Positions 1-64,000 of a stretch of 64,000 nt of DNA are shown here, piece by piece; the first letter of the stretch is position 1; every line of letters starts with the position of its first letter. The notes beneath the pieces were generated by a model. The model saw only the letters and a program-made list of their open reading frames with translations. It did not search any database and was not told the DNA's origin. The stretch lies in contig JAFAZX010000016.1 of assembly GCA_019239425.1 (NCBI GenBank), positions 1 through 64,000 of the forward strand, in the 5' to 3' direction. The position numbers were made by a program, and so were the translations under genes. This DNA comes from Acidobacteriota bacterium (GTDB lineage Bacteria; Acidobacteriota; Blastocatellia; Pyrinomonadales; Pyrinomonadaceae).

Positions 1-903
1 GCCCGTGGCGACGCGGACGGGCGCGACGGCGCGCGCGATCCGGGCGTGCCCGAGCACGTCGTCGGGGTTCGTCGGCTCCTCGATCCAGAGCGGCTTGAAC
101 TCGGAGAGCGCGCGCACCCATTCAATCGCCTGCCCCACGTCCCAGACCTGGTTCGCGTCCAGCATGAGCGTGCGCTCCCAGCCGATCTCTTCGCGGATGA
201 GCGCGGCGCGGCGCACGTCCTCTTCGAGGCTGCGGCCGACCTTCATCTTGAAGTGCGTCCAGCCGTCCCTTAAAGCTTCGCGGAGCAGGCCCCGAATCTT
301 CTCGTCCGTGTAGCCGAGCCAGCCGGCCGAGGTCGTGTAGGCCGGGTAACCCGTTTCGCGTACGTGCGCCTCGCGCTCGGCCTTCGTCGGTTCTAAACGT
401 CGGAGGATTTCGAGCGCGTCCTCGCGCGTGAGCGCGTCGGTGATGTAGCGGAAGGGCACGCACGCGACCAACTGCTCGGGCGTCATGTCGGCGAGGAGTT
501 TCCACAAAGGCTTCCCCTCGGCCTTCGCGTACAAGTCCCAGACGGCGTTGACGACCGCCGCCGCCGCGAGGTGCACGACGCCCTTCTCCGGCCCGAGCCA
601 GCGGTACTGGCTGTCGCCCGTCATCAAATCCCAGAACGCACACATGTCTTCGGTCAGGGACTCCAGCGTCCGCCCGAAGAGCTGGAAGCCGATGGCCTCG
701 GCCGCCGCGCAGCACAGCTCGTTGCCGCGCCCGATGGTGAAGGTCAGCCCGTGCCCTTCGAGCCCCTCGGGCGAGTCCGTGCTCAGCACGACGTAAGCCG
801 CCGAGTAGTCGGGGTCTGGGTTCATCGCGTCCGACCCGTCGAGCGCGCGCGAGGTCGGGAAGCGGATGTCCAGCGCCTTGATGCCCGTAATCGTGATGGA
901 CAT
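1..903 (-). CDS. L-fuconate dehydratase-like enolase superfamily protein (3' end beyond window)
   Basis: The N-terminal 301 residues are present; the rest lies before position 1. The protein resembles the L-fuconate dehydratase/ENOSF1 branch of the enolase superfamily, which dehydrates L-fuconate to 2-keto-3-deoxy-L-fuconate in the cytoplasm. A KMKVG motif at about residues 219-223 supplies the KxK catalytic lysines. LDANQ at about 248-252 gives the first metal-binding Asp, and WIEEP follows near 275 with the second metal ligand. The ATG at 903 follows the R2 repeat at 909-1025. The gene is co-directional with the alginate-lyase-like and fucosidase genes upstream, which fits use of released L-fucose. 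The subfamily assignment rests on similarity I recognise; the superfamily is secure. Confidence 0.82.
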   Translation of the reverse strand, partial: MSITITGIKALDIRFPTSRALDGSDAMNPDPDYSAAYVVLSTDSPEGLEGHGLTFTIGRGNELCCAAAEAIGFQLFGRTLESLTEDMCAFWDLMTGDSQYRWLGPEKGVVHLAAAAVVNAVWDLYAKAEGKPLWKLLADMTPEQLVACVPFRYITDALTREDALEILRRLEPTKAEREAHVRETGYPAYTTSAGWLGYTDEKIRGLLREALRDGWTHFKMKVGRSLEEDVRRAALIREEIGWERTLMLDANQVWDVGQAIEWVRALSEFKPLWIEEPTNPDDVLGHARIARAVAPVRVATG

Positions 904-908
904 AAGAG

Positions 909-1025
909 AGTAGGCAGTAGGCAGATGGCAGGAGGCAGTTCAGCCTTCGCCACCTTGCGTCTGCCCTCTTTAGATTTCAACCTTCGGCAACCGAACTGCC
1001 TACTGCCATCTGCCTACTGCCTACT
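909..1025. repeat. R2 palindromic heptamer element, copy a
   Basis: The left arm is built from GTAGGCA-type 7-base units (909-941) and the right arm is its inverse (993-1025), with a loop of about 50 bases. The element lies between two genes transcribed leftwards. The stop codon of the lyase-like gene (1024-1026) overlaps the outer edge of the right arm. The left arm has one unit changed to GGAGGCA. Confidence 0.93.
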
Positions 1026-2199
1026 ACTTCCCCACCCACAGCACCGGCTGGCGGATGAAGAAGTTTCGGACGACCTCCTCGACCGCGGAGTCGGCCGGGA
1101 GGCGCTTCCAGAGTTCGAGGTAGTCGGGGCGTCTGAGCGCGAGGCCGGCGAAGAGGAGGCTCGACTGGCGCATCGGCCATTCGGCGTCGTACATCACGTC
1201 CGGCTTGAGCGGCCAGCGCTGCTTGTCGCGGATGAAGGGCGCCATGTACTCCAGAGCCCTCCGCATCCCGCGGCCGTCCGGCAGCTCGAACTGCCAGAGG
1301 TCGTCTGTCGGCGTCGAGAGGAGCTGACAGGTCGCGGACATCGCTTCGAGGTTGAAGAGCGAGTAGCCGTAGGGCTTCGTGCGCCGCAGTTCCTGCGGGA
1401 AGCTGCCGTCCGCGGCCATCTCTCCGGGGACGAGCACCGTCTTGAAACGCCCGCGGCAGTAGCCGAGCAGCCCCCCGTCCCCCGTCAAGTGCGCGAAGGC
1501 CGCGACCTGCATGACCCAGCAGGTGCCGTGGTTGTTCTTCGCCTCGCGTTCTTCGACGCCGTTCCCGCTGGTCGTCATCCAGCGCAGGTACTCGGCGAAC
1601 CACCTCCTCACGCCGGCCAGCTCGTCCCGCGCGAGCGCGCGCGAACCGCCCAGCACTTCGACGGCGCGCGCGACTTCGACGAGGTGGATGGTGTCGATGA
1701 TGCCGACGCCGCGCCCCTTCGTGCGGCCGTGGATGGCCTGCGCGTATTCGAGGTGCGGACTCATGAAGGTCGCGGGGTCTAAGAACCACGCGCGCAGGTG
1801 TCGCGCCGCGTGGCGCGCGTAGCGCCCGTCCTTCGTCAACCTCCACGCCGCGGCGAGCGCGGCCGCCTGCACGCTCAGGCGCATCAGCGCGCGGCGGTGC
1901 CCGACGAAGTTGTCGGGGTTGGTCATGCCGTCGCGCTGCACGTAAGGCCCCGAAGGGTTCTGCGGGTCGGGCCACCAGTAGTCGCCCTCGGAGAAGAAGT
2001 CGTGCGGCCCGCCCTCCGAGCGCGGGCCGCGCTCGGCCGTGACCGTGTAGGGCCGTTCGGATAGATACCGCCGCGCCGCCTTCAGCACGCGCGCGCGTTC
2101 GAAGGCGGCCACGTCGAAGGCGCGCGCCGGCGCCGCGAGCAGTGGCAGTCCGAGCGCCGCCGCCGAGAGGAAGTCCCGGCGCGTGTAGACCGCACCCAC
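1024..2199 (-). CDS. Alginate lyase-family protein, Tat-secreted
   Basis: The protein has 391 residues. It starts with a GTG at 2199 that overlaps the TAG stop of the upstream fucosidase by one base, so translational coupling is likely. A twin-arginine leader (TRRDFLSAAALG, then APARA) predicts folded export to the periplasm. The body matches the alginate_lyase (PF05426-type) alpha/alpha-toroid family, with FSEGDYWWPDP, a YAQAIHG block and KNNHGTCW, which carries the Asn-His pair typical of these uronate lyases. The true substrate cannot be read from sequence; another uronic-acid polymer is possible given the fucosidase neighbour. The stop codon lies at the edge of repeat R2a. Confidence 0.83.
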   Translation of the reverse strand: MGAVYTRRDFLSAAALGLPLLAAPARAFDVAAFERARVLKAARRYLSERPYTVTAERGPRSEGGPHDFFSEGDYWWPDPQNPSGPYVQRDGMTNPDNFVGHRRALMRLSVQAAALAAAWRLTKDGRYARHAARHLRAWFLDPATFMSPHLEYAQAIHGRTKGRGVGIIDTIHLVEVARAVEVLGGSRALARDELAGVRRWFAEYLRWMTTSGNGVEEREAKNNHGTCWVMQVAAFAHLTGDGGLLGYCRGRFKTVLVPGEMAADGSFPQELRRTKPYGYSLFNLEAMSATCQLLSTPTDDLWQFELPDGRGMRRALEYMAPFIRDKQRWPLKPDVMYDAEWPMRQSSLLFAGLALRRPDYLELWKRLPADSAVEEVVRNFFIRQPVLWVGK

Positions 2200-3551
2200 T
2201 AGACGGCCCCGCGCTCGCGGCGGCGGACGAACAGCTCGTCCTGACGCGGCTCGGACTCGCATTCGAGCGCGATGGTCGTGACGGGCGTGTCGGGCGCGCG
2301 CACGGGCAGGCCGCGGAAGCGCACGCGGTACTCGTCCTGCTCGAAGCGGACGGGCCTGCCCGAGGCGAGCAGGCGCGCCGACCTGACCTTCGTCTGCAAC
2401 CCCGCGAACGCGAGGTCGTCGCCGCCCGGCCAGTAGTGTACGTGGAAGTAGAGCGTGTTGCCGCGGCGCGAGAAGCTGCCGTTGCGCGACCGCCGCGGCT
2501 GGCAGCGCTCGCCCCCGACGTAGACCGACTCGCCGTTGCGCGCCGTCCAGCGCCCGACCGCGCCGAGGATGGCGACCGACTCCAGGGGGATCGAGCCGTC
2601 CGGCTTCGGCCCGATGTTGAGGAGGTAGTTGCCGCCGTCGTGCGCGCAGGTGATGAGGTTGCGGACGATCTGCTTCGGCGTCTTCCAGCCGTCGTCGGCG
2701 CGTTGGTAGCCCCAACTGTCGTTCATCGTCATGCAGGACTCCCACGCGCGCCCGACCTCGGTCGCCGTGATCTGCTGCTCGGGCGTGGAGAAGTCTCCGG
2801 CGAGCTTGTTGCGGTTGTTGACGATGATGTCGGGCTGGAGGTCGAAGACCATCCGGTTCATCCGCTCCGACTCCCAGCCCGCGGCGTCGAGCGGCCAGGA
2901 GACGTCGTACCAGAGCACGTCCACCTTGCCGTAGTTCGTCAGCAGTTCGCGCAGGTGCGTGTGGATGTATTCGACGAAGCGGCGGCGCGCGGCCTCGTCC
3001 CGCTCGCAGCGCGCGCCGTCCGGGTGGTGCCAGTCCATCAGGGAGTAGTAGAAGCCGACGCGCAGGCCCTCGGCGCGCGCGGCCTCGACGTACTCGCGGA
3101 CGAGGTCTCGGCCCGGCCCCTGTCTGGGGGCGCAGAAGTCGGTCGTCTTCGTGTCGAAGAGGCAGAAGCCCTCGTGGTGCTTGGTCGTCATGACCATGTA
3201 GCGCTGGCCGGCGCGCTTGGCGAGCTGCGCCCACTCGCGGGCGGCGTTCGGGCGGGGGCGGAACTCCCTGGCGATGCGCGCGTACTCGGTCGCCGGGATG
3301 CCCTCCATCTCCTGCACCCACTCGTGGCGGCCGAGGACGGAGTAGAGGCCCCAGTGGATGAACATGCCGAACTTGGCCTCGTGCCACCAGCGCATGCGCC
3401 GCTCGCGGTCGGCTTTTGTTTCCGCACTCTCTTGGGGAATCGGCGGCGGGTTCGACTGCGCGCGCGCCTCTGTCAAAGGTAACGCCGTCGCCGCCGCGGC
3501 GCCGCCGAGTAACTTCATGTAGTCGCGTCTCGACATCTGTCCGTCGTCCAT
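2199..3551 (-). CDS. Alpha-L-fucosidase, GH29, Tat-secreted
   Basis: The protein has 450 residues and should release terminal L-fucose in the periplasm or outside the cell. The leader contains SRRDYMKLLGG followed by an Ala-rich stretch, a Tat signal; a second ATG five codons in (MSRRDY) could be the real start. The GH29 signature WHEAKFGMFIHWG is clear near residues 50-65. VLWYDVSW near 210-219 contains the Asp (about D216) expected as nucleophile. A C-terminal beta-sandwich-like part follows at about 350-450. It overlaps the next gene by one base and belongs with the fuconate dehydratase and the SDR in a fucose route. Confidence 0.93.
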   Translation of the reverse strand: MDDGQMSRRDYMKLLGGAAAATALPLTEARAQSNPPPIPQESAETKADRERRMRWWHEAKFGMFIHWGLYSVLGRHEWVQEMEGIPATEYARIAREFRPRPNAAREWAQLAKRAGQRYMVMTTKHHEGFCLFDTKTTDFCAPRQGPGRDLVREYVEAARAEGLRVGFYYSLMDWHHPDGARCERDEAARRRFVEYIHTHLRELLTNYGKVDVLWYDVSWPLDAAGWESERMNRMVFDLQPDIIVNNRNKLAGDFSTPEQQITATEVGRAWESCMTMNDSWGYQRADDGWKTPKQIVRNLITCAHDGGNYLLNIGPKPDGSIPLESVAILGAVGRWTARNGESVYVGGERCQPRRSRNGSFSRRGNTLYFHVHYWPGGDDLAFAGLQTKVRSARLLASGRPVRFEQDEYRVRFRGLPVRAPDTPVTTIALECESEPRQDELFVRRRERGAV

Positions 3552-3571
3552 ATTCTATATGCCTCTCCTCG

Positions 3572-3710
3572 CCGGGAGCGCGGGCATCCCTGCCCGCTAG
3601 CGCGCTTCAGCGCGCTGACCGTCGTACTCTTCGCCTCAACGTTGAGACATAACGTTTCTCTGCCTTCGCGCTGCGCGCTCATGCGGGCAGGGATGACCGC
3701 GCTCCCAGCG
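3572..3710. repeat. R3 palindromic element, copy a
   Basis: This is a 139-base element with outer arms GGGAGCGCGGGCAT/ATGACCGCGCTCCC and an internal inverted pair GCGCGCTTCAGCGCGC. Its centre contains CCTCAACGTTGAG. Two further copies lie at 17705 (in opposite orientation) and 62242. It fills the gap between the fucosidase start and the end of the first TonB receptor gene. Confidence 0.9.
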
Positions 3711-3711
3711 T

Positions 3712-6700
3712 TTAGAACACGAATCTCACCCCGAACTGCAACTGCCGCGGCGTCGTCCCCTGGGCGAGCGCGGTGACGCGGCCCGCGCCGGCCGCGATTG
3801 CGCTGGCGTTGGTGTTGACGGTCAGCGAAGAGGGCACGTCCCAGTTCTGGATGTTGAAGACGTTGAAGGCCTCGCCGCGCAGTTGCAGCTTCATCCCCTC
3901 GCGGATGTTCACATTCTTGAAGAGCGAGAAGTCCACGTTGAAGACGGCCGGGCCGCGGAAGACGTTGCGCCCGAGGTTGCCGAAAGCGCCGCTGGGGATG
4001 CCGAAGGCGCAGGGGTTGAACCAGCTCACGCGCGTGCGCACCTGGTCGGCCGCGCGCCCGCCCTGCGAGATGGTCTTCTGGCAGTTCGGGTCCGGGTTCG
4101 CGGGCACGGGGCCGGCCACAAACGGGTCTGCGAGCAGGTTCGGCCGCAGGTAGTTGCCCGGCGCAGAGGGCGCGCTCCCGCGTATGTTGGCGAGGTCGCC
4201 CGTGATCTGCAAGTTGTAGGGCTGGCCCGAGCGCGCCTGCATGATGTAGTTCGTCTGCCAGCCGCCGAGGAGCCACGAGGCCGGCCCCCCGTTGAGCCAG
4301 CGCTTGCCGTGCCCGAAGGGCAGTTCGTAAAGGGTCGCCCACGAGAGGAAGTGCGTGATGTCGTAGGACGAGACGCCGCGCGCCGTCGAACGGTCGTAGT
4401 AGTTCTGGATGGTCGAGCCGCCGCCCGGCCCGTTCTCGACGTTGAAGTAACCGCTCCCCACGTCGATGGACTTGCCCCACGTGTAAGAGAGGATGGAATG
4501 CAACCCTCTTGAGAAGCGACGCTGCAAACGCGTCTCAAGCGCGTTGTAGTTCGAGTAGCCGATGCTGCGCGTGTAGTTGATGTTCGCGCCGACCCACGGC
4601 ATCGGCCGCGCCGCGTCGATGACGGAGTTGGGTGTGCCGGCGGGGAAAGCCTGATTCGCCGTGTTGGCGAAGCCGGAGTAAGGCAGACGCCCGTTGCGGC
4701 TGCCGACGTAGGCGGCCGAGAGCAGGAGGGTCGGGGTCAGTTGGCGTTGCAGCTCGACGTGCCACTGGCTCGACCAGCTGTCCTTGTAGTTCGGGTCGTC
4801 GCCGAAGGTGTTGCCCGGCGTCCACGGATTTGTCGTCGGCAAAGGCGTGGCGAAGCCCTGACTCTGAAGCTGGATGATGTTGGCGAAGGTGCCGCCCGCG
4901 AAGTTGGCGCTCGCGTTCGCGGTGCCGGCGAAGGCGGTGGCGTCGGGCCAGATCGCCATCTCGAGGTCGTTCTGCGCGTACTGGCTGCGCGCGGGCAGTG
5001 CGTCCCAGTAGAGGCCCCAGCCCGCACGCAAAACCGTCTTCGGGTTCATCGTCCACGCGACGCCGATGCGCGGCCCCCAGTTGTCCTTAATCGGCGGCGG
5101 CGCGAAGAAAGCCTTGCCCGCGAGCACGACGTTCGCGAAGTGCGGGTCGTTCTTGAAGGCGTCGGGGATGCAGGGCGCGGCACCCGCCGCGCTACAGAAC
5201 GGCGGCATCGTCTCCGCCCCGATGAGCCAGCGCTGGTTCGGGAGGTCGAGCGCGTTCCACAGGCGGCCGTCGAGCGTCTTCGGCTGGGTCAGGTAGTCGT
5301 AACGAAGCCCGAGCGTCAGCATCACGTCGCGGCTCACGCGCCACTCGTCCTGCACGTAGGCCGCCCAGGAGGCGTACTTGAACTGCACGGGGCCGCCGTG
5401 CGGCGTCGGCGTCTGCGCCTGGAAGTCGTTCGGGAAGCCGAGCAGCGCGGAGGCGAGAGAGAGCCCCGTCGTGCCCGAGGCGGCCGAGGGGTTGCGCGTC
5501 TGCTCGTCGATGAAGTTGTAACGCTGGAAGGTGTTCAACTGGATGCGCTTGGCCTCGATGTACCAGAAGCCGGCCTTGAGGTTGTGGTTCCCCCTCACCC
5601 AGATGGCGTTGGGCGTCACGCTCCAGTTCGGGTTCTCGCGGATGGCCTCGCCGCGGACGCCGAAGTCGTTGTTGCCGCCGGCCGTCCAGTTGGCGAGGCG
5701 CACGAGCAGGCCGCCGTACTTGTCCACGTCTTTAAAGCCCTGCTGGTTCAGAGGGTCTGTGCCGGCCTCGTGCTGGTTCTGCTGTCCGGAGTCGACGCCG
5801 GGGCGGCCCGCGTAGCCGGCGCGCACGTCGAGGATGAGATTCCCGCTGAAGGTGTGCGTCCAGGCGCCGCCGTAGTTCCGCCCGCGCCCGCTGCCCGCGG
5901 TCGAGCCTGACTCGCCGATGGGGTTGAAGACCGTGACGTTCTGCTGCGTGTAGCGGAAGAAGATGTCGTCGCTCTGGCCGAAGCGGTGGTCGATGCGGAT
6001 TTGATACCCGTTCGACTCGTTGGTCGTCGGCCGCCCTTGGACGAAGTTGTTCGAGGGGTCGCCGGTGAAGTTCGGCGTCGCCGCGTAGGTGCGGAAGAAC
6101 GCCTGCATCGAGGGGTTGATGAGCGCCTGCGGAATCTTGTTGCAGACCGTCCCGGTCGATTGGTTCTGCCGGTTCTGCGAGTCGACGGGCAGGGGGTTCC
6201 CCGCAGAGTCGCAGCGGAAGGCGTCGCGGACGAAGGTGTTTCCGGACGCGCGCGTCGAGTACGGGTTGAATATCTGCCGCCGGAAGTTGGCGCTCGTGTT
6301 CGAGAAGTCGCCGCCTATCTCGGCCGCGGTCGGGACGTACGAGAGCGCGAGCGTGGGCTGGCTGTAGCGCCAGCCGTCGTAGCCGACCGAGAAGAAGGTT
6401 CGGTTCTTAAAGACCGGCCCCGTCAGAGAAGCGCCGAACTGGTTCTGCCTGAAGGGCGCCGGCTCGTCCGGCACCAGTTGTCCGGGCGCGCAGCGCGCGG
6501 GCGTGCAGACGTCGAAGGTGTTGCGCGCGTCGAAGGCGTCGTTGCGGACGAACTCGAAGGCCGAGCCGTGGAACTTGTTCCCGCCCGACTTCGAGACCAT
6601 GTTCATCACGCCGCCCGAGGCGCCGCCGAACTCCGCCTTCGCGTCGTGCCCGACGACCTTGAACTCCTGGACGAGGTCGAGGTTCGGGATGACGATGTAG

Positions 6701-7338
6701 GTCGGCCCGCGCACGTTCGTGTTGATGATGCCGTCGAAGAAGTAGAGCTTCGAGCGGTTCTGCTGCCCGTGGAACGAGGGGTCGGAGAAGCCCGAGCCGG
6801 GGATGCCGACGTTGCCTTCGACGCCGCCGACGCTGCGGTTCTGCGAGGTGGAGACCGGCGTCACGCCCGGCGTCAGCGTCAGGAGCTGCGTGAAGTTCCT
6901 CCCGTTCAGGGGCAGGTCTTCAATCGCCTTCTCGGGGATGACCGTCCCTAGTTCGGTCGAAGAGGCTTGAATCAGCTCGCCGCCCGCGACGACCTCGACG
7001 GTCTGCGTCACCGCGCCGACCGCGAGCGAGACGTTCTGCGTCAAGGTCTGGCTGACGCCCACGTCGAAGGGCGAGGTCTGGACGGTGCTGAACCCTCCGG
7101 CCTCGACGCGCAGGAGGTAGGTGCCGGGGCTGACGTTGACGAAGGTGTAGTAGCCGTCGGCGCTCGTCTCGGCGCGCGTCTCGATGTTGGTGGCGCGGTT
7201 GACGAGCGTGACGGTGGCGCCGGGCACGACCGCGCCGTGCGGGTCGGTCACCGTCCCGTTGACGCCGCCCGTCGCCGTCTGCGCGTTGGCGGCCGTGCAG
7301 GCGAGGATGAGCAAGAGAGCGGTCTGTACGAACTTCAT
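3712..7338 (-). CDS. TonB-dependent receptor with carboxypeptidase-regulatory domain (Oar-like)
   Basis: This 1208-residue outer-membrane receptor begins with a Sec signal peptide (MKFVQTALLLILACTAANA). A CarboxypepD_reg/beta-sandwich domain follows at about 22-110 (GTVTDPHGAVVPGATV). The plug domain spans roughly 120-260 (DLPLNGRNFTQLL), and a large beta-barrel runs to a terminal Phe (FGVRFVF). Proteins of this type import oligosaccharides or other large substrates using TonB energy and are expanded in Acidobacteriota. Its place directly downstream of the fucosidase group and the second receptor suggests glycan uptake. No separate SusD-like lipoprotein is present. The substrate is inferred only from context. 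Confidence 0.93.
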   Translation of the reverse strand: MKFVQTALLLILACTAANAQTATGGVNGTVTDPHGAVVPGATVTLVNRATNIETRAETSADGYYTFVNVSPGTYLLRVEAGGFSTVQTSPFDVGVSQTLTQNVSLAVGAVTQTVEVVAGGELIQASSTELGTVIPEKAIEDLPLNGRNFTQLLTLTPGVTPVSTSQNRSVGGVEGNVGIPGSGFSDPSFHGQQNRSKLYFFDGIINTNVRGPTYIVIPNLDLVQEFKVVGHDAKAEFGGASGGVMNMVSKSGGNKFHGSAFEFVRNDAFDARNTFDVCTPARCAPGQLVPDEPAPFRQNQFGASLTGPVFKNRTFFSVGYDGWRYSQPTLALSYVPTAAEIGGDFSNTSANFRRQIFNPYSTRASGNTFVRDAFRCDSAGNPLPVDSQNRQNQSTGTVCNKIPQALINPSMQAFFRTYAATPNFTGDPSNNFVQGRPTTNESNGYQIRIDHRFGQSDDIFFRYTQQNVTVFNPIGESGSTAGSGRGRNYGGAWTHTFSGNLILDVRAGYAGRPGVDSGQQNQHEAGTDPLNQQGFKDVDKYGGLLVRLANWTAGGNNDFGVRGEAIRENPNWSVTPNAIWVRGNHNLKAGFWYIEAKRIQLNTFQRYNFIDEQTRNPSAASGTTGLSLASALLGFPNDFQAQTPTPHGGPVQFKYASWAAYVQDEWRVSRDVMLTLGLRYDYLTQPKTLDGRLWNALDLPNQRWLIGAETMPPFCSAAGAAPCIPDAFKNDPHFANVVLAGKAFFAPPPIKDNWGPRIGVAWTMNPKTVLRAGWGLYWDALPARSQYAQNDLEMAIWPDATAFAGTANASANFAGGTFANIIQLQSQGFATPLPTTNPWTPGNTFGDDPNYKDSWSSQWHVELQRQLTPTLLLSAAYVGSRNGRLPYSGFANTANQAFPAGTPNSVIDAARPMPWVGANINYTRSIGYSNYNALETRLQRRFSRGLHSILSYTWGKSIDVGSGYFNVENGPGGGSTIQNYYDRSTARGVSSYDITHFLSWATLYELPFGHGKRWLNGGPASWLLGGWQTNYIMQARSGQPYNLQITGDLANIRGSAPSAPGNYLRPNLLADPFVAGPVPANPDPNCQKTISQGGRAADQVRTRVSWFNPCAFGIPSGAFGNLGRNVFRGPAVFNVDFSLFKNVNIREGMKLQLRGEAFNVFNIQNWDVPSSLTVNTNASAIAAGAGRVTALAQGTTPRQLQFGVRFVF

Positions 7339-7369
7339 GGCTCAAACGCTCCTTTTAAGCAACTGAGAA

Positions 7370-7444
7370 TTAACCACAGAGACACAGAGGCACGGCTTCC
7401 TGAGATATGTGCCCCAAGCCGTGCCTCTGTGTCTCTGTGGTTAA
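7370..7444. repeat. R1 palindromic element, copy 1
   Basis: This 75-base perfect hairpin has arms TTAACCACAGAGACACAG and its inverse ending GTGGTTAA. It carries a paired change relative to other copies: GGCACGGCTT against AAGCCGTGCC, where most copies have GGCACAGCTT against AAGCTGTGCC. It lies between the two receptor genes, both transcribed leftwards, about 32 bases upstream of the ATG of the first. Confidence 0.95.
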
Positions 7445-7466
7445 CATCAACTCCCTAAACTTGCCT

Positions 7467-10400
7467 TCAGAAGTTAATCCGCAGCGAAGCCTGCATCACG
7501 CGCGGCGTGCGCGCGCTGGTCGGCGTGCCGAAGGTCGTGCGCGTCTGGCGGACTTGCGCCGTGCAGACGTTGGCCGCCGTGCAGGCGGCGCCGGTGCCGC
7601 CGGGGTTGACCTGCACCACGCCGAAGGTCATCGCGCCGTCGATGTCCCTGAAGTTCGCCCGGTTGAAGACGTTGTACATCTCCCACCGCAGCTGTATCCC
7701 GCGGCTCTCTCCGAGTCTGATGTTCTTGAAGAACGCGAAGTCGGTGTTGAAGATCGAGGGCATCCGCACCGCGTTGCGCGGGAGGTTCCCGATCTGCCCG
7801 AGCGCGGTCGGCGCGGCGAAGCACGACGTGTTGATGACGAAAGGCGTGCCCGTCGGGTCTGCCCCCGAAACATTCTTCATCGGGTCGCAGACGACGTTGG
7901 GGCGCGCGTTGACCGTCCCGCCCGTGAAGTCCGTAATCATCGTGCATTGGGTCGCCGAGGTCTGGAACGTCCCCGGCGGGCACGTCTGTCCCGAAGAGAT
8001 GGTCGCCGTGCCCGCGGGGTAGGTGACGGTCAGGTTCTTCGGCTTGCCCGAGGCGTACGAGGTGATGCCCGAGACCTGCCAGTTGTCGAGGAGGGCGCCG
8101 ACGAACTTGTTACCCAAGCGGCGGCCGAGGCCGGGCACGTCGTAGATGTAGTAGACGGTCGCGATGTGCGTCTGGTCGAAGTCCGAGGGCGCGTAGTTGA
8201 ACGCCCTGTAGGGGCGCGGGGCCGAGAGGTCGGAGGTGTCGTCGTTGGCGTAGTCGAAGGACTTCGAGTAGGTGTAGGCCGCGCCGAACTGGAACCCCTG
8301 CGTGTAGCGCCGGTTGAGCTGCACCTGCATCGAGTTGTAGTTCGAAGTGCCCGACCAGGTGACGACGTTGATGTCGCCGTAGCCGCGGTAGGGGCGCAGG
8401 AAGTCGTTGTTCTTGGCGCTGGCCGCGGTCAGGGGGTCGCGGTTCTCGGGGCGGCAGAGCGCGGCGGCGACGACGCGGCAGTCGACGAACTTCGCGCCGT
8501 CGGGGATGGCGTTGACGTTGCGCCGCTCGCCGAGGTGGCGCGCGAACGAGCCGACGTAAGAGACCTCGACGACGGTCTTGAAGCCGATGTCCTGCTGGAC
8601 GCCGAGCGTGTAGTTGTAGCTGGCCGGCGTCTTCGAGTTGACCTCGACGCCGCTCAAGCCGGTCGGGAAGTTCAGGGCCGTGCCGATGAGGTCTACCAAC
8701 TGGTCGATGTTCCCGTTCTGGATGGTGTAGGTGCGCTGCTGCGGCGGGTTGTTGCCGAGGCTGCTGGCGCCGCCCGTGCCGCCGCCGATACGCGGCGCGT
8801 GGTAGATGCCGCCCATGCCGCGTAAGACCGTCTTGCCGGTGCCGAAGATGTCGAAAGCGAAGCCGAGGCGCGGCTCGAAGTCGACGGGCCTGGTGTGGCG
8901 ATAACCTTTCGGAGTCGCGGGGTCGGTCGGGAGCGCGAGGCCGTTGAGCAGGTCGCCCGCGCCTGCGACGAAGGAACGGATCAGGCGCGCGGGCAGGAGC
9001 TGCGCGGCCGACGGGTTGGGCAGGTTGCGCGGGTCGACCGCGCGCTGGTTGGCGGCGGCGCAGGCCGTCCCCAGAGCCGGGACGCCGTTCGCCTGGCCGA
9101 CGCAGTAGGCCTGGTAGAGCAGCGGCGCGTTGCCGGCGGCGAACTTCGTCGGGTCGAAGTTCGAGCCCTGCCCGTCGAGCTGGAAGAAGGGCGAGTGGTA
9201 GCCGAGCCGCACCCCGTAGTTGACGTTCAGGCGTCGGCTCACCTTCCACTGATCCTGCGCGTACCACTGGAAGAGCGTGATCTGCTCGTTGGTGAAGGGG
9301 CGCGAGCGCTGCTCGGTGTAGCTGTTGAAGTTGCCGAGCAAGGCGTTCGCGTAGGCGTAGTTCGTGTTGCCGGCCTGCGTCGTGAACCCGTTCGTCGTAC
9401 TGGTGCCGAAGTCGAGCACGCCCGACCACTGCCCGCCCGGCGCTTCCCTGTTGAAGAGCCGCTCGTAGTAAGCGCCGAACTTCAGGCTGTGGTCGCCGCG
9501 GTTCCAGGAGAGGTTGTCGGAGAACGAGGGCTTGATGTGGTCGGCGCCGACCTCGCCCCAGCGGTCGAGCCAGTTGATGTTGGCGGGGTTGCCGGCGACG
9601 CTCGACCACCCGGTCGCGCGCGGGATGAGTCCGAGCGTGTTGTTGTCCGGGAAGAGCTGGGGCGCGGTGTAGTTCAGCGTGCTCCGCTTCAGCCCCTCGA
9701 CGAAGCCGTCCGAAGGGACGAAGCCCTCGGTGTCGTCGCGCCAGCCGAAGTTGAACTCGTTGACGACCACGGGGTTGAAGATGTGCACCCAGTTGGCCGA
9801 GCGCCCGTCGTCCGTGTAGAGGTAGTGCGAGCTGATGCCCCAGCGGTCGACGCCGTTCGAGCCGTTGGGCCAGCCCGAGGTGCCGAGCCCCTCGTTGTCC
9901 GAAGTCCACCACTGCGCCTTGAAGTAGATGCTGTCGCGGTCTGTCGGCTTCAGGTCGAAGCGGAGGACGTAGCTGTGCTTCGGCGTGTCCTGGCTGAGCT
10001 GGTTGACGTAGTTGTAGGCGGCGCCCGCGGCCGTGCGCCCGTTCGCGTTCGGCAGGGGGTAGTAGTTCAGAAGCGCCTGCCCGCTCCGGTTGATGCGCGA
10101 CGCGGGGATGACGTTTCCGGGGAACGGCTGGCCGGTCAGGGGGTCTGTGACGGAGACGGCCGCGCCGCTCGAGTTGAGCGACTGCGAGAAGTTGCCCGCG
10201 CGCTCTAAGGCCGTCGGGACGGTGACGAAGACCGGGTCGGTCGGCGTGATCGTGTGCGGCTTCTCCAGGGAGAAGAAGAAGAAAGCCTTGTCCCGAACCA
10301 GGCGGCTCCCGCCCTCGCCGAAGTGCGGCAGCGGGAGCGGGCCGCCGAAGTTCCCGCCCCAGATGTTGTGACGGTAGAGCGGCCGCTTGAGGCCCGCCTT

Positions 10401-11231
10401 GTTGCTGAAGAAGTTGCTCGCGTTGAGCGCCTCGTTGCGCAGGAAGTAGTAGGCCGTGCCGCGGTACTCCTTCCCGCCCCCCTTCGAGACGAGGTTGATG
10501 AGCGCGCCGCCGTTGTTGCCGTACTCGGCGCCGTAGTTGTCGCGCAAGACCTGCACCTCGGCGACGGCGTCCTGGTTGATCGTCATGCTCAGCTTGTTCG
10601 AGCCGCTCGGCTCGCCCGCCATCAGCCCGTCCACGCTCGCCACGGCCGAGCGCCCGCGCTGCCCCGAGACGTTCGGCAGGTCGGTGCCGAAGCCGTCGCC
10701 CACGCCCTCGATGTCGTCGTTGTTCGAGGTGCCCGGCATCAGGCGCAAAAGCGAAGTGATGTCGCGCCCCTTCGTCGAGATGAGCGCGATCTGGTCGGAG
10801 GTGAGCCGCGCCGTGAGGTCGCTCGAAGTGGTCTCGACCACCGTGCCCGAGGCGACGGTCGTCACGACCTCGGTCACCTGCCCGACGGGCAGGCCGAGCT
10901 CGCCGAGCGCGAGGCTCTCGTTCGGGCTCAGGGTCGTGTTCCGACGCTCCAAGGTCTGGAAGCCCTGCTGCTCGACCCTCACCGTGTAGACGCCGGGCTG
11001 GACGGCGGCGAACTGGAAGCGGCCGTCCCCGTCCGTGTTGACGTTGCGCCGCTCGCCGGTCTTCTCGTTGACGAGCGTCACGGTGGCGCCCACGAGCACG
11101 CCGCCCGAGGCGTCGGTCACCGCGCCCGTGATGCTGCCGGTGATGGACTGCGCCGCCGCCACCCGACAGAGCAGGAGGGCCAGGCAGAGGCCGCACGTCA
11201 ACTTCGGCCAGCGTCTCAGGAAGGTAGACAT
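7467..11231 (-). CDS. TonB-dependent receptor with carboxypeptidase-regulatory domain (Oar-like)
   Basis: The protein has 1254 residues and is a second receptor of the same architecture. It has a signal peptide ending RVAAAQ, a carboxypeptidase-regulatory domain at about 30-115 (GAVTDASGGVLVGATV), a plug at about 125-270 and a barrel ending in SLRINF. It is not a recent duplicate of its neighbour, since the sequences diverge throughout the barrel. The ATG at 11231 has a good Shine-Dalgarno site (AAGGAG, 8 bases upstream). Transcription probably starts near 11379 from a promoter whose -35 box is embedded in a LacI-type palindrome, so expression is probably repressed by the nearby LacI protein. 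Confidence 0.93.
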   Translation of the reverse strand: MSTFLRRWPKLTCGLCLALLLCRVAAAQSITGSITGAVTDASGGVLVGATVTLVNEKTGERRNVNTDGDGRFQFAAVQPGVYTVRVEQQGFQTLERRNTTLSPNESLALGELGLPVGQVTEVVTTVASGTVVETTSSDLTARLTSDQIALISTKGRDITSLLRLMPGTSNNDDIEGVGDGFGTDLPNVSGQRGRSAVASVDGLMAGEPSGSNKLSMTINQDAVAEVQVLRDNYGAEYGNNGGALINLVSKGGGKEYRGTAYYFLRNEALNASNFFSNKAGLKRPLYRHNIWGGNFGGPLPLPHFGEGGSRLVRDKAFFFFSLEKPHTITPTDPVFVTVPTALERAGNFSQSLNSSGAAVSVTDPLTGQPFPGNVIPASRINRSGQALLNYYPLPNANGRTAAGAAYNYVNQLSQDTPKHSYVLRFDLKPTDRDSIYFKAQWWTSDNEGLGTSGWPNGSNGVDRWGISSHYLYTDDGRSANWVHIFNPVVVNEFNFGWRDDTEGFVPSDGFVEGLKRSTLNYTAPQLFPDNNTLGLIPRATGWSSVAGNPANINWLDRWGEVGADHIKPSFSDNLSWNRGDHSLKFGAYYERLFNREAPGGQWSGVLDFGTSTTNGFTTQAGNTNYAYANALLGNFNSYTEQRSRPFTNEQITLFQWYAQDQWKVSRRLNVNYGVRLGYHSPFFQLDGQGSNFDPTKFAAGNAPLLYQAYCVGQANGVPALGTACAAANQRAVDPRNLPNPSAAQLLPARLIRSFVAGAGDLLNGLALPTDPATPKGYRHTRPVDFEPRLGFAFDIFGTGKTVLRGMGGIYHAPRIGGGTGGASSLGNNPPQQRTYTIQNGNIDQLVDLIGTALNFPTGLSGVEVNSKTPASYNYTLGVQQDIGFKTVVEVSYVGSFARHLGERRNVNAIPDGAKFVDCRVVAAALCRPENRDPLTAASAKNNDFLRPYRGYGDINVVTWSGTSNYNSMQVQLNRRYTQGFQFGAAYTYSKSFDYANDDTSDLSAPRPYRAFNYAPSDFDQTHIATVYYIYDVPGLGRRLGNKFVGALLDNWQVSGITSYASGKPKNLTVTYPAGTATISSGQTCPPGTFQTSATQCTMITDFTGGTVNARPNVVCDPMKNVSGADPTGTPFVINTSCFAAPTALGQIGNLPRNAVRMPSIFNTDFAFFKNIRLGESRGIQLRWEMYNVFNRANFRDIDGAMTFGVVQVNPGGTGAACTAANVCTAQVRQTRTTFGTPTSARTPRVMQASLRINF

Positions 11232-11385
11232 AGAAGTTCTCCTTATTAGTCGCGGGATGGCTCCTGACCCTTGTCGGCTCGAACTGGACTGACGTTGTTT
11301 TTTTCGGCGAGCGCCGGGGCGGAAGGCGCGGGTTCGGACTCTCGCGTCCGCTCAGGAAAACCCCGCCTTCCGCGCCGGCCGGGAC

Positions 11386-11414
11386 ACTATACTTGATTTT
11401 GTTATCGGTAACAA
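11386..11414 (-). promoter_or_regulatory. Sigma-70 promoter for the second TonB receptor
   Basis: Read on the minus strand, TTGTTA (11414-11409) and TATAGT (11391-11386) are separated by 17 bases, a close match to the sigma-70 consensus. The -35 box is the outer half of the palindromic operator at 11399-11414. The predicted 5' untranslated region is about 148 bases. Start sites are not proven. Confidence 0.65.
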
Positions 11415-11421
11415 GTAGAAT
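11393..11421 (+). promoter_or_regulatory. Sigma-70 promoter for the SDR gene, overlapping the divergent one
   Basis: On the plus strand TTGATT (11393-11398) and TAGAAT (11416-11421) are spaced by 17 bases. The spacer contains operator 1, so one bound repressor would block both directions. This promoter would give a leader of about 125 bases to the SDR ATG at 11554. The boxes are good but not perfect. Confidence 0.55.
11399..11414. promoter_or_regulatory. Putative LacI-family operator 1
   Basis: TTGTTATCGGTAACAA is a 16-base palindrome with one mismatch around a central CG, the form expected of LacI/GalR-family operators. It lies between divergent promoters and 1-2 kb from a LacI-type gene. 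Confidence 0.65.
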
Positions 11422-11435
11422 TTTACCGGTAACAA
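11420..11435. promoter_or_regulatory. Putative LacI-family operator 2
   Basis: ATTTTACCGGTAACAA shares the core TACCGGTAACAA with operator 1. Its centre is 21 bases away, two helical turns, so both would face the same side of the DNA. The left half is less conserved. Confidence 0.55.
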
Positions 11436-11553
11436 TTCTTCGCCCGCGCCGGCCGGGAAATCGGGGCGGGCCCCGTTGGTCAAACGGGCCGGGGATTCTT
11501 TAAACTCTTCTCACCTGACACGCGGCAGGAGATGGACGGAGGGCTGAAAGCGG

Positions 11554-12387
11554 ATGGGGTCTCGGTACGCCGACAAGGTCGTGGTCGTGACGGGGGGCAG
11601 CAGCGGCATCGGCAGGGGCTGCGCGCGGGAGTTCGTCCGCGAGGGGGCGCGCGTCGTCGTCGGCTCCAACCAAGAGGTGGGCGGCCGCGCCGTCGAGCGC
11701 GAGTTGCAGGACGTGGCGCGCGCCGGAGGCGGCGGCGAGGCCGCCTTCGTCTACTGCGACGTGACGAAGGAGGGGGACGTGCGCCGCCTCGTCGAGACGG
11801 CCGTCGGGCGCTTCGGCCGGCTGGACTGCCTCGTCAACAACGCCGGCTGGCACCCGCCGCACAAAGCCATCGACGACTTCTCGGTCGAGGAGTTCCGCTC
11901 GCTCCTGGAGCTGAACCTCGTCAGCGTCTTCACGGCCTGCAAGCTCGCGCTCCCGCACCTGCGCCTCGTGCGCGGCAACATCATCAACATGTCGAGCCTC
12001 GTCGGGCGGATCGGGCAACACCACGCGACGACCTACGTCGCGACGAAGGGTGCGGTGACGGCCTTCACCAAGGCGCTCGCCCTGGACGAGGCGGCCGGCG
12101 GCGTGCGCGTCAACTCAATCTCGCCGGGCAACATCTTCACGCCCCTGTGGCAGGAGGCGGCCGACGCCGCGCCCGACCCGGAGCGCGCTCTGGCCGAGGG
12201 GCGCGCGGCGCAGCCCGTGGGAAGGATGGGGACGGCCGAGGAGGTCGGGCGCTTGTGCGTCTACATCGCCGCGGAGGCGACCTTCACGACCGGCGTGGAT
12301 CACATCATCTCGGGCGGTGCCGAGTTGGGCTACGCGAACAAGTCAATTCACCACAGAGACACAGAGGCACAGCTTGTTGAGTCATAG
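11554..12387 (+). CDS. SDR-family dehydrogenase, L-fucose dehydrogenase/HSD17B14-like
   Basis: This 277-residue short-chain dehydrogenase has an NAD-binding TGGSSGIG near residue 14, NNAG near 91 and a catalytic YVATKGA (YxxxK) near 160. Stretches RLDCLVNNAGWHPP, VRVNSISPGNIFTPLW and GGAELGY closely resemble human HSD17B14, which has been reported to oxidise L-fucose. With GH29 fucosidase and fuconate dehydratase nearby, the likely job is oxidising L-fucose to its lactone in the cytoplasm. The ATG at 11554 follows GGAGGG by 10 bases. The last 12 codons (HHRDTEAQLVES) are read from the R1 repeat, which supplies the stop; the native end was probably near AELGYANK. Confidence 0.88.
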   Translation: MGSRYADKVVVVTGGSSGIGRGCAREFVREGARVVVGSNQEVGGRAVERELQDVARAGGGGEAAFVYCDVTKEGDVRRLVETAVGRFGRLDCLVNNAGWHPPHKAIDDFSVEEFRSLLELNLVSVFTACKLALPHLRLVRGNIINMSSLVGRIGQHHATTYVATKGAVTAFTKALALDEAAGGVRVNSISPGNIFTPLWQEAADAAPDPERALAEGRAAQPVGRMGTAEEVGRLCVYIAAEATFTTGVDHIISGGAELGYANKSIHHRDTEAQLVES

Positions 12388-12421
12388 ACTCCAAGCTGTG
12401 CCTCTGTGTCTCTGTGGTGAA
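12347..12421. repeat. R1 palindromic element, copy 2
   Basis: This 75-base hairpin lies between the convergent SDR and LacI genes. The SDR reading frame enters the left arm and stops inside the loop region. The LacI stop (12427-12429) is five bases beyond the right arm. It may act as a two-way terminator. Confidence 0.95.
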
Positions 12422-12426
12422 ATTTT

Positions 12427-13428
12427 TTAGTTCGCGCCGCTTGAGCTGCGGACGACCAGCTCGGGCGGGAGGACGACCTGCTTCTTGCCGGGCGTCTCGC
12501 CTTCGATGAGCTGGAGGAGGAGGCGCGCGGCCTGCTGGCCCATCTCGCTCCGCGACCACGAGACGGTCGTCAGGGGCACGCGCAGCATGTCGCCGTAGTG
12601 TATGTTGCCGCCGCCGACGAGCGCCACGTCGCGGCCGACGCGGCGGCCGGCCTCTTCGAGCGCCTGCATCGCGCCGATGGCCGCCGGGTCGTTGACGGCG
12701 AAGACCGCGCCGGGCACTTCGCCCTCTTCGAGCCAACGCCGCGTGGCCTCGTAGCCGTCGCGCTCCGAGAAGCCGCAGTCGCGCACGAGCTTTTCGTCGA
12801 ACTTCAAACGGTGCTTTTCGAGCGCGCGCCGGTAGCCCTCGAAGCGCCCCTCGGAAGTCGAGGCCGTCGTGCCGCGCAGGTGGCCGATGCGCCTGTGGCC
12901 CAGGCCGACGAGGTGCTCGGTCGCGAGCACGCCGACCTGCACGTCGTCGGTCAGGACGACGGGGCAGTTGAGCCCTTTCAGCCGGCGGTCGATGAGGACG
13001 ACCCTGGCCCCCTCTTTGATGATGCGTTTGTAGAAGCCGACCTTGCCCGGCGGCAGGCTGGAGGCGACGATGAGGCCGTCGGTGCGCGGCAGCAGCGCCT
13101 CGGTCTCGTCCAGCTCTTTGGCCGCGTCCTCGTCCGTGTTGCAGATGAGGTTGCGGTAGCCCAAGGGGCGCGCGACCGACTCGACGCCGCGGTATATCTC
13201 CGCGAAGTAGGAGTGCATCAGGTCGGGCACGACGACGCCGATGAGGTGCGAGCGGTTCGTGGCGAGCGCGCGCGCGTGCTGGTTCGGCTGGTAGTTGAGG
13301 CGCCGCGCGACTTCGAGCACCCGCGCGCGCGTCTCGGCGTTAATCAGCGGGTGGTCGTTGATGGCGCGCGAGACGGTCATCTTCGAGACGCCAAGCTCGC
13401 GCGCGATGTCGGCCAGTGTGACGGGCAT
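12427..13428 (-). CDS. LacI-family transcriptional repressor
   Basis: The protein has 333 residues. An N-terminal helix-turn-helix (TLADIARELGVSKMTVSR, residues 4-21) is followed by the LacI hinge (RALATNRSHLIGVVVP) and a periplasmic-binding-protein-like sugar sensor to the end. Proteins of this family bind short inverted repeats and are released by a sugar or sugar phosphate. The best targets in the window are the two palindromes at 11399-11435, so it probably controls the second receptor and the SDR. I found no matching palindrome upstream of its own start. The effector is unknown; fucose, a uronate or a related sugar is plausible from context. Confidence 0.93.
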   Translation of the reverse strand: MPVTLADIARELGVSKMTVSRAINDHPLINAETRARVLEVARRLNYQPNQHARALATNRSHLIGVVVPDLMHSYFAEIYRGVESVARPLGYRNLICNTDEDAAKELDETEALLPRTDGLIVASSLPPGKVGFYKRIIKEGARVVLIDRRLKGLNCPVVLTDDVQVGVLATEHLVGLGHRRIGHLRGTTASTSEGRFEGYRRALEKHRLKFDEKLVRDCGFSERDGYEATRRWLEEGEVPGAVFAVNDPAAIGAMQALEEAGRRVGRDVALVGGGNIHYGDMLRVPLTTVSWSRSEMGQQAARLLLQLIEGETPGKKQVVLPPELVVRSSSGAN

Positions 13429-13534
13429 TAGCTTTCAGTCGGTGCCGGGGCTTCAATCGCATCTTACATGGATAGCGCCGCCAGCGCTACAGGTGTTTGC
13501 GAAACGCGAGAGTCGAATGTTGAGTCAACGATTT

Positions 13535-13610
13535 TTCACCACAGAGACACAGAGGCACAGCTTGTTGAAGTATTCCTCTTCAAGCTGTGCCTCTGTGTCT
13601 CTGTGGTTAA
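13535..13610. repeat. R1 palindromic element, copy 3
   Basis: This hairpin of about 76 bases lies in the divergent gap between the LacI and GH28 genes, ending 26 bases before the GH28 start. This copy is therefore in a 5' region, not a 3' region. One end reads TTCACC and the other GGTTAA. Confidence 0.95.
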
Positions 13611-13635
13611 TTCCAGCGCGCTCAGGTGAATGACG

Positions 13636-15300
13636 ATGAAGATGAAAAGGTTTCTGAAGGCCGTCCCCTTCCTCCTTCTGGCTTCGCTTCTCTACACGCC
13701 GCGGCCTGCGGCGAGTTCCCGCGCGGCGCAGAAGGCGGACGCCGAGGGCGTCTACAACGTCCGCGCGTTCGGGGCGAAGGGCGACGGGAGGGCGCTCGAC
13801 TCGCCCGCCATCAACAGGGCTGTCGACGCGGCGCACGCGGCGGGCGGCGGCACCGTCCGCCTCCCCGCGGGCACGTACCGCTCCTTCTCGATTCAACTGA
13901 AGAGCAACGTCTCGCTCCACCTCGACGCCGGCTCCGTCATCCTCGCCGCAGACCCGCGCGACGGCGACGGCAAGTACGACCCGCCGGAGCCGAACCGGTG
14001 GGACAAGTACCAGGACTTCGGCCACAGCCACTGGCACAACAGCCTCATCTGGGGCGAGGGCGTCGAGAACGTCTCCATCACGGGCGCGGGGCTCATCTGG
14101 GGCAAGGGGCTCGTGCGCAGCGGCAACCAGTCGCGCACCGACGCGCAGAACAAGGCGCTCGGCAACCAGAACCCGGAGGCCACGCCCTTCGGCTACCCGA
14201 ACGCGCGCGACGCGGTCGAGCCGGGCTGGGGCAACAAGGCCATCGCCTTGAAGCTCTCGCGCAACGTCGTCCTGCGCGACTTCACCATCCTGCACGGCGG
14301 ACACTTCGCCATCCTCGCCACCGGTGTGGACAACCTGACCGTCGACAACCTGAAGATCGACACCAACCGCGACGGCATCGACCTCGACGCCTGCCGGCAG
14401 GTGCGCGTCTCGAACTGCACGGTCAACTCGCCCTTCGACGACGGCATCTGCCCGAAGAGTTCGTACGCCCTGGGCTTCGCGCGCGCGACCGAGAACGTGA
14501 CCATCACGAACTGCCAGGTCTCGGGCTACGACGAGGGGACTCTCTTAGACGGCACGTACCGGCGCGCGTACCGGCGCGAGGGCGGCGGCGAGTTCGGCCC
14601 GACGGGGCGCATCAAGTTCGGGACGGAGTCGAACGGCGGCTTTAAGAACATCACCATCTCGAACTGCGTCTTCGACTACTGCCGCGGGCTGGCGCTGGAG
14701 ACCGTGGACGGCGGGCTGCTCGAAGACGTCTCCATCTCGAACGTCACGATGCGCGACGTCTCGAACTCGCCCATCTTCCTCCGCCTCGGCGCGCGCCTGC
14801 GGGGGCCGAAAGAGAGCACGAAGGTCGGCGAGCTGCGCCGCGTCAACATCAGCGACTTCGTCGTCTACAACGCAGACCCGCGCTACGCCTCCATCATCAG
14901 CGGCGTCCCCGGCCACGACATAGAGGACGTGCGCCTCAGGAACATACGCATCTACTACCGCGGCGGCGGCACGCCCGCGCAGGCCGCGCTCGACCCGCCC
15001 GAGAAGGAGGAGGCGTACCCCGAGCCCTCGATGTTCGGCGAGATGCCCGCCTACGGCTTCTTCGTCCGACACGTCCGGGGCCTGGAGATGAGCGACGTGT
15101 GGGTCACGTTCCTCGCCGAAGATGCGCGCCCCGCCTTCGTCCTCGACGGCGTGCGCGGCGTCGAGTTCCGCAACCTCAAGGCGCGCCTCGCGCCCAACGC
15201 CTCGACCTTCGTCCTCAGGAACGTCGAAGACTTCAGCCTCCAACAGAGCCGCCCGCTCCCCGACACGTTGTTGGAGCGCGCGACGCTGAAGAAGCTCTGA
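13636..15300 (+). CDS. GH28-family glycoside hydrolase (polygalacturonase-like), secreted
   Basis: The protein has about 554 residues. Three ATGs lie close together (13630, 13636, 13642); 13636 sits best after AGGTGA. A signal peptide (FLKAVPFLLLASLLY) is followed by the pectate-lyase/GH28 opening VRAFGAKGDG and a right-handed beta-helix with regular repeats. GH28-like acidic motifs are visible: TNRDGIDLD and SPFDDGICPKSS, then GRIKFGTESNG, equivalent to the RIK motif. The expected substrate is an alpha-linked galacturonide in pectin-like polymers. Related families also include rhamnogalacturonases and xylogalacturonases, so exact specificity is open. The R1 repeat follows the stop by seven bases. 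Confidence 0.88.
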   Translation: MKMKRFLKAVPFLLLASLLYTPRPAASSRAAQKADAEGVYNVRAFGAKGDGRALDSPAINRAVDAAHAAGGGTVRLPAGTYRSFSIQLKSNVSLHLDAGSVILAADPRDGDGKYDPPEPNRWDKYQDFGHSHWHNSLIWGEGVENVSITGAGLIWGKGLVRSGNQSRTDAQNKALGNQNPEATPFGYPNARDAVEPGWGNKAIALKLSRNVVLRDFTILHGGHFAILATGVDNLTVDNLKIDTNRDGIDLDACRQVRVSNCTVNSPFDDGICPKSSYALGFARATENVTITNCQVSGYDEGTLLDGTYRRAYRREGGGEFGPTGRIKFGTESNGGFKNITISNCVFDYCRGLALETVDGGLLEDVSISNVTMRDVSNSPIFLRLGARLRGPKESTKVGELRRVNISDFVVYNADPRYASIISGVPGHDIEDVRLRNIRIYYRGGGTPAQAALDPPEKEEAYPEPSMFGEMPAYGFFVRHVRGLEMSDVWVTFLAEDARPAFVLDGVRGVEFRNLKARLAPNASTFVLRNVEDFSLQQSRPLPDTLLERATLKKL

Positions 15301-15307
15301 AAGGCAG

Positions 15308-15374
15308 TTCACCACTTAGACACAGCTTTGAAGACAGAATTCAATAAGCTGTGCCTCTGTGTCTCTGTGGTGAA
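15308..15374. repeat. R1 palindromic element, copy 4 (decayed left arm)
   Basis: The right arm is intact (AAGCTGTGCCTCTGTGTC onward), but the left arm has lost about eight bases between CACCAC and GACACAGCTT. The perfect hairpin is broken. It sits between the co-directional GH28 and GH31 genes. Confidence 0.88.
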
Positions 15375-15413
15375 CTCAGGGAGCATCACTCTCAAGCCTG
15401 TGGAACACAGACC

Positions 15414-17576
15414 TTGAAGCAGTCAATCACCATCGCCTTCATCTGCGCGCTGCTCGCGGCGTTCACCCTTAACGCCTCCGCGCAGACGCACGCACTTCGC
15501 TGGGAGCGCGTGGCGCCGGGCGTGTGGCGGGCGCGGGTGGGGAGGCCGGAAGCCCTGACGCTCCTCGGCGCGGCCGGGGCCAGGCCGGCGTTAGAGCCTT
15601 TGGGCAAGCTGCCCGCCGCGCCGTTCCCTTTAGACAGAGAACAGATCGAAGGAAGGCGTTGGGGCTGGAAGACGGCGGTGCGGCTGCCGCTCGCGCTCGA
15701 CGAAGAGGTCTACGGCCTCGGCGTCGACTTCAAGACGATGCGGCGGACGGGCTCGACCTTCCGCCTGCACGTAGACCATTGGGGCGGCGTGACGGGGAGG
15801 ACGCACGCGCCCGTGCCGCTCTACGTCTCGACGCGAGGGTACGCGGTGCTCTTCAACACGGCGCGCTACCTGGACGTGAGCGTCGGGCTGGGCGTGCGCC
15901 TGGCGGCGAAGGAGAAGCCGCCCGTCGTCGACCGCACGACGGGCAAGGGCTGGGCCGCGCTGCCGCGCTCGGACTCGGTCGAGGCTCTGGCGAACGCCGA
16001 GGGGATGGAGGTCTACGTCTTCGCGGGGCCGACGATGCTGGACGCCGTCCGCCGCTACAACCTCTTCAACGGCGGCGGCGCGCTCCCGCCGAAGTGGGGC
16101 CTCGGCTTTCTCGCGCGCACGCCGACGCGCTACGGCGCGGAGCAGGCGCTCAAAGAGATTGACGACTTTCGCAGGAACGGCATCCCGCTCGACATGCTCG
16201 GGCTCGAGCCGGGCTGGCAAGACCAGGCCTACCCCTGCTCGTTCGAGTGGGACGCCGCGCGCTTCCCAGACCCTTCGAAGTTCCTGAGCGAAGTCGAGAG
16301 GCGGCACGTCCGCGTCAACCTCTGGTTCAACCCGTACGTCTCGCCGACCGCGCCGCTCTACCGAAAGCTTCTCCCTTACGCCGGCACGCACCTCGTCTGG
16401 AACGGCATCGTGCCGGACTACACGCTGCCCGCGCCGCGGAAGATTTTCTCCGACCAGCTCGAACGCGAGGTCGTCCGTCTCAACCCGCGCGCGGTCGGCG
16501 GCTTCAAGATTGACGAGGTCGACGGCTACGACCGCTACCTCTGGCCCGACGCCGCGACGTTCCCTTCGGGCCGCGACGGAGAGCAGTTGCGGCAGACGTA
16601 CGGGCTGCTCGTGCAGCGCCTCGTCTACGACCTCTTTCATAAAAGGAACCTGCGCACGTTCGGGCAGGTGCGCGGGACGAACGCGGGCGCCTCCCCTTTG
16701 CCCTTCGTCATCTACAACGACAACTACGCCTTCGACGAGTACATCACGGCCGTCTCGAACAGCGGCTTCGCGGGCGTGCTCTGGTCGCCGGAGGTGCGCG
16801 GGGGCAAAGGCGAAGACATGTTGCGGCGCACGCAGGCCGTCGTCTTCTCGCCGCTCGCGCTCTTCAACGGCTGGGCCACCGACGACAAGCTCTGGACGCA
16901 CGAGGAGGTCAAAGACGACATCCGCGCCGCCGTCATCCTGCGCATGCGCCTGCTGCCATACCTCTACACGACCTTCGCGCAGTATCACTTCGAGGGGACG
17001 CCCGTCGTGCGGCCGATGCCGCTCGTCGAGGGGTTCAGAGCGCCGCAGGCACGGGACGAGTCGGGGCGGCTCGACGCGACCGCCAACCCTTACGCCATCG
17101 GGCGCGCGGACGAGGTGAAGGATCAGTACATGCTCGGCGACTCTCTGCTCGTGGCCCCCCTCCCGCCGGGCGCGAAGACGCGCAAGGTCGTCCTGCCCGC
17201 GGGCCGCTGGTACGACTTCTACGACGGCCGCCTCGCGGGCGAAGGCGAGACCATCGAGGTCACGCCCGCGCTCTCTCGAATCCCGCTCTTCGTCAAAGAC
17301 GGCGGCCTCATCCCCTTTATACCGGAACGGCAGTGGGCGCCCGGCAGGGATGAAGTCCTGCCGCTCGAAGTGCGACACTACGGCCGACTCCCCGGCCGCC
17401 TCGCTCTCTACGACGACGACGGCGAGAGCTTCGACTACGAGCGCGGCGAATACTCCTGGACGCTCCTCAACGTCGCGCGGGGCGCGGGCGGCCGTTGGCA
17501 GGGCCAAGTCACGCCCGACCCGCGCGGCAAGCGCTGGCGCTACTCCGAAGTGACCTGGACGTTCATGACGAAGTGA
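15414..17576 (+). CDS. GH31-family alpha-glycosidase (alpha-xylosidase/glucosidase-like), secreted
   Basis: I place the start at the TTG at 15414, which gives about 720 residues with a clean signal peptide (SITIAFICALLAAFTLNASA). An open frame from 15351 exists, but its first codons come from the R1 repeat. The (beta/alpha)8 barrel begins near GLGFLARTPTRYG. GGFKIDEVDGYD carries the nucleophile Asp and FAGVLWSPEVRGG lies near the acid/base region. A C-terminal beta-sandwich follows with YDDDGESFDYERGEY. It would remove alpha-linked xylose, glucose or galactose side groups in the periplasm. No ribosome site is obvious at the TTG, so the start is less sure than the product. Confidence 0.88.
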   Translation: MKQSITIAFICALLAAFTLNASAQTHALRWERVAPGVWRARVGRPEALTLLGAAGARPALEPLGKLPAAPFPLDREQIEGRRWGWKTAVRLPLALDEEVYGLGVDFKTMRRTGSTFRLHVDHWGGVTGRTHAPVPLYVSTRGYAVLFNTARYLDVSVGLGVRLAAKEKPPVVDRTTGKGWAALPRSDSVEALANAEGMEVYVFAGPTMLDAVRRYNLFNGGGALPPKWGLGFLARTPTRYGAEQALKEIDDFRRNGIPLDMLGLEPGWQDQAYPCSFEWDAARFPDPSKFLSEVERRHVRVNLWFNPYVSPTAPLYRKLLPYAGTHLVWNGIVPDYTLPAPRKIFSDQLEREVVRLNPRAVGGFKIDEVDGYDRYLWPDAATFPSGRDGEQLRQTYGLLVQRLVYDLFHKRNLRTFGQVRGTNAGASPLPFVIYNDNYAFDEYITAVSNSGFAGVLWSPEVRGGKGEDMLRRTQAVVFSPLALFNGWATDDKLWTHEEVKDDIRAAVILRMRLLPYLYTTFAQYHFEGTPVVRPMPLVEGFRAPQARDESGRLDATANPYAIGRADEVKDQYMLGDSLLVAPLPPGAKTRKVVLPAGRWYDFYDGRLAGEGETIEVTPALSRIPLFVKDGGLIPFIPERQWAPGRDEVLPLEVRHYGRLPGRLALYDDDGESFDYERGEYSWTLLNVARGAGGRWQGQVTPDPRGKRWRYSEVTWTFMTK

Positions 17577-17589
17577 CGCGCCGAGTCAA

Positions 17590-17628
17590 AAGGCGGAGGG
17601 GGCATCATTCGGATGCCCCCTCCGCCTT
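17590..17628 (+). terminator. Hairpin terminator after the GH31 gene
   Basis: AAGGCGGAGGGGGCATC (17590-17606) pairs perfectly with 17612-17628 around a 5-base loop. It lies 14 bases after the GH31 stop. No long T-run follows, so its strength as an intrinsic terminator is uncertain. The 358-base gap 17577-17934 otherwise holds only the R3b element. Confidence 0.65.
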
Positions 17629-17704
17629 CGGCCCCACGTTTACGCCCTCCGTTACTCTTCCTTCTTCTTATACCGACTTGCAGAATAAAATAAGGCCGCT
17701 TAAA

Positions 17705-17843
17705 GCTGGGAGCGCGGGCATCCTTGCCCGCCTGAGCGCGCAGCGCGAAAGCTGTGAGGCACTACACCTCAACGTCGAGGTAAAGAGTACGATGGTCAGC
17801 GCGCTTTCGCGCTCAGGCGGGCAGGGATGCCCGCGCTCCCAGC
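17705..17843. repeat. R3 palindromic element, copy b (inverted orientation)
   Basis: The outer arms GCTGGGAGCGCGGGCAT and GATGCCCGCGCTCCCAGC form a long stem. The centre (CCTCAACGTCGAGG, then GTACGATGGTCAGCGCGC) matches copy a on the opposite strand, so this copy is inverted relative to a and c. It lies in a gap without genes. Confidence 0.92.
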
Positions 17844-17934
17844 GACGAGGGGCCTTATCCCATCTCGCAAGGCGGTATTAGTATACTTCCGCACGCGGAG
17901 GCTCTAAGATTTTGAGGCGAGAGGTGAGACGAAC

Positions 17935-18120
17935 ATGCCCGAGAACGAACCCTTGAACTGCCCCGACTGCGGCACACAGATGAACCACCACGCCGACAAG
18001 CCCGACCGGGGCGCCGCCGCGGCGGACGACTCTCCCGACGCCGCCGAAGACTTCCCCGTCATCGAGGCCCACTCCTGCCCCGCCTGCGGCCGCACGGCCA
18101 CCCGCCCCGCCCGCGGTTGA
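17935..18120 (+). CDS. Small zinc-ribbon-like protein
   Basis: The protein has 61 residues with CPDCGTQMNHH near the N-terminus and CPACGR near the C-terminus. The two CxxC pairs would bind one zinc ion, with an acidic Ala/Asp-rich linker between. The opening CPxCGxxMNHH occurs in small uncharacterised bacterial proteins that I recognise only as a pattern. The ATG follows GAGGTGAG. A TATACT box at 17882-17887 may be its -10. It is transcribed in the same direction as the Uma2-type gene 66 bases on. Function unknown. Confidence 0.75.
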   Translation: MPENEPLNCPDCGTQMNHHADKPDRGAAAADDSPDAAEDFPVIEAHSCPACGRTATRPARG

Positions 18121-18151
18121 GTATTCTCTTCCGCGCAAGCGGCCGGGCACT

Positions 18152-18157
18152 TATAAT
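18152..18157 (+). promoter_or_regulatory. -10 box candidate upstream of the Uma2 gene
   Basis: A perfect TATAAT lies 30 bases before the GTG start, but no good -35 box is at the right distance. Confidence 0.35.
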
Positions 18158-18186
18158 CGTGGGCCGTCCGCTCGGAGGTTAGAGCC

Positions 18187-18762
18187 GTGAGCTTGCCGAA
18201 AGGGAGATTCATCCTAAGCGTGGCCGAGTACCTCGAAGGGGAGAAGGACTCGGCCGTGCGCCATGAGTATGTCGCCGGGCAGGCGTACGCGATGGCCGGC
18301 GCGAGCGCGCGCCACAACCGCATCGCTTTAAATATCGCCGGGCGCCTGAACGATCTCCTCGCGGGTGGCGAATGCGAGACGTTCATCTCCGACATGAAGG
18401 TCAGCGTCGCGCCCGACCTCTACTACTATCCGGACGTGTTCGTCGCCTGCGACCCGCCCGGCGGCAACGATTATGTGTGCACCGAGCCGTGCCTCGTCGT
18501 CGAGGTGCTGAGCCCTTCGACCGAGCGCGCCGACCGCCACGAGAAGCTGGCCGCCTACAGGAACTGCCCGAGCGTGCGCGAGTACGCCCTCGTCTCGCAG
18601 GACAGGATGCTGGTCGAATTGCACCGGCGCGTCGGCGACGGCTGGCAGACCGAACTCCTCACCGAGACGGACGAGCACTGCGCCTTCGACTCCGTCGGCC
18701 TCACGCTCACGCTCGCGGACATCTACCGTAACGTGCGCTTCGACGAACCGGCGGAAGCTTGA
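18187..18762 (+). CDS. Uma2-family (DUF820) PD-(D/E)XK-fold protein
   Basis: The protein has 191 residues, starting at GTG 18187 after GGAGG. It contains the family landmarks VRHEYVAGQAYAMAGAS, YYYPDVFVACD and VVEVLSPSTERADRHEKL, where the Asp and the Glu-x-Leu/Lys-type residues form the restriction-endonuclease-like core. Uma2 proteins are abundant in Cyanobacteria, Chloroflexi and Acidobacteriota and their role is not established. It is probably a single-gene unit, followed after nine bases by repeat R1 copy 5. It is not obviously linked to the restriction-modification insertion next door, since its base composition is like the chromosome. Confidence 0.9.
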   Translation: MSLPKGRFILSVAEYLEGEKDSAVRHEYVAGQAYAMAGASARHNRIALNIAGRLNDLLAGGECETFISDMKVSVAPDLYYYPDVFVACDPPGGNDYVCTEPCLVVEVLSPSTERADRHEKLAAYRNCPSVREYALVSQDRMLVELHRRVGDGWQTELLTETDEHCAFDSVGLTLTLADIYRNVRFDEPAEA

Positions 18763-18771
18763 CGAAAGCTT

Positions 18772-18845
18772 TTCACCACAGGGAGACAGAGGCACAGCTT
18801 TTGAGCTATGAGCCCCAAGCTGTGCCTCTGTCTCCCTGTGGTGAA
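18772..18845. repeat. R1 palindromic element, copy 5, with compensatory arm changes
   Basis: Both arms differ from the usual R1 at two matching positions: CACAGGGAGACAGAGG on the left and CCTCTGTCTCCCTGTG on the right, against CACAGAGACACAGAGG and CCTCTGTGTCTCTGTG elsewhere. Pairing is fully kept. It lies between the Uma2 gene and the duplicated gene fragment. Confidence 0.96.
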
Positions 18846-18853
18846 CTGTTATC

Positions 18854-19014
18854 TCAGAAGGAGAAGGTGCCGTAGAAGGCCCCGTTCTCGCCGGTGCGCT
18901 GCCACGCGTCGCCGGCCGCCCCGCCCGCGTAGGAGGCCGCGCGCGTGTACCCGACCTTACGCCCCTCGACCGCGACGAGCGGCGCGTACCAGACCATCTG
19001 CGGCATGCGGCAGC
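18854..19014 (-). pseudogene. 161-bp direct repeat: duplicated 3' end of the DUF1326-like gene (left copy)
   Basis: This segment matches 21236-21396 with three mismatches in 161 bases (about 98%). It encodes the last 53 codons of the DUF1326-like gene but has no 5' part. Together the two copies bracket the 2.2-kb restriction-modification block, as expected for insertion with a long target duplication. Confidence 0.93.
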
Positions 19015-19029
19015 CATAAGTAAGCGGGC

Positions 19030-20229
19030 TTAGTCTTTTCTCATTATAAGTATTCGCTCAAACTTAGTTGTTCGCGTCCGTCTTCTTGTCCGCCGCTCAT
19101 CGGGTATATGGTCGTCATAAATAGTTTCGGTGATAAATCCACCGTTAGTGGATTCTTTAGCCAGATTAGAAAGTATTTCTGCTGTCTGCCGACATTCGCC
19201 GTCGCGTTCCACATCCCCTAATACAAGAACACAACGCCCGCCGGGCTTCAGTACGCGATACATTTCCTTCAGGCATTCAGACATTTGTGGTAAGTAGACT
19301 TTATTACTTGCGGTCAGAGAGGCGTCTAGGCTTTTCCAGTCCTCACAGCCCAAGAACCATAACCGCAACCGGTTGTCGCGCGCGTAATCAAGTGCCCCGA
19401 AATATGGAGGGCTAGAAATTATCGCGTCAACCGAGCCAGTACCGACCGGCAAATTCATAGAATTATGTTGCCACACCTGAAACTGTCTTTGCGCCCAGTC
19501 ATCCGGCAGCATCGACCGCCGGTATGCCCTTCTGACCTTAGCTAGAAGTCGGGAGCGAAGATCACGATAGGTATACATCTCTGGGTATTGCTCTGGAGGC
19601 AGTTTCTTCACCCGCAGATAAGGGACAAGGTGACTAGCAGGGTAGGAAAGAAATCCTGGCCGCACGTGTTGAAGGATACCCAAGAGACATGAAGTTATAA
19701 AATAGTCCTTCTTCTCCTTCAGGACGAGAAATGCTGCCAGAACTTCTTTCATCGTGGCAGGATGAAAGAAACTGCGAACCCAATCATCAATCTTCGCCGT
19801 ATCAACTGTCGGAGCTTTCGCTTCTACTTCGTCGGCGAAGTCTTTAGCATTTTTCAGGGCGATGATATCGCTCTCTGGCGCTTCAAGCTTCCCCCTAGTA
19901 AGGACGTAAGCATAGGGACTTAGGTCATTGGCCCACGCTACCCGATTAGCCAACGCTGCCTCTAAAGGAACCACCCCTGAGCCAGAGAAAGGATCGAGCA
20001 CTACATCTCCTGGGTTGGAGTAGAGTTGAATTAACACTCGAACCATTCCGGATTTCAACTTCCCCACATATGGTGAGAGTTGTTGTAAAGTGCTTTCCCT
20101 GCCATTGAATGACCCGTGCCACAATCTCGCATCGAGTTGCACGTCTGCCTCTGGCTCCTCAATGAGAACCATTTGCCTACTTTCTTTAAAGCGACGTGAT
20201 GTGCTGATCACTTTACTCTCTCCACCCAC
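19030..20229 (-). CDS. DNA methyltransferase of a Type II-like restriction-modification system
   Basis: The protein has 399 residues. The S-adenosylmethionine site DPFSGSG lies at 79-85, and the catalytic SSPPY at 272-276 points to an amino-methyltransferase, most likely N4-cytosine. Motif I comes before motif IV with about 190 residues between, where the target-recognition region may lie. GGRCVLVLGDVERDGE near 330 fits a later beta-strand motif. Its start overlaps the end of the endonuclease gene by 17 bases, so the two are co-translated with the endonuclease first. An internal ATG (MVLIEEPEADV, residue 20) is an alternative start. Codon use is low-GC compared with its neighbours. The recognition sequence cannot be inferred. 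Confidence 0.9.
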   Translation of the reverse strand: MGGESKVISTSRRFKESRQMVLIEEPEADVQLDARLWHGSFNGRESTLQQLSPYVGKLKSGMVRVLIQLYSNPGDVVLDPFSGSGVVPLEAALANRVAWANDLSPYAYVLTRGKLEAPESDIIALKNAKDFADEVEAKAPTVDTAKIDDWVRSFFHPATMKEVLAAFLVLKEKKDYFITSCLLGILQHVRPGFLSYPASHLVPYLRVKKLPPEQYPEMYTYRDLRSRLLAKVRRAYRRSMLPDDWAQRQFQVWQHNSMNLPVGTGSVDAIISSPPYFGALDYARDNRLRLWFLGCEDWKSLDASLTASNKVYLPQMSECLKEMYRVLKPGGRCVLVLGDVERDGECRQTAEILSNLAKESTNGGFITETIYDDHIPDERRTRRRTRTTKFERILIMRKD

Positions 20230-21079
20230 GGGAGGGACGCTGCTCTATGATGGAGCCTTGGTGTTTAACCGTTACGATCCTCCGGAAGTATCCTGACGTA
20301 ACCTCTTCCAACTTGACGCTTACCTGCCAAACGTGCCGGTGCTCTTCCTTCTTTGTGACACCGAACTGCTGCAAGATGATCCGCGGCAGCTTTAAACTTT
20401 CTAACGTATGAACTGGTGGCTCTGGTTCATCAAGCGACGGTTTTCGCTGGGGCAGCAAAAATATATCTGGGGCGGTGCCAAAGCTTACTGTGTCTTCCGC
20501 ACCAGGATACTTAGGGCACGGTCGCAAAGGTGTACCGCAAGTTACGTCTTTGATGAATAGTACATCCACCTGCTTGTTTCTCCGCACCAACTCGTTTGTG
20601 AGTCTGTTCAAGATGGCGGCTGTGCCATGTGCTGGCTGGTTAACGATTGCGCCATCCAAGTGACACCAAACAGCAAACTCTCGTGCCCATATCGGTCTCT
20701 CTGATATGTTGATGCTATTACCTTCTCCACCCTTGACTTCTATTGAAGCGAAGTAATCGGGATCGCGCTGAACAACAACCCGGAAGTCGCACCGGCTTCC
20801 GGATGAAGTTTGCTGGAAGTCGGCAATTATCCCACCCAAGTGCATCTCTGACAGGACGCCTTGTATCAATCCCTGACGGCTGTTCGTTGAGGAAGCGATG
20901 AAGCTTCCCCGTATGCTTTCCACCGCAGAGCGAAACACCAAATTCCCGTTGTAGTTCTCCGGCTGGATATCATGCTCCCGCAGTATTTCCGGGTGCAGAG
21001 TATCTAAGTTTCTCAATAGATGGATTGTCGGGAGTACCTGCTTGGTTATGCGCTCGTTGTGGCGGCAAGGGAGCGGCAA
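20213..21079 (-). CDS. Putative Type II restriction endonuclease, PD-(D/E)XK type
   Basis: The protein has 288 residues with no family I can name. The catalytic pattern is visible: CDFRVVV (Asp about 98) followed by ASIEVKGGEG (Glu 114, Lys 116). The start is TTG at 21079: an in-frame stop lies just upstream and AAGGAGA sits eight bases before it. The gene is immediately upstream of and overlapping the methyltransferase, the usual arrangement of a Type II pair. No controller (C) protein gene is seen. The base composition is low-GC. Assignment rests on the motif and the partnership, so exact subtype is open. Confidence 0.78.
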   Translation of the reverse strand: MPLPCRHNERITKQVLPTIHLLRNLDTLHPEILREHDIQPENYNGNLVFRSAVESIRGSFIASSTNSRQGLIQGVLSEMHLGGIIADFQQTSSGSRCDFRVVVQRDPDYFASIEVKGGEGNSINISERPIWAREFAVWCHLDGAIVNQPAHGTAAILNRLTNELVRRNKQVDVLFIKDVTCGTPLRPCPKYPGAEDTVSFGTAPDIFLLPQRKPSLDEPEPPVHTLESLKLPRIILQQFGVTKKEEHRHVWQVSVKLEEVTSGYFRRIVTVKHQGSIIEQRPSRGWRE

Positions 21080-21165
21080 TAGTTATGTCTCCTTAGATAC
21101 CTCAGGATGAGGAGGAATGCAAATGCTCGGCGGACTATAACAGAGCAATTGATGTGAGAGCAAAA

Positions 21166-21195
21166 GAGGCCGCCCTCTCAAAACCGGGCGACCTC
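21166..21195. terminator. Short hairpin at the right edge of the restriction-modification insert
   Basis: GAGGCCGCCC pairs with GGGCGACCTC (one G-T wobble) around a 10-base loop. It lies between the endonuclease start and the DUF1326-like gene end, and could terminate leftward transcripts of the latter. No strong T-run follows. Confidence 0.4.
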
Positions 21196-21235
21196 ATGAG
21201 ATTTATGAGACTGGAAAGTGAGCAGCAAGCGTGGA

Positions 21236-21396
21236 TCAGAAGGAGAAGGTGCCGTAGAAGGCTCCGTTCTCGCCGGTGCGCTGCCACGCGTCGCCGGCCG
21301 CCCCGCCCGCGTAGGAGGCCGCGCGCGTGTACCCGACCTTGCGCCCCTCGACCGCGACGAGCGGCGCATACCAGACCATCTGCGGCATGCGGCAGC
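21236..21396. repeat. 161-bp direct repeat, right copy
   Basis: This is the right-hand copy of the target duplication, continuous with the rest of the DUF1326-like gene. The left boundary is the gene's own stop codon. Differences from the left copy are single bases within AGGCYCCG, CCTTRCGC and GGCGYRTACC. Confidence 0.93.
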
Positions 21397-21904
21397 AGAG
21401 GTCGTCCGGCAGCGCCTCCACTTCGAGCGCCGCCAAGCCCGGCGCCGAGACCTTGAAAGACTTCCCCTCCGCGCTGAAGCCGACCGGAGCGCGCCGCACC
21501 TCTTCGACGCGCCCGAGCACCGCGCCGTAAGCCTTCTCGACCGCCCGCGCGAAGGCCTTCGCCTGCGCCTCGCCCGCGTTGCCGTCGACGACCAGCACCG
21601 AGCGGCGCGCGGCCGCCGGGTCGTTCAGATTCGCCTCCGACTCCACGACCGCCACGGCGCGCACGCCCGCTAAATCGACGCCGCCCCAACGGCCCTCCTT
21701 CACGCTCCACGCCATCAAGGCCTCGCGCCCCGCGGTCGTCAGCTCGCCGTTGTAATGGCACGCGCCCGCGAACACGCTCGCCGTCCGCGCCTCGACGTAC
21801 ACGCCCTTCACGCCGTCGCCCTCGGCGCGCGACTGCACCAGCGCGGCCCCGCACGCCAACACGAAAGCCAAACCGACGACCGACGGCATCAGAAACCTTC
21901 TCAT
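21236..21904 (-). CDS. DUF1326-like exported protein
   Basis: The protein has 222 residues from the ATG at 21904, chosen because GAGGAGGTGG lies four bases upstream; a longer frame to 21955 lacks such a site. A signal sequence (RRFLMPSVVGLAFVLACGAA) precedes YVEARTASVFAGACHYNGELT and GGVDLAGVRAVAVV, which resemble the DUF1326 family. That family has no firm function. The last 161 bases are the right copy of the direct repeat around the restriction-modification insert, so the gene kept its full length while a truncated copy was left at 18854-19014. Confidence 0.8.
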   Translation of the reverse strand: MRRFLMPSVVGLAFVLACGAALVQSRAEGDGVKGVYVEARTASVFAGACHYNGELTTAGREALMAWSVKEGRWGGVDLAGVRAVAVVESEANLNDPAAARRSVLVVDGNAGEAQAKAFARAVEKAYGAVLGRVEEVRRAPVGFSAEGKSFKVSAPGLAALEVEALPDDLCCRMPQMVWYAPLVAVEGRKVGYTRAASYAGGAAGDAWQRTGENGAFYGTFSF

Positions 21905-21962
21905 CAAGCCACCTCCTCGAAACTCCGACCCGTGCCAGCTTAGCCCCGCGCGCACGCCTCTT

Positions 21963-22205
21963 TCAATCGCCCAGCGCCGAGACGTAGCAGGAGCGGCCGG
22001 GGACGCAGCGCGTGGGGTGTGCGCGGCCGCCGTCGGGGCCGACGGCGAGCTGCGTGTGCCGGCACCAGCAGTGGCTGCTGGCGTCGAGGTAGTGCGCGGC
22101 CTCGGTCGCGAGGCCGTCGCGCATGAAGAACTTCTTCGAGCGCAGCGAGCCGCAGAACTGGCCCCCTTCGCCGGTCGCCGTCTTCTCCCTCAACTCTTCG
22201 GACAT
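21963..22205 (-). CDS. Small cysteine-containing hypothetical protein
   Basis: The protein has 80 residues. It has no signal peptide or membrane segment. The second half is rich in possible metal ligands (HCWCRHTQLAVGPDGGRAH, then RCVPGRSC). The ATG at 22205 follows GGAGAAGGGAAGCGGAG. It sits 22 bases downstream of the aldehyde oxidase FAD-subunit gene on the same strand, so it may be in that operon. I do not recognise a family, and its reality rests on spacing, frame and the Cys/His pattern. Confidence 0.55.
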   Translation of the reverse strand: MSEELREKTATGEGGQFCGSLRSKKFFMRDGLATEAAHYLDASSHCWCRHTQLAVGPDGGRAHPTRCVPGRSCYVSALGD

Positions 22206-22227
22206 CTCCGCTTCCCTTCTCCTAGCC

Positions 22228-23241
22228 TTAAGCCGACACGCCGCCCGCCTTCGCCAGGGCGCGGCGGACGAGCGTCTGCGTCAGCGGAATCTTGTAGGCG
22301 TTCTGCGACAGAGGCTCCGCGCCTTCGAGCGCGAGTCGCGCCGCGCCCGCGAGCGACTCCGCGTCGAGCGCCCTGCCTTTCAAAAACTCCTCCGCCTTCG
22401 GCACGCGCCACGGCACCGGCGCGACGCCGCCGAGCACGATGCGCGCCTGCCGGACGCGCTTGTCCGGCCCGAGCTCGACCGCCGCCGCGACGGATGAGAG
22501 CGCGAAGTCGAGCGACTCGCGCTCCTTGAACTTTAGATAAGTCGAGCGCGCGGCGAAGGGCGAGGCGGGCACCGTGACCTCCGTGATGAGCTCGTCGTTC
22601 TTCAGAACGTTCTCCCGCCTTATGCTCCCTTCAGACGGGAGCGTGAAGAATTTTTCCAGAGGGATCGCGCGGCGCCCGTCCGGGCCGGAGACGTTCACGC
22701 TCGCGCCAAGCGCGACGAGCATCGGCGCCAAATCCGACGGATGAACAATCCACGAAGGCCCGCCGCCGAAGATGGCGTTGTACTTGTTCTCGCCCGTCGC
22801 GGCGAAGCACTCCGAGCCGCCCTTCTTGATGCAGACCGCCTCCTCGAGCCGGTAGTACCAGCAGCGCGGGCGCTGGCAGAGGTTCCCGCCGACGGTGCCG
22901 AGGTTGCGTATCTGCTGCGTCGCGACCGAGTGCGCGGCTTCGGCGAGGCCGGGGAAGTCCCGACGAATACCCGCGTGCTCTTCGACCTGCGCGAGCGTGA
23001 CGAGCGCGCCGAGGCGCAGACCTTTCTTCCCGTCGCCCTCGACCCGGTCGAGCCCGCGGATGCCCTTCAGGTTGACGACGCGCACGGGCCGCGTCAGGTA
23101 GTCCTTCATCGTCGTCAGGAGGTCTTGCCCGCCCGCGAGCGGGCGCGCCGCCTCGTCCACGTCCTTCGAAGCCGGCGCGGACTTGAGGAGGCTGACGGCC
23201 TCCTCGACGCTCGCGGGACTCACCCACTCGAAAGCTTTCAC
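22228..23241 (-). CDS. FAD-binding subunit of a PaoABC-like molybdenum aldehyde oxidase
   Basis: The protein has 337 residues. The GTG at 23241 overlaps the stop of the molybdenum-subunit gene by four bases (GTGA). The FAD_binding_5 fold is shown by RPLAGGQDLLTTMKD and IRNLGTVGGNLCQRP. An insertion with four cysteines (NLCQRPRCWYYR, AVCIKKGG, SECFAATG) matches the PaoB/YagS type that carries an extra [4Fe-4S] cluster. A CO-dehydrogenase flavoprotein C-terminal domain follows from about 225. It would pass electrons from the [2Fe-2S] subunit through FAD. It works with the two genes upstream, probably in the periplasm, since the small subunit carries a Tat signal. Confidence 0.92.
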   Translation of the reverse strand: MKAFEWVSPASVEEAVSLLKSAPASKDVDEAARPLAGGQDLLTTMKDYLTRPVRVVNLKGIRGLDRVEGDGKKGLRLGALVTLAQVEEHAGIRRDFPGLAEAAHSVATQQIRNLGTVGGNLCQRPRCWYYRLEEAVCIKKGGSECFAATGENKYNAIFGGGPSWIVHPSDLAPMLVALGASVNVSGPDGRRAIPLEKFFTLPSEGSIRRENVLKNDELITEVTVPASPFAARSTYLKFKERESLDFALSSVAAAVELGPDKRVRQARIVLGGVAPVPWRVPKAEEFLKGRALDAESLAGAARLALEGAEPLSQNAYKIPLTQTLVRRALAKAGGVSA

Positions 23242-25481
23242 GCGCCCCTCCTCTCGCTCAGAAGGCCCATCAGAATCTTGTCGGGCGTGATTGGAAGCTC
23301 CCTCACGCGCACGCCGCAGGCGTTGTGGACGGCGTTGGCGACGGCGCCCACGGCCGGGATGATCGAAGGCTCGCCGACGCCGATGACGGCCTCGCGCGTG
23401 TCCTCGTCGTCGATGAGTGGGACGAGTTCGGGCATCTCGAGCGCGCCGGGCAGCTTGTAGTCGCCGAAGCCCGGGTTGAGTTGCAGCCCGAGTTTCGCGT
23501 CCATCACGCGCCCCTCCCACAAGGCCATCCCCAGAGACTGAATCATCCCGCCGTTCATCTGGCTCTCGACCGCGAGCCGGTTGAGCGGCAGCCCGATGTC
23601 CTGCACGTGAACCATCTTGATGGGGCGCACGCGCCCCGTCTCCACGTCCACCTCGACCTCTGCGAAGCAGACGCCGTGGACGCCCCTGCCCGCCAGGCTG
23701 GTCTGCCAGACGCCGTGCCCGGTCACGCCCGCCGCGGGCAGCGCCGCGCACGCCTGCCTCCAACTTAAGGTCTTGCCGCCGCCGCTCACGCCGCCGTTGC
23801 TGAACGTAATCTCTTCGGGCTTCGCGCCGCCGAGCAGCGGCGAGAGACGTTCGGCCACGGCGAGCCGCGCCTTGACCGCCGCGTCCTTCACGGAGGGTGC
23901 GAGCGAGGCCGCGGTCGTCGAGCCGCCCGAGGAGTTGGCCGAGCCGAGCCGCGAGTCGCCGATGCGCTCGGCCACGTCCTTTATCTGGAGTCCCAGCTCC
24001 TCCGCGACGATGGCGCGCGTGTAGGTGCGCGTCCCCGTCCCCAAGTCCTGCGTGCCGACGGCGACCGAGACCGACCCGTCGCGCGCGACCGTCACGTCCA
24101 CCTTGCACTCGTCGTTGCCGCCGCCGCCCCACGTGCCGATGCCGCAGCCCATCCCGCGCTTGAGCGGCCCTGCGCCTGCGCCCGGAGTCTTGTTCCTGCG
24201 CCCCCAACCGATCTCGCGCGCGCCGCGGTCGAGCTGACGGTGATAGACGGCGTCCTTCAAGTTCTTCTTGCGGAACTCGACCGCGTCCATCCCGAGCTTG
24301 TAGGCCAGCTCGTCCATCAGGGACTCGACGGCGAAGCTCGCCTGCGGGTGGCCGGGGGCGCGCATCGCGCGCGAGGCGTCCTCGTGCGTGTGGATGCTGT
24401 AGCCCTCGCGGTACGCGTTGGCGGCCGCGTAGATGTAAGGCTGCCCGGCCTGCGAGCCGTCGCCGAGGCCGCCGAGGCGGTACTGCACGGCGTGCAGCGC
24501 GACGAGCGTCCCGTCCTTCGTCGCGCCCGCTTTGAACTTCTGCCACGAGCCCGAGCGGTTGCCCGCGAGCAGGAACTCGTCCTTGCGCGTCAGCATCAGG
24601 TGGACGGGCGCCTTCGCCTGTTTGGAGAGCTGGCACGCGAGCATCCCTTCGACGCCGATGCCGAACTTCGAGCCGAAGCCGCCGCCCATGTGCTCGACGA
24701 CCGCGCGCACCGCGCTCTCTTTCAAACCCAGCTCCTGCGCCGCGTCGCCCGGGATGGTGAACGTCCCCTGCGTCGAGGCGTAGACGGTCGCCTCCTCGCC
24801 GCCGCGGTAGTCCACGACGTTGCCGTGCGTCTCAAGGCTCGAGTGGTGGATGATGGGCGTCCGGTACTCGGCCTCGACCACGACGTCCGCGCCCTTCAAG
24901 GCTTCGGCCACCTTGCTGGCGTCGCCGCGCTTGTCGCGCGGCTCGACGTTCGGCTCCTTCGGGTCGGCGAAGACCTTCGGCGCGCCCTCCTTCACGGAGT
25001 CCTCGGCGCGGACGAGGTGCGGTAGGACTTCGTAATCGACGCGGATGGCGCGCAGGGCGTCCTCGGCAATCTCGGGCGTCTCGGCCGCGACCGCGGCGAC
25101 GGGCTGGCCGGCGAAGAGCACGACCAGCTCCTTGCGCGCGGGGTCGTCGGTCGAGGCGACGACGGCCTTCACGCCGGGGATGCCGCGGGCGGCCGAGGCG
25201 TCGACCTTCAGCACGCGCGCGTGCGCGTGGGGCGAGCGCAGCACGCGGCCGTAGAGCATGCCGGGCGGGCGGCGGTCGTGCGTGTACTCGGCCGCGCCGC
25301 TCACCTTGACGTGGCCGTCCACGCGCGGCAGGCGGTGGTTGAGAAGGGCGTGCTTGTCGTTCGGCCCCCACGCGACGCTGCCGTCGTCGTCGACCTCTAT
25401 CTCGACGAGCGTGTCCACGCCGTTGACGACCCGCGGGACTTTGATCTTCTTCTTCTTTTTAGCCGGCGACTGCTGTTGCAT
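23238..25481 (-). CDS. Molybdopterin-binding subunit of a PaoABC-like aldehyde oxidase
   Basis: The protein has 747 residues of the xanthine dehydrogenase large-subunit family. Molybdopterin-cytosine-dinucleotide binding motifs include MGGGFGSKFG near 255-264 and GTQDLGTGTRTY near 490. GVGEPSIIPAVGA near 712 holds the Glu expected to act as the catalytic base. A lysine-rich N-terminus (AKKKKKIKVP) is unusual. It has no signal of its own and would be carried out with the Tat-bearing small subunit, as in E. coli PaoABC. The gene order (small, molybdenum, FAD) differs from E. coli paoABC (small, FAD, molybdenum). Aldehydes are the likely substrates; the physiological one is unknown. Confidence 0.92.
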   Translation of the reverse strand: MQQQSPAKKKKKIKVPRVVNGVDTLVEIEVDDDGSVAWGPNDKHALLNHRLPRVDGHVKVSGAAEYTHDRRPPGMLYGRVLRSPHAHARVLKVDASAARGIPGVKAVVASTDDPARKELVVLFAGQPVAAVAAETPEIAEDALRAIRVDYEVLPHLVRAEDSVKEGAPKVFADPKEPNVEPRDKRGDASKVAEALKGADVVVEAEYRTPIIHHSSLETHGNVVDYRGGEEATVYASTQGTFTIPGDAAQELGLKESAVRAVVEHMGGGFGSKFGIGVEGMLACQLSKQAKAPVHLMLTRKDEFLLAGNRSGSWQKFKAGATKDGTLVALHAVQYRLGGLGDGSQAGQPYIYAAANAYREGYSIHTHEDASRAMRAPGHPQASFAVESLMDELAYKLGMDAVEFRKKNLKDAVYHRQLDRGAREIGWGRRNKTPGAGAGPLKRGMGCGIGTWGGGGNDECKVDVTVARDGSVSVAVGTQDLGTGTRTYTRAIVAEELGLQIKDVAERIGDSRLGSANSSGGSTTAASLAPSVKDAAVKARLAVAERLSPLLGGAKPEEITFSNGGVSGGGKTLSWRQACAALPAAGVTGHGVWQTSLAGRGVHGVCFAEVEVDVETGRVRPIKMVHVQDIGLPLNRLAVESQMNGGMIQSLGMALWEGRVMDAKLGLQLNPGFGDYKLPGALEMPELVPLIDDEDTREAVIGVGEPSIIPAVGAVANAVHNACGVRVRELPITPDKILMGLLSERRGA

Positions 25482-25498
25482 CGCTCACTCCTCGGAGA

Positions 25499-25595
25499 GT
25501 GATGCGTGATGAGTGATAAGTGATAAGAGAAGACAAGGCCCGTTCTCTTCCTCTTATCACTTGTCACTCATCACTTGTCACTCATCACTTATCAC
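25499..25595. repeat. R4 palindromic heptamer element, copy a
   Basis: The left arm holds GTGATGC, GTGATGA and two GTGATAA units. The right arm, read inversely, holds six units of GTGAyrA type. The loop (AGAGAAGACAAGGCCCG) resembles that of copy c. The element lies within the aldehyde oxidase operon and supplies the stop codon of the small-subunit gene. Confidence 0.93.
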
Positions 25596-26253
25596 TAACT
25601 GTTCCTTTCGCCGCGGCGAGCGCGGCCTCGAAGACGCGCGGGTAGGTGCCGCAGCGGCAGAAGTTACCCTTGCAGGCTTCGCGCACCTCTGCGAGCGTGG
25701 GGTTGGGGTTCTTCTTGAGGTAGGCCGTGACGGTCGTGACGAAGCCGGGCGTGCAGAAGCCGCACATCAGTGCGTCCTGCTCGACGAAGGCTGCCTGCAC
25801 AGCGTTCGGCTGTTCGGGCGTGCCCAAGCCCTCGACCGTCGTCACCTTCTTCCCCGCCGCGTCGGCCGCGAGCACGAGGCACGAATAGACGGGCTTGCCG
25901 TCGAGCAGCACGGTGCACGCGCCGCAGGTGCCCTGGTCGCAGACGAGCTTGGGGCCGGTGACCGCCGGTTCGAGGTGGTTGCGCAGCGCGTTCAGGAGCG
26001 TCGTGCGCGGCTCGACCGAGACGGCGCGGCGGCGCCCGTTCACGTCGAGCGCGAGTTCGAGCGGCCCCGCCGTCGGGAGCTTCGCGGCCTCCGCGCGCGC
26101 GGCCGTGGCCTCGGCCTCGGCGGTCTGCGCGAGGTGGTCTGCGATGGCCGCGCCCGCGCCCGCGATGCCGACGCCTTTGAGGAAGCGCCGCCGGCTCGGG
26201 TCGGGCGGCGACTCCTGATGCCTGGAAGACTTCACGTCGTGCTCGTCTGCCAT
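25585..26253 (-). CDS. [2Fe-2S] subunit of a PaoABC-like aldehyde oxidase, Tat-exported
   Basis: The protein has 222 residues. The Tat signal RRRFLKGVGIAGAGAAIAD is followed by a plant-type ferredoxin domain (CDQGTCGACTVLLDG) and the helical [2Fe-2S] domain (CGFCTPGF, then CKGNFCRCGTYP). All eight cluster cysteines are visible. Export of the whole complex through this subunit is known for PaoABC. The final residues SDK and the TGA stop are encoded by repeat R4a, so the native C-terminus was probably replaced. It is the first gene of the operon. Confidence 0.94.
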   Translation of the reverse strand: MADEHDVKSSRHQESPPDPSRRRFLKGVGIAGAGAAIADHLAQTAEAEATAARAEAAKLPTAGPLELALDVNGRRRAVSVEPRTTLLNALRNHLEPAVTGPKLVCDQGTCGACTVLLDGKPVYSCLVLAADAAGKKVTTVEGLGTPEQPNAVQAAFVEQDALMCGFCTPGFVTTVTAYLKKNPNPTLAEVREACKGNFCRCGTYPRVFEAALAAAKGTVSDK

Positions 26254-26347
26254 CGTTCCTCCGGATGAGAACTGTCTGCGGAATCAAAGAGAGGCGGTGT
26301 GCCCTGTTTGATACAACAAAACGGGGGCGCACGGCAAGAGAGTTTCA

Positions 26348-26431
26348 GTAGGCAGTAGGCAGATGGCAGTAGGCAGTTGAAAGCGCCGCGGAGCGGCGGC
26401 TGCCTACTGCCATCTGCCTACTGCCTACTGC
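26348..26431. repeat. R2 palindromic heptamer element, copy b
   Basis: Both arms carry the canonical units GTAGGCA, GTAGGCA, GATGGCA and GTAGGCA, with a GC-rich loop (AAGCGCCGCGGAGCGGCGG). It lies two bases from the stop of the SGNH gene and about 95 bases upstream of the aldehyde oxidase operon start. Confidence 0.95.
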
Positions 26432-26433
26432 CC

Positions 26434-27972
26434 TCACCTCTTCTTCTTCAGCGCGGCGGCGATGGCGCGCTCGGCGAGCGGGGCCATCACCTCGTACCCT
26501 TTCGCGTTCGGGTGCAGCCCGTCGTCGCTCAGCTCGTCTTTGAGGAAGCCCTTCTCGTCGGCCGTCGCCGTGTGGTAGTCGAGGTAGGTCGCGCCGTGCG
26601 CCGCGGCGTATGACTTCATCCACCCGTTGAGCGCGAGAATCTGCGCGGGCGGGCGGCGGACGGTCTGGACTACTGCCCGGCCGTCGCGCTTCTCGTAGTC
26701 GCTCACGGGCAGGAGCGAGGCGAGGACGACGCGGATGTCGTTGGCCCACGCCAGCTCGGCCATCGAGGCGAGGTTCTCTTCGATGGCTTCGAGCGTGGTG
26801 GGGCCTGTGTTGCCGGCGAGGTCGTTCGTGCCGGCGAGGATGACGACGACGCGGGGCTTGAGCGCGAGCACGTCCGGGCGGAAGCGGATGAGCATCTGCG
26901 GCGTGGTCTGCCCCGAGATGCCGCGGTCGAGGTAGGGCTTGCCGGGGAAGAAGCCCCCGTACTTCGGGTCGTCCCAATTATCCGTGATCGAGTCGCCCAT
27001 GAAGACGACGCGCTGCTCGCCCTTCGCGGGCGGCGCGATCTTCGCGTTCGCTTCGCGGTAGCGGCCGAGTGCCGGCCAGTCCCTGAGCCTCCCTTCGAGC
27101 CGCGTGACCTGCGCCTTCGCGTCGGCGCAAGGGTCTGGCGGCTCCTGCGCCACCTCCACTCGGTACGCGTCCCTGAGCCTACGCTCGATCCCCCCCGTGC
27201 CCTGATGCACGTATCCCTCCCACAAGGTGTCGGCCACCGACTTCGTGGCATCACGGAACCCTTCCTCCCACTCTTTTGAGTGCCCGCGGGGCGGTTTGAT
27301 GTCAACCAACGGCCCCGTGGTTACTACCACCGCGGGGACGGGGTCGTCCTCCGCCACCTTCTCCCTGAGCGCAGTAACCACGGCGTCGAGGCCGCCGCCC
27401 GACAACACCTTCAGGAGGCGTTCGGTGGCGGCGCGCCCGCCTGCCAATCTCCCGGCCTGGAGTTCGGCGGCGGGGCACACGTCGGCGCACCAGATCGTGC
27501 CGTCCACGAACACGACGGAATGGACTTCAAAGGTGTCTTGGGGGGACAGCCGTGAGGGAGGGGGCGTCCACGGGTTCTGCCCCGGGTTCTGCCTCTCATC
27601 CACCTGTCCGGGCCGCAAGGCTATGCCGGGCCGCCAGAACTCGGGCAGCCTGCCGCCCCAGCTCTCGTGCCCGGACTTCTCGTCCCCCACGGCGGCTCTG
27701 CGGATGGAGTACGCGCCGATGTCCCGGTCACTAACGTTCTCGACGGAGGCTTTGAACCGAAAGAAGCCCGAGTCTGCCATCCGGTAGGCTTTCACCGAGA
27801 GGCGGAGCGGCGCACCGGGCTGCGGCTTGACAGGCAACACTACTTCCTCCTCCCGCGGCTGATCCTGCAACTCAGACGAGGACGGGCTCTCCCTTTGAGG
27901 GGATTGGGCGCGGACGGCGGAGGCGGTGAGCGCGGCGAGCAGGAGTGCGACGACCGTATATCTCATAAGCAT
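26434..27972 (-). CDS. SGNH/GDSL hydrolase with a long N-terminal region, exported
   Basis: The protein has about 512 residues; start choices 27975, 27972 and 27966 differ little. It opens with a signal peptide (YTVVALLLAALTASAVRA). The C-terminal third is a clear SGNH hydrolase: GDSITDNW (nucleophile Ser), GISGQTTPQM, GTNDLAGN and DGLHPNAKGY (Asp-His pair). The roughly 300 residues before it have a beta-rich stretch (LRLSVKAYRMADSGFFRFKA) and a middle Cys-containing segment that I cannot assign. Enzymes with this C-terminal domain are usually lipases, acetyl-xylan esterases or platelet-activating-factor acetylhydrolase-like esterases. A carbohydrate deacetylase role is possible but unproven. 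Confidence 0.85.
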   Translation of the reverse strand: MLMRYTVVALLLAALTASAVRAQSPQRESPSSSELQDQPREEEVVLPVKPQPGAPLRLSVKAYRMADSGFFRFKASVENVSDRDIGAYSIRRAAVGDEKSGHESWGGRLPEFWRPGIALRPGQVDERQNPGQNPWTPPPSRLSPQDTFEVHSVVFVDGTIWCADVCPAAELQAGRLAGGRAATERLLKVLSGGGLDAVVTALREKVAEDDPVPAVVVTTGPLVDIKPPRGHSKEWEEGFRDATKSVADTLWEGYVHQGTGGIERRLRDAYRVEVAQEPPDPCADAKAQVTRLEGRLRDWPALGRYREANAKIAPPAKGEQRVVFMGDSITDNWDDPKYGGFFPGKPYLDRGISGQTTPQMLIRFRPDVLALKPRVVVILAGTNDLAGNTGPTTLEAIEENLASMAELAWANDIRVVLASLLPVSDYEKRDGRAVVQTVRRPPAQILALNGWMKSYAAAHGATYLDYHTATADEKGFLKDELSDDGLHPNAKGYEVMAPLAERAIAAALKKKR

Positions 27973-28190
27973 CACCCGTAAATGAAAACTTACCTCGTGG
28001 GCGTCGCTACCGCCTCCCCGGCAGGTGCGACGGGAGTGAGCCGCTTCTGCTTAAGCTGCCACTATATTAACTGAACTCGTGGCGGCTAGTTCCGACAAAT
28101 TCCCTCACAGGTGAGCCAGATATATTTATGCCCAAACTCTCTCCGCTTGACCGGCCGCGCGGCGGGTGCGACTCTTGTTTCAAAATCATA

Positions 28191-29780
28191 ATGTCTGCAA
28201 GTAAGTCTACGACCTGGAGTCCGCTGCGGCTCCCGCTCTTCCGCGCGCTGTGGCTGGCGGCCGTCGCTTCTAACGTCGGGACGTGGATGCACAACGTCGG
28301 CGGCGAGTGGCTGATGACGACGCTCGCGCCGACGCCCCTGCTGGTCGCCTTGATGCAGACGGCCGAGACGGCGCCCACCTTCCTGCTCGCGCTCCCCGCG
28401 GGCGCGCTCGCGGACATCGTCGACCGTCGGCGTCTGCTCATCTTCTCGCAGGCGTGGATGCTCGTCGCGGCGGTCGGGCTCGCCGTCGCGACGCTGGCGG
28501 GGATCACGACGCCGGGCGTGCTGCTCGTGCTCACCTTCGCTTTAGGTTTGGGCGCGGCGATGAACGCGCCCGCGTGGCAGGCCATCGTGCCCGAGTTGGT
28601 TCCGCGCCACGAGCTGACCTCGGCCGTCTCGCTCAACAGCGTCGCCTTCAACATCGCGCGCGCGGTGGGGCCTGCGCTCGGCGGCATCATCGTCGCGGCG
28701 GCGGGGCCGTGGGCGGTCTTCCTGCTCAACTCCTGCTCGTTCGTCGGCGTCATCTTCGTGCTCTACCGCTGGCGGCGCGAGAAGGTGGAGAGCATCTCGC
28801 CGACCGAGCGCGTGGTGGGCGCGATGCGCGCGGGCCTGCGCTACGCGCGCCACGCGCCGGAGCTGAAGAGCGTGCTCGTGCGCACGGGCGCCTTCGCCCT
28901 GTGCGCGAGCGCGCTGTGGGCGACGCTGCCGCTCGTGGCGCGGACGGAGTTGAAACTCAACGCGTTCCAGTACGGCGTGCTGCTCGGGTGCCTGGGCGTG
29001 GGCGCGGTGCTGGGCGCGTTCGCGATAGGTTGGGCCAGGCACAGAGTCTCGAACAACCTGCTGGTCGTGCTGGGGACTGTCGTCTTCGCGCTGGCGACGG
29101 CCGCGCTCGGGTATCTGACGAACTACGCGCTGCTCGCGGTCGCTTTGCTTCTGGGCGGCGTGGCGTGGATGACGACGATGTCGAGCTTGAACGTGAGCGT
29201 GCAGACGGCCGTGCCCGAGTGGGTGCGTGCGCGCGCGCTGGCGCTCTACCTGCTCGTCTTCTTCGGCTCGCTCGCGGTAGGCGCGGCCGCGTGGGGCGCG
29301 GTGGCCGAGAGGGTCGGACTCGGGACGGCGCTCTTCGCGGCGGCGGCGGCGCTGCTGGTCGGACTCGCGGCGACGCCCTTCTTCCCCCTGCGCGGCGGCG
29401 AGAGCTTAGACCTCAACCCCTCGCTTCACTGGACGGAGCCGACCTTCATACAGGAGCCGCACCCGGAGCACGGGCCTGTGTTGGTAACGGTCGAGTACCT
29501 CATCGACCCGGCGCGCGCGGGGGAGTTCGCGCGCGCGATGCAGGACATGAAGCGCATCCTGCGGCGCGACGGAGCGACGCGCTGGGGCCTCTTCGTAGAC
29601 ACGGCGCGGCCCGGACGCTACCTCGAAACCTTCCTCGTCGAGTCCTGGGCCGAGCACATGCGCCAGCACGCCCGCGTCACCAACGAAGACCGCGCCGTCC
29701 AAGAGCGCGCCCGCGCCTTCCACGTCGGCGACACCCCGCCGGTCGTCACGCATCTGGTCGCTGAGAATGGTAGGCAGTAG
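28191..29780 (+). CDS. MFS transporter (MFS_3/EntS-like) with C-terminal soluble domain
   Basis: The protein has about 529 residues from the ATG at 28191, chosen because the helix-1 lead-in SPLRLPLFRALWLAAV follows directly; a longer frame from 28128 is possible. About twelve membrane segments are visible, with DIVDRRRLL as the loop 2-3 motif, typical of the enterobactin-exporter-like MFS_3 group. The last 110 or so residues (VLVTVEYLIDPARAGEF onward) form a soluble ABM-like domain common in this group. The substrate is unknown. The final codons NGRQ-stop are read into repeat R2c, whose second 7-base unit provides the TAG. Confidence 0.9.
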   Translation: MSASKSTTWSPLRLPLFRALWLAAVASNVGTWMHNVGGEWLMTTLAPTPLLVALMQTAETAPTFLLALPAGALADIVDRRRLLIFSQAWMLVAAVGLAVATLAGITTPGVLLVLTFALGLGAAMNAPAWQAIVPELVPRHELTSAVSLNSVAFNIARAVGPALGGIIVAAAGPWAVFLLNSCSFVGVIFVLYRWRREKVESISPTERVVGAMRAGLRYARHAPELKSVLVRTGAFALCASALWATLPLVARTELKLNAFQYGVLLGCLGVGAVLGAFAIGWARHRVSNNLLVVLGTVVFALATAALGYLTNYALLAVALLLGGVAWMTTMSSLNVSVQTAVPEWVRARALALYLLVFFGSLAVGAAAWGAVAERVGLGTALFAAAAALLVGLAATPFFPLRGGESLDLNPSLHWTEPTFIQEPHPEHGPVLVTVEYLIDPARAGEFARAMQDMKRILRRDGATRWGLFVDTARPGRYLETFLVESWAEHMRQHARVTNEDRAVQERARAFHVGDTPPVVTHLVAENGRQ

Positions 29781-29962
29781 GCAGATGGCAGTAGGCAGTT
29801 CGGATAAGAAAAGAGATTCACCACAGAGACACAGAGGCACAGCTTGAAGCGATTAGGCCCCAAGCTGTGCCTCTGTGTCTCTGCGGTGAAATCCCCTCTC
29901 GCTATTCGGCCCGAAGAACGTCAACACCGACAACTGCCTACTGCCATCTGCCTACTGCCTAC
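29770..29962. repeat. R2 palindromic heptamer element, copy c, interrupted by an R1 element
   Basis: The left arm (29770-29800) and right arm (29932-29962) are canonical R2, but they are 131 bases apart because a complete R1 element lies in the loop. Both convergent genes end in this element, each on the TAG of the second 7-base unit from its side. Confidence 0.95.
29817..29890. repeat. R1 palindromic element, copy 6, nested in R2c
   Basis: This is a complete R1 hairpin with one unpaired position (CTGCGGTGAA against TTCACCACAG). It lies wholly inside the loop of R2c. Confidence 0.95.
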
Positions 29963-30359
29963 TATTTTCTTTCTCTTCCGCTTCGCGGCGCGCGTCCATT
30001 TCGGCGACGCGGGCGTCGAAGCGCTGCTGCTGTTCGGGGGTGAGCAGGGCGCGGATGCGCGTGCGGGCCGATTGGCGGATGGCGTCGAAGCGCGGGCGTG
30101 CCTCCGAGCGCAGGGTGCGGTACTCGTTGCGCGTCTCGTCAAGTATCTTGCGCACCTCGGCCGACTGCCGCTCGTCGAGGCTGAGGTCTTGGCGCATCTT
30201 CTCGAAAATGCGCTCGGGGTCGCGCCTGCCGCGCGACTCGTTGCGCGCGGCGCCCGCGCGCAGGCGGTAGGCGCTGTCTAAGAGCGCTCCCGTCGCACAC
30301 CCCAACGCGAAGACGGCCGCGACCGCGAGCCAGAGCTTGAGACGTGCCGTGCCCTTCAT
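29952..30359 (-). CDS. Spy/CpxP-like periplasmic protein with N-terminal anchor
   Basis: The protein has 135 residues. An N-terminal hydrophobic segment (LKLWLAVAAVFALGCATGALL) anchors or exports a helical domain with the paired motifs LSLDERQSAEVRKIL and LLTPEQQQRF. These LTxxQ-type motifs define the Spy/CpxP/zinc-resistance-associated group of periplasmic chaperone or sensor proteins. Its ATG overlaps the upstream gene by four bases. With that gene and the ECF sigma factor before it, it forms an envelope-stress-like module. The stop and last residues (NSRQ) come from repeat R2c. Confidence 0.8.
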   Translation of the reverse strand: MKGTARLKLWLAVAAVFALGCATGALLDSAYRLRAGAARNESRGRRDPERIFEKMRQDLSLDERQSAEVRKILDETRNEYRTLRSEARPRFDAIRQSARTRIRALLTPEQQQRFDARVAEMDARREAEEKENSRQ

Positions 30360-30790
30360 CGCGCGCCCTCCTCTTCGCCGACGATGGTCGAGAGCACCTC
30401 GTCTTCGCTCGAGGGCGTGCGCGTGTCGGCGAGGACGACCTGCTCGAAGTCTTCGTCGCGCTCGCCGAGCAGCGCCTCGGCGCCGAGGCCGAAGCCCTGC
30501 GTGCGTTCGCCCACGTCGGCCGTAATGAAGAGCGCCAACGCCAGCACGGCCATGAGCGCCATCGCCGGCACCGCGCGCCAGGCCACGCCGAAGAGCGCCA
30601 GCCAGCCCTCGCCCTCCTCGCGCCGCCGCCGCTCCTCCTCGATGCGTGCGCGGACGCGCGCGTAGAGGAAGGGCGTGTCCGAGACCTCTTCGGCCTCTGC
30701 CCCGCCCGCCGCCGAGGCGCGTACGACCTCGCGCGCCACGCGCCCGAGTCTCTCCTTGCCGGCGTCGTATTTCTTGTCGCCTGCCATCAT
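30356..30790 (-). CDS. Membrane protein, candidate anti-sigma factor
   Basis: The protein has 144 residues: a charged cytoplasmic N-terminal half (about 1-65), one membrane helix (VPAMALMAVLALALFITA, about 73-90) and an acidic periplasmic tail. It contains no zinc-binding HxxxCxxC motif, so it is not a classical zinc anti-sigma factor. Its position directly after an ECF sigma gene and before a Spy-like gene, with a four-base overlap, suggests an anti-sigma or sensor role. That is inference from context; I recognise no family. Confidence 0.65.
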   Translation of the reverse strand: MMAGDKKYDAGKERLGRVAREVVRASAAGGAEAEEVSDTPFLYARVRARIEEERRRREEGEGWLALFGVAWRAVPAMALMAVLALALFITADVGERTQGFGLGAEALLGERDEDFEQVVLADTRTPSSEDEVLSTIVGEEEGAR

Positions 30791-30870
30791 TTCACCTGCC
30801 TCTCGAAATCCCCGAAGGCTTCAAATATAAGGACGGCGGGGCCGCCCGCGCAGTTACAGAAACCTCGCGG

Positions 30871-31485
30871 TCACAGAAACCTCTCCAAGACCTTGCGCAG
30901 GTGCGCGCGCGCGCGGTGTGCGCGCACCTTCACCTTCGACGCGCCCCAGCCCAACACGCCTGCGATCTCCGCGACCGAAAGCCCCTCCACGTCGAGCATG
31001 ACGAGGACGAGCCTGTCCTCCGCACTCAGGCGCGCGAGCAGCTTCGAGGCGAGGTCGCGCGAGACGGCCTGCCCCTCCGCGTCCCGCGCGTCGCTGCGCA
31101 GGCGCTCGGCGAGGGTCGCCGCCTCCTCCTCGGTCAGCTCTTCGAGCGCGCCCTCGGGCCGGCGCTTCTGCCGGCGCAGCTCGTCGTAGCTCGTGTTGAA
31201 GGCGATGCGCGCGAGCCAGGCGGCGAAGGAGGCGTCGCGGCTGTTGGCGAATTCCCCGAGGGCGAAGAAGGCTTTGGTGAAGCTCTCCTGCACGACCTCT
31301 TCGACCTGCTCGCGGCGGCGGAAGAAGCGCGCGGCGATGAGGGCGACCCGCCGCCGGTGGCGACGGAAGAGCTCTTCGAAGGCCGCCTCGTCGCCGTCTC
31401 GGGCGAGGGCGGCGAGTTCGGCGTCCGACCCTTCCGGCCCGGGCTGGGCAGATGCTTGGCCGGGAATGTCCGCCGTCTCTTCCAT
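30871..31485 (-). CDS. ECF RNA polymerase sigma factor (RpoE-like)
   Basis: The protein has about 204 residues. Region 2 is recognisable in FEELFRRHRRRVALIAARF and EEVVQESFTKAFFAL. Region 4 contains LSVAEIAGVLGWGASKVKVR, the helix-turn-helix that reads the -35 element. I prefer the ATG at 31485; a TTG at 31500 is in frame. The first 25 residues are acidic and Pro/Ala-rich. It heads a three-gene unit with a membrane protein and a Spy-like protein, and probably responds to envelope or metal stress. Confidence 0.9.
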   Translation of the reverse strand: MEETADIPGQASAQPGPEGSDAELAALARDGDEAAFEELFRRHRRRVALIAARFFRRREQVEEVVQESFTKAFFALGEFANSRDASFAAWLARIAFNTSYDELRRQKRRPEGALEELTEEEAATLAERLRSDARDAEGQAVSRDLASKLLARLSAEDRLVLVMLDVEGLSVAEIAGVLGWGASKVKVRAHRARAHLRKVLERFL

Positions 31486-31517
31486 ACTCTGCGTCAACAA
31501 ATATCACACCGGCGGCG

Positions 31518-31560
31518 CGGAAAAGAAAGCGGCGGCCCTTGAAGCTTCAAGAACCGCCGC
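31518..31560 (-). terminator. Intrinsic terminator after the Spy-like gene
   Basis: Read leftwards, GCGGCGGTTCTTGAAG pairs with CTTCAAGGGCCGCCGC in one long stem (31529-31560), followed by TTTCTTTT. It lies 33 bases beyond the stop of the Spy-like gene and just before the ECF sigma gene, separating the two transcripts. Confidence 0.75.
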
Positions 31561-31593
31561 CCTGCGGGTTGAGAACGTCGAAGGCGTGCCGGG

Positions 31594-32151
31594 CTACTGG
31601 AGCTGCGACTGCCCCTGCGGCGCGCCGCGGCGCGTGCGGAACTCCTGGCGGCGCTGCTCGCGCTGCTGGCGGGCCGCGGCCAACTGCGCCTTCTGCTCGG
31701 GCGTGAGCACGTTGTACATCTCGTGCATCATGCGCGCGCGGGACACCTCGCGCTCGACCTCCTCGTTGGCGCGGGCCTGCGCGGCGGCGCGGACGGCCGC
31801 CTCGTTGAACGCGCCTTCAGAGAGGGGGTCGTAGGCGGGGCGCTCGCCGCGGCGCGGGCCGCGCCGCGACTCGAAGGTCGAGCGGTAGCGCTCCTCGATC
31901 TGGCGCAACTGCTCGCGCTGCGCGTCCGTCAGGTTCAGGTCGTCGCCGAAGCGCCCGCCGAACGGGCCGAAGCCGCCGCGGCGACCGCGCCCTTCGCCTT
32001 CGCCCTTGTGGCCCCAGGGGCGCTCGGCGCGGCCCTGCCCGCCGCCCTGCTGACCCTGATCCTGCGCCGCGACGCCCGCGACGCCCGTCAGAACGAAACC
32101 CGCGGCCAGCGCGAGGCCGCCCGCAAACTTAGACACACCTTTGAGTCTCAT
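31594..32151 (-). CDS. Spy/CpxP-like periplasmic protein, Gly/Arg-rich
   Basis: The protein has 185 residues with a signal peptide (FAGGLALAAGFVLTGVAGVAA). A Gly/Gln/Arg-rich low-complexity stretch at about 30-68 precedes a helical domain with LNLTDAQREQLRQI and NVLTPEQKAQLAAARQ, the paired LTxxQ motifs of the Spy family. It lies directly upstream of the sigma-factor module, separated by a terminator, so it may be a regulon member or a paralogue of the 29952-30359 protein. A role in binding unfolded proteins or metals in the periplasm is suggested by the family only. Confidence 0.8.
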   Translation of the reverse strand: MRLKGVSKFAGGLALAAGFVLTGVAGVAAQDQGQQGGGQGRAERPWGHKGEGEGRGRRGGFGPFGGRFGDDLNLTDAQREQLRQIEERYRSTFESRRGPRRGERPAYDPLSEGAFNEAAVRAAAQARANEEVEREVSRARMMHEMYNVLTPEQKAQLAAARQQREQRRQEFRTRRGAPQGQSQLQ

Positions 32152-32283
32152 CTCGTATCTCTTTCTCCGTGCTCTGATGAATTACGGCGGGCCGCACGGG
32201 GACGTGGGGGAGATTGAACCCACTTGTCCGGCCATTCCGGAGCTAAGACGCGCCGCGCCGCGGTTTGGTTACATTTTTTCAGC

Positions 32284-32359
32284 GGGCAGTAGGCAGATGG
32301 CAGTAGGCAGTGAAAGCATTTTGTCTTCACTGCCTACTGCCATCTGCCTACTGCCTACT
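32284..32359. repeat. R2 palindromic heptamer element, copy d
   Basis: This compact R2 hairpin has a loop of about 14 bases (AAGCATTTTGTC), followed by a run of seven T on the plus strand. It lies in the divergent gap between a Spy-like gene and an ECF sigma gene, a place where no transcript needs ending. The 313-base gap 32152-32464 otherwise holds the sigma-gene promoter and nothing else I can see. Confidence 0.95.
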
Positions 32360-32376
32360 TTTTTTGTGGGGCGAAA

Positions 32377-32406
32377 TTGATAAGGCGGCGCGGGGTCGTT
32401 TATACT
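32377..32406 (+). promoter_or_regulatory. Sigma-70 promoter for the X6-type sigma factor gene
   Basis: TTGATA (32377-32382) and TATACT (32401-32406) are separated by 18 bases. The boxes sit 59 bases before the ATG at 32465 and just beyond the T-run of R2d. Confidence 0.55.
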
Positions 32407-32464
32407 TGCGCGTGTTCAAGTTTGAAGACCCAAGGGTTTCGCGCGTGAGAGTTCCCCTGTGACG

Positions 32465-33031
32465 ATGGCCTCACAGCAAGAGGTGACCAGACTGCTCGTC
32501 CGCCTGACGGACGGCGACCGCGGGGTGCTCGACGAACTCCTGCCGGTCGTCTACGGCGAGCTGCGGCGGCTGGCCGCCAGCTACCTGCGCAAGGAGCGCA
32601 TCGGCCACACGTTGCAACCGACGGCGCTCGTCCACGAGGCCTACATGCGGCTCGTCGACCAGACGCAGGTGCAGTGGCAGAACCGCGCGCACTTCTTCGG
32701 CGTCGCGGCCCAGATGATGCGGCGCATCCTCGTCGACCACGCCCGCGCCCACGAGGCCGAGAAGCGCGGCGGCGAGTTCCAGAAGCTCTCGCTCGACGAG
32801 AACCTCGACGCCGCGGGCGGCGAGCGCGACGTCAACCTCGTCGCCCTGGACGACGCCCTGAACCGCCTCGCCGAGATGGACCCGCAGAAGTCGAAGATCG
32901 TCGAGCTGCGCTTCTTCGGCGGCCTCTCGGTCGAGGAGACGGCCGAAGTCCTCGGCGTCTCGGCCCCGACCGTCAAGCGGCAGTGGCGCATGGCGAAGGC
33001 CTGGCTCTACGGGCAGGTGAAAAGTGAGTGA
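32465..33031 (+). CDS. ECF sigma factor of the Acidobacteria/Planctomycetes type (Sigma70_ECF, X6-like)
   Basis: The protein has 188 residues from the ATG at 32465 (a GTG two codons earlier is in frame). Landmarks are ELRRLAASYLRKER, TALVHEAYMRL, WQNRAHFFGVAAQMMRRILVDHARAH and the region-4 helix LSVEETAEVLGVSAPTVKR. This sigma type typically sits next to serine/threonine kinase-TPR genes, as here, where the kinase may gate it by phosphorylation. The stop codon lies in the first 7-base unit of element R5. Confidence 0.93.
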   Translation: MASQQEVTRLLVRLTDGDRGVLDELLPVVYGELRRLAASYLRKERIGHTLQPTALVHEAYMRLVDQTQVQWQNRAHFFGVAAQMMRRILVDHARAHEAEKRGGEFQKLSLDENLDAAGGERDVNLVALDDALNRLAEMDPQKSKIVELRFFGGLSVEETAEVLGVSAPTVKRQWRMAKAWLYGQVKSE

Positions 33032-33184
33032 ATGGTGAATAGTGAATAGTAAATAGTCCTCCCCTCTCTCCGGGGCTCGTCCTCTCCGCACGCGTCGTGC
33101 AACTCTCGAACGCTGTTCGCCATCTAGCGAAGACAATCGACCGGTTTTCAGTTCACCATTTACTATTCACCATTTACCATTCAC
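33028..33184. repeat. R5 palindromic heptamer element
   Basis: The left arm is GTGAATG, GTGAATA twice, GTAAATA. The right arm, read inversely, is GTGAATG, GTAAATG, GTGAATA, GTAAATG. The loop is about 93 bases. It separates the sigma factor gene from the kinase gene and gives the sigma gene its TGA. It is the only copy in the window. Confidence 0.88.
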
Positions 33185-33191
33185 CCGAAGA

Positions 33192-38420
<5,229 letters not shown>

Positions 38421-38433
38421 GCGCCTTTTTTTA

Positions 38434-38463
38434 TTGACAGCCCGCGCCGCCCTGACGTAGAAG
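38434..38463 (+). promoter_or_regulatory. Promoter candidate for the HYR-domain gene
   Basis: A perfect TTGACA (38434-38439) is followed after 18 bases by TAGAAG (38458-38463), a weak -10. It lies 96 bases before the ATG at 38559, and a T-run after the kinase stop precedes it. Confidence 0.4.
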
Positions 38464-38558
38464 TTGTCCGCTCGTTAAGCACTCCCCAAGCCCTAACGCC
38501 CACCCTCGCGCCCGAGCCTATCCGTCTGCCTGAGCCTTCAGAGAAGGGAGCCTCCGAG

Positions 38559-40235
38559 ATGAAGACCCCTGTTAAGTCCCGCGCTTATACCTTGAAGCTC
38601 GCGGCCCTGGCCGCCGCTTCCGCCGTCGCACTCTTGTGCCTCGCCGCGCTGACCGCGCCGTCGGCCGCCGCGCCGCCCCCGGCCGGCGCCATCACGGTCA
38701 GGGCCGGCAACTACATCGGCACCGTCACGACCGAGACGTTCACGCTGAAGGAGCAGGTCTTCACCGGCTCGACCGACTGCTCGTCGGGCGGCGGCCCCGT
38801 CGTTACCGTCACGGGCGTTGACCAGGCGACCGGCCACAGCATCCCGCTCGCGCCGACCGACTCGGTGCTCCTGACCGTCCCCATCTCGCCCGTCGCCGGC
38901 GGCGCCTTCTCCGACCACTTCTCCGAGCAGAACGGACCCTTCGTCTCGTGGTCAACCGACCCGGGGAGTACGTCGCTGGCGTCCTACCCGCCCGGCGTCG
39001 GCCTCATCTGCGCGCGCGGCCCCGCCGACGCGGCCCCGCACGACTTCGTCGCCAACTTCTACGCCGGCATCGAGCTCTTCGACTCCTGCGGCAACGAGCG
39101 CTACCTGTACCGGCCGGGCGAGGCCGTGACCATCCGCGTGACCGGCAGCGTGACTTCCCTCAGCGAGAAGCCGCGCCTCATCGCCGCGGGCGGTTCCGCG
39201 AACGAGTGCGCGTTCGTCCCGCCGGCGCCCGACTTCACGACCATCAACACCACGACCGACCCCTTCGTCTACACCTTCACGCTCCCCTCCACGCCCGCCG
39301 ACATCCCGGCGAGTTGCGTGTCCGGCGGGACGACGCAGGTCACCGGCAATTGGCGCGTCGTCACCTACGACGTGCCCGGCTGCGGCTGCAACCGCAACAC
39401 AATCCCCTTCCAAGTGCAGGCGGACGCGCCCACCCCTTCGTGTCCGCTCGACTGCCCGGCCGACGTCGAGCAAGCGGCCGGCGCCTCGTGCGGCGCGAAC
39501 GTCAACTTCACGCCGCCCGCGGGCGCGGGGGTCAACTGCGACCACGCGCCCGGCTCCTTCTTCCCCGTCGGCACGACCACGGTCACCTGCACCGGCCCCG
39601 GCGGCAGCGAGTGCAGCTTCGACGTGACGGTCACGGACAACACCCCGCCGACCATCACGGCGCCCGCGAACATCAACGCCGGCACCGACGCCGACTCCTG
39701 CTCGGCCTCCGGCATCAACCCCGGCACGCCGACGGTCTCGGACAACTGCGCCGTCAACTTCCACGGCACGCGCAGCGACGCGCAAGCGTTGAACGCGCCT
39801 TACCCTCTGGGCACGACGACCATCAACTGGACGGCCACCGACGCGAGCGGCCACACGGCCTCCGCGCAGCAGACCGTGACGGTCGTGGACGACGACGCGC
39901 CCAACGTCTCCGGCGTGGCGGCCGACCCGTCCGTGCTCTGGCCGCCGAACCACTCGATGCGCGACGTGGCGCTCACGTACACGGCGACGGACAACTGCGG
40001 CGCGGTGAGCTGCGCCGTTTCGGGCGTGACCAGTAACGAGCCCGCGAACGGGACGGGCGACGGCGACACCGCGCCCGACTTCGAGATCGTCGGCCCGACC
40101 CTCGTCCGCCTGCGCGCCGAGCGCTCCGGCTCGGGCAACGGCCGGACGTACACCGTCACCGTCACCTGCTCCGACGGCATCAACTCCGCCAGCAAGAGCG
40201 TTGCCGTCAACGTCCCGAAGAGTCAGAAGAAGTGA
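38559..40235 (+). CDS. Exported HYR-domain protein
   Basis: The protein has 558 residues with a signal peptide (LKLAALAAASAVALLCLAAL). A Cys-containing beta-rich region (about 45-300) is followed by an HYR-type immunoglobulin-like repeat (about 305-365: FFPVGTTTVTCTGPGG, then VTDNTPPTI). A second, related repeat follows (YPLGTTTINWTATDASGH), and then a C-terminal beta domain with VLWPPNHSM, a motif common at the ends of such proteins. HYR domains serve in extracellular adhesion. No LPxTG, PEP-CTERM or type-IX sorting signal is visible. It is probably surface-associated or secreted. Confidence 0.85.
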   Translation: MKTPVKSRAYTLKLAALAAASAVALLCLAALTAPSAAAPPPAGAITVRAGNYIGTVTTETFTLKEQVFTGSTDCSSGGGPVVTVTGVDQATGHSIPLAPTDSVLLTVPISPVAGGAFSDHFSEQNGPFVSWSTDPGSTSLASYPPGVGLICARGPADAAPHDFVANFYAGIELFDSCGNERYLYRPGEAVTIRVTGSVTSLSEKPRLIAAGGSANECAFVPPAPDFTTINTTTDPFVYTFTLPSTPADIPASCVSGGTTQVTGNWRVVTYDVPGCGCNRNTIPFQVQADAPTPSCPLDCPADVEQAAGASCGANVNFTPPAGAGVNCDHAPGSFFPVGTTTVTCTGPGGSECSFDVTVTDNTPPTITAPANINAGTDADSCSASGINPGTPTVSDNCAVNFHGTRSDAQALNAPYPLGTTTINWTATDASGHTASAQQTVTVVDDDAPNVSGVAADPSVLWPPNHSMRDVALTYTATDNCGAVSCAVSGVTSNEPANGTGDGDTAPDFEIVGPTLVRLRAERSGSGNGRTYTVTVTCSDGINSASKSVAVNVPKSQKK

Positions 40236-40263
40236 GTTCGTAAGTAACGCGTCGCAAGAGGCA

Positions 40264-40338
40264 TTCACCACAGAGACACAGAGGCACAGCCTGTTGAGTA
40301 ATCCTCAAGAAGCTGTGCCTCTGTGTCTCTGTGGTTAA
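40264..40338. repeat. R1 palindromic element, copy 7
   Basis: This is a 75-base hairpin with ends TTCACC and GGTTAA and a slightly mismatched inner stem (CAGCCTG against GAAGCTG). It lies between the convergent HYR gene and the small membrane protein gene. Confidence 0.95.
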
Positions 40339-40359
40339 ATTGTACCTGAGGTTTCAGCC

Positions 40360-40617
40360 TTAGCCGGCGTGCGAGAGGTGAATCTCGGCGGGCGCGAAGA
40401 CTTCGGCGCGGGCGCGCGTGGCGCGGCGGCGCTCTTCGCGGCGGCGCGCCTTGATCTTCTCGGCGCGGGTCTGTGCGCGCATGGCCAGCCGGTACTCGAC
40501 GCGGTCGAAGGCCGCCTCCAGCACGCGCGACACGGCGAGGGCGAAACCCTCGGACGCGAACACGAGCGCGACGCCGAACAACATGACGACCGCTGCAATC
40601 TGAATCACGCTCAACAT
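40360..40617 (-). CDS. Small single-pass membrane protein
   Basis: The protein has 85 residues from the ATG at 40617 (AAGAGAG just upstream); a longer frame to 40662 lacks a site. One N-terminal membrane helix (IQIAAVVMLFGVALVFASEG) is followed by a long basic, probably helical, cytoplasmic tail with an Arg/Ala/Glu-rich stretch. No family recognised. It lies 59 bases downstream of another small gene on the same strand, so the two may be co-transcribed. Confidence 0.6.
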   Translation of the reverse strand: MLSVIQIAAVVMLFGVALVFASEGFALAVSRVLEAAFDRVEYRLAMRAQTRAEKIKARRREERRRATRARAEVFAPAEIHLSHAG

Positions 40618-40676
40618 CTCTCTTCCCCCACTCGCCGGCCGCCCCCCAGCCGCCGGCTCCAAACTTAGAATCTTCT

Positions 40677-40907
40677 TTAAGCCACGCGCCCGCCGTAGCT
40701 CGGCGTCTTGAAGCCCATCTCCCCGAGGAGCGTCGAGTAGTTCCGGCGGAACTCGTCGGAGCGCTGCCGGTGGTCGCGCACCCAGTCGGAGACGACGTCC
40801 TTGACTTCGCGCACCGCCGCGGCGGCCGACTTGACGCTGACGGCCGGCTGCGCGGCCTCGGCCTTGCGCCCGCCCTTGATGACCCGTATCCGTTTCGTCT
40901 GCTCCAT
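40677..40907 (-). CDS. Small basic hypothetical protein
   Basis: The protein has 76 residues from the ATG at 40907. It has a Lys/Arg-rich N-terminus (TKRIRVIKGGRK), an Ala/Val linker and a helical C-terminal half (VSDWVRDHRQRSDEFRRN). There is no membrane segment or signal. I do not recognise it. The divergent gap to the WD40 gene (40908-41091) shows no clear promoter boxes or repeat element. Confidence 0.55.
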   Translation of the reverse strand: MEQTKRIRVIKGGRKAEAAQPAVSVKSAAAAVREVKDVVSDWVRDHRQRSDEFRRNYSTLLGEMGFKTPSYGGRVA

Positions 40908-41091
40908 CGTCTTTATCCTCCGGCCTCGGCGTTTGTGGTTTCCGCCTCTGACCATTAACGCGTAAAAAACGAACGCGAAGGGTTCAGGATTTTTGCGCCG
41001 CGGCCGAAAAAATTTTTCGCCCCGGCGCGCCTGGCCCCATCCTCTTGTCTGGCGGGGACGCGCGATGCTAACGTGCGGGCCGGAGGAGAAG

Positions 41092-42237
41092 ATGAGTCCC
41101 AAACCCTTTCGACGTCTCGCCCTCGCGCTGGCGGCCGCGCTCGCGCTCGGCCCGCAGGCCGCGCGAGCGCAGGACGGCGACGGCCGCAGCAGGCCGCGGG
41201 CGCGGCCCGAAGACCGGGCACAGCCCGAAGGCCGGGCGCGAAAGGCCACGCCCGAACAGCCCGGCAAGGACGGCCCGGCGGCGACCTCGGCCGGCGGCTG
41301 GCGGCTCAAGCGCACCCTGCGCGGCCACGAGGGCGCGGTCTACTCGGCCGCCTTCTACCCCGAGGGGACGCGCGTGGCGACCTCGGGCGACGACGGGCTG
41401 GTCAGGGTTTGGGACGTGCGGACGGGGCGGCTGCTGCGGAGCGCGCGCGTGGCGAGCGGCACGGTCAGCGACGTGGCCGTCTCGCCCGACGGGAGGCTGC
41501 TCGCCTCCTGCACCGACAGCGGCGAAGGCTCGCAGGTGCAGCTCCGCGACGCGCGCACGCTCCTGCTGCGACGCACCCTCGCCTCGCAGGAGGACGGGGT
41601 CTTCGAGGTCGTCTTCTCGCCCGACGGCCGCCTGCTCGCCAGCGGCGGGCGCGACCACGTCGTGCGCCTCTGGGACGTTCGGACGGGCCGCCTCGCGCGC
41701 GCGCTCAAGGGGCACGACGACGCGGTGACGGCGCTCGCCTTCACGCCCGACGGCCGCAAGCTCGCCAGCGCCAGCGCCGAGCACGACGGCACGGTGAGGC
41801 TCTGGGACGTGAGCACCGGCGCGTCTCTGCACACCCTGGCGGCGCACGGCGACTGGGTGACCTCGGTGGCGTTCGCGCCGGGCGGCGCGACCCTCGCGAG
41901 CGGCGGCCGCGACCACAAGCTCATCATTTGGGACACCGAGACGGGCCGCAAGATTCGCGAGCTGCACCAGCCCGAGATGGTCTACGAGATCGAGTTCTCG
42001 CCCGACGGCCGCCTGCTGGCCGAGGCCGGCGGCGGCGGCATCGTCCGCCTCCACGACCCGCGCACCGGCCGCCTCCTCTCCAAGTTCGAGGCCCACCGCG
42101 AAGAGATCAACGAGGTCAAGTTCTCGCCCCGCGGCCTGCTCCTTTTGACGGCCAGCTACGACTCCACCGTCAAACTCTGGGAGCCAGACCCCAACGCCCC
42201 CGCCCACAAAGACCCGCCGTCGAAGTGGCTGGAGTGA
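41092..42237 (+). CDS. Exported WD40-repeat beta-propeller protein
   Basis: The protein has 381 residues from the ATG at 41092, supported by GGAGGAG four bases upstream; an in-frame ATG at 40993 lacks a site. A signal peptide (LALALAAALALGPQAARA) is followed by a charged linker to about 60. At least seven WD40 blades follow, each with a GH/D turn and a closing LWD or equivalent (VRVWDVRTG, VRLWDVRTG, VRLWDVSTG, LIIWDTETG, VKLWEPDP). It probably forms one propeller in the periplasm and acts as a protein-binding scaffold. The partner is unknown. It is convergent with the response regulator gene, with R2e between them. Confidence 0.88.
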   Translation: MSPKPFRRLALALAAALALGPQAARAQDGDGRSRPRARPEDRAQPEGRARKATPEQPGKDGPAATSAGGWRLKRTLRGHEGAVYSAAFYPEGTRVATSGDDGLVRVWDVRTGRLLRSARVASGTVSDVAVSPDGRLLASCTDSGEGSQVQLRDARTLLLRRTLASQEDGVFEVVFSPDGRLLASGGRDHVVRLWDVRTGRLARALKGHDDAVTALAFTPDGRKLASASAEHDGTVRLWDVSTGASLHTLAAHGDWVTSVAFAPGGATLASGGRDHKLIIWDTETGRKIRELHQPEMVYEIEFSPDGRLLAEAGGGGIVRLHDPRTGRLLSKFEAHREEINEVKFSPRGLLLLTASYDSTVKLWEPDPNAPAHKDPPSKWLE

Positions 42238-42241
42238 AAGC

Positions 42242-42348
42242 GTAGACAGTAGGCAGTAGGCAGTAGAAAAAACATGCGGCGCGCCTTCAGCCTTCGGGCC
42301 AAGCGCGCCGCTTCGTATTCCTACCGTCTACTGCCTACTGCCTACTGC
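42242..42348. repeat. R2 palindromic heptamer element, copy e
   Basis: The arms carry three to four GTAGrCA units. The loop contains a second hairpin (ATGCGGCGCGCC against GCGCGCCG) shared with copy f, defining a subfamily. It lies between convergent genes, and the response regulator gene takes its TAG stop from the right arm. Confidence 0.93.
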
Positions 42349-42722
42349 TTTCTTCCTTCCGCGGCGGTGCGGGTGATCATGTCGCGGAAGGCGAGGAGGT
42401 CGGTGATGGGTTTGGGCCAGTGCTGGTCGCAGCCGGCGGCCAGTGCCCGTTCGCGGTCGCCGGGCATGGCGTGGGCCGTGAGCGCGATGATGGGCGTCGC
42501 GTCGAAGCGCGGGTCGGAGCGCAGGCGACGGGTCGCCTCCAGGCCGTCGAAGGCGCCGCCCAAGGAGACGTCCATCAGGATGAGGTCGGGCGTCTCCTCG
42601 GACGCGCGCCGCAGGCCCTCTTCGGCCGTCTCGGCCAGCGTGACGCCGTGCTCGTCTTCGAGCGCGAGGCGGACGAGGTCGCGGATATCCGGCTCGTCCT
42701 CAACGAACAGTATCTTCGCCAT
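42342..42722 (-). CDS. Single-domain response regulator
   Basis: The protein has 126 residues, a receiver domain only. It has the acidic pocket FVEDEPD, phospho-acceptor Asp51 in LILMDVSLGG, a Thr/Ala switch position in IIALTAHAM and Lys in WPKPI. It has no output domain, so it probably acts by protein contact, like CheY or Spo0F-type carriers. It overlaps the upstream hybrid kinase gene by 23 bases. Its C-terminal residues GRKQ and the stop overlap repeat R2e. Confidence 0.92.
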   Translation of the reverse strand: MAKILFVEDEPDIRDLVRLALEDEHGVTLAETAEEGLRRASEETPDLILMDVSLGGAFDGLEATRRLRSDPRFDATPIIALTAHAMPGDRERALAAGCDQHWPKPITDLLAFRDMITRTAAEGRKQ

Positions 42723-44760
42723 CCGTAGGCTCCACCCCCAGGTCTTCCAGCGTGTCGCGCAGCCTTGAGGCCACGTCCGAGAGCAAAAGCTCGCCCTTGC
42801 GTATGACGTCGGCGATCTCGCCCGCGAACAGGCGGCGATCCTCCGGCGTCACGTCCTTGCCCGTCACGACGATGACGGGGACTGAGGCCGTCTCCGGGTC
42901 GGAGCGCAGCCGCGCGATCAGCTCGAAGCCGCTCATCCCGTTCGGCATCATCAGGTCGCAGAGGATCGCGCGCGGCGGCCGCTGCGTGACCAGCTTCAGC
43001 GCCGTCTCGCCGGAGGGCGCGCTGCGCGCGTTGAAGCCGGCGTGCTTGAGCGCCGTCGTCAGAAGCTCCCTCACGCCGTGCTCGTCGTCCACGACGAGGA
43101 TGTAGCCTTCCCCCTCGCCGCCGTCCGACTTGCCTCCCACGCTCACGCGGTCGAGCGTGTCCGTGAGCGCCTGCGGGTCGACCGGCTTCAGAAGGTAGTC
43201 GGACGCGCCGAGGCTGTAGCCGAGCGGGCGGTTGTCCACGATGGAGCAGACGATGACGGGGATGCTCGCGAGGCGCGGGTCGGCGCGCATCGCCTGGAGC
43301 ACGCGCCAGCCGTCCATCTCGGGCATCATCACGTCGAGCGTGACGGCCACGGGGTCGTGCTCGCGCGCGAGCCGCAGCCCCTCGGCCCCGCTCGGCGCGC
43401 GCAGCACGCGGTAGCCCGCGCGCTCCAGCGTCTCCGTCAAGAGCGCCGCCGCGTCGTCGTCGTCCTCGATGACGACGACGGCCGAGCGCTCGTCATCACT
43501 CTCGCCCGCCCGCGCGCCGTCCCCTTCCGCGGCCGCCGCGCCGTCCTGCCGCCCGGCGAACTGCGGCGACTCTTCGCCGTCCCTCTCGGCGCTCCCCTCG
43601 GGCGCCGAGAGCGGCAGCGTGACCGTGAAGGTCGAGCCTTCGCCCACCCTCGAAGTGACCTCTATCTCGCCGCCGAGCAGGTCGACGATCTGCCGCACGA
43701 TGGAGAGGCCGAGGCCGACGCCCGAGGCCGCGCGCGTCATCGAGCCGTCCACCTGCCGGAAGCGCTCGAAGATGATGGAGAGCGACTGCTGCTCGATGCC
43801 GATGCCGGTGTCGCGGACGACGATGCGGAAGTGCGAGTCGCCGTGCGAGACGAGTTCCGCCTCGACCCGGCCGCGCGCGGTGAACTTCGCGGCGTTCGAC
43901 AGGAGGTTGATGACGATCTGCCGGACTCGCAACGGGTCGGTGTAGGCGAGCGGCAGACGCTCGGGCACGCGCAGCCGGTACTCAAGGCCCTTGCGCTCGG
44001 CGAGCGACTGCAGCTCGGCGAAAGCCCCCTGCACGACCTCGACCAGGTCGATGTGCTCGCGGTGAATCTTCATGCGGCCCGCCTCGATCTTCGACACGTC
44101 GAGCACGTCGTTGATGAGCGCGAGCAGGTGCTGGCCGTTGCGCAGTATTCTTTCGAAGGCGTCGGCGTAGCGCTTCGGCATCTCGCCGCCGCGCCCCGAG
44201 GTGAGCTGCGCGAGCTGCGCGAAGCCGATGATGGCCGTCAGGGGCGTGCGCAGCTCGTGCGACATGTTGGCGACGAACTCGGCCTTGAGGCGGTTGTACT
44301 CTTCGAGCCTGCGGTTGGCCTCGCGCAGCTCCTCGGCCTGCTCGCGGTAGCGGCGCTCGCTCGCGCGGAGGTCTTCCTCGTTCTGCCTGATGCGCAGGAA
44401 GGCGAGCACGTGCGCCTTGAGCGCGGCCGGCTCGATGGGCTTGGCGAGGTAGCCGTCGGCGCCCGCGGCGATGGCCTCGGCCTGGTGCTCGGCCGCCGTG
44501 CGCATCCCCGACAGCATGATGACGAACGTGTCGCGTAAGGTCTCGTCGGCCTTGAGCCGGCGGCAGACCTCGACGCCGTCCGCGTCGGGCAGCATCACGT
44601 CGAGCAGGACGAGGTCGGGGCGCTCCGCGCGCGCGAGGCCGAGTCCCTCCTCGCCCGTCGCGGCCTGCGCGAGCTCGTAACCTTCCGGCTCCAGGATGCG
44701 TGTGTAGCCGCGCCTGAGGTCGGGGTCGTCTTCGACTACGAGTACCTTCTGTTTCCTCAT
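42700..44760 (-). CDS. Hybrid sensor histidine kinase with N- and C-terminal receiver domains
   Basis: The protein has 686 residues. Domain order: receiver 1 (1-125, Asp54 in LVLLDVMLP); coiled coil (130-160); HisKA with ANMSHELRTPL (His about 168); HATPase (DTGIGI, GVGLGLSIV); receiver 2 (about 430-545, VTLDVMMPEMDG); receiver 3 (about 555-670, ILCDLMMPNGMSG). There is no membrane segment, so it is cytoplasmic and its input is phosphotransfer through receiver 1, probably from the kinase encoded just upstream. The start overlaps that gene's stop by four bases. Three receivers plus the separate downstream receiver indicate a multi-step relay. Confidence 0.93.
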   Translation of the reverse strand: MRKQKVLVVEDDPDLRRGYTRILEPEGYELAQAATGEEGLGLARAERPDLVLLDVMLPDADGVEVCRRLKADETLRDTFVIMLSGMRTAAEHQAEAIAAGADGYLAKPIEPAALKAHVLAFLRIRQNEEDLRASERRYREQAEELREANRRLEEYNRLKAEFVANMSHELRTPLTAIIGFAQLAQLTSGRGGEMPKRYADAFERILRNGQHLLALINDVLDVSKIEAGRMKIHREHIDLVEVVQGAFAELQSLAERKGLEYRLRVPERLPLAYTDPLRVRQIVINLLSNAAKFTARGRVEAELVSHGDSHFRIVVRDTGIGIEQQSLSIIFERFRQVDGSMTRAASGVGLGLSIVRQIVDLLGGEIEVTSRVGEGSTFTVTLPLSAPEGSAERDGEESPQFAGRQDGAAAAEGDGARAGESDDERSAVVVIEDDDDAAALLTETLERAGYRVLRAPSGAEGLRLAREHDPVAVTLDVMMPEMDGWRVLQAMRADPRLASIPVIVCSIVDNRPLGYSLGASDYLLKPVDPQALTDTLDRVSVGGKSDGGEGEGYILVVDDEHGVRELLTTALKHAGFNARSAPSGETALKLVTQRPPRAILCDLMMPNGMSGFELIARLRSDPETASVPVIVVTGKDVTPEDRRLFAGEIADVIRKGELLLSDVASRLRDTLEDLGVEPTDGEDTVR

Positions 44761-45971
44761 CGATGTTTCGTGGGCAAGCTCACGGCGAAGGTCGCGCCCG
44801 CGCCCGGTTCACTCTCGACGCTGATGCGGCCGCCGTGCCCCTCGACGATCCGCTTGACGATGGCGAGGCCGAGGCCCGTCCCCTTCTCGCCCTCGCTGCC
44901 GCGCGCGCTCCTGCGCGTGAACGGCTCGAACAGTTTCTCCAGCTCGCCGGCCGGCACGCCCGGCCCCTCGTCCCTGACGTAGAGGACGACTCCCTCGTCG
45001 TCGCGCCTCAGCCCGACCCGCACGGCGGCGCCGCGCGGCGAGAACTTGACGGCGTTGCCGACGAGGTTGTTCAAGACCTGTTCGAGCTTGAACGCGTCGA
45101 GCCGGAGCCGCGGAATCTCTTCGGGGGACTCGAATAAGATATTGATTTCCTTCCGCTCTGCCAAGCGGCGGTTCAGCTCGACGTTGCGCGCGGCGAGTTC
45201 GCGCAGGTCGACCTCCGCCAGGTCAAGCTCCAGCCGCCCGGCCTCGATCTTCGACACGTCGAGCAGGTCTTCGACGAGCGCGAGCATGAACGTGCTCGAA
45301 CGCGAGATGGTGCGGACGAAGTCGAGCTGCTCTTCGTCGAGGCGCCCGGCGGCCTCGTCGAGTAGGAAGCGGCTGTAGACGTCGATGACTTCGAGCGGGT
45401 TGCGCAGGTCGTGGGCCGCGAGGCCGAGGAAGCGGTTCTTCTGCTCGTTGAGTCGCGCCAGCTCGGCGTTCTTCTTCGCCAGCTCGCGCTGCGCGGCTGC
45501 CAGCTCGTTGTTGAGGCGCGTCAGCTCCTCGTACATCTGCGCGTCGCGCTCTTCGGCCGCGCGCGCGCGCAGGGACGAGTCCTTCGCGGCCGCGCGCAGG
45601 GCGTTCGCCTGCTCGTTGTTGATGCTGACCAGCTCTTCGTACGCGGCGACGACGCCCGCGCGCGAGCGCGCGCCGACGACGAGGAAGCCGCCGCGCTGGT
45701 CGGCCGCGCCCGCGAAGTGTAGCGCCCGGAGCTCGCCCCCCCGGCCGCGCACGACCAGCTCCCAGCCGAAGGCCGCGCCGTGCCGCCGCAGCTCTTCCAG
45801 AAACGCCTCGGCCTTCGTCCCACAGTCCGCGTCGCAGAGTTCGTCGAAGCGGCGGCCGGGCGCAAGGTCATCGGCGACGCCGAGGCCGTCGCTGATGACC
45901 TCGGTCACCAGGCCCTCCCGGTCGCAGGCCAGCGCAACGCCGGCCGCCTGTGCCGCACGCCGGGCCGTCAA
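44757..45971 (-). CDS. Soluble sensor histidine kinase
   Basis: The protein has 404 residues with no membrane segment. Residues 1-110 resemble a PAS-like sensor fold. A long coiled coil (about 115-180, with EELTRLNNELAAAQREL) leads to the H-box LAAHDLRNPLE (His187) and a HATPase domain (NLVGNAVKFS, DEGPGVP, GTGLGLAIV). Its start and stop each overlap a neighbour by four bases (ATGA), so it is tightly coupled to the B12-binding protein upstream and the hybrid kinase downstream. The likely chain is B12 sensor to this kinase to hybrid kinase to response regulator. This is inferred from gene order. Confidence 0.92.
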   Translation of the reverse strand: MTARRAAQAAGVALACDREGLVTEVISDGLGVADDLAPGRRFDELCDADCGTKAEAFLEELRRHGAAFGWELVVRGRGGELRALHFAGAADQRGGFLVVGARSRAGVVAAYEELVSINNEQANALRAAAKDSSLRARAAEERDAQMYEELTRLNNELAAAQRELAKKNAELARLNEQKNRFLGLAAHDLRNPLEVIDVYSRFLLDEAAGRLDEEQLDFVRTISRSSTFMLALVEDLLDVSKIEAGRLELDLAEVDLRELAARNVELNRRLAERKEINILFESPEEIPRLRLDAFKLEQVLNNLVGNAVKFSPRGAAVRVGLRRDDEGVVLYVRDEGPGVPAGELEKLFEPFTRRSARGSEGEKGTGLGLAIVKRIVEGHGGRISVESEPGAGATFAVSLPTKHR

Positions 45972-47050
45972 GCCGCGCCCCCTTCCGCGAGCCGCGTGGC
46001 GGCCTCGACCGCGCCGGCCGCGTCCCGTGCCGAAGCGTCCGCGCCGACCTCGCGCCAGAGGCCGGGCGCGACGTTGAAAGGGTAGCCGCCGGCCAAGACC
46101 TTCACGTGGCGCGTCTCACGTTCGGCGCGCACGGCCGCGATGAGTTCGCGCAGGGCGCGGACGTGAGAGGTGATGGTGGCCGAGACGGCGAGCACGTCGG
46201 CGTCGCGCTCGGCGATTGCCTGCACGACGCTCGCCGCGGGCGCGTTCGCGCCGACGTAGAAGGTGTCCCAGCCCTCCATCTCGAAGAAGTCGGCGACCAT
46301 GCGCAGACCTATTTCATGAAGGTCGCCGGCCACGCAGGTGGCGACGAGCGTGCGGCCGTTGCGCTCCGTCGAGAAGATGCGCGGGTAGAGCTGCGACATG
46401 ACGAGCTGCGTCGCGGCCGTGCAGTAGTGCTCCTGCGCGACGCTCAAGAGGTTCAACTGCCACAACCTTCCGACCTCGCGCTGCGCGCGCTGGAAGACGT
46501 GCAGGTACACGTCTCGAACACCGACTCCTTCTTCAACGGCTTCGAGCACGAGGCGGCTCGCCTCGTGGCGGCGGCCGGCGAGCAGCGCCTCGATGTACCC
46601 GCGCGCGAGCGCCGCGTGCGGCTCCGCGTCTGAGACGAAGGCCGGGAGGTCTGGCGCGACGTGCGGCAGGCGCTTGATGCCCTCTTCGACGTAGCGGGCC
46701 GCCAGCTCGCCCTCCTCGGCGGGCAGTCGCTCGCGCAGAACGTCGCGCAGGACTTCGAGGTTGCGCGCGAGGTCTTTGGCGGGCACGCCGCGCGCCTCCA
46801 ACATCACCTTCGCCCACGCGACGTAGTCGGCGAAGAGCGCGGGGAGCGCGGAGCCGAGCGACTCCGCGAGGTAGGAGAGATGATAGTTCGCGTCCTGCAG
46901 GCACTTCTCGCGCCCGGCCTGGCCGAAGCGCCGTTCGAGTTCCGGGTTCAGGGCGTAGTGGCGCTCGGTGACGGCCGCGGCCAGCGCCGCGCGCGCTTCC
47001 CCGACGGCCCGCCCGGCCTGCCTCTCTGTCGCGAGGGATTCGCTGCTCAT
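45968..47050 (-). CDS. Cobalamin-binding sensor protein with CarH-type motifs
   Basis: The protein has 360 residues. The C-terminal half is a B12-binding Rossmann domain with GDLHEIG (His245 as lower cobalt ligand), VGANAP and VLAGGYPFN. Before it is a helical cap containing W197-x9-E207-H208 (WQLNLLSVAQEH), the motif known from CarH/LitR photoreceptors, which shields the upper ligand of adenosylcobalamin. There is no MerR-type DNA-binding domain. Instead the first 150 residues form an unassigned helical domain. The stop overlaps the histidine kinase start by four bases, so the sensor may control that kinase. Light or cobalamin status is the probable signal. Methyltransferase corrinoid proteins are a less likely alternative. 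Confidence 0.85.
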   Translation of the reverse strand: MSSESLATERQAGRAVGEARAALAAAVTERHYALNPELERRFGQAGREKCLQDANYHLSYLAESLGSALPALFADYVAWAKVMLEARGVPAKDLARNLEVLRDVLRERLPAEEGELAARYVEEGIKRLPHVAPDLPAFVSDAEPHAALARGYIEALLAGRRHEASRLVLEAVEEGVGVRDVYLHVFQRAQREVGRLWQLNLLSVAQEHYCTAATQLVMSQLYPRIFSTERNGRTLVATCVAGDLHEIGLRMVADFFEMEGWDTFYVGANAPAASVVQAIAERDADVLAVSATITSHVRALRELIAAVRAERETRHVKVLAGGYPFNVAPGLWREVGADASARDAAGAVEAATRLAEGGAA

Positions 47051-47059
47051 CAGTTCAAT

Positions 47060-47407
47060 TCAAAAGGAGACGTGCTCGAAGCGGCGCACCTCGGCGGTGC
47101 CGGGGACGAGCTTGAGGCCCTTCGGGATGCCGCGGTGCGAATCGTGGTATTCGTGGCTGCGGTGCCAGACCCGAAAGCTCTCCTCGTCGCGCCAGTAGGT
47201 GATGAGCCAGAACTCTTCGGGGCGGTCGAGCGGGCTGATGACGTCCATGCGGACGTAGCCGGGCGCGCCGTCCACGAGGTGCGGGCGCTCCCGGAAGGCG
47301 CGCCTGATCTCTTCGGACATGCCGTTGGCGACGACGAACTTGCTCACGGCCACGAAGCCCGCGCTGTGCTCGGGAGACACTCCGACGCTTTCCACACACT
47401 CCTCCAT
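47060..47407 (-). CDS. ABM/IsdG-like small monooxygenase-fold protein
   Basis: The protein has 115 residues of the dimeric alpha/beta-barrel (ABM) fold. Conserved stretches are FVVANGMSEEIRRAFRERP, APGYVRMDVISP and FWLITYWRDEESFRVWHRS, followed by HEYHDSHRGIP. This pattern is close to heme-degrading or quinol monooxygenase-like members, with several His residues that could bind heme. It lies nine bases upstream of the B12-sensor gene and is probably the first gene of that operon. Whether it handles heme, a tetrapyrrole or another small ligand cannot be told from sequence. Confidence 0.75.
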   Translation of the reverse strand: MEECVESVGVSPEHSAGFVAVSKFVVANGMSEEIRRAFRERPHLVDGAPGYVRMDVISPLDRPEEFWLITYWRDEESFRVWHRSHEYHDSHRGIPKGLKLVPGTAEVRRFEHVSF

Positions 47408-47549
47408 GCTCTTAAATGCCCGGGTACGCGCGCTGGCAAGAAGCTTGAAAGGCTTCCAGGCGGGGAGAACGGACTTTGGGACTTCAGGGGTGAGTGCATG
47501 GTAAGGCTTTTCCGCCGCGCCGTCTAGGAGAGAGGTACGTTTGTGAACA

Positions 47550-47650
47550 GTAGGCAGTAGTCATTAGGCAGTAGTCAGTAGGAAAACAGATGCGGCGCGT
47601 CTTAACCTTTAGGTCAAGCGCGCCGCATCTGTTTTCCTACTGACTACTGC

Positions 47651-47668
<18 letters not shown>
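47550..47668. repeat. R2 palindromic heptamer element, copy f
   Basis: The arms have five degenerate units (GTAGGCA, GTAGTCA, TTAGGCA, GTAGTCA, GTAGGAA) extended into the stem GAAAACAGATGCGGCGCG. The inner loop is shared with copy e. The ABC ATPase gene is read into the right arm and takes its last five codons (VGSSH) and stop from it. The upstream part 47408-47549 shows nothing else. Confidence 0.94.
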
Positions 47669-48340
<672 letters not shown>

Positions 48341-48359
48341 CTGGCGGCCTCTTAACAAA

Positions 48360-48440
48360 GGATGAAGGATGAAGGATGAAGGATGAAGGCGCTGTGGTCT
48401 GCCGTGACTTCAGCCTTCCGCCCTCATCCTTCATCCTTCC
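48360..48440. repeat. R6 palindromic heptamer element
   Basis: The left arm is four GGATGAA units (48360-48387). The right arm, read inversely, has two GGATGA-type units and then diverges (CCTTCCGCCC), so the hairpin is imperfect. It lies in the presumed 5' leader of the ABC ATPase gene, 20 bases before its ATG. Confidence 0.82.
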
Positions 48441-48474
48441 GTCGCGGAACTCCCATTCCGATGCCCGCCCACAA

Positions 48475-48490
48475 AGGAAGCCGCGTGCCA
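48475..48490 (-). promoter_or_regulatory. Sigma-54-like promoter candidate for the ABC ATPase gene
   Basis: Read leftwards, TGGCACGCGGCTTCCT matches the -24/-12 consensus TGGCACGNNNNTTGCW except for C in place of the G of the -12 GC. Immediately upstream, TGTCCGTTTTCGGA is a partial palindrome and a second TGTCCG lies 20 bases further, possible activator half-sites. An NtrC-type regulator and an NtrY-like kinase are encoded nearby. The -12 mismatch makes this tentative. Confidence 0.35.
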
Positions 48491-48569
48491 CTTCCGAAAA
48501 CGGACATTTTGAGATGAAAGCGGACACGGTGTGCCCACTTGCGGGACTGGCGCGTCCCAAAAGCGGGAT

Positions 48570-50096
48570 TCAGGCCGGCAGGCGCAGACGCGCCGCGCAG
48601 CCCGGCCCGCCCTTCCGGTTCTCGAGCATGAGGGTGCCGCCGTGCGCCTCCGCGATCTGGCGCGAGAGCACGAGCCCTATCCCCGACCCGCCCGGCTTCG
48701 TCGTGAAGAAGGGCACGAAGAGGTTCGAAGTGTTCGCCAAACCCAGCCCCTCGTCCTCGACGCAAATCTCCACGTTCCCGTTCGCGGCGGCGCGCCAGCC
48801 GACGCGCACCCCGCCGCCCGTCACCAGAGACGCGTCGGCCGCGTTGCGCACGAGGTTGATGAGGAGCTGTTCGAGCTGGTCTGCGTCGGCGCGCACGGTC
48901 AGCTCCGGCCCCGGGATGACGGAGACGCGCACACGCGTCTCGAGCCCCGCCACGCGCCGCACGAGCTGACCGAGCTCGACGAGGGCGAGCTTCGGCGGCG
49001 GCAGGCGCGCGAGGCGCGCGTACGACTCCATGAACCGGCTTAAACTCTCCGCGCGCGCCGAGACCACGTCGAGGCCGCTGCGCACGTCCTCGCGCCAGTC
49101 CTCGGGCAGGGGGTCGCGCGCGAGCAGCGAGGAGACGCTGCCGGCGATGGACTTGATGGGAGCGAGCGAGTTGTTCAGCTCGTGGCCGAGGACGCGCACG
49201 ATGCGCTGCCACGCCTTCAACTCCTCTTCGCGCAGGGGCCGGCTCAGGTCGCCGATGACGAGGAGCTGGTGCGGCACGCCGCGCTCGCGGAAGGTGCTGC
49301 GGCGCATGCCCCAGCGGCGCACCTGCCCGCCGTCGCCGGGGAAGGCTTTCGTGAGCGTCCGCGTCTCGTTGTTCTCGCGCACGCGCAGCACGTCGGCCAG
49401 CCCCAGCTCTTCCGCCGTGCGGCCGTAGGCGCGCTCCTCGGGCCTTGAGAGCAGGCGCTCGCCCGCGCGGTTGACGAGGCGCAGGCGGCGTTCGGGGTCG
49501 AAGGCGAAGACGGCCACGTCGATCTCGGCCATGACCGTCCGCAGGAGCGCCGTCGCTTCGAGCGCGCCGATGCGCTGCTCGCGCATGGTCTCGCCGAGCG
49601 CGTTGATCTCGCGGATGACCTCGCTCAGCGCGTCCTGCCCGCGCCCGCCGCGCGCCCGGAAACTGTAGTCGCCCTCGCGCAAGGCGGCGAGCAGGTTCGA
49701 GACCGTCTGCAGCGGCCGCACCACGCGGCCCTGCACCGCGAACGAGAAGCCGAGCCAGAAGCAGACGACCAGCGCGCCCAGCGTCCACACGACCTTCGGC
49801 GTGTAGCCGCCGACCCACAGAAGCACGAGCGACACGACCACGCCCGGCGCGCCCGCGGCCAGGGCCATCAGGAGCACGCGCCGCTCGTGCGCCATCGGCT
49901 CGCGCCGCCCCTTGTGGCCCTCCTCCAGGTGGCCCGCGTGTGCGGCGGAGGTGTCGGGCCGCACGTTGGGAGGAGTCGCGGGCGCGTGCGCCTCGACGCG
50001 CGCGGGCGCAGAGGCGGAGTTCACAGGGCGCGGCCCCGCCGCACTGACGCCCGCGGCCCCCGACAGACCCGAGACCTGCTCCTCAGACTTCATCAC
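48570..50096 (-). CDS. NtrY-like membrane sensor histidine kinase
   Basis: The protein has 508 residues. A proline/alanine-rich cytoplasmic N-terminus (1-70) precedes two membrane helices (VLLMALAAGAPGVVVSLVLL and VWTLGALVVCFWLGFSFAV) with only a very short loop between, so the input is probably within the membrane or cytoplasmic. A HAMP linker (VRPLQTVSNLLAALREGDYS), a PAS domain (about 185-300), the H-box VLGHELNNSLAPI and a HATPase (NLVRNAAD, DEGLGL, GSGIGLVLS) follow. The LGHELNN form is typical of NtrY/NtrB-class kinases that act on NtrC regulators, and the NtrC-type gene at 53264 is the natural partner. Confidence 0.92.
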   Translation of the reverse strand: MMKSEEQVSGLSGAAGVSAAGPRPVNSASAPARVEAHAPATPPNVRPDTSAAHAGHLEEGHKGRREPMAHERRVLLMALAAGAPGVVVSLVLLWVGGYTPKVVWTLGALVVCFWLGFSFAVQGRVVRPLQTVSNLLAALREGDYSFRARGGRGQDALSEVIREINALGETMREQRIGALEATALLRTVMAEIDVAVFAFDPERRLRLVNRAGERLLSRPEERAYGRTAEELGLADVLRVRENNETRTLTKAFPGDGGQVRRWGMRRSTFRERGVPHQLLVIGDLSRPLREEELKAWQRIVRVLGHELNNSLAPIKSIAGSVSSLLARDPLPEDWREDVRSGLDVVSARAESLSRFMESYARLARLPPPKLALVELGQLVRRVAGLETRVRVSVIPGPELTVRADADQLEQLLINLVRNAADASLVTGGGVRVGWRAAANGNVEICVEDEGLGLANTSNLFVPFFTTKPGGSGIGLVLSRQIAEAHGGTLMLENRKGGPGCAARLRLPA

Positions 50097-50133
50097 CCAA
50101 ATTGTAGACTAGGTTTCCGCGCCCGACGAACCC

Positions 50134-50175
50134 TATAATCCGGGCAGAGAACGGGCCGCCTCGCCCAGGCGGCCC
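50134..50175 (+). promoter_or_regulatory. -10 box and leader hairpin upstream of the channel gene
   Basis: A perfect TATAAT (50134-50139) is followed by a strong hairpin GGGCCGCCT/AGGCGGCCC (50153-50175) in the likely leader of the channel gene. No T-run follows the hairpin. No good -35 box is found at the right spacing. Confidence 0.4.
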
Positions 50176-50265
50176 GCGCCCTCAGGAAGTCTTACGAAAC
50201 GGCGCCCGCGGAAACGCTCTTCGCCCTGCCTTCGCGGCGCGCCTCAAACGGAAACAGACCACAGA

Positions 50266-52182
50266 ATGACACAAGCCACTCTCTCCCAGCGCCTGCGTTA
50301 CGCCTTCGACCGGAGTCTCTCGCGCGGCACGGCCTCGCTCATCGGCTGGCTCGCACTCGGCTCATTCATCATCGTCATCACGGCGACCGCCGTCCTCCTG
50401 CTGACGGGCGTCGGCCCCGAAGCGGCCGAGGGCCAGGAGCCGCAGGCGTTCAGCTTCGCTGAGGCTTTCTGGCAGAGCCTCATGCGCTCCATCGACCCAG
50501 GCACCGTGGCGGGCGACACGGGCTGGGGCTACCGCGTCCTGATGTTCGCCGTGACCGTCGGCGGCATCTTCATCGTCAGCCTGCTCATCAGCATCCTTTC
50601 GAGCGGCCTGCAGGGCCGGCTCGAAGAGCTGCGCAAGGGGCGCTCGTTCGTCGTCGAGGAGGGGCACACGCTCATCCTCGGCTGGTCTTCGCGCGCCTTC
50701 CTCATCATCCGGGAACTGGTCATCGCCAACGAGAACCAGAAGCGGCCCCGCGTCGTCGTCCTCGCCGACCGCGACAAGATCGAGATGGAGCAGGAGATTC
50801 GCGGCAAGGTCGGAGACACGAAGAACACGCGCGTCGTCTGCCGCTCGGGCAACCCCATCGACCTCGTTGACCTTGAGATCGTCAACCCGCACGCCGCCAA
50901 GTCCATCATCATCCTCTCGCCCGACGACAGCCGGGACGCCGACGCGCAGGTCATCAAGATGATCCTCGCCATCACCAACAACCCGCAGCGGCGCGAGCGG
51001 CCCTACCACGTCGTCGCCGAAATCCGCGACGAAAAGAACATGGAGGTGGCCCGCATCGTCGGCGAGGACGAGGCGAAGCTCGTCCTCTCGAGCGACATCA
51101 TCGCGCGCATCACCGTGCAGACCAGCCTGCAGGTCGGACTCTCCATCGTCTACACGGAGCTGCTCGACTACGGCGGCGACGAGATTTACATGCAGGAGGA
51201 GCCGCGGCTCGTCGGGCGCACGTACGGCGAGGCCCTGCTCTCCTACGAGAGCTGCTCGCCGATGGGCCTGCGGCCCGCCGCGGGCGGCGTGCGCGTCAAC
51301 CCGCCGATGGAGACCGTCATCCGGGAGGGCGACAGAATCATCGCCATCGCCGAGGACGACGACAAGGTCGTCTACACGGGGACGCCCGAAGGCGCCGTGG
51401 ACGAGAGCGCCATCGCGCAGGGCGGGGAGGACGAGCGCGAGCCCGAGCGCGTCCTCATCCTCGGCTGGAACAGGCGCGGCCGCACCATCGTCCGCGAGCT
51501 GGACAACTACGTCCCCGCGGGCTCCTTCCTCAAGGTCGTCGCCGACACGCCGCGCGAGGAGACCCGGCTCGACGAGGTGGCCGCGGGCCTGCAACGTCTC
51601 GCGTGCGAGTTCGAGCAGGGCGATACGACCGACCGGCAGGTGCTCGACCGACTCGACCTGACCTCCTTCAAGCACATCATCCTGCTCTGCTACGCCGACC
51701 GGCTCGACGCGCAGGCGGCCGACGCCAAGACGATGATCACGCTCCTGCACCTGCGCGACATCGAGCGGAAGAAGGGCGAGTCCTACAGCGTCGTCAGCGA
51801 GATGGTGGACGTGCGCAACCGCGCGCTGGCGGCCGTCGCCAAGGCCGACGACTTCATCGTGAGCGACGAGCTGACGGGACTCCTCCTGACGCAGGTCTCC
51901 GAGAACGGCGAGCTGCTCGAAGTCTTTCAAGACCTCTTCCGGTCGGAGGGGTCGGAGATATACCTGAAGCCGGCGCGGGACTACGTCGTGGCGGGGCGCG
52001 CGGTCAACTTCTACACGGTCGCGGAGGCCGCGCGCCGCCGCGGGCAGACGGCCATCGGTTACCGCCTGGAGCGCCACGCGCAAGACTCCTCACGCGCCTA
52101 CGGCGTCCGCGTCAACCCGCCCAAGTCCGAGCCGGTCACCTTCCAACCCGAAGACAAGGTCATCGTCCTCGCGGAAGATTAG
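50266..52182 (+). CDS. CASTOR/POLLUX-like ion channel with RCK domains
   Basis: The protein has 638 residues. Two membrane helices (SLIGWLALGSFIIVITATAVLLL, about 24-46, and VLMFAVTVGGIFIVSLLISIL, about 89-109) flank a pore-like loop with MRSIDPGTVAGDTG. Two RCK/Rossmann units follow (LILGWSSRAFLIIREL and VLILGWNRRGRTIVREL), each with a TrkA_C-like part. This is the layout of the CASTOR/POLLUX group, cation channels gated by ligand binding to RCK domains. The pore sequence is not the TVGYG of ordinary potassium channels, so selectivity is uncertain. It is divergent from the NtrY-like kinase gene. The TAG stop abuts repeat R2g. Confidence 0.88.
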   Translation: MTQATLSQRLRYAFDRSLSRGTASLIGWLALGSFIIVITATAVLLLTGVGPEAAEGQEPQAFSFAEAFWQSLMRSIDPGTVAGDTGWGYRVLMFAVTVGGIFIVSLLISILSSGLQGRLEELRKGRSFVVEEGHTLILGWSSRAFLIIRELVIANENQKRPRVVVLADRDKIEMEQEIRGKVGDTKNTRVVCRSGNPIDLVDLEIVNPHAAKSIIILSPDDSRDADAQVIKMILAITNNPQRRERPYHVVAEIRDEKNMEVARIVGEDEAKLVLSSDIIARITVQTSLQVGLSIVYTELLDYGGDEIYMQEEPRLVGRTYGEALLSYESCSPMGLRPAAGGVRVNPPMETVIREGDRIIAIAEDDDKVVYTGTPEGAVDESAIAQGGEDEREPERVLILGWNRRGRTIVRELDNYVPAGSFLKVVADTPREETRLDEVAAGLQRLACEFEQGDTTDRQVLDRLDLTSFKHIILLCYADRLDAQAADAKTMITLLHLRDIERKKGESYSVVSEMVDVRNRALAAVAKADDFIVSDELTGLLLTQVSENGELLEVFQDLFRSEGSEIYLKPARDYVVAGRAVNFYTVAEAARRRGQTAIGYRLERHAQDSSRAYGVRVNPPKSEPVTFQPEDKVIVLAED

Positions 52183-52183
52183 C

Positions 52184-52253
52184 GGGCAGTAGACAGACGG
52201 CAGCAGACAGTTAAAAAACATTCTTCTAACTGCCTGCTGCCGTCTGCCTGCTA
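52184..52253. repeat. R2 palindromic heptamer element, copy g, with compensatory changes
   Basis: Relative to canonical R2, both arms change together: GATG to GACG with CATC to CGTC, and GTAG to GCAG with CTAC to CTGC. The loop is about ten bases. It lies between convergent genes. The channel gene stops one base before it, and the gene at 52251 uses a TAG at its right edge. Confidence 0.94.
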
Positions 52254-53168
52254 TTCAACGCCCGCGGGCTTTTGGGCGAGCAGCTCGGCGAGTTCGGGGT
52301 ACTGTTGCGCGCCCTGTTGAAGCGCGCCGTAGGCCGTCCAGGAATTCTCCTCGGGCTCGATGAGATGCGCGACGGAGTCGAGGTCGATGACCAAGACCTG
52401 CCCGTCCGTGCGCAGCGCCCACACACACCACTCCGTGGCGTTGAGCGGTAGCGCGTCGTGCTCCTTGCAGAGCCGCAAGACCCAGTTCCCGACCCCTTCC
52501 GTGTTCAGCTCTTCGATCCGACGTTTGATGAGCGCGGCCAACTCGGGCGAGACGGGGAACGGGTTGAGGTTTGGGAGCGGCGTCGGCGCGGGCCGCGGCG
52601 TGTACTCTACCGCGGGCGGGGCCGGAGGCTTAACGGGAGGCGCGGGAGGCTTCGGCTCGTATACGACATCGACGCGCGAGCCGGGCCAGCCGTGATAGAC
52701 GACCTCGTCGGGGCCGTAATCCATCTCATACATCTGCGGCCCCCAGGGGCCGCGCCCGACGATGCGCAGCCGCTCGCCCGGCTCAAGGATATTGCTGATC
52801 CCCCAAGGCTCAAGCCGGACTATGAGCGGCCTCTCGCCCTCGCTGCGCACGGGGACTTTTATCTCGCGCTCGCCCGGCTCGCGCAGCGTCCAGCCGTTTC
52901 CGAAGTCGAGCGCGTCACCCTGCTCGACGGCCCTCAACTCACTCCCGACCGCCCAGGGGAAGTACACGGGGCTGTAGACTCTCTCGGCCCGAAAGACGAG
53001 GACGTTTCCGTCGCGCCACCATGTTCCGCCCGCGCCGCCGGAGAGGCTCGCGTTGGTGTAGTCCGTCCACCCCTCCGAGTAGCTGAACCGCCCATCCTCC
53101 TCAAGCTCCAACGCGGAAGAGACGTTCCAGCCGTCGGGCGAGCTGCCGTAATAATCGTAAGTCTTCAT
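52251..53168 (-). CDS. Hypothetical protein with proline-rich linker
   Basis: The protein has 305 residues with no signal peptide or membrane helix. The N-terminal part (1-165) is rich in Trp, Tyr and Gly and looks beta-structured (GTWWRDGNVLVFRAERVYSP). A proline-rich linker (about 170-205) leads to a C-terminal domain (about 210-305) with EWCVWALRTDGQVLVIDLD, which resembles SMI1/KNR4-like or immunity-protein-style small domains only vaguely. I do not recognise a family. No Shine-Dalgarno site is visible, and element R7 lies 10 bases upstream of the ATG. Confidence 0.65.
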   Translation of the reverse strand: MKTYDYYGSSPDGWNVSSALELEEDGRFSYSEGWTDYTNASLSGGAGGTWWRDGNVLVFRAERVYSPVYFPWAVGSELRAVEQGDALDFGNGWTLREPGEREIKVPVRSEGERPLIVRLEPWGISNILEPGERLRIVGRGPWGPQMYEMDYGPDEVVYHGWPGSRVDVVYEPKPPAPPVKPPAPPAVEYTPRPAPTPLPNLNPFPVSPELAALIKRRIEELNTEGVGNWVLRLCKEHDALPLNATEWCVWALRTDGQVLVIDLDSVAHLIEPEENSWTAYGALQQGAQQYPELAELLAQKPAGVE

Positions 53169-53178
53169 GGCTTACGCC

Positions 53179-53256
53179 CGTGAGCCGTGAACCGCAAACC
53201 GTGACAAGTGAAGACCGGTTCTTCCTCTTGTCACGGTTTGCGGTTCACGGCTCACG
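53179..53256. repeat. R7 palindromic heptamer element
   Basis: Perfect 30-base arms (53179-53208 and 53227-53256) are built of GTGAGCC, GTGAACC, GCAAACC and GTGACAA units. The loop is 18 bases. It lies between the NtrC-type gene and the hypothetical gene, both transcribed leftwards, and ends seven bases from the NtrC stop. It is the only copy in the window. Confidence 0.94.
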
Positions 53257-53263
53257 GCTCTTC

Positions 53264-54628
53264 TCAGATTTCGTACTTCTGCATCCGGCGGTAGAGGGCG
53301 CTGCGGCTGAGGCCGAGGGCTTCGGCGGCCTGGCTGACGTTGCCGCCGAAGCGGCGCAGGGCCTTCTGGATGAGGAGGCGCTCGACCTCTTCGAGGCTCA
53401 TCTCTTCGAGGCGGCGCTCGCCGCCCCCGCCCGCGGCCTGGAGCCCGAGGTCGAGCGGCTTCACGTCCTCCGCGCGCGCGAGCAGCACCGCGCGCTGGAC
53501 GACGTGGTCGAGTTCCCGCACGTTGCCGGGCCACGCGTACGAACGCATGCCGTCGAGCGCCGCCGGCTCGAAGCCGCGCAGGGGTTTGCGGTAGCGCTGC
53601 GCGTGTATGCGGAGGAAGTGCTCGGCGAGCGCGGGGATGTCTTCGGGGCGCTCGCGCAGGGGGGGCAGGTGTATCTCGACCGTGTTGAGGCGGAAGAAGA
53701 GGTCTTGGCGGAAGCGGCCCGTGGCGGCCTCGTCCTTGAGGTTCGCGTTCGTCGCCGAGAGCACGCGCACGTCCACGCGCCGCGTCTGCGAGGAGCCGAC
53801 GCGCTCGAACTCGCCGGTCTCGAGCACGCGCAGGAGTTTGGGCTGGAGGTTGACGGGGACGTTGGCGATCTCGTCTAGGAAGAGCGTGCTGCCGTCGGCC
53901 AGCTCGAAGCGCCCCACCCGGTCGGTCTTCGCGTCCGTGTAGGCGCCGCGGACGTGTCCGAACAGCTCCGACTCGAAGGTGCCTTCGGCGAGCGCGCCCG
54001 CGTTGACGGCGACCATCGGCTTCGAGGCGCGCGCGCTCAGGGCGTGGAGCGTGCGCGCGACGACCTCCTTGCCCGTGCCGTTCTCGCCGGTGATGAGGAC
54101 GTTGGCGTCCGAGGGGCCGACGTGGCGTATCAGTTCGAGGACGGGCTGCATCGCCTCGGACTCGGCGATGAGCAAAGGCTTCGCGCCGTTGCCGCCGTCC
54201 TCGCGCAGCATCTTGTTCTCGGCTTCGAGCCGCTCGCCCTTGCGCAGGGCGCGCGCCAGTTCCGTGTGCGTGCGCAGGATCGTGAGCAGCCGCGCGTTGT
54301 CCCAGGGCTTCTGCACGAAGTCGCGCGCGCCGCGCTGCATCGCCTCGACGGCCAGCTCGACGCTGCCCCACGCGGTCATGACGACGACGGGGAGCGTCGG
54401 GTCGAGTTCTCGTAAACGTGCTAACAGGTCTAGACCTTCCTGTCCGCTCGTCGTGTCGCGCGTGTAGTTGAGGTCGATGAGCGCCACGTCGAACGACTGG
54501 CGCGCGAGCGCCTCGGCCGCGTCCGCGGGCGACGCGACGGCGCGCGTCTCGAAACCCTCGCCCTTCAACAGGAGGCGCAAAGCCTCGATCACCGCCGGCT
54601 GGTCATCTGCGATAAGTACGCGGGGCAT
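53264..54628 (-). CDS. NtrC-family sigma-54-type response regulator
   Basis: The protein has 454 residues: receiver (Asp52 in VALIDLNYTRD), AAA+ domain with Walker A GENGTGKE and Walker B LADGSTLFLDEI, and a C-terminal Fis-type helix-turn-helix (VSQAAEALGLSRSALYRRMQ). The loop that contacts sigma-54, usually GAFTGA, reads GAYTDA here. This could weaken or alter sigma-54 contact, although related variants do occur in functional regulators. The likely cognate kinase is the NtrY-like protein at 48570-50096. No ribosome site precedes the ATG, and repeat R2h starts nine bases upstream. Confidence 0.92.
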   Translation of the reverse strand: MPRVLIADDQPAVIEALRLLLKGEGFETRAVASPADAAEALARQSFDVALIDLNYTRDTTSGQEGLDLLARLRELDPTLPVVVMTAWGSVELAVEAMQRGARDFVQKPWDNARLLTILRTHTELARALRKGERLEAENKMLREDGGNGAKPLLIAESEAMQPVLELIRHVGPSDANVLITGENGTGKEVVARTLHALSARASKPMVAVNAGALAEGTFESELFGHVRGAYTDAKTDRVGRFELADGSTLFLDEIANVPVNLQPKLLRVLETGEFERVGSSQTRRVDVRVLSATNANLKDEAATGRFRQDLFFRLNTVEIHLPPLRERPEDIPALAEHFLRIHAQRYRKPLRGFEPAALDGMRSYAWPGNVRELDHVVQRAVLLARAEDVKPLDLGLQAAGGGGERRLEEMSLEEVERLLIQKALRRFGGNVSQAAEALGLSRSALYRRMQKYEI

Positions 54629-54636
54629 AAGTTTGA

Positions 54637-54774
54637 GTAGTCGGTAGACAGTAGACAGCAGTCAATAATCGAAGGGGGCCGGGATGCCGAAAACTATCTC
54701 ACCCGAATGCCGGCAGCGCAAGAACCGAAGGCGCGCGGCGGGCGGAGACCTACTGACTACTGTCTACTGTCTAC
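54637..54774. repeat. R2 palindromic heptamer element, copy h (divergent)
   Basis: The left arm is GTAGTCG, GTAGACA, GTAGACA, GCAGTCA. The right arm, read inversely, is GTAGACA, GTAGACA, GTAGTCA, GTAGG. The loop is about 87 bases and GC-rich. It lies between the first ADOP gene's end and the NtrC-type gene's start, or rather in the latter's leader. Confidence 0.9.
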
Positions 54775-54779
54775 TCCCT

Positions 54780-57191
54780 TCATTCATATCGAAGCGCGAC
54801 TATCGGGTCGACCTTCGTCGCGCGCCGCGCGGGGACGAGACAGGCCAGGAGCGCGACCGCCGTGAGCAGCAGCGAGACGAAGGCAAAGACCGTCGCGTCG
54901 GTCGCGGAGACTTCGTAGAGCAGGCTCGCGAGCACGCGCGTCAGGGCGAAGGCCGCTGCGAGTCCGGCCAGCACCCCGCCGAGCGCGAGCGCCATCCCCT
55001 GCCGGACGACCATGCGGATGACGTCCCCGCCGCGCGCGCCGAGCGCAATGCGGATGCCGATCTCGTGCGTCCGCTGCGTCACCGTGTAGGACATCACGCC
55101 GTAGACGCCGACCGCCGCGAGCAGCAGCGCCACGCAGGCGAAGGCCGTCAGGAGCTGCGCGTAGAAGCGCGGCTGCGCGACCTGCTCCGAAAGCAGTTGC
55201 TCCATCGTCCTCACGCCCGCGGCCGCGCGCGCCGCGTCCACCTCGCGCACCGCCCTCTGCGCCGCGGGCGCGAGCGCGGTCGGATCGCCCTCGGTGCGCA
55301 CGATGAAGGAGGACGAGAGCCACGGGCGCTGCAGGTAGCAGTCGTAAATCTGTATGCCGGTCGGCTGCCCGACCGACTGCTTCGTGTCGGCGACGACGCC
55401 GACGACCTCGAGCGCAATGCGCCGCTCCATGTAGTCAATCGTGAGGCGCTTCCCCAAAGGGTCTTCGCCGGGGAAGACGCGCCGCGCCATCGTCTCGTTG
55501 ATGAGCGCGACCGCGGGCGCGCCATCGGCGTCGCGCTCCGTGAAGCCGCGGCCGCGCAACAAGGGGATGCGCATCACCTCGAAGTAGTTGGGGCTGACCG
55601 CGAGGTAGTCGGCCTGCGGCTCCTCGCCGGCGCGCGCGGGCCTTCCCTCGACGCCGAAGGAGAAGTTGAGCACCCAGTCGAGCGGGAGGCTCGAAGCGAG
55701 GGCCGCGCCGCGCGCGCCGGGGAGCGCCGCGAGCCTCTCCTGCATCTTCCCGAAGTACTCGGCGCGCTGCGCGTTCTGCCCGTAGAGCTGCGGCGGCGCG
55801 CCGACGGTCAGCGTGAGGAGGTTGCGCGGCTCAAAGCCCAGCTCGGTCTGTTGCAGGCGGATGAAGCTGCGCAGCAGGAGGCCCGCGCCGACGAGCAGCA
55901 CCAGGGTCACCGCGATCTCCGCGACGACCAGGAGTCCGCGCGCGCGGCGGACGCGCGCCTCCGAGGACGCGCCCCGCCCCGTCTCTTTGAGCGCGAGGTT
56001 GAGGTCGGGCTTCGAGACCTTCAGGCCGGGCAGCAGGCCGACGAGCACCCCCGCCGACAGCGAGACGAACGCCGTGAACGCCAGCACCCAGCCGTCCACG
56101 CGCGCCTCGTCGAGCCGCGCGAAGCGCAACTCTTCGGGCACGAGCGCGAGCAGGCCGTCGACGCCCCACAGCGCCAGCACCACGCCCAACGCCCCGCCCG
56201 CGACCGTGAGCAACACGCTCTCGGCGAGCAGTTGCCGCACGACGCGCCAGCGCGTCGCGCCGAGCGCCGCGCGCACGGCCATCTCTTTGTAGCGCGCCGT
56301 CGAGCGCGCGAGCAGGAGGTTCGTCACGTTCGCGCACGCGATGAGCAGCACGAACCCGACCGCGCCGAAGAGGACGAGCAGGGCGGTGCGCGCCTGCGAC
56401 CCGACCAGCGTCTCGCGCAGGGGGATGAGGCGCACGCCCCAGTCGCCGTTCGAGTCCGGGTAGGCTTCGGCGAGCCGCGCGGCGACGCCGCCCAACTCAC
56501 CTTGCGCCTGCTCGCGCGTCAGGCCCGACTTCAGGCGGCCGACGACCGCGAAGTAGCGGCTCGTGCGCTGCCTCAGCTCGCCGGACTTGCTCGGGAGCGG
56601 CGTCCAGACTTCGGCGTAGGCCGGATACCTGAACCGCTCCGGCATGACGCCGACGACCGTCGCGCTCCCGCCGCCGACGAGCGGCAACTGCTTTCCGATC
56701 ACGCCCGGGTCGCCGCCGAAGCGGCGTTGCCAGAGTCTGTGACTCAGAAGGACGGGGCGCACTCCCGCGTCAACGAACTCTTCGGGCGCGAGCACGCGGC
56801 CGAGCGCGGGCGCCACGCCGAGCAAGCCGAAGAAGTCTTCGGAGACGCGCACGCCCGAGAGCTGTTCGGGCAGGCCGCCCGTGTCGAGCGTGAGGCCGCC
56901 GCCGGTGTAGGCCGCGAGCCCGTCGAAGGCTCGGCTCTGCGCGCGCCAGTCCATGAAGTCGGCGGGCGCGACGCCGCGCACCTCGGCCGCGCCGCCGCGC
57001 CTGTTCTCCGCCGCGGCGACGACCAGACGCTCCGGGGCGGGGAACGGCAGGGGCCGCACGAGCGCCGCGTAGACGACGCTGAAGACCGCCGTGTTGATGC
57101 CGATGCTCAACCCCAACGTCAGCACCGCGACCAGCGTCAGCCCCGGCCGCTTCGAAAGAGTCCTCAGCCCGTAGCGCAAGTCTTGAAGCAT
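54780..57191 (-). CDS. ADOP-type ABC transporter permease (MacB/FtsX), copy 1
   Basis: The protein has 803 residues from the ATG at 57191 (MLQDLRYGLRTLSKRPG), preceded by GGAG. The layout is the acidobacterial duplicated orphan permease: membrane helix 1, a MacB-type periplasmic core domain, an FtsX block (ANVTNLLLARSTARYKEMAVRA), a second periplasmic domain and a final FtsX block (MSYTVTQRTHEIGIRIALGARGG). It ends LVPARRATKVDP-x-VALRYE like its neighbours. Such permeases should export lipids, peptides or toxins, or act mechanically with an ATPase. No ATPase is fused or adjacent. Confidence 0.93.
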   Translation of the reverse strand: MLQDLRYGLRTLSKRPGLTLVAVLTLGLSIGINTAVFSVVYAALVRPLPFPAPERLVVAAAENRRGGAAEVRGVAPADFMDWRAQSRAFDGLAAYTGGGLTLDTGGLPEQLSGVRVSEDFFGLLGVAPALGRVLAPEEFVDAGVRPVLLSHRLWQRRFGGDPGVIGKQLPLVGGGSATVVGVMPERFRYPAYAEVWTPLPSKSGELRQRTSRYFAVVGRLKSGLTREQAQGELGGVAARLAEAYPDSNGDWGVRLIPLRETLVGSQARTALLVLFGAVGFVLLIACANVTNLLLARSTARYKEMAVRAALGATRWRVVRQLLAESVLLTVAGGALGVVLALWGVDGLLALVPEELRFARLDEARVDGWVLAFTAFVSLSAGVLVGLLPGLKVSKPDLNLALKETGRGASSEARVRRARGLLVVAEIAVTLVLLVGAGLLLRSFIRLQQTELGFEPRNLLTLTVGAPPQLYGQNAQRAEYFGKMQERLAALPGARGAALASSLPLDWVLNFSFGVEGRPARAGEEPQADYLAVSPNYFEVMRIPLLRGRGFTERDADGAPAVALINETMARRVFPGEDPLGKRLTIDYMERRIALEVVGVVADTKQSVGQPTGIQIYDCYLQRPWLSSSFIVRTEGDPTALAPAAQRAVREVDAARAAAGVRTMEQLLSEQVAQPRFYAQLLTAFACVALLLAAVGVYGVMSYTVTQRTHEIGIRIALGARGGDVIRMVVRQGMALALGGVLAGLAAAFALTRVLASLLYEVSATDATVFAFVSLLLTAVALLACLVPARRATKVDPIVALRYE

Positions 57192-57210
57192 ATGCTCACT
57201 CCGTTCGCAG

Positions 57211-57286
57211 GTGATAAGTGATGAGTGATAGGTGATAAGAAAGAACGTCGGGCCGTGTCTTCCTCTTATCACTTATCACTTATCAC
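57211..57286. repeat. R4 palindromic heptamer element, copy b
   Basis: The left arm is GTGATAA, GTGATGA, GTGATAG, GTGATAA. The right arm repeats GTGATAA inversely. The left flank CTCACTCCGTTCGCAG is identical to that of copy c. It lies between ADOP copies 1 and 2 and provides the stop of copy 2. Confidence 0.93.
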
Positions 57287-59694
57287 TCGTATCTGAGAGC
57301 TACCATCGGGTCGACCTTCGTCGCCCTTCTTGCGGGGACGAGGCAGGCCAGGAGCGCCACCGCGGCGAGCAGCAGCGCGACGAGTATGTAAACGCCCGGG
57401 TCTGCGGCCGAGACTTCGTAGAGCAGCCCCGTCATCAAGCGCGTGAGCGCGAGGGCGCACGCCAGCCCGACGGCGAGACCCAACAGGGTGAGCAGCATGC
57501 CGTGGCGAACGACGAGCCGCACCACGTCGCGGCGCTGCGCGCCGAGCGCGACGCGCACGCCGATCTCGCGCGTGCGCTCCGTGACGGCGTAAGAGACGAC
57601 GCCGTAGAGCCCCACGCCCGCGAGCAGCAGCGCGGCCACGGCGAAGCCCGCCATCAGGAACATCGACACGCGCCTGTAGGCGGTCGAGTCCGCCACGACC
57701 TTCCCCAACGTCTTCACGTCGTAGATGGGCAGTTCGCGGTCGAGCGCGCGCACCTCTTCGCGCACGGCGCCGACGAGCGACTCGGCCCCCGCGCCCCGCG
57801 CGCGCACGGTCAGGGAGAGTCCGCCCCACTCGGCGTCCTGCGCGTGCGGCACGTATATCTGCGGCGCGCCCGCGGTTTCGAGCGAGTCCGGCTTCGTGTC
57901 GCCGACGACGCCGACGATCTCGCGCTGAAACTCCTCGTCGCGCCAGATGTGTATGCGCTTGCCGACGGGGTCTTCGCCCGGGAAGACTTTGCGCGCGAGC
58001 GACTCGTTGACGACGGCGACCTTCGCCGAGTCCGTCCGGTCGCGCTCGTCGAAGGCGCGCCCCGCGCGCAGGGGTATCCGCAGCGCGCGGAAGTACCCCG
58101 GCGTGACGACCGAGTAGGACGCGTCGATTGCCTCCTCCGGGGTCTCGGGCCGGCCCTCGCGGATGAGGCCGCGCCAGATGGAGTAGTCGCTGCCGCGGAG
58201 CGGGAGCTGGATGGTCGCGCCCGCCGACTCGACGCCGGGCAGAGACCTCACGCGCTCCAACAGCGTCGCGTAGAACTCGACCTTGCGCGCCGGCTCCTTG
58301 TAGCGCGCGCCCGGCAGCGAGACGCGCATCGTGATGACGCCCTCGGGGTCGAAGCCCGGGTCAACGGCTTGCAGCCGCCCGAAGCTCTTGACCAGAAGCC
58401 CCGCGCCCGCGAGCAGCAGGAGCGAGACGGCGACCTCCGCGACGACTAAGCCCGAGCGCATGCGGCTGCGCCCGCCGCCCGCGCCGCGCCCGCCCTCCTT
58501 CAGGGAGTCGTTGAGGTCGTAGCGCGAAGCCTGCCACGCGGGCGCGATCCCGAAGGCGACGCCCGTCAGGACGCTCGCCCCCGCCGCGAACAGGAGCACG
58601 CGCCAGTCGGCGGAAGTCTCCGCGAGCCGCGGCGTGCCCGCGGGCGCGAGCGCCACGAGCAGGTCGGTCAGCCACACGCTCAGCGCCGCGCCGAGCGCCC
58701 CGCCCGCGACGCCGAGCAGCACGCTCTCCGTCAACATCTGCCGCGCGATGCGCCAGCGCCCCGCGCCGAGCGCGAGCCGCAACGCGACCTCCCGGCGGCG
58801 GCCGGCCGCGCGCGCCAGCAGGAGGTTCGCCACGTTCGCGCACGCGATCAGCAGCAGCAGCCCGACGCCCGCGAGCAGCATGAAGAGCGTCGTCTTCAAC
58901 TCCCCGACCAGCGCGTCCTTGAGCGGCTGGAGCCGCACGCCCCAGCCCACGTTCGTCACCGCGTAAGCTTCGGCGAGCCGCGCGGAGATCGCGTCCAACT
59001 CCGTCTGCGCCGCCGCGACCGCGACGCCCTCGCGCAGACGGCCGACGACGAAGAGGCTGCGGTTGTCGCGCGCCTCCTTCGCCAAGTCGAGCTGGAGCGG
59101 AACCCAGAGTTCCGAACGATACGGGAAGTCGAACCCGGCGGGCATGACGCCGACGACCTCGCGCTGGCGTCCGCCCAGGTCTATCGTGCGTCCGACGGCC
59201 GCGGGGTCTGCGCCGAAGCGCCTGACCCAGAGCGCGTGGCTGAGGACGACGACGGGCGCGCTCCCCGGCTTGTCGTCTTCGGGCAGGATCGCTCGGCCCC
59301 GCGCCGCGCCGACGCCCAACACGCGGAAGAAGTCCGGCTCGACGTAAGCGCCGGCCACGCGCTCGGGCTCGCCGCCGCCCGACAGGTTCGCGCTGCCCGG
59401 CGTGTAAATCGCGAGCGCCTCGAACGAGCGCGCCTGCGACCTCCAGTCCACGGCGTCGGGCGCGGACAGGTTGCTCTCCTTGATGCCCTTCGACGGGTTG
59501 ACGCCCTCGAAAGCGATGACGCGCTCCGCGCCCGGGTACGGCAAGGGCCGGAGCAGCACCGCGTTGACCACCGAGAAGATCGCCGTGTTCGCCCCCACCC
59601 CCAGCGCCAGCACCGCCAGCGCCACCAGACTGAACCCCGGCCGCTTCGCCAACACCCTCAGACCAAAACGCACGTCCTGCCACAGTGTTCTCAT
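57283..59694 (-). CDS. ADOP-type ABC transporter permease (MacB/FtsX), copy 2
   Basis: The protein has 803 residues, starting MRTLWQDVRFGLRVLAKRPG. It has the same eight-helix MacB/FtsX double-module plan as copy 1, with FtsX blocks ANVANLLLARAAGRRREVAL and VVSYAVTERTREIGVRVALG. The periplasmic domain differs strongly from its neighbours (NLSGGGEPERVAGAYVEPDFF), while the C-terminal KVDPMVALRYE is nearly identical. The TGA stop is the TGA of the first 7-base unit in repeat R4b. The start is followed upstream by the same spacer found before copy 1. Confidence 0.93.
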   Translation of the reverse strand: MRTLWQDVRFGLRVLAKRPGFSLVALAVLALGVGANTAIFSVVNAVLLRPLPYPGAERVIAFEGVNPSKGIKESNLSAPDAVDWRSQARSFEALAIYTPGSANLSGGGEPERVAGAYVEPDFFRVLGVGAARGRAILPEDDKPGSAPVVVLSHALWVRRFGADPAAVGRTIDLGGRQREVVGVMPAGFDFPYRSELWVPLQLDLAKEARDNRSLFVVGRLREGVAVAAAQTELDAISARLAEAYAVTNVGWGVRLQPLKDALVGELKTTLFMLLAGVGLLLLIACANVANLLLARAAGRRREVALRLALGAGRWRIARQMLTESVLLGVAGGALGAALSVWLTDLLVALAPAGTPRLAETSADWRVLLFAAGASVLTGVAFGIAPAWQASRYDLNDSLKEGGRGAGGGRSRMRSGLVVAEVAVSLLLLAGAGLLVKSFGRLQAVDPGFDPEGVITMRVSLPGARYKEPARKVEFYATLLERVRSLPGVESAGATIQLPLRGSDYSIWRGLIREGRPETPEEAIDASYSVVTPGYFRALRIPLRAGRAFDERDRTDSAKVAVVNESLARKVFPGEDPVGKRIHIWRDEEFQREIVGVVGDTKPDSLETAGAPQIYVPHAQDAEWGGLSLTVRARGAGAESLVGAVREEVRALDRELPIYDVKTLGKVVADSTAYRRVSMFLMAGFAVAALLLAGVGLYGVVSYAVTERTREIGVRVALGAQRRDVVRLVVRHGMLLTLLGLAVGLACALALTRLMTGLLYEVSAADPGVYILVALLLAAVALLACLVPARRATKVDPMVALRYE

Positions 59695-59712
59695 AGCTCA
59701 CTCCGTTCGCAG

Positions 59713-59795
59713 GTGATAAGTGATGAGTGATAAGTGATAAGAGAAGATAAGGCCCGTCTGTTCTCTCTTATCACTTATCACTCATCACCTATCAC
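59713..59795. repeat. R4 palindromic heptamer element, copy c
   Basis: The left arm is GTGATAA, GTGATGA, GTGATAA, GTGATAA. The right arm is the inverse with one changed unit. The loop (AGAGAAGATAAGGCCCG) is nearly the same as in copy a, 34 kb away. It lies between ADOP copies 2 and 3 and provides the stop of copy 3. Confidence 0.94.
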
Positions 59796-62230
59796 TCGTA
59801 TCTCAAAGCGACCATCGGATCGACCTTCGTCGCCCTGCGCGCCGGGACGAGACAGGCGAGCACCGCGACGACGGCGAGTAAGAGTGCGACCGACACGTAG
59901 ACCGCCGGGTCGGCGGCCGAGACGTTGAAGAGCAGGCCCGAGATGAGGCGCGTCAGCGCGAGCGCGCCCAGGGAGCCGAGCGCGATGCCGCCGAGCGCGA
60001 GCAGCAGGCCGTGGCCGAGGACGAGCCGGAGCACGTCCCCGCCCCGCGCGCCGAGCGCGACGCGCAACGCGATCTCGTGCGTGCGCTGCGCGACGCCGTA
60101 GGAGACGACGCCGTAGATGCCGACGAGCGCGAGCAGCAGCGCGACGCACGCGAAGACGCCCGTCAGGTAGGCCGGGTAGCGCCGCACGAAGGTCGCGCGC
60201 GAACCCGCGACCATCTGCTCCAGAGTCTGCACCGCGTAGACTGGCACTTCCGGGTCGAGCGCGTTCACCTCGCCCCGCACGGCGGGCGCGAGCGCCAGAG
60301 GGTCGGGCGCGTCCGTGCGCAGGACGAGCGCGGCGGAGTCGAAGTAGGAGTCCTGCCACGCGGGGAAGTAGACGACGGGCGTGGTGCGCGCGTCGAGGGT
60401 CGTCACCTTCTCGTCGCCGACGATGCCGACGATCTCGAACTGCGTGTCGCCCGTGAACTTGAACGTCACGCGGCGGCCGACGGGGTCTTCGCCGGGGAAG
60501 ACCCGCTCGGCGTAGGTCTGGTTGATGAGAAGGACGGGCGGCGCCTTCGCGTCGTCGCGCTCGGCGAAAGGCCGGCCCGCGACGAGGGGCACGCCCAGCA
60601 CCTCGAAGTAGTTGGGGCTGACCGTGCGCAGGTGCGCCTCGGTCAGCTCCGAGGCAGGCGTCGAGCGCCCGACGACCTGCGGCGAGCCCGTCCCGCCGTC
60701 GCCCGCGAGCGGCAGGTTGCTCGTCAGCGCGGCGCCGCGCACGCCCGGCACCGCGGAGACGCGCCGCAGAGTCTCCTCGTAGAAGCGCACGGCCTTGTCG
60801 CCCTCGGGGTAACGCGCGGGCGGGATCGCGACCCGCATCGTCAGGAGGCCGCGCGTGTCGAAGCCCGGGTCGACGCGGAGCATCAAGACGAGGCTCTTCA
60901 TCAGAAGCCCCGCGCCGACGAGCAGGACGAGCGCGAGCGCGACCTCCGTCACGACGAGCAGGTCGCGCAGCCGCCGGCTCCCGCGCGAGACGTTGCCGCG
61001 GCCGCCCTCCCGCAGGGCGACTTGCAAGTCCGCGCGCGAGGCCGAGAGGGCCGGCGTCAGCCCGAAGAGCACGCCCGTCAGCAGCGAGAGCGCGCAGGCG
61101 AAGAGCGTCACGTCGCGGTTGAGCGAGAGGCTTTGCAGGTAGGGCATCTGCGCGAGCTGCGCCGCCGGTATCGCCGCGACCAAAAGGTCAACGCCCCACA
61201 GCGCGAGCACCAGCCCGGCCGCGCCGCCCGCGAGCGCGAGCAGCACGCTCTCCGTCAGGAGCTGCCGCACGACGCGCCAGCGCGACGCGCCGAGTGCGGC
61301 GCGGATGGCGACCTCCCTCTGCCGCGCGGTCGAGCGCGCGAGCATCAGGTTCGCGACGTTCGTGCAGGCGATGAGCAGCACGAACCCGACCGCGCCGAGC
61401 AGCACGAAGAGGGCGGGCCGCACCGGCCCGACGAACTCATCCCGCAGAGGAACCGCGCGCAGGGTGACCCCCTCGTGCGCGCCCGGGTCGTCGCGCTCGA
61501 TGCGCGCGGCGACAGTCGCCAGACGCGCCTGCGCCGCTTCGAGGGTCGCGCCGTCCCTGAGCCTCCCGACGACCTTGACCCAGTGCTGGTAGCGGCGCGC
61601 GGCGACGTCGGCCGGCGGCCTGAGCGACATCCAGACCTCGGCGTCGTTGAGCGGCGCGAAGTTGAACTCCGCCGGCAGCACGCCGACGACCGTGTAAGCC
61701 TGCCCGTCGAGCGTGACCTCGCGCCCGACCGCTTCGGCCTTGCCGCCGAAGCGGCGCTGCCAGAAGCCGTGGCTCAAGACCACGACGGGCTTGCCCTCGA
61801 CCCCGTCCTCGCCCCCGACGAAGGTGCGCCCCGCGGCGGCCTTCACGCCGAGCACGTCGAAGAAGTTCGCCGTCACGGCCGCGCCGCGCGTGCGCGTGGC
61901 CTCGCCCGCGTCCGTGAGGGTGACCGGACGCCTCACGTAACCGGCCAGCCCCTCGAAGACCTCCGCCCCCTGCGCGCGCCAGTCGAGGAGGTCGGGGTAC
62001 GAAGCCTCGCGCTGCTCGAAGTCGCGGCTGCGCTTCGACTCCCAGAGGTGCACGAGACGTTCCGGCTCCTTGTAAGGGAGCGACCGCAGCAGCGCCGCGT
62101 CGATGACCGAGAAGATGGCCGTGTTCGCCCCGATGCCGAGGGCGAGCGTCAGCACCACCACGGCCGTGAACCCCGGCCTCTGCCACAGCACGCGCAGCCC
62201 GTAACGAACGTCTTGCAGCAACATTCTCAT
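59792..62230 (-). CDS. ADOP-type ABC transporter permease (MacB/FtsX), copy 3
   Basis: The protein has 812 residues, starting MRMLLQDVRYGLRVLWQRPG (an internal ATG at residue 3 is possible). Same architecture: helix 1, MacB-type core (about 50-250), first FtsX block (TNVANLMLARSTARQREVAI), second periplasmic region and last FtsX block (VVSYGVAQRTHEIALRVALG), ending KVDPMVALRYE. The TGA stop lies in R4c. The stretch IPAAQLAQMPYLQSLSLNRD in the middle domain is particular to this copy. It is not fused to an ATPase. Confidence 0.93.
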   Translation of the reverse strand: MRMLLQDVRYGLRVLWQRPGFTAVVVLTLALGIGANTAIFSVIDAALLRSLPYKEPERLVHLWESKRSRDFEQREASYPDLLDWRAQGAEVFEGLAGYVRRPVTLTDAGEATRTRGAAVTANFFDVLGVKAAAGRTFVGGEDGVEGKPVVVLSHGFWQRRFGGKAEAVGREVTLDGQAYTVVGVLPAEFNFAPLNDAEVWMSLRPPADVAARRYQHWVKVVGRLRDGATLEAAQARLATVAARIERDDPGAHEGVTLRAVPLRDEFVGPVRPALFVLLGAVGFVLLIACTNVANLMLARSTARQREVAIRAALGASRWRVVRQLLTESVLLALAGGAAGLVLALWGVDLLVAAIPAAQLAQMPYLQSLSLNRDVTLFACALSLLTGVLFGLTPALSASRADLQVALREGGRGNVSRGSRRLRDLLVVTEVALALVLLVGAGLLMKSLVLMLRVDPGFDTRGLLTMRVAIPPARYPEGDKAVRFYEETLRRVSAVPGVRGAALTSNLPLAGDGGTGSPQVVGRSTPASELTEAHLRTVSPNYFEVLGVPLVAGRPFAERDDAKAPPVLLINQTYAERVFPGEDPVGRRVTFKFTGDTQFEIVGIVGDEKVTTLDARTTPVVYFPAWQDSYFDSAALVLRTDAPDPLALAPAVRGEVNALDPEVPVYAVQTLEQMVAGSRATFVRRYPAYLTGVFACVALLLALVGIYGVVSYGVAQRTHEIALRVALGARGGDVLRLVLGHGLLLALGGIALGSLGALALTRLISGLLFNVSAADPAVYVSVALLLAVVAVLACLVPARRATKVDPMVALRYE

Positions 62231-62241
62231 CGCTTCTCCTC

Positions 62242-62381
62242 GCCGGGAGCGCGGGCATCCTTGCCCGCAAGCGCGCTTCAGCGCGCTGACCGTCTCCCTC
62301 TTTTCCTCAACGTTGAGACTGAAAGCTTCTCTGCCTTCGCGCTCTCGCGCTCATGCGGGCAGGGATGCCCGCGCTCCCAGC
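62242..62381. repeat. R3 palindromic element, copy c
   Basis: This 140-base element is in the same orientation as copy a, sharing the flank TCTCCTCG before the arm and the centre CCTCAACGTTGAGA. The outer arms GGGAGCGCGGGCATCC and GGGATGCCCGCGCTCCC pair. It lies between ADOP copies 3 and 4, where copies 1/2 and 2/3 have R4. Confidence 0.93.
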
Positions 62382-62392
62382 AACAGCCGGCC

Positions 62393-64000
<1,608 letters not shown>

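Follow-up and report, generated by a model that had tools for sequence, protein, structure and literature searches.

Small cyanobacterial repeats are reportedly the subject of a paper by Elhai. In the available part of the report by Di Nocera et al. (2013, PMC3733652), GTAG- and CGTC-tagged REPs are described as dispersed palindromes located mostly between unidirectional and convergent ORFs and adjoining gene 3' ends. The heptamer TAACTGA forms direct repeats in Beggiatoaceae that place stops in all three frames, and 13 sets overlap the stop of the upstream gene; according to the sections available, the stop-bearing orientation necessarily places these repeats at ORF ends (MacGregor 2015, PMC4679880). 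Rehm et al. (2015, PMC4692102) described, in the accessible portion of the article, GGGAATC and GGGGA(C/T)T heptads in Xanthomonas and Nostoc, with 70 and 75 inverted pairs in two Xanthomonas genomes. Their downstream heptads are mostly within 50 bp of a stop and on the coding strand, and some overlap the stop. In the available text of Petrillo et al. (2006, PMC1590033), stable stem-loops are preferentially found in convergent gaps and in the first 50 bp beyond a stop.

The present study examined the window, namely positions 1 to 64,000 of contig JAFAZX010000016.1 (GCA_019239425.1, Acidobacteriota bacterium, forward strand), together with 60 stretches of 20 kb. This sample covered 1.264 Mb of the 7.45-Mb draft genome (G000, 94.6% complete), and stretches of three congeners (G001, G002, and G003) were compared with it. 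Tandem seven-base units were found in intergenic DNA, as in bacterial heptad repeats, and Rfam gave no matches at gathering score in the window. Heptad arrays were found by hairpin detection; a strict period-7 array search missed most of the R2 arrays of the window because their third unit is altered. Period-7 arms were present in 136 of the 274 hairpins, and none of these 136 was wholly inside a called gene.

Hairpins of the window and the stops that they hold

The preliminary description had named ten genes with stops inside or overlapping repeat arms. This observation largely holds and was confirmed in part: eight stops (25585, 29778, 29952, 33029, 42342, 47651, 57283, and 59792) are fully contained in a heptad arm or array, whereas two (1024 and 52251) only overlap an outer edge. 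The stop at 1024-1026 belongs to an alginate-lyase-like gene (Pfam PF05426) and overlaps the outer edge of an R2 (CAGTAGG) hairpin on the minus strand (909-1026; arms 909-941 and 993-1025). The stop at 52251-52253 (minus strand) of a hypothetical protein is on the outer edge of a degenerate R2-like hairpin with convergent genes on either side (52188-52253, no strand assigned; arm 52224-52252), the unit consensus of which (weak copy 52194-52246) does not contain a stop.

The wholly enclosed stops are distributed over seven elements. GTGATAA/GTGATGA arrays at 25497-25596 (minus strand) hold the stop of the [2Fe-2S] small subunit of an aldehyde oxidase (25585-25587) in the right array, and the G003 orthologue likewise reads through a heptad arm with a related unit. 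At 29766-29966 (no strand assigned), R2 arms fill a convergent gap and enclose an R1 hairpin (29817-29890); one arm contains the MFS stop (29778-29780, plus strand) and the other the LTXXQ/Spy-like stop (29952-29954, minus strand), and the C-termini of both proteins are unlike those of congeners. The left arm of a GTGAATA hairpin (33028-33184, plus strand) contains the ECF sigma stop (33029-33031), and G002 and G003 stop at the same codon. R2-type arrays occupy another convergent gap (42242-42348, no strand assigned), in which the right array contains the response-regulator stop (42342-42344, minus strand) and the stop of the gene at 41092-42237 (plus strand) precedes the left array. The remaining three elements are on the minus strand. 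R2-type arms at 47549-47669 run on into a G+C-rich inner stem and hold the ABC ATPase stop (47651-47653) in the right arm, while GTGATAA hairpins at 57211-57287 and 59713-59796 contain the ADOP 2 stop (57283-57285; same codon in G002 and G003) and the ADOP 3 stop (59792-59794), respectively, in their right arms.

Three other minus-strand elements directly follow a stop that remains outside: an R2 hairpin at 26346-26430 (gene 26434-27966), a CCGTGAG/GTGAACC hairpin at 53178-53257 (gene 53264-54592), and CAGTAGA-type arms at 54644-54775 (gene 54780-57191). With no strand assigned, an R2 hairpin at 32285-32355, between genes 31594-32151 and 32465-33031, is away from any stop codon, and an AAGGATG hairpin at 48358-48438 is located between genes 47651-48340 and 48570-50093. 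The SDR stop (12385-12387), previously placed inside R1, is within the period-8 R1 element at 12347-12421 (plus strand); it is in the loop, between the arms at 12347-12376 and 12392-12421, and the SDR ORF therefore crosses the left arm. No outside-in stop was seen in the R1 arm of this copy at 12347.

Anchoring of heptad hairpins to stop codons

The distance check that had been proposed for the enrichment of stop codons in the elements gave a positive result in the genome sample. Of 907 gene ends, 160 had a heptad array with an inverted partner; for gene starts, read outwards, the count was 79 of 907, and none of 745 gene-internal positions had one. At 60 of the 160 gene ends, the arm began no later than the stop codon. 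The difference between gene ends and gene interiors, together with recurrence in congeners, ruled out chance or a gene-caller artefact. Where tandem junctions left 40 or more free bases, the heptad covered the stop or was no more than 10 nt away in 31 of 40 cases, whereas uniform placement predicted 4.8. R1 also leaned to the stop side in these roomy gaps (7/26, 3.5 expected), and other hairpins gave 7/29 (2.4 expected). Over all stop-facing flanks with two neighbours, the counts were 131/159 for heptads (92.9 expected) and 27/77 for R1 (25.8 expected). Divergent gaps comprise 26.6% of intergenic DNA, but hold only 7 of 133 heptad elements (p = 1.6e-10). We conclude that the anchoring of heptad hairpins to stop codons is real and that R1 hairpins are anchored much less. 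The inclusion of R1 in the same stop system was not supported, its placement being near-uniform over all flanks and its arm, as seen in the window copy, bearing no outside-in stop.

The statement that the seven-base unit always includes TAG, TGA, or TAA was incorrect. A stop was read outside-in in 102 of 136 elements (inside-out in 9), and 18 of 31 consensus units bore one, against 14.3 expected from shuffled units. Among 272 arms, 99 stopped three frames, 109 two, 30 one, and 34 none. Composition predicted 68 stop-bearing elements rather than 102, and the mean number of frames stopped was 2.0 in arms, 1.2 in shuffled arms (shuffling breaks the period), and 0.3 when read inside-out; both excesses are dominated by a few large families, the count by unit being 18/31. 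In-arm stop codons were TAG in 36, TGA in 20, and TAA in 4 cases, and ends without a heptad had TAG in 168, TGA in 383, and TAA in 196.

The arm reached across the stop codon in 56 of 121 cases with stop-bearing units and in 4 of 39 with stop-less ones (p = 4e-5), and in congener stretches in 22/43, 5/19, and 5/12 stop-bearing versus 0/7, 1/3, and 1/7 stop-less cases. These results support the idea that the elements are tolerated at gene ends. A stop in register with the unit was also looked for where the stop's first base precedes the arm; it was found in 9 of 65, as for a random register, and stops preceding an arm thus appear to be native.

Gene ends in congeners

To count as orthologues, proteins had to align over 60% of their length at 65% identity. 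Pairs were excluded when the alignment stopped more than 25 residues short of the C-terminus, when no more than 200 nt of the stretch remained, or when a stop was reached only after more than 60 extra codons. Genes 74-88, a block 99.8% identical in G003, were excluded from the co-occurrence and C-terminal counts for that genome (39/25/18/151 with the block retained).

The length of the C-terminus differed from that of the nearest relative in 13 of 30 genes with an in-arm stop, 4 of 31 with the arm after the stop, and 42 of 187 controls without a heptad. This is a modest excess (p = 0.022 and 0.011), and in some comparisons the nearest relative has its own heptad. An initial table with fewer orthologues (at least 60% identity across 50% of the protein), limited to pairs in which the relative lacks an element, was in agreement: lengths differed in 5/10, 8/13, and 6/8 in-arm genes and in 15/74, 23/61, and 7/20 genes with no element in either species. 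The expected C-terminal change was accordingly found for some of the genes. In the other 17 of the 30, the stop codon was at the same position as in the nearest relative, which is, for this part of the set, one of the outcomes that the preliminary description had named as speaking against it; the native stop of these genes may simply match the heptad unit.

Hairpins co-occurred at orthologous gene ends with odds ratios of 10.2 (G003), 9.4 (G002), and 8.2 (G001). The ratios held where the gap in the draft genome was at least 60 nt (8.1, 7.5, and 8.1, respectively), and gap size was rejected as the cause. Among 62 heptad ends with an orthologue, 41 had a heptad in some relative, of which 26 were of a different family. 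The same orthologous gene end often bears a different heptad family in another species. Our search of the literature, in which subscription journals were thinly covered, found no mention of congeners exchanging heptad hairpins at the same site in this way.

Emptier sites were also observed. A junction of -4 nt in G002 measures 124 nt here, where it holds a 121-nt element, and the ADOP 3 junction is a 21-nt gap with no element in G003 and 97 nt here. At 20 junctions with a heptad here and none called in the relative, the gap was at least 50 nt longer here in only 7, which weighs against insertion; the other gaps were of comparable length or shorter, in part because weak hairpins of the relative escaped detection. 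At one gene end (C18:76270-76761), a hairpin is nested within the arms of another, older family. At another (C5:174519-175127), a hairpin is present where two congeners carry a different one, the 3' arm of which persists alongside. The latter is probably a replacement, and the two cases are probable intermediates of exchange. Remnants of the previous family were detected in only 7 of 66 directions (33 different-family pairs, one gene counted twice), with a null mean of 2.4 and 2 of 200 shuffles as high as 7.

We speculate, at slightly less than even odds, that gene ends act as sockets in which the slot between the stop and the next gene is emptied and refilled by unrelated heptad families as species diverge. 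Insertion into a standing hairpin followed by the loss of the old arms would keep the presence of a hairpin while its sequence turns over. However, selection that maintains a hairpin at the 3' end would also lead to conserved presence with family turnover, even if insertion had no preferred site.

Origin of the hairpins and likeness to known systems

We observed placement at stops, in-arm stops that depend on stop-bearing units, commoner small C-terminal differences, and a change of family at the same ends. The reading that we favour, with a probability of roughly 0.55, is that the heptad-armed hairpins on or approximately 10 bases from stops are small inserted cassettes carrying their own stops. 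Where a cassette landed on the old stop or shortly ahead of it, the codon in its own arm would take over and allow the insertion to survive. On this view, a cassette ahead of the native stop could persist only if it supplied a stop, although stop supply would not be why the elements exist. A mobile or copy process may deliver the hairpins to gene ends, an existing hairpin or stop region may be the preferred landing place, and hairpin-templated copying may keep the two arms mirror images. PF01797 (Y1_Tnp, RAYT domain) gave no matches in the draft genome, G001, and G003 and two in G002, and no transposase was tied to the elements; mobilization by a RAYT was rejected because the domain gave no match in the draft genome. 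Spread by plasmids was also rejected, with one partial match only in a plasmid collection.

As RNA, very stable stem-loops are predicted for the elements at the 3' end of the message from the upstream gene; the six heptad elements that were folded had z values of -7 to -23. They may be functional 3'-end structures under selection, namely terminators (bidirectional in convergent gaps) or mRNA stabilizers, with stop overlap as a by-product of compact ends. The rarity of heptad hairpins in divergent gaps and the tendency of congeners to keep a hairpin at the same gene end despite a change of family fit this explanation, and the available text of Petrillo et al. (PMC1590033) indicates that stem-loops near stop codons are general in bacteria. 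We nevertheless regard it as unlikely. T-tracts are few (at least six T in 12 nt at 37/272 heptad exits, 20/114 for R1, and 18/164 for other hairpins), and 33 of 93 tandem elements finish 3-12 nt ahead of the next start (hand count). Furthermore, the stop is often within the stem, and a ribosome terminating there is expected to open that stem.

The proposal that the elements are stop cassettes, tolerated or selected at gene ends, is partly supported. Retention for ending translation in all frames would explain the outside-in excess of stops and the 2.0 frames stopped per arm. However, this excess comes from a few families and partly reflects C-poor composition, 34 of 272 arms stop no frame, and at 100 of the 160 gene ends the first base of the stop precedes the arm. 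Families without a stop lie close to stop codons as well (28/42 stop-facing flanks inside or within 10 nt, versus 105/120 for stop-bearing families). Selection as stop cassettes is therefore weakly supported and improbable. Growth in place, in which slippage amplifies a native stop-containing sequence and hairpin-templated copying mirrors it, appears very improbable. The native TGA is in unit register at some ends (e.g., genes 49, 904, and 905), and variants are mirrored: the third R2 unit matched between arms in 19 of 20 readable elements (of 35; 11.7 by shuffle). On the other hand, R2-type arrays are dispersed (259 genome matches to a 14-mer; altered third unit CAGATGG in both arms of 15 of these 20 elements), near-identical R2 arms occur at unrelated loci, and a different family is nested inside an older one.

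If cassettes really exchange at fixed ends, the genus offers a natural experiment on 3'-end hairpin function versus harmless landing, which are separable because hairpin presence is more conserved than sequence. The insertion of cassettes would also offer a simple rule by which orthologues come to differ slightly at their C-termini, and a warning that the last residues of a gene and its stop can be encoded by a repeat.

Repeats that supply stops are already known (PMC3733652, PMC4679880), and same-site exchange is the part that is apparently unreported. As far as the available parts of these reports extend, the elements resemble GTAG REPs in their location near gene 3' ends and their ability to supply a TAG stop. 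They differ as follows: the arms consist of period-7 arrays with many units, GTAG being present in some of these only (R2 units contain it; AAGGATG, CTGGGTG, AACCGTG, AAGTGAT, and others do not); no RAYT domain was found in the draft genome; and congeners repeatedly carry different families at the same gene ends. Seven-base units and stop codon overlap are shared with the TAACTGA repeats, which, in the text available (PMC4679880), are direct, with one inverted case, and mainly precede starts, whereas those described here are inverted pairs at stops with many units. The stem-loops of Petrillo et al., in the accessible text (PMC1590033), are not heptad-armed, unlike the present hairpins. The Xanthomonas and Nostoc heptads, in the portion available (PMC4692102), have one G-rich unit type and were read as G-quadruplexes, whereas the present genome has 31 unit consensus sequences and same-site turnover.

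Hairpin families and their anatomy

We sampled 1.264 Mb of the studied 7.45-Mb draft genome (G000), namely the window plus sixty 20-kb stretches, and detected 274 hairpins whose arms were 20 nt or longer. Period-7 arms were present in 136 (heptad hairpins) and period-8 arms in 34. The 136 heptad elements fell under 31 unit consensus sequences, some of which are single doubtful copies; the commonest were AGGCAGT (R2, n=35), AAGGATG (n=18), CTGGGTG (n=15), and AACCGTG (n=8). Read from the outside in, heptad arms were C-poor (A 31, G 39, T 20, and C 10%). Among the 20 of 35 R2 elements readable in both arms, 19 carried the same third-unit variant in both, versus 11.7 after arm shuffling; therefore, the R2 arms are coupled. 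The predicted folds of six heptad hairpins and one R1 hairpin were far more stable than those of shuffled sequences. We infer that heptad hairpins may have a role as RNA.

R1 hairpins (CACAGAGA/CACAGAGG, period 8) form a separate dispersed family that is common in convergent gaps and much more weakly anchored to stops. They occur in the window at 7370-7444, 12347-12421, 13535-13610, 29817-29890, and 40264-40338. A G+C-rich family (CGCTGGGAGCGCGGGCATCC...) was noted in the window at 3570-3710, 17667-17881, and 62242-62381 as well as at G000:C5:87510 and G000:C30:24173, and was nested in an ATACC... hairpin with coincident centres at two sample sites outside the window. The density of heptad hairpins along contig runs was uneven, with 28 in 140 kb (G000:C33) and 16 in 60 kb (G000:C38) versus 2 in 220 kb (G000:C30). 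The R2 14-mer occurred 259 times in G000, 123, 7, and 0 times in the congeners G003, G002, and G001, respectively, and 102 times in G010, which belongs to another genus.

Stop codons and placement at gene ends

Heptad hairpins avoided divergent gaps, which held 7 of 133 although they make up 26.6% of intergenic DNA. Of 40 heptads at tandem junctions with free space of 40 nt or more, 31 lay over a stop codon or within 10 nt of one (4.8 expected); the corresponding numbers were 7 of 26 for R1 (3.5 expected) and 7 of 29 for other hairpins (2.4 expected). These positions depend on our own gene caller, which may miss genes or misplace starts. The preliminary description listed ten stops in the window as inside or overlapping repeat arms, and this was borne out: eight lie entirely within an arm or array, and the remaining two overlap an edge. 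Across the sample, the stop was inside the hairpin at 55 of 120 stop-facing flanks of stop-bearing units and within 10 nt at 50 more, versus 5 and 23 of 42 for stop-less units.

It was also proposed that the repeats are stop cassettes tolerated, or selected, at gene ends. When counted by gene end, the arm began no later than the stop in 56 of 121 stop-bearing cases versus 4 of 39 stop-less cases, and we conclude that an element needs an in-arm stop to persist ahead of the native one. In genes with a later-starting arm, the register between stop and unit was random (9/65), so these stops look native. A stop occurred in 102 of 136 elements outside-in and in 9 of 136 inside-out. Shuffling letters within units gave 14.3 stop-bearing units (18 of 31 observed), 68 stop-bearing elements (102 observed), and a mean of 1.2 frames stopped per whole arm (2.0 observed), the latter two comparisons being weighted by a few large families. 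Stop-less families are nevertheless positioned at gene ends, and we conclude that the in-arm stop is probably not the cause of placement.

C-terminal length differed from the nearest relative, which may itself carry a heptad, in 13 of 30 genes with an in-arm stop versus 4 of 31 with the arm after the stop and 42 of 187 heptad-free genes (p=0.011 and 0.022). In the first orthologue table, shifts in in-arm genes with an element-free relative were small (-15 to +5 residues). In the window, the lyase-like, response-regulator, and hypothetical genes lacked an orthologue in the set compared. The MFS, Spy-like, and ABC ATPase proteins had an altered end relative to at least one congener, as did the [2Fe-2S] subunit relative to G001, whereas the stop codons of ECF sigma, ADOP 2, and ADOP 3 match in position those of the congeners compared.

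Same-site occurrence and turnover in congeners

Orthologous gene ends were compared with 637 kb of G003, 418 kb of G002, and 264 kb of G001 (MFS orthologue identity 90, 80, and 75%), all genomes being draft bins. With one near-identical block left out, the counts of heptads in both genomes, G000 only, the relative only, and neither were 32/25/18/143 for G003, 16/25/6/88 for G002, and 13/13/6/49 for G001. The odds ratios of 10.2, 9.4, and 8.2 (8.1, 7.5, and 8.1 with G000 gaps of at least 60 nt) assume independence of neighbouring genes. Over 20.7 kb or more (L040-L042; G000:C14, about 99350-120060), up to where the G003 stretch ended, G000 was 99.8% identical to G003:C79:159286-180000, with approximately 85% identity just before this block; it reflects either recent transfer or a contig that is mis-binned or chimeric.

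When both genomes had a heptad, the units were unlike (at most 5 of 7 letters matching in the best rotation) in 17 of 32, 8 of 16, and 8 of 13 pairs for G003, G002, and G001, a cut-off that also separates some related units, such as AAGTGAT and AATGATG; at most 4 letters left 9, 7, and 7 pairs. Inheritance also plays a part because units were shared in 15, 8, and 5 pairs, versus 20, 18, and 8% under random pairing. Downstream of gene C5:168220-168741, hairpins from at least three heptad families lie between the same stop and next gene across G000 and the three congeners. The C18:76270-76761 site has a CTGGGTG hairpin enclosed by R2 arms, and G003 has plain R2 there. At C5:174519-175127, an R2 hairpin in G000 occupies the position of an AAAGTTC hairpin in G003 and G001, and a stretch resembling the AAAGTTC 3' arm persists downstream of R2. 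We read this as replacement of one hairpin by another. Remnants of an earlier family turned up in only 7 of 66 directions (null mean 2.4).

Some element-free congener junctions were nearly without spacer: one measured -4 nt in G002 and carries a 121-nt element in G000, with TAG instead of TGA as the stop, and an ADOP junction measured 21 nt in G003 versus 97 nt in G000. Clean additions were a minority, the G000 gap being at least 50 nt longer in 7 of 20 comparisons. By eye, heptad-like arms were present at the nadA end in another acidobacterial record (L164) and also in a Terriglobia record (L170, about 2226-2340), where inverted arms of period-7-like pattern occupied all the space before the following gene.

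Comparison with known repeats

We rejected assignment to the GTAG REP family because GTAG is absent from most heptad units here, unlike in GTAG REPs, and the G000 draft yielded no RAYT domain. The literature searched gave no account of many heptad units per genome, tight stop anchoring of inverted heptads, or same-site exchange. In Xanthomonas, inverted heptad pairs and heptads directly after stops have already been published (PMC4692102).
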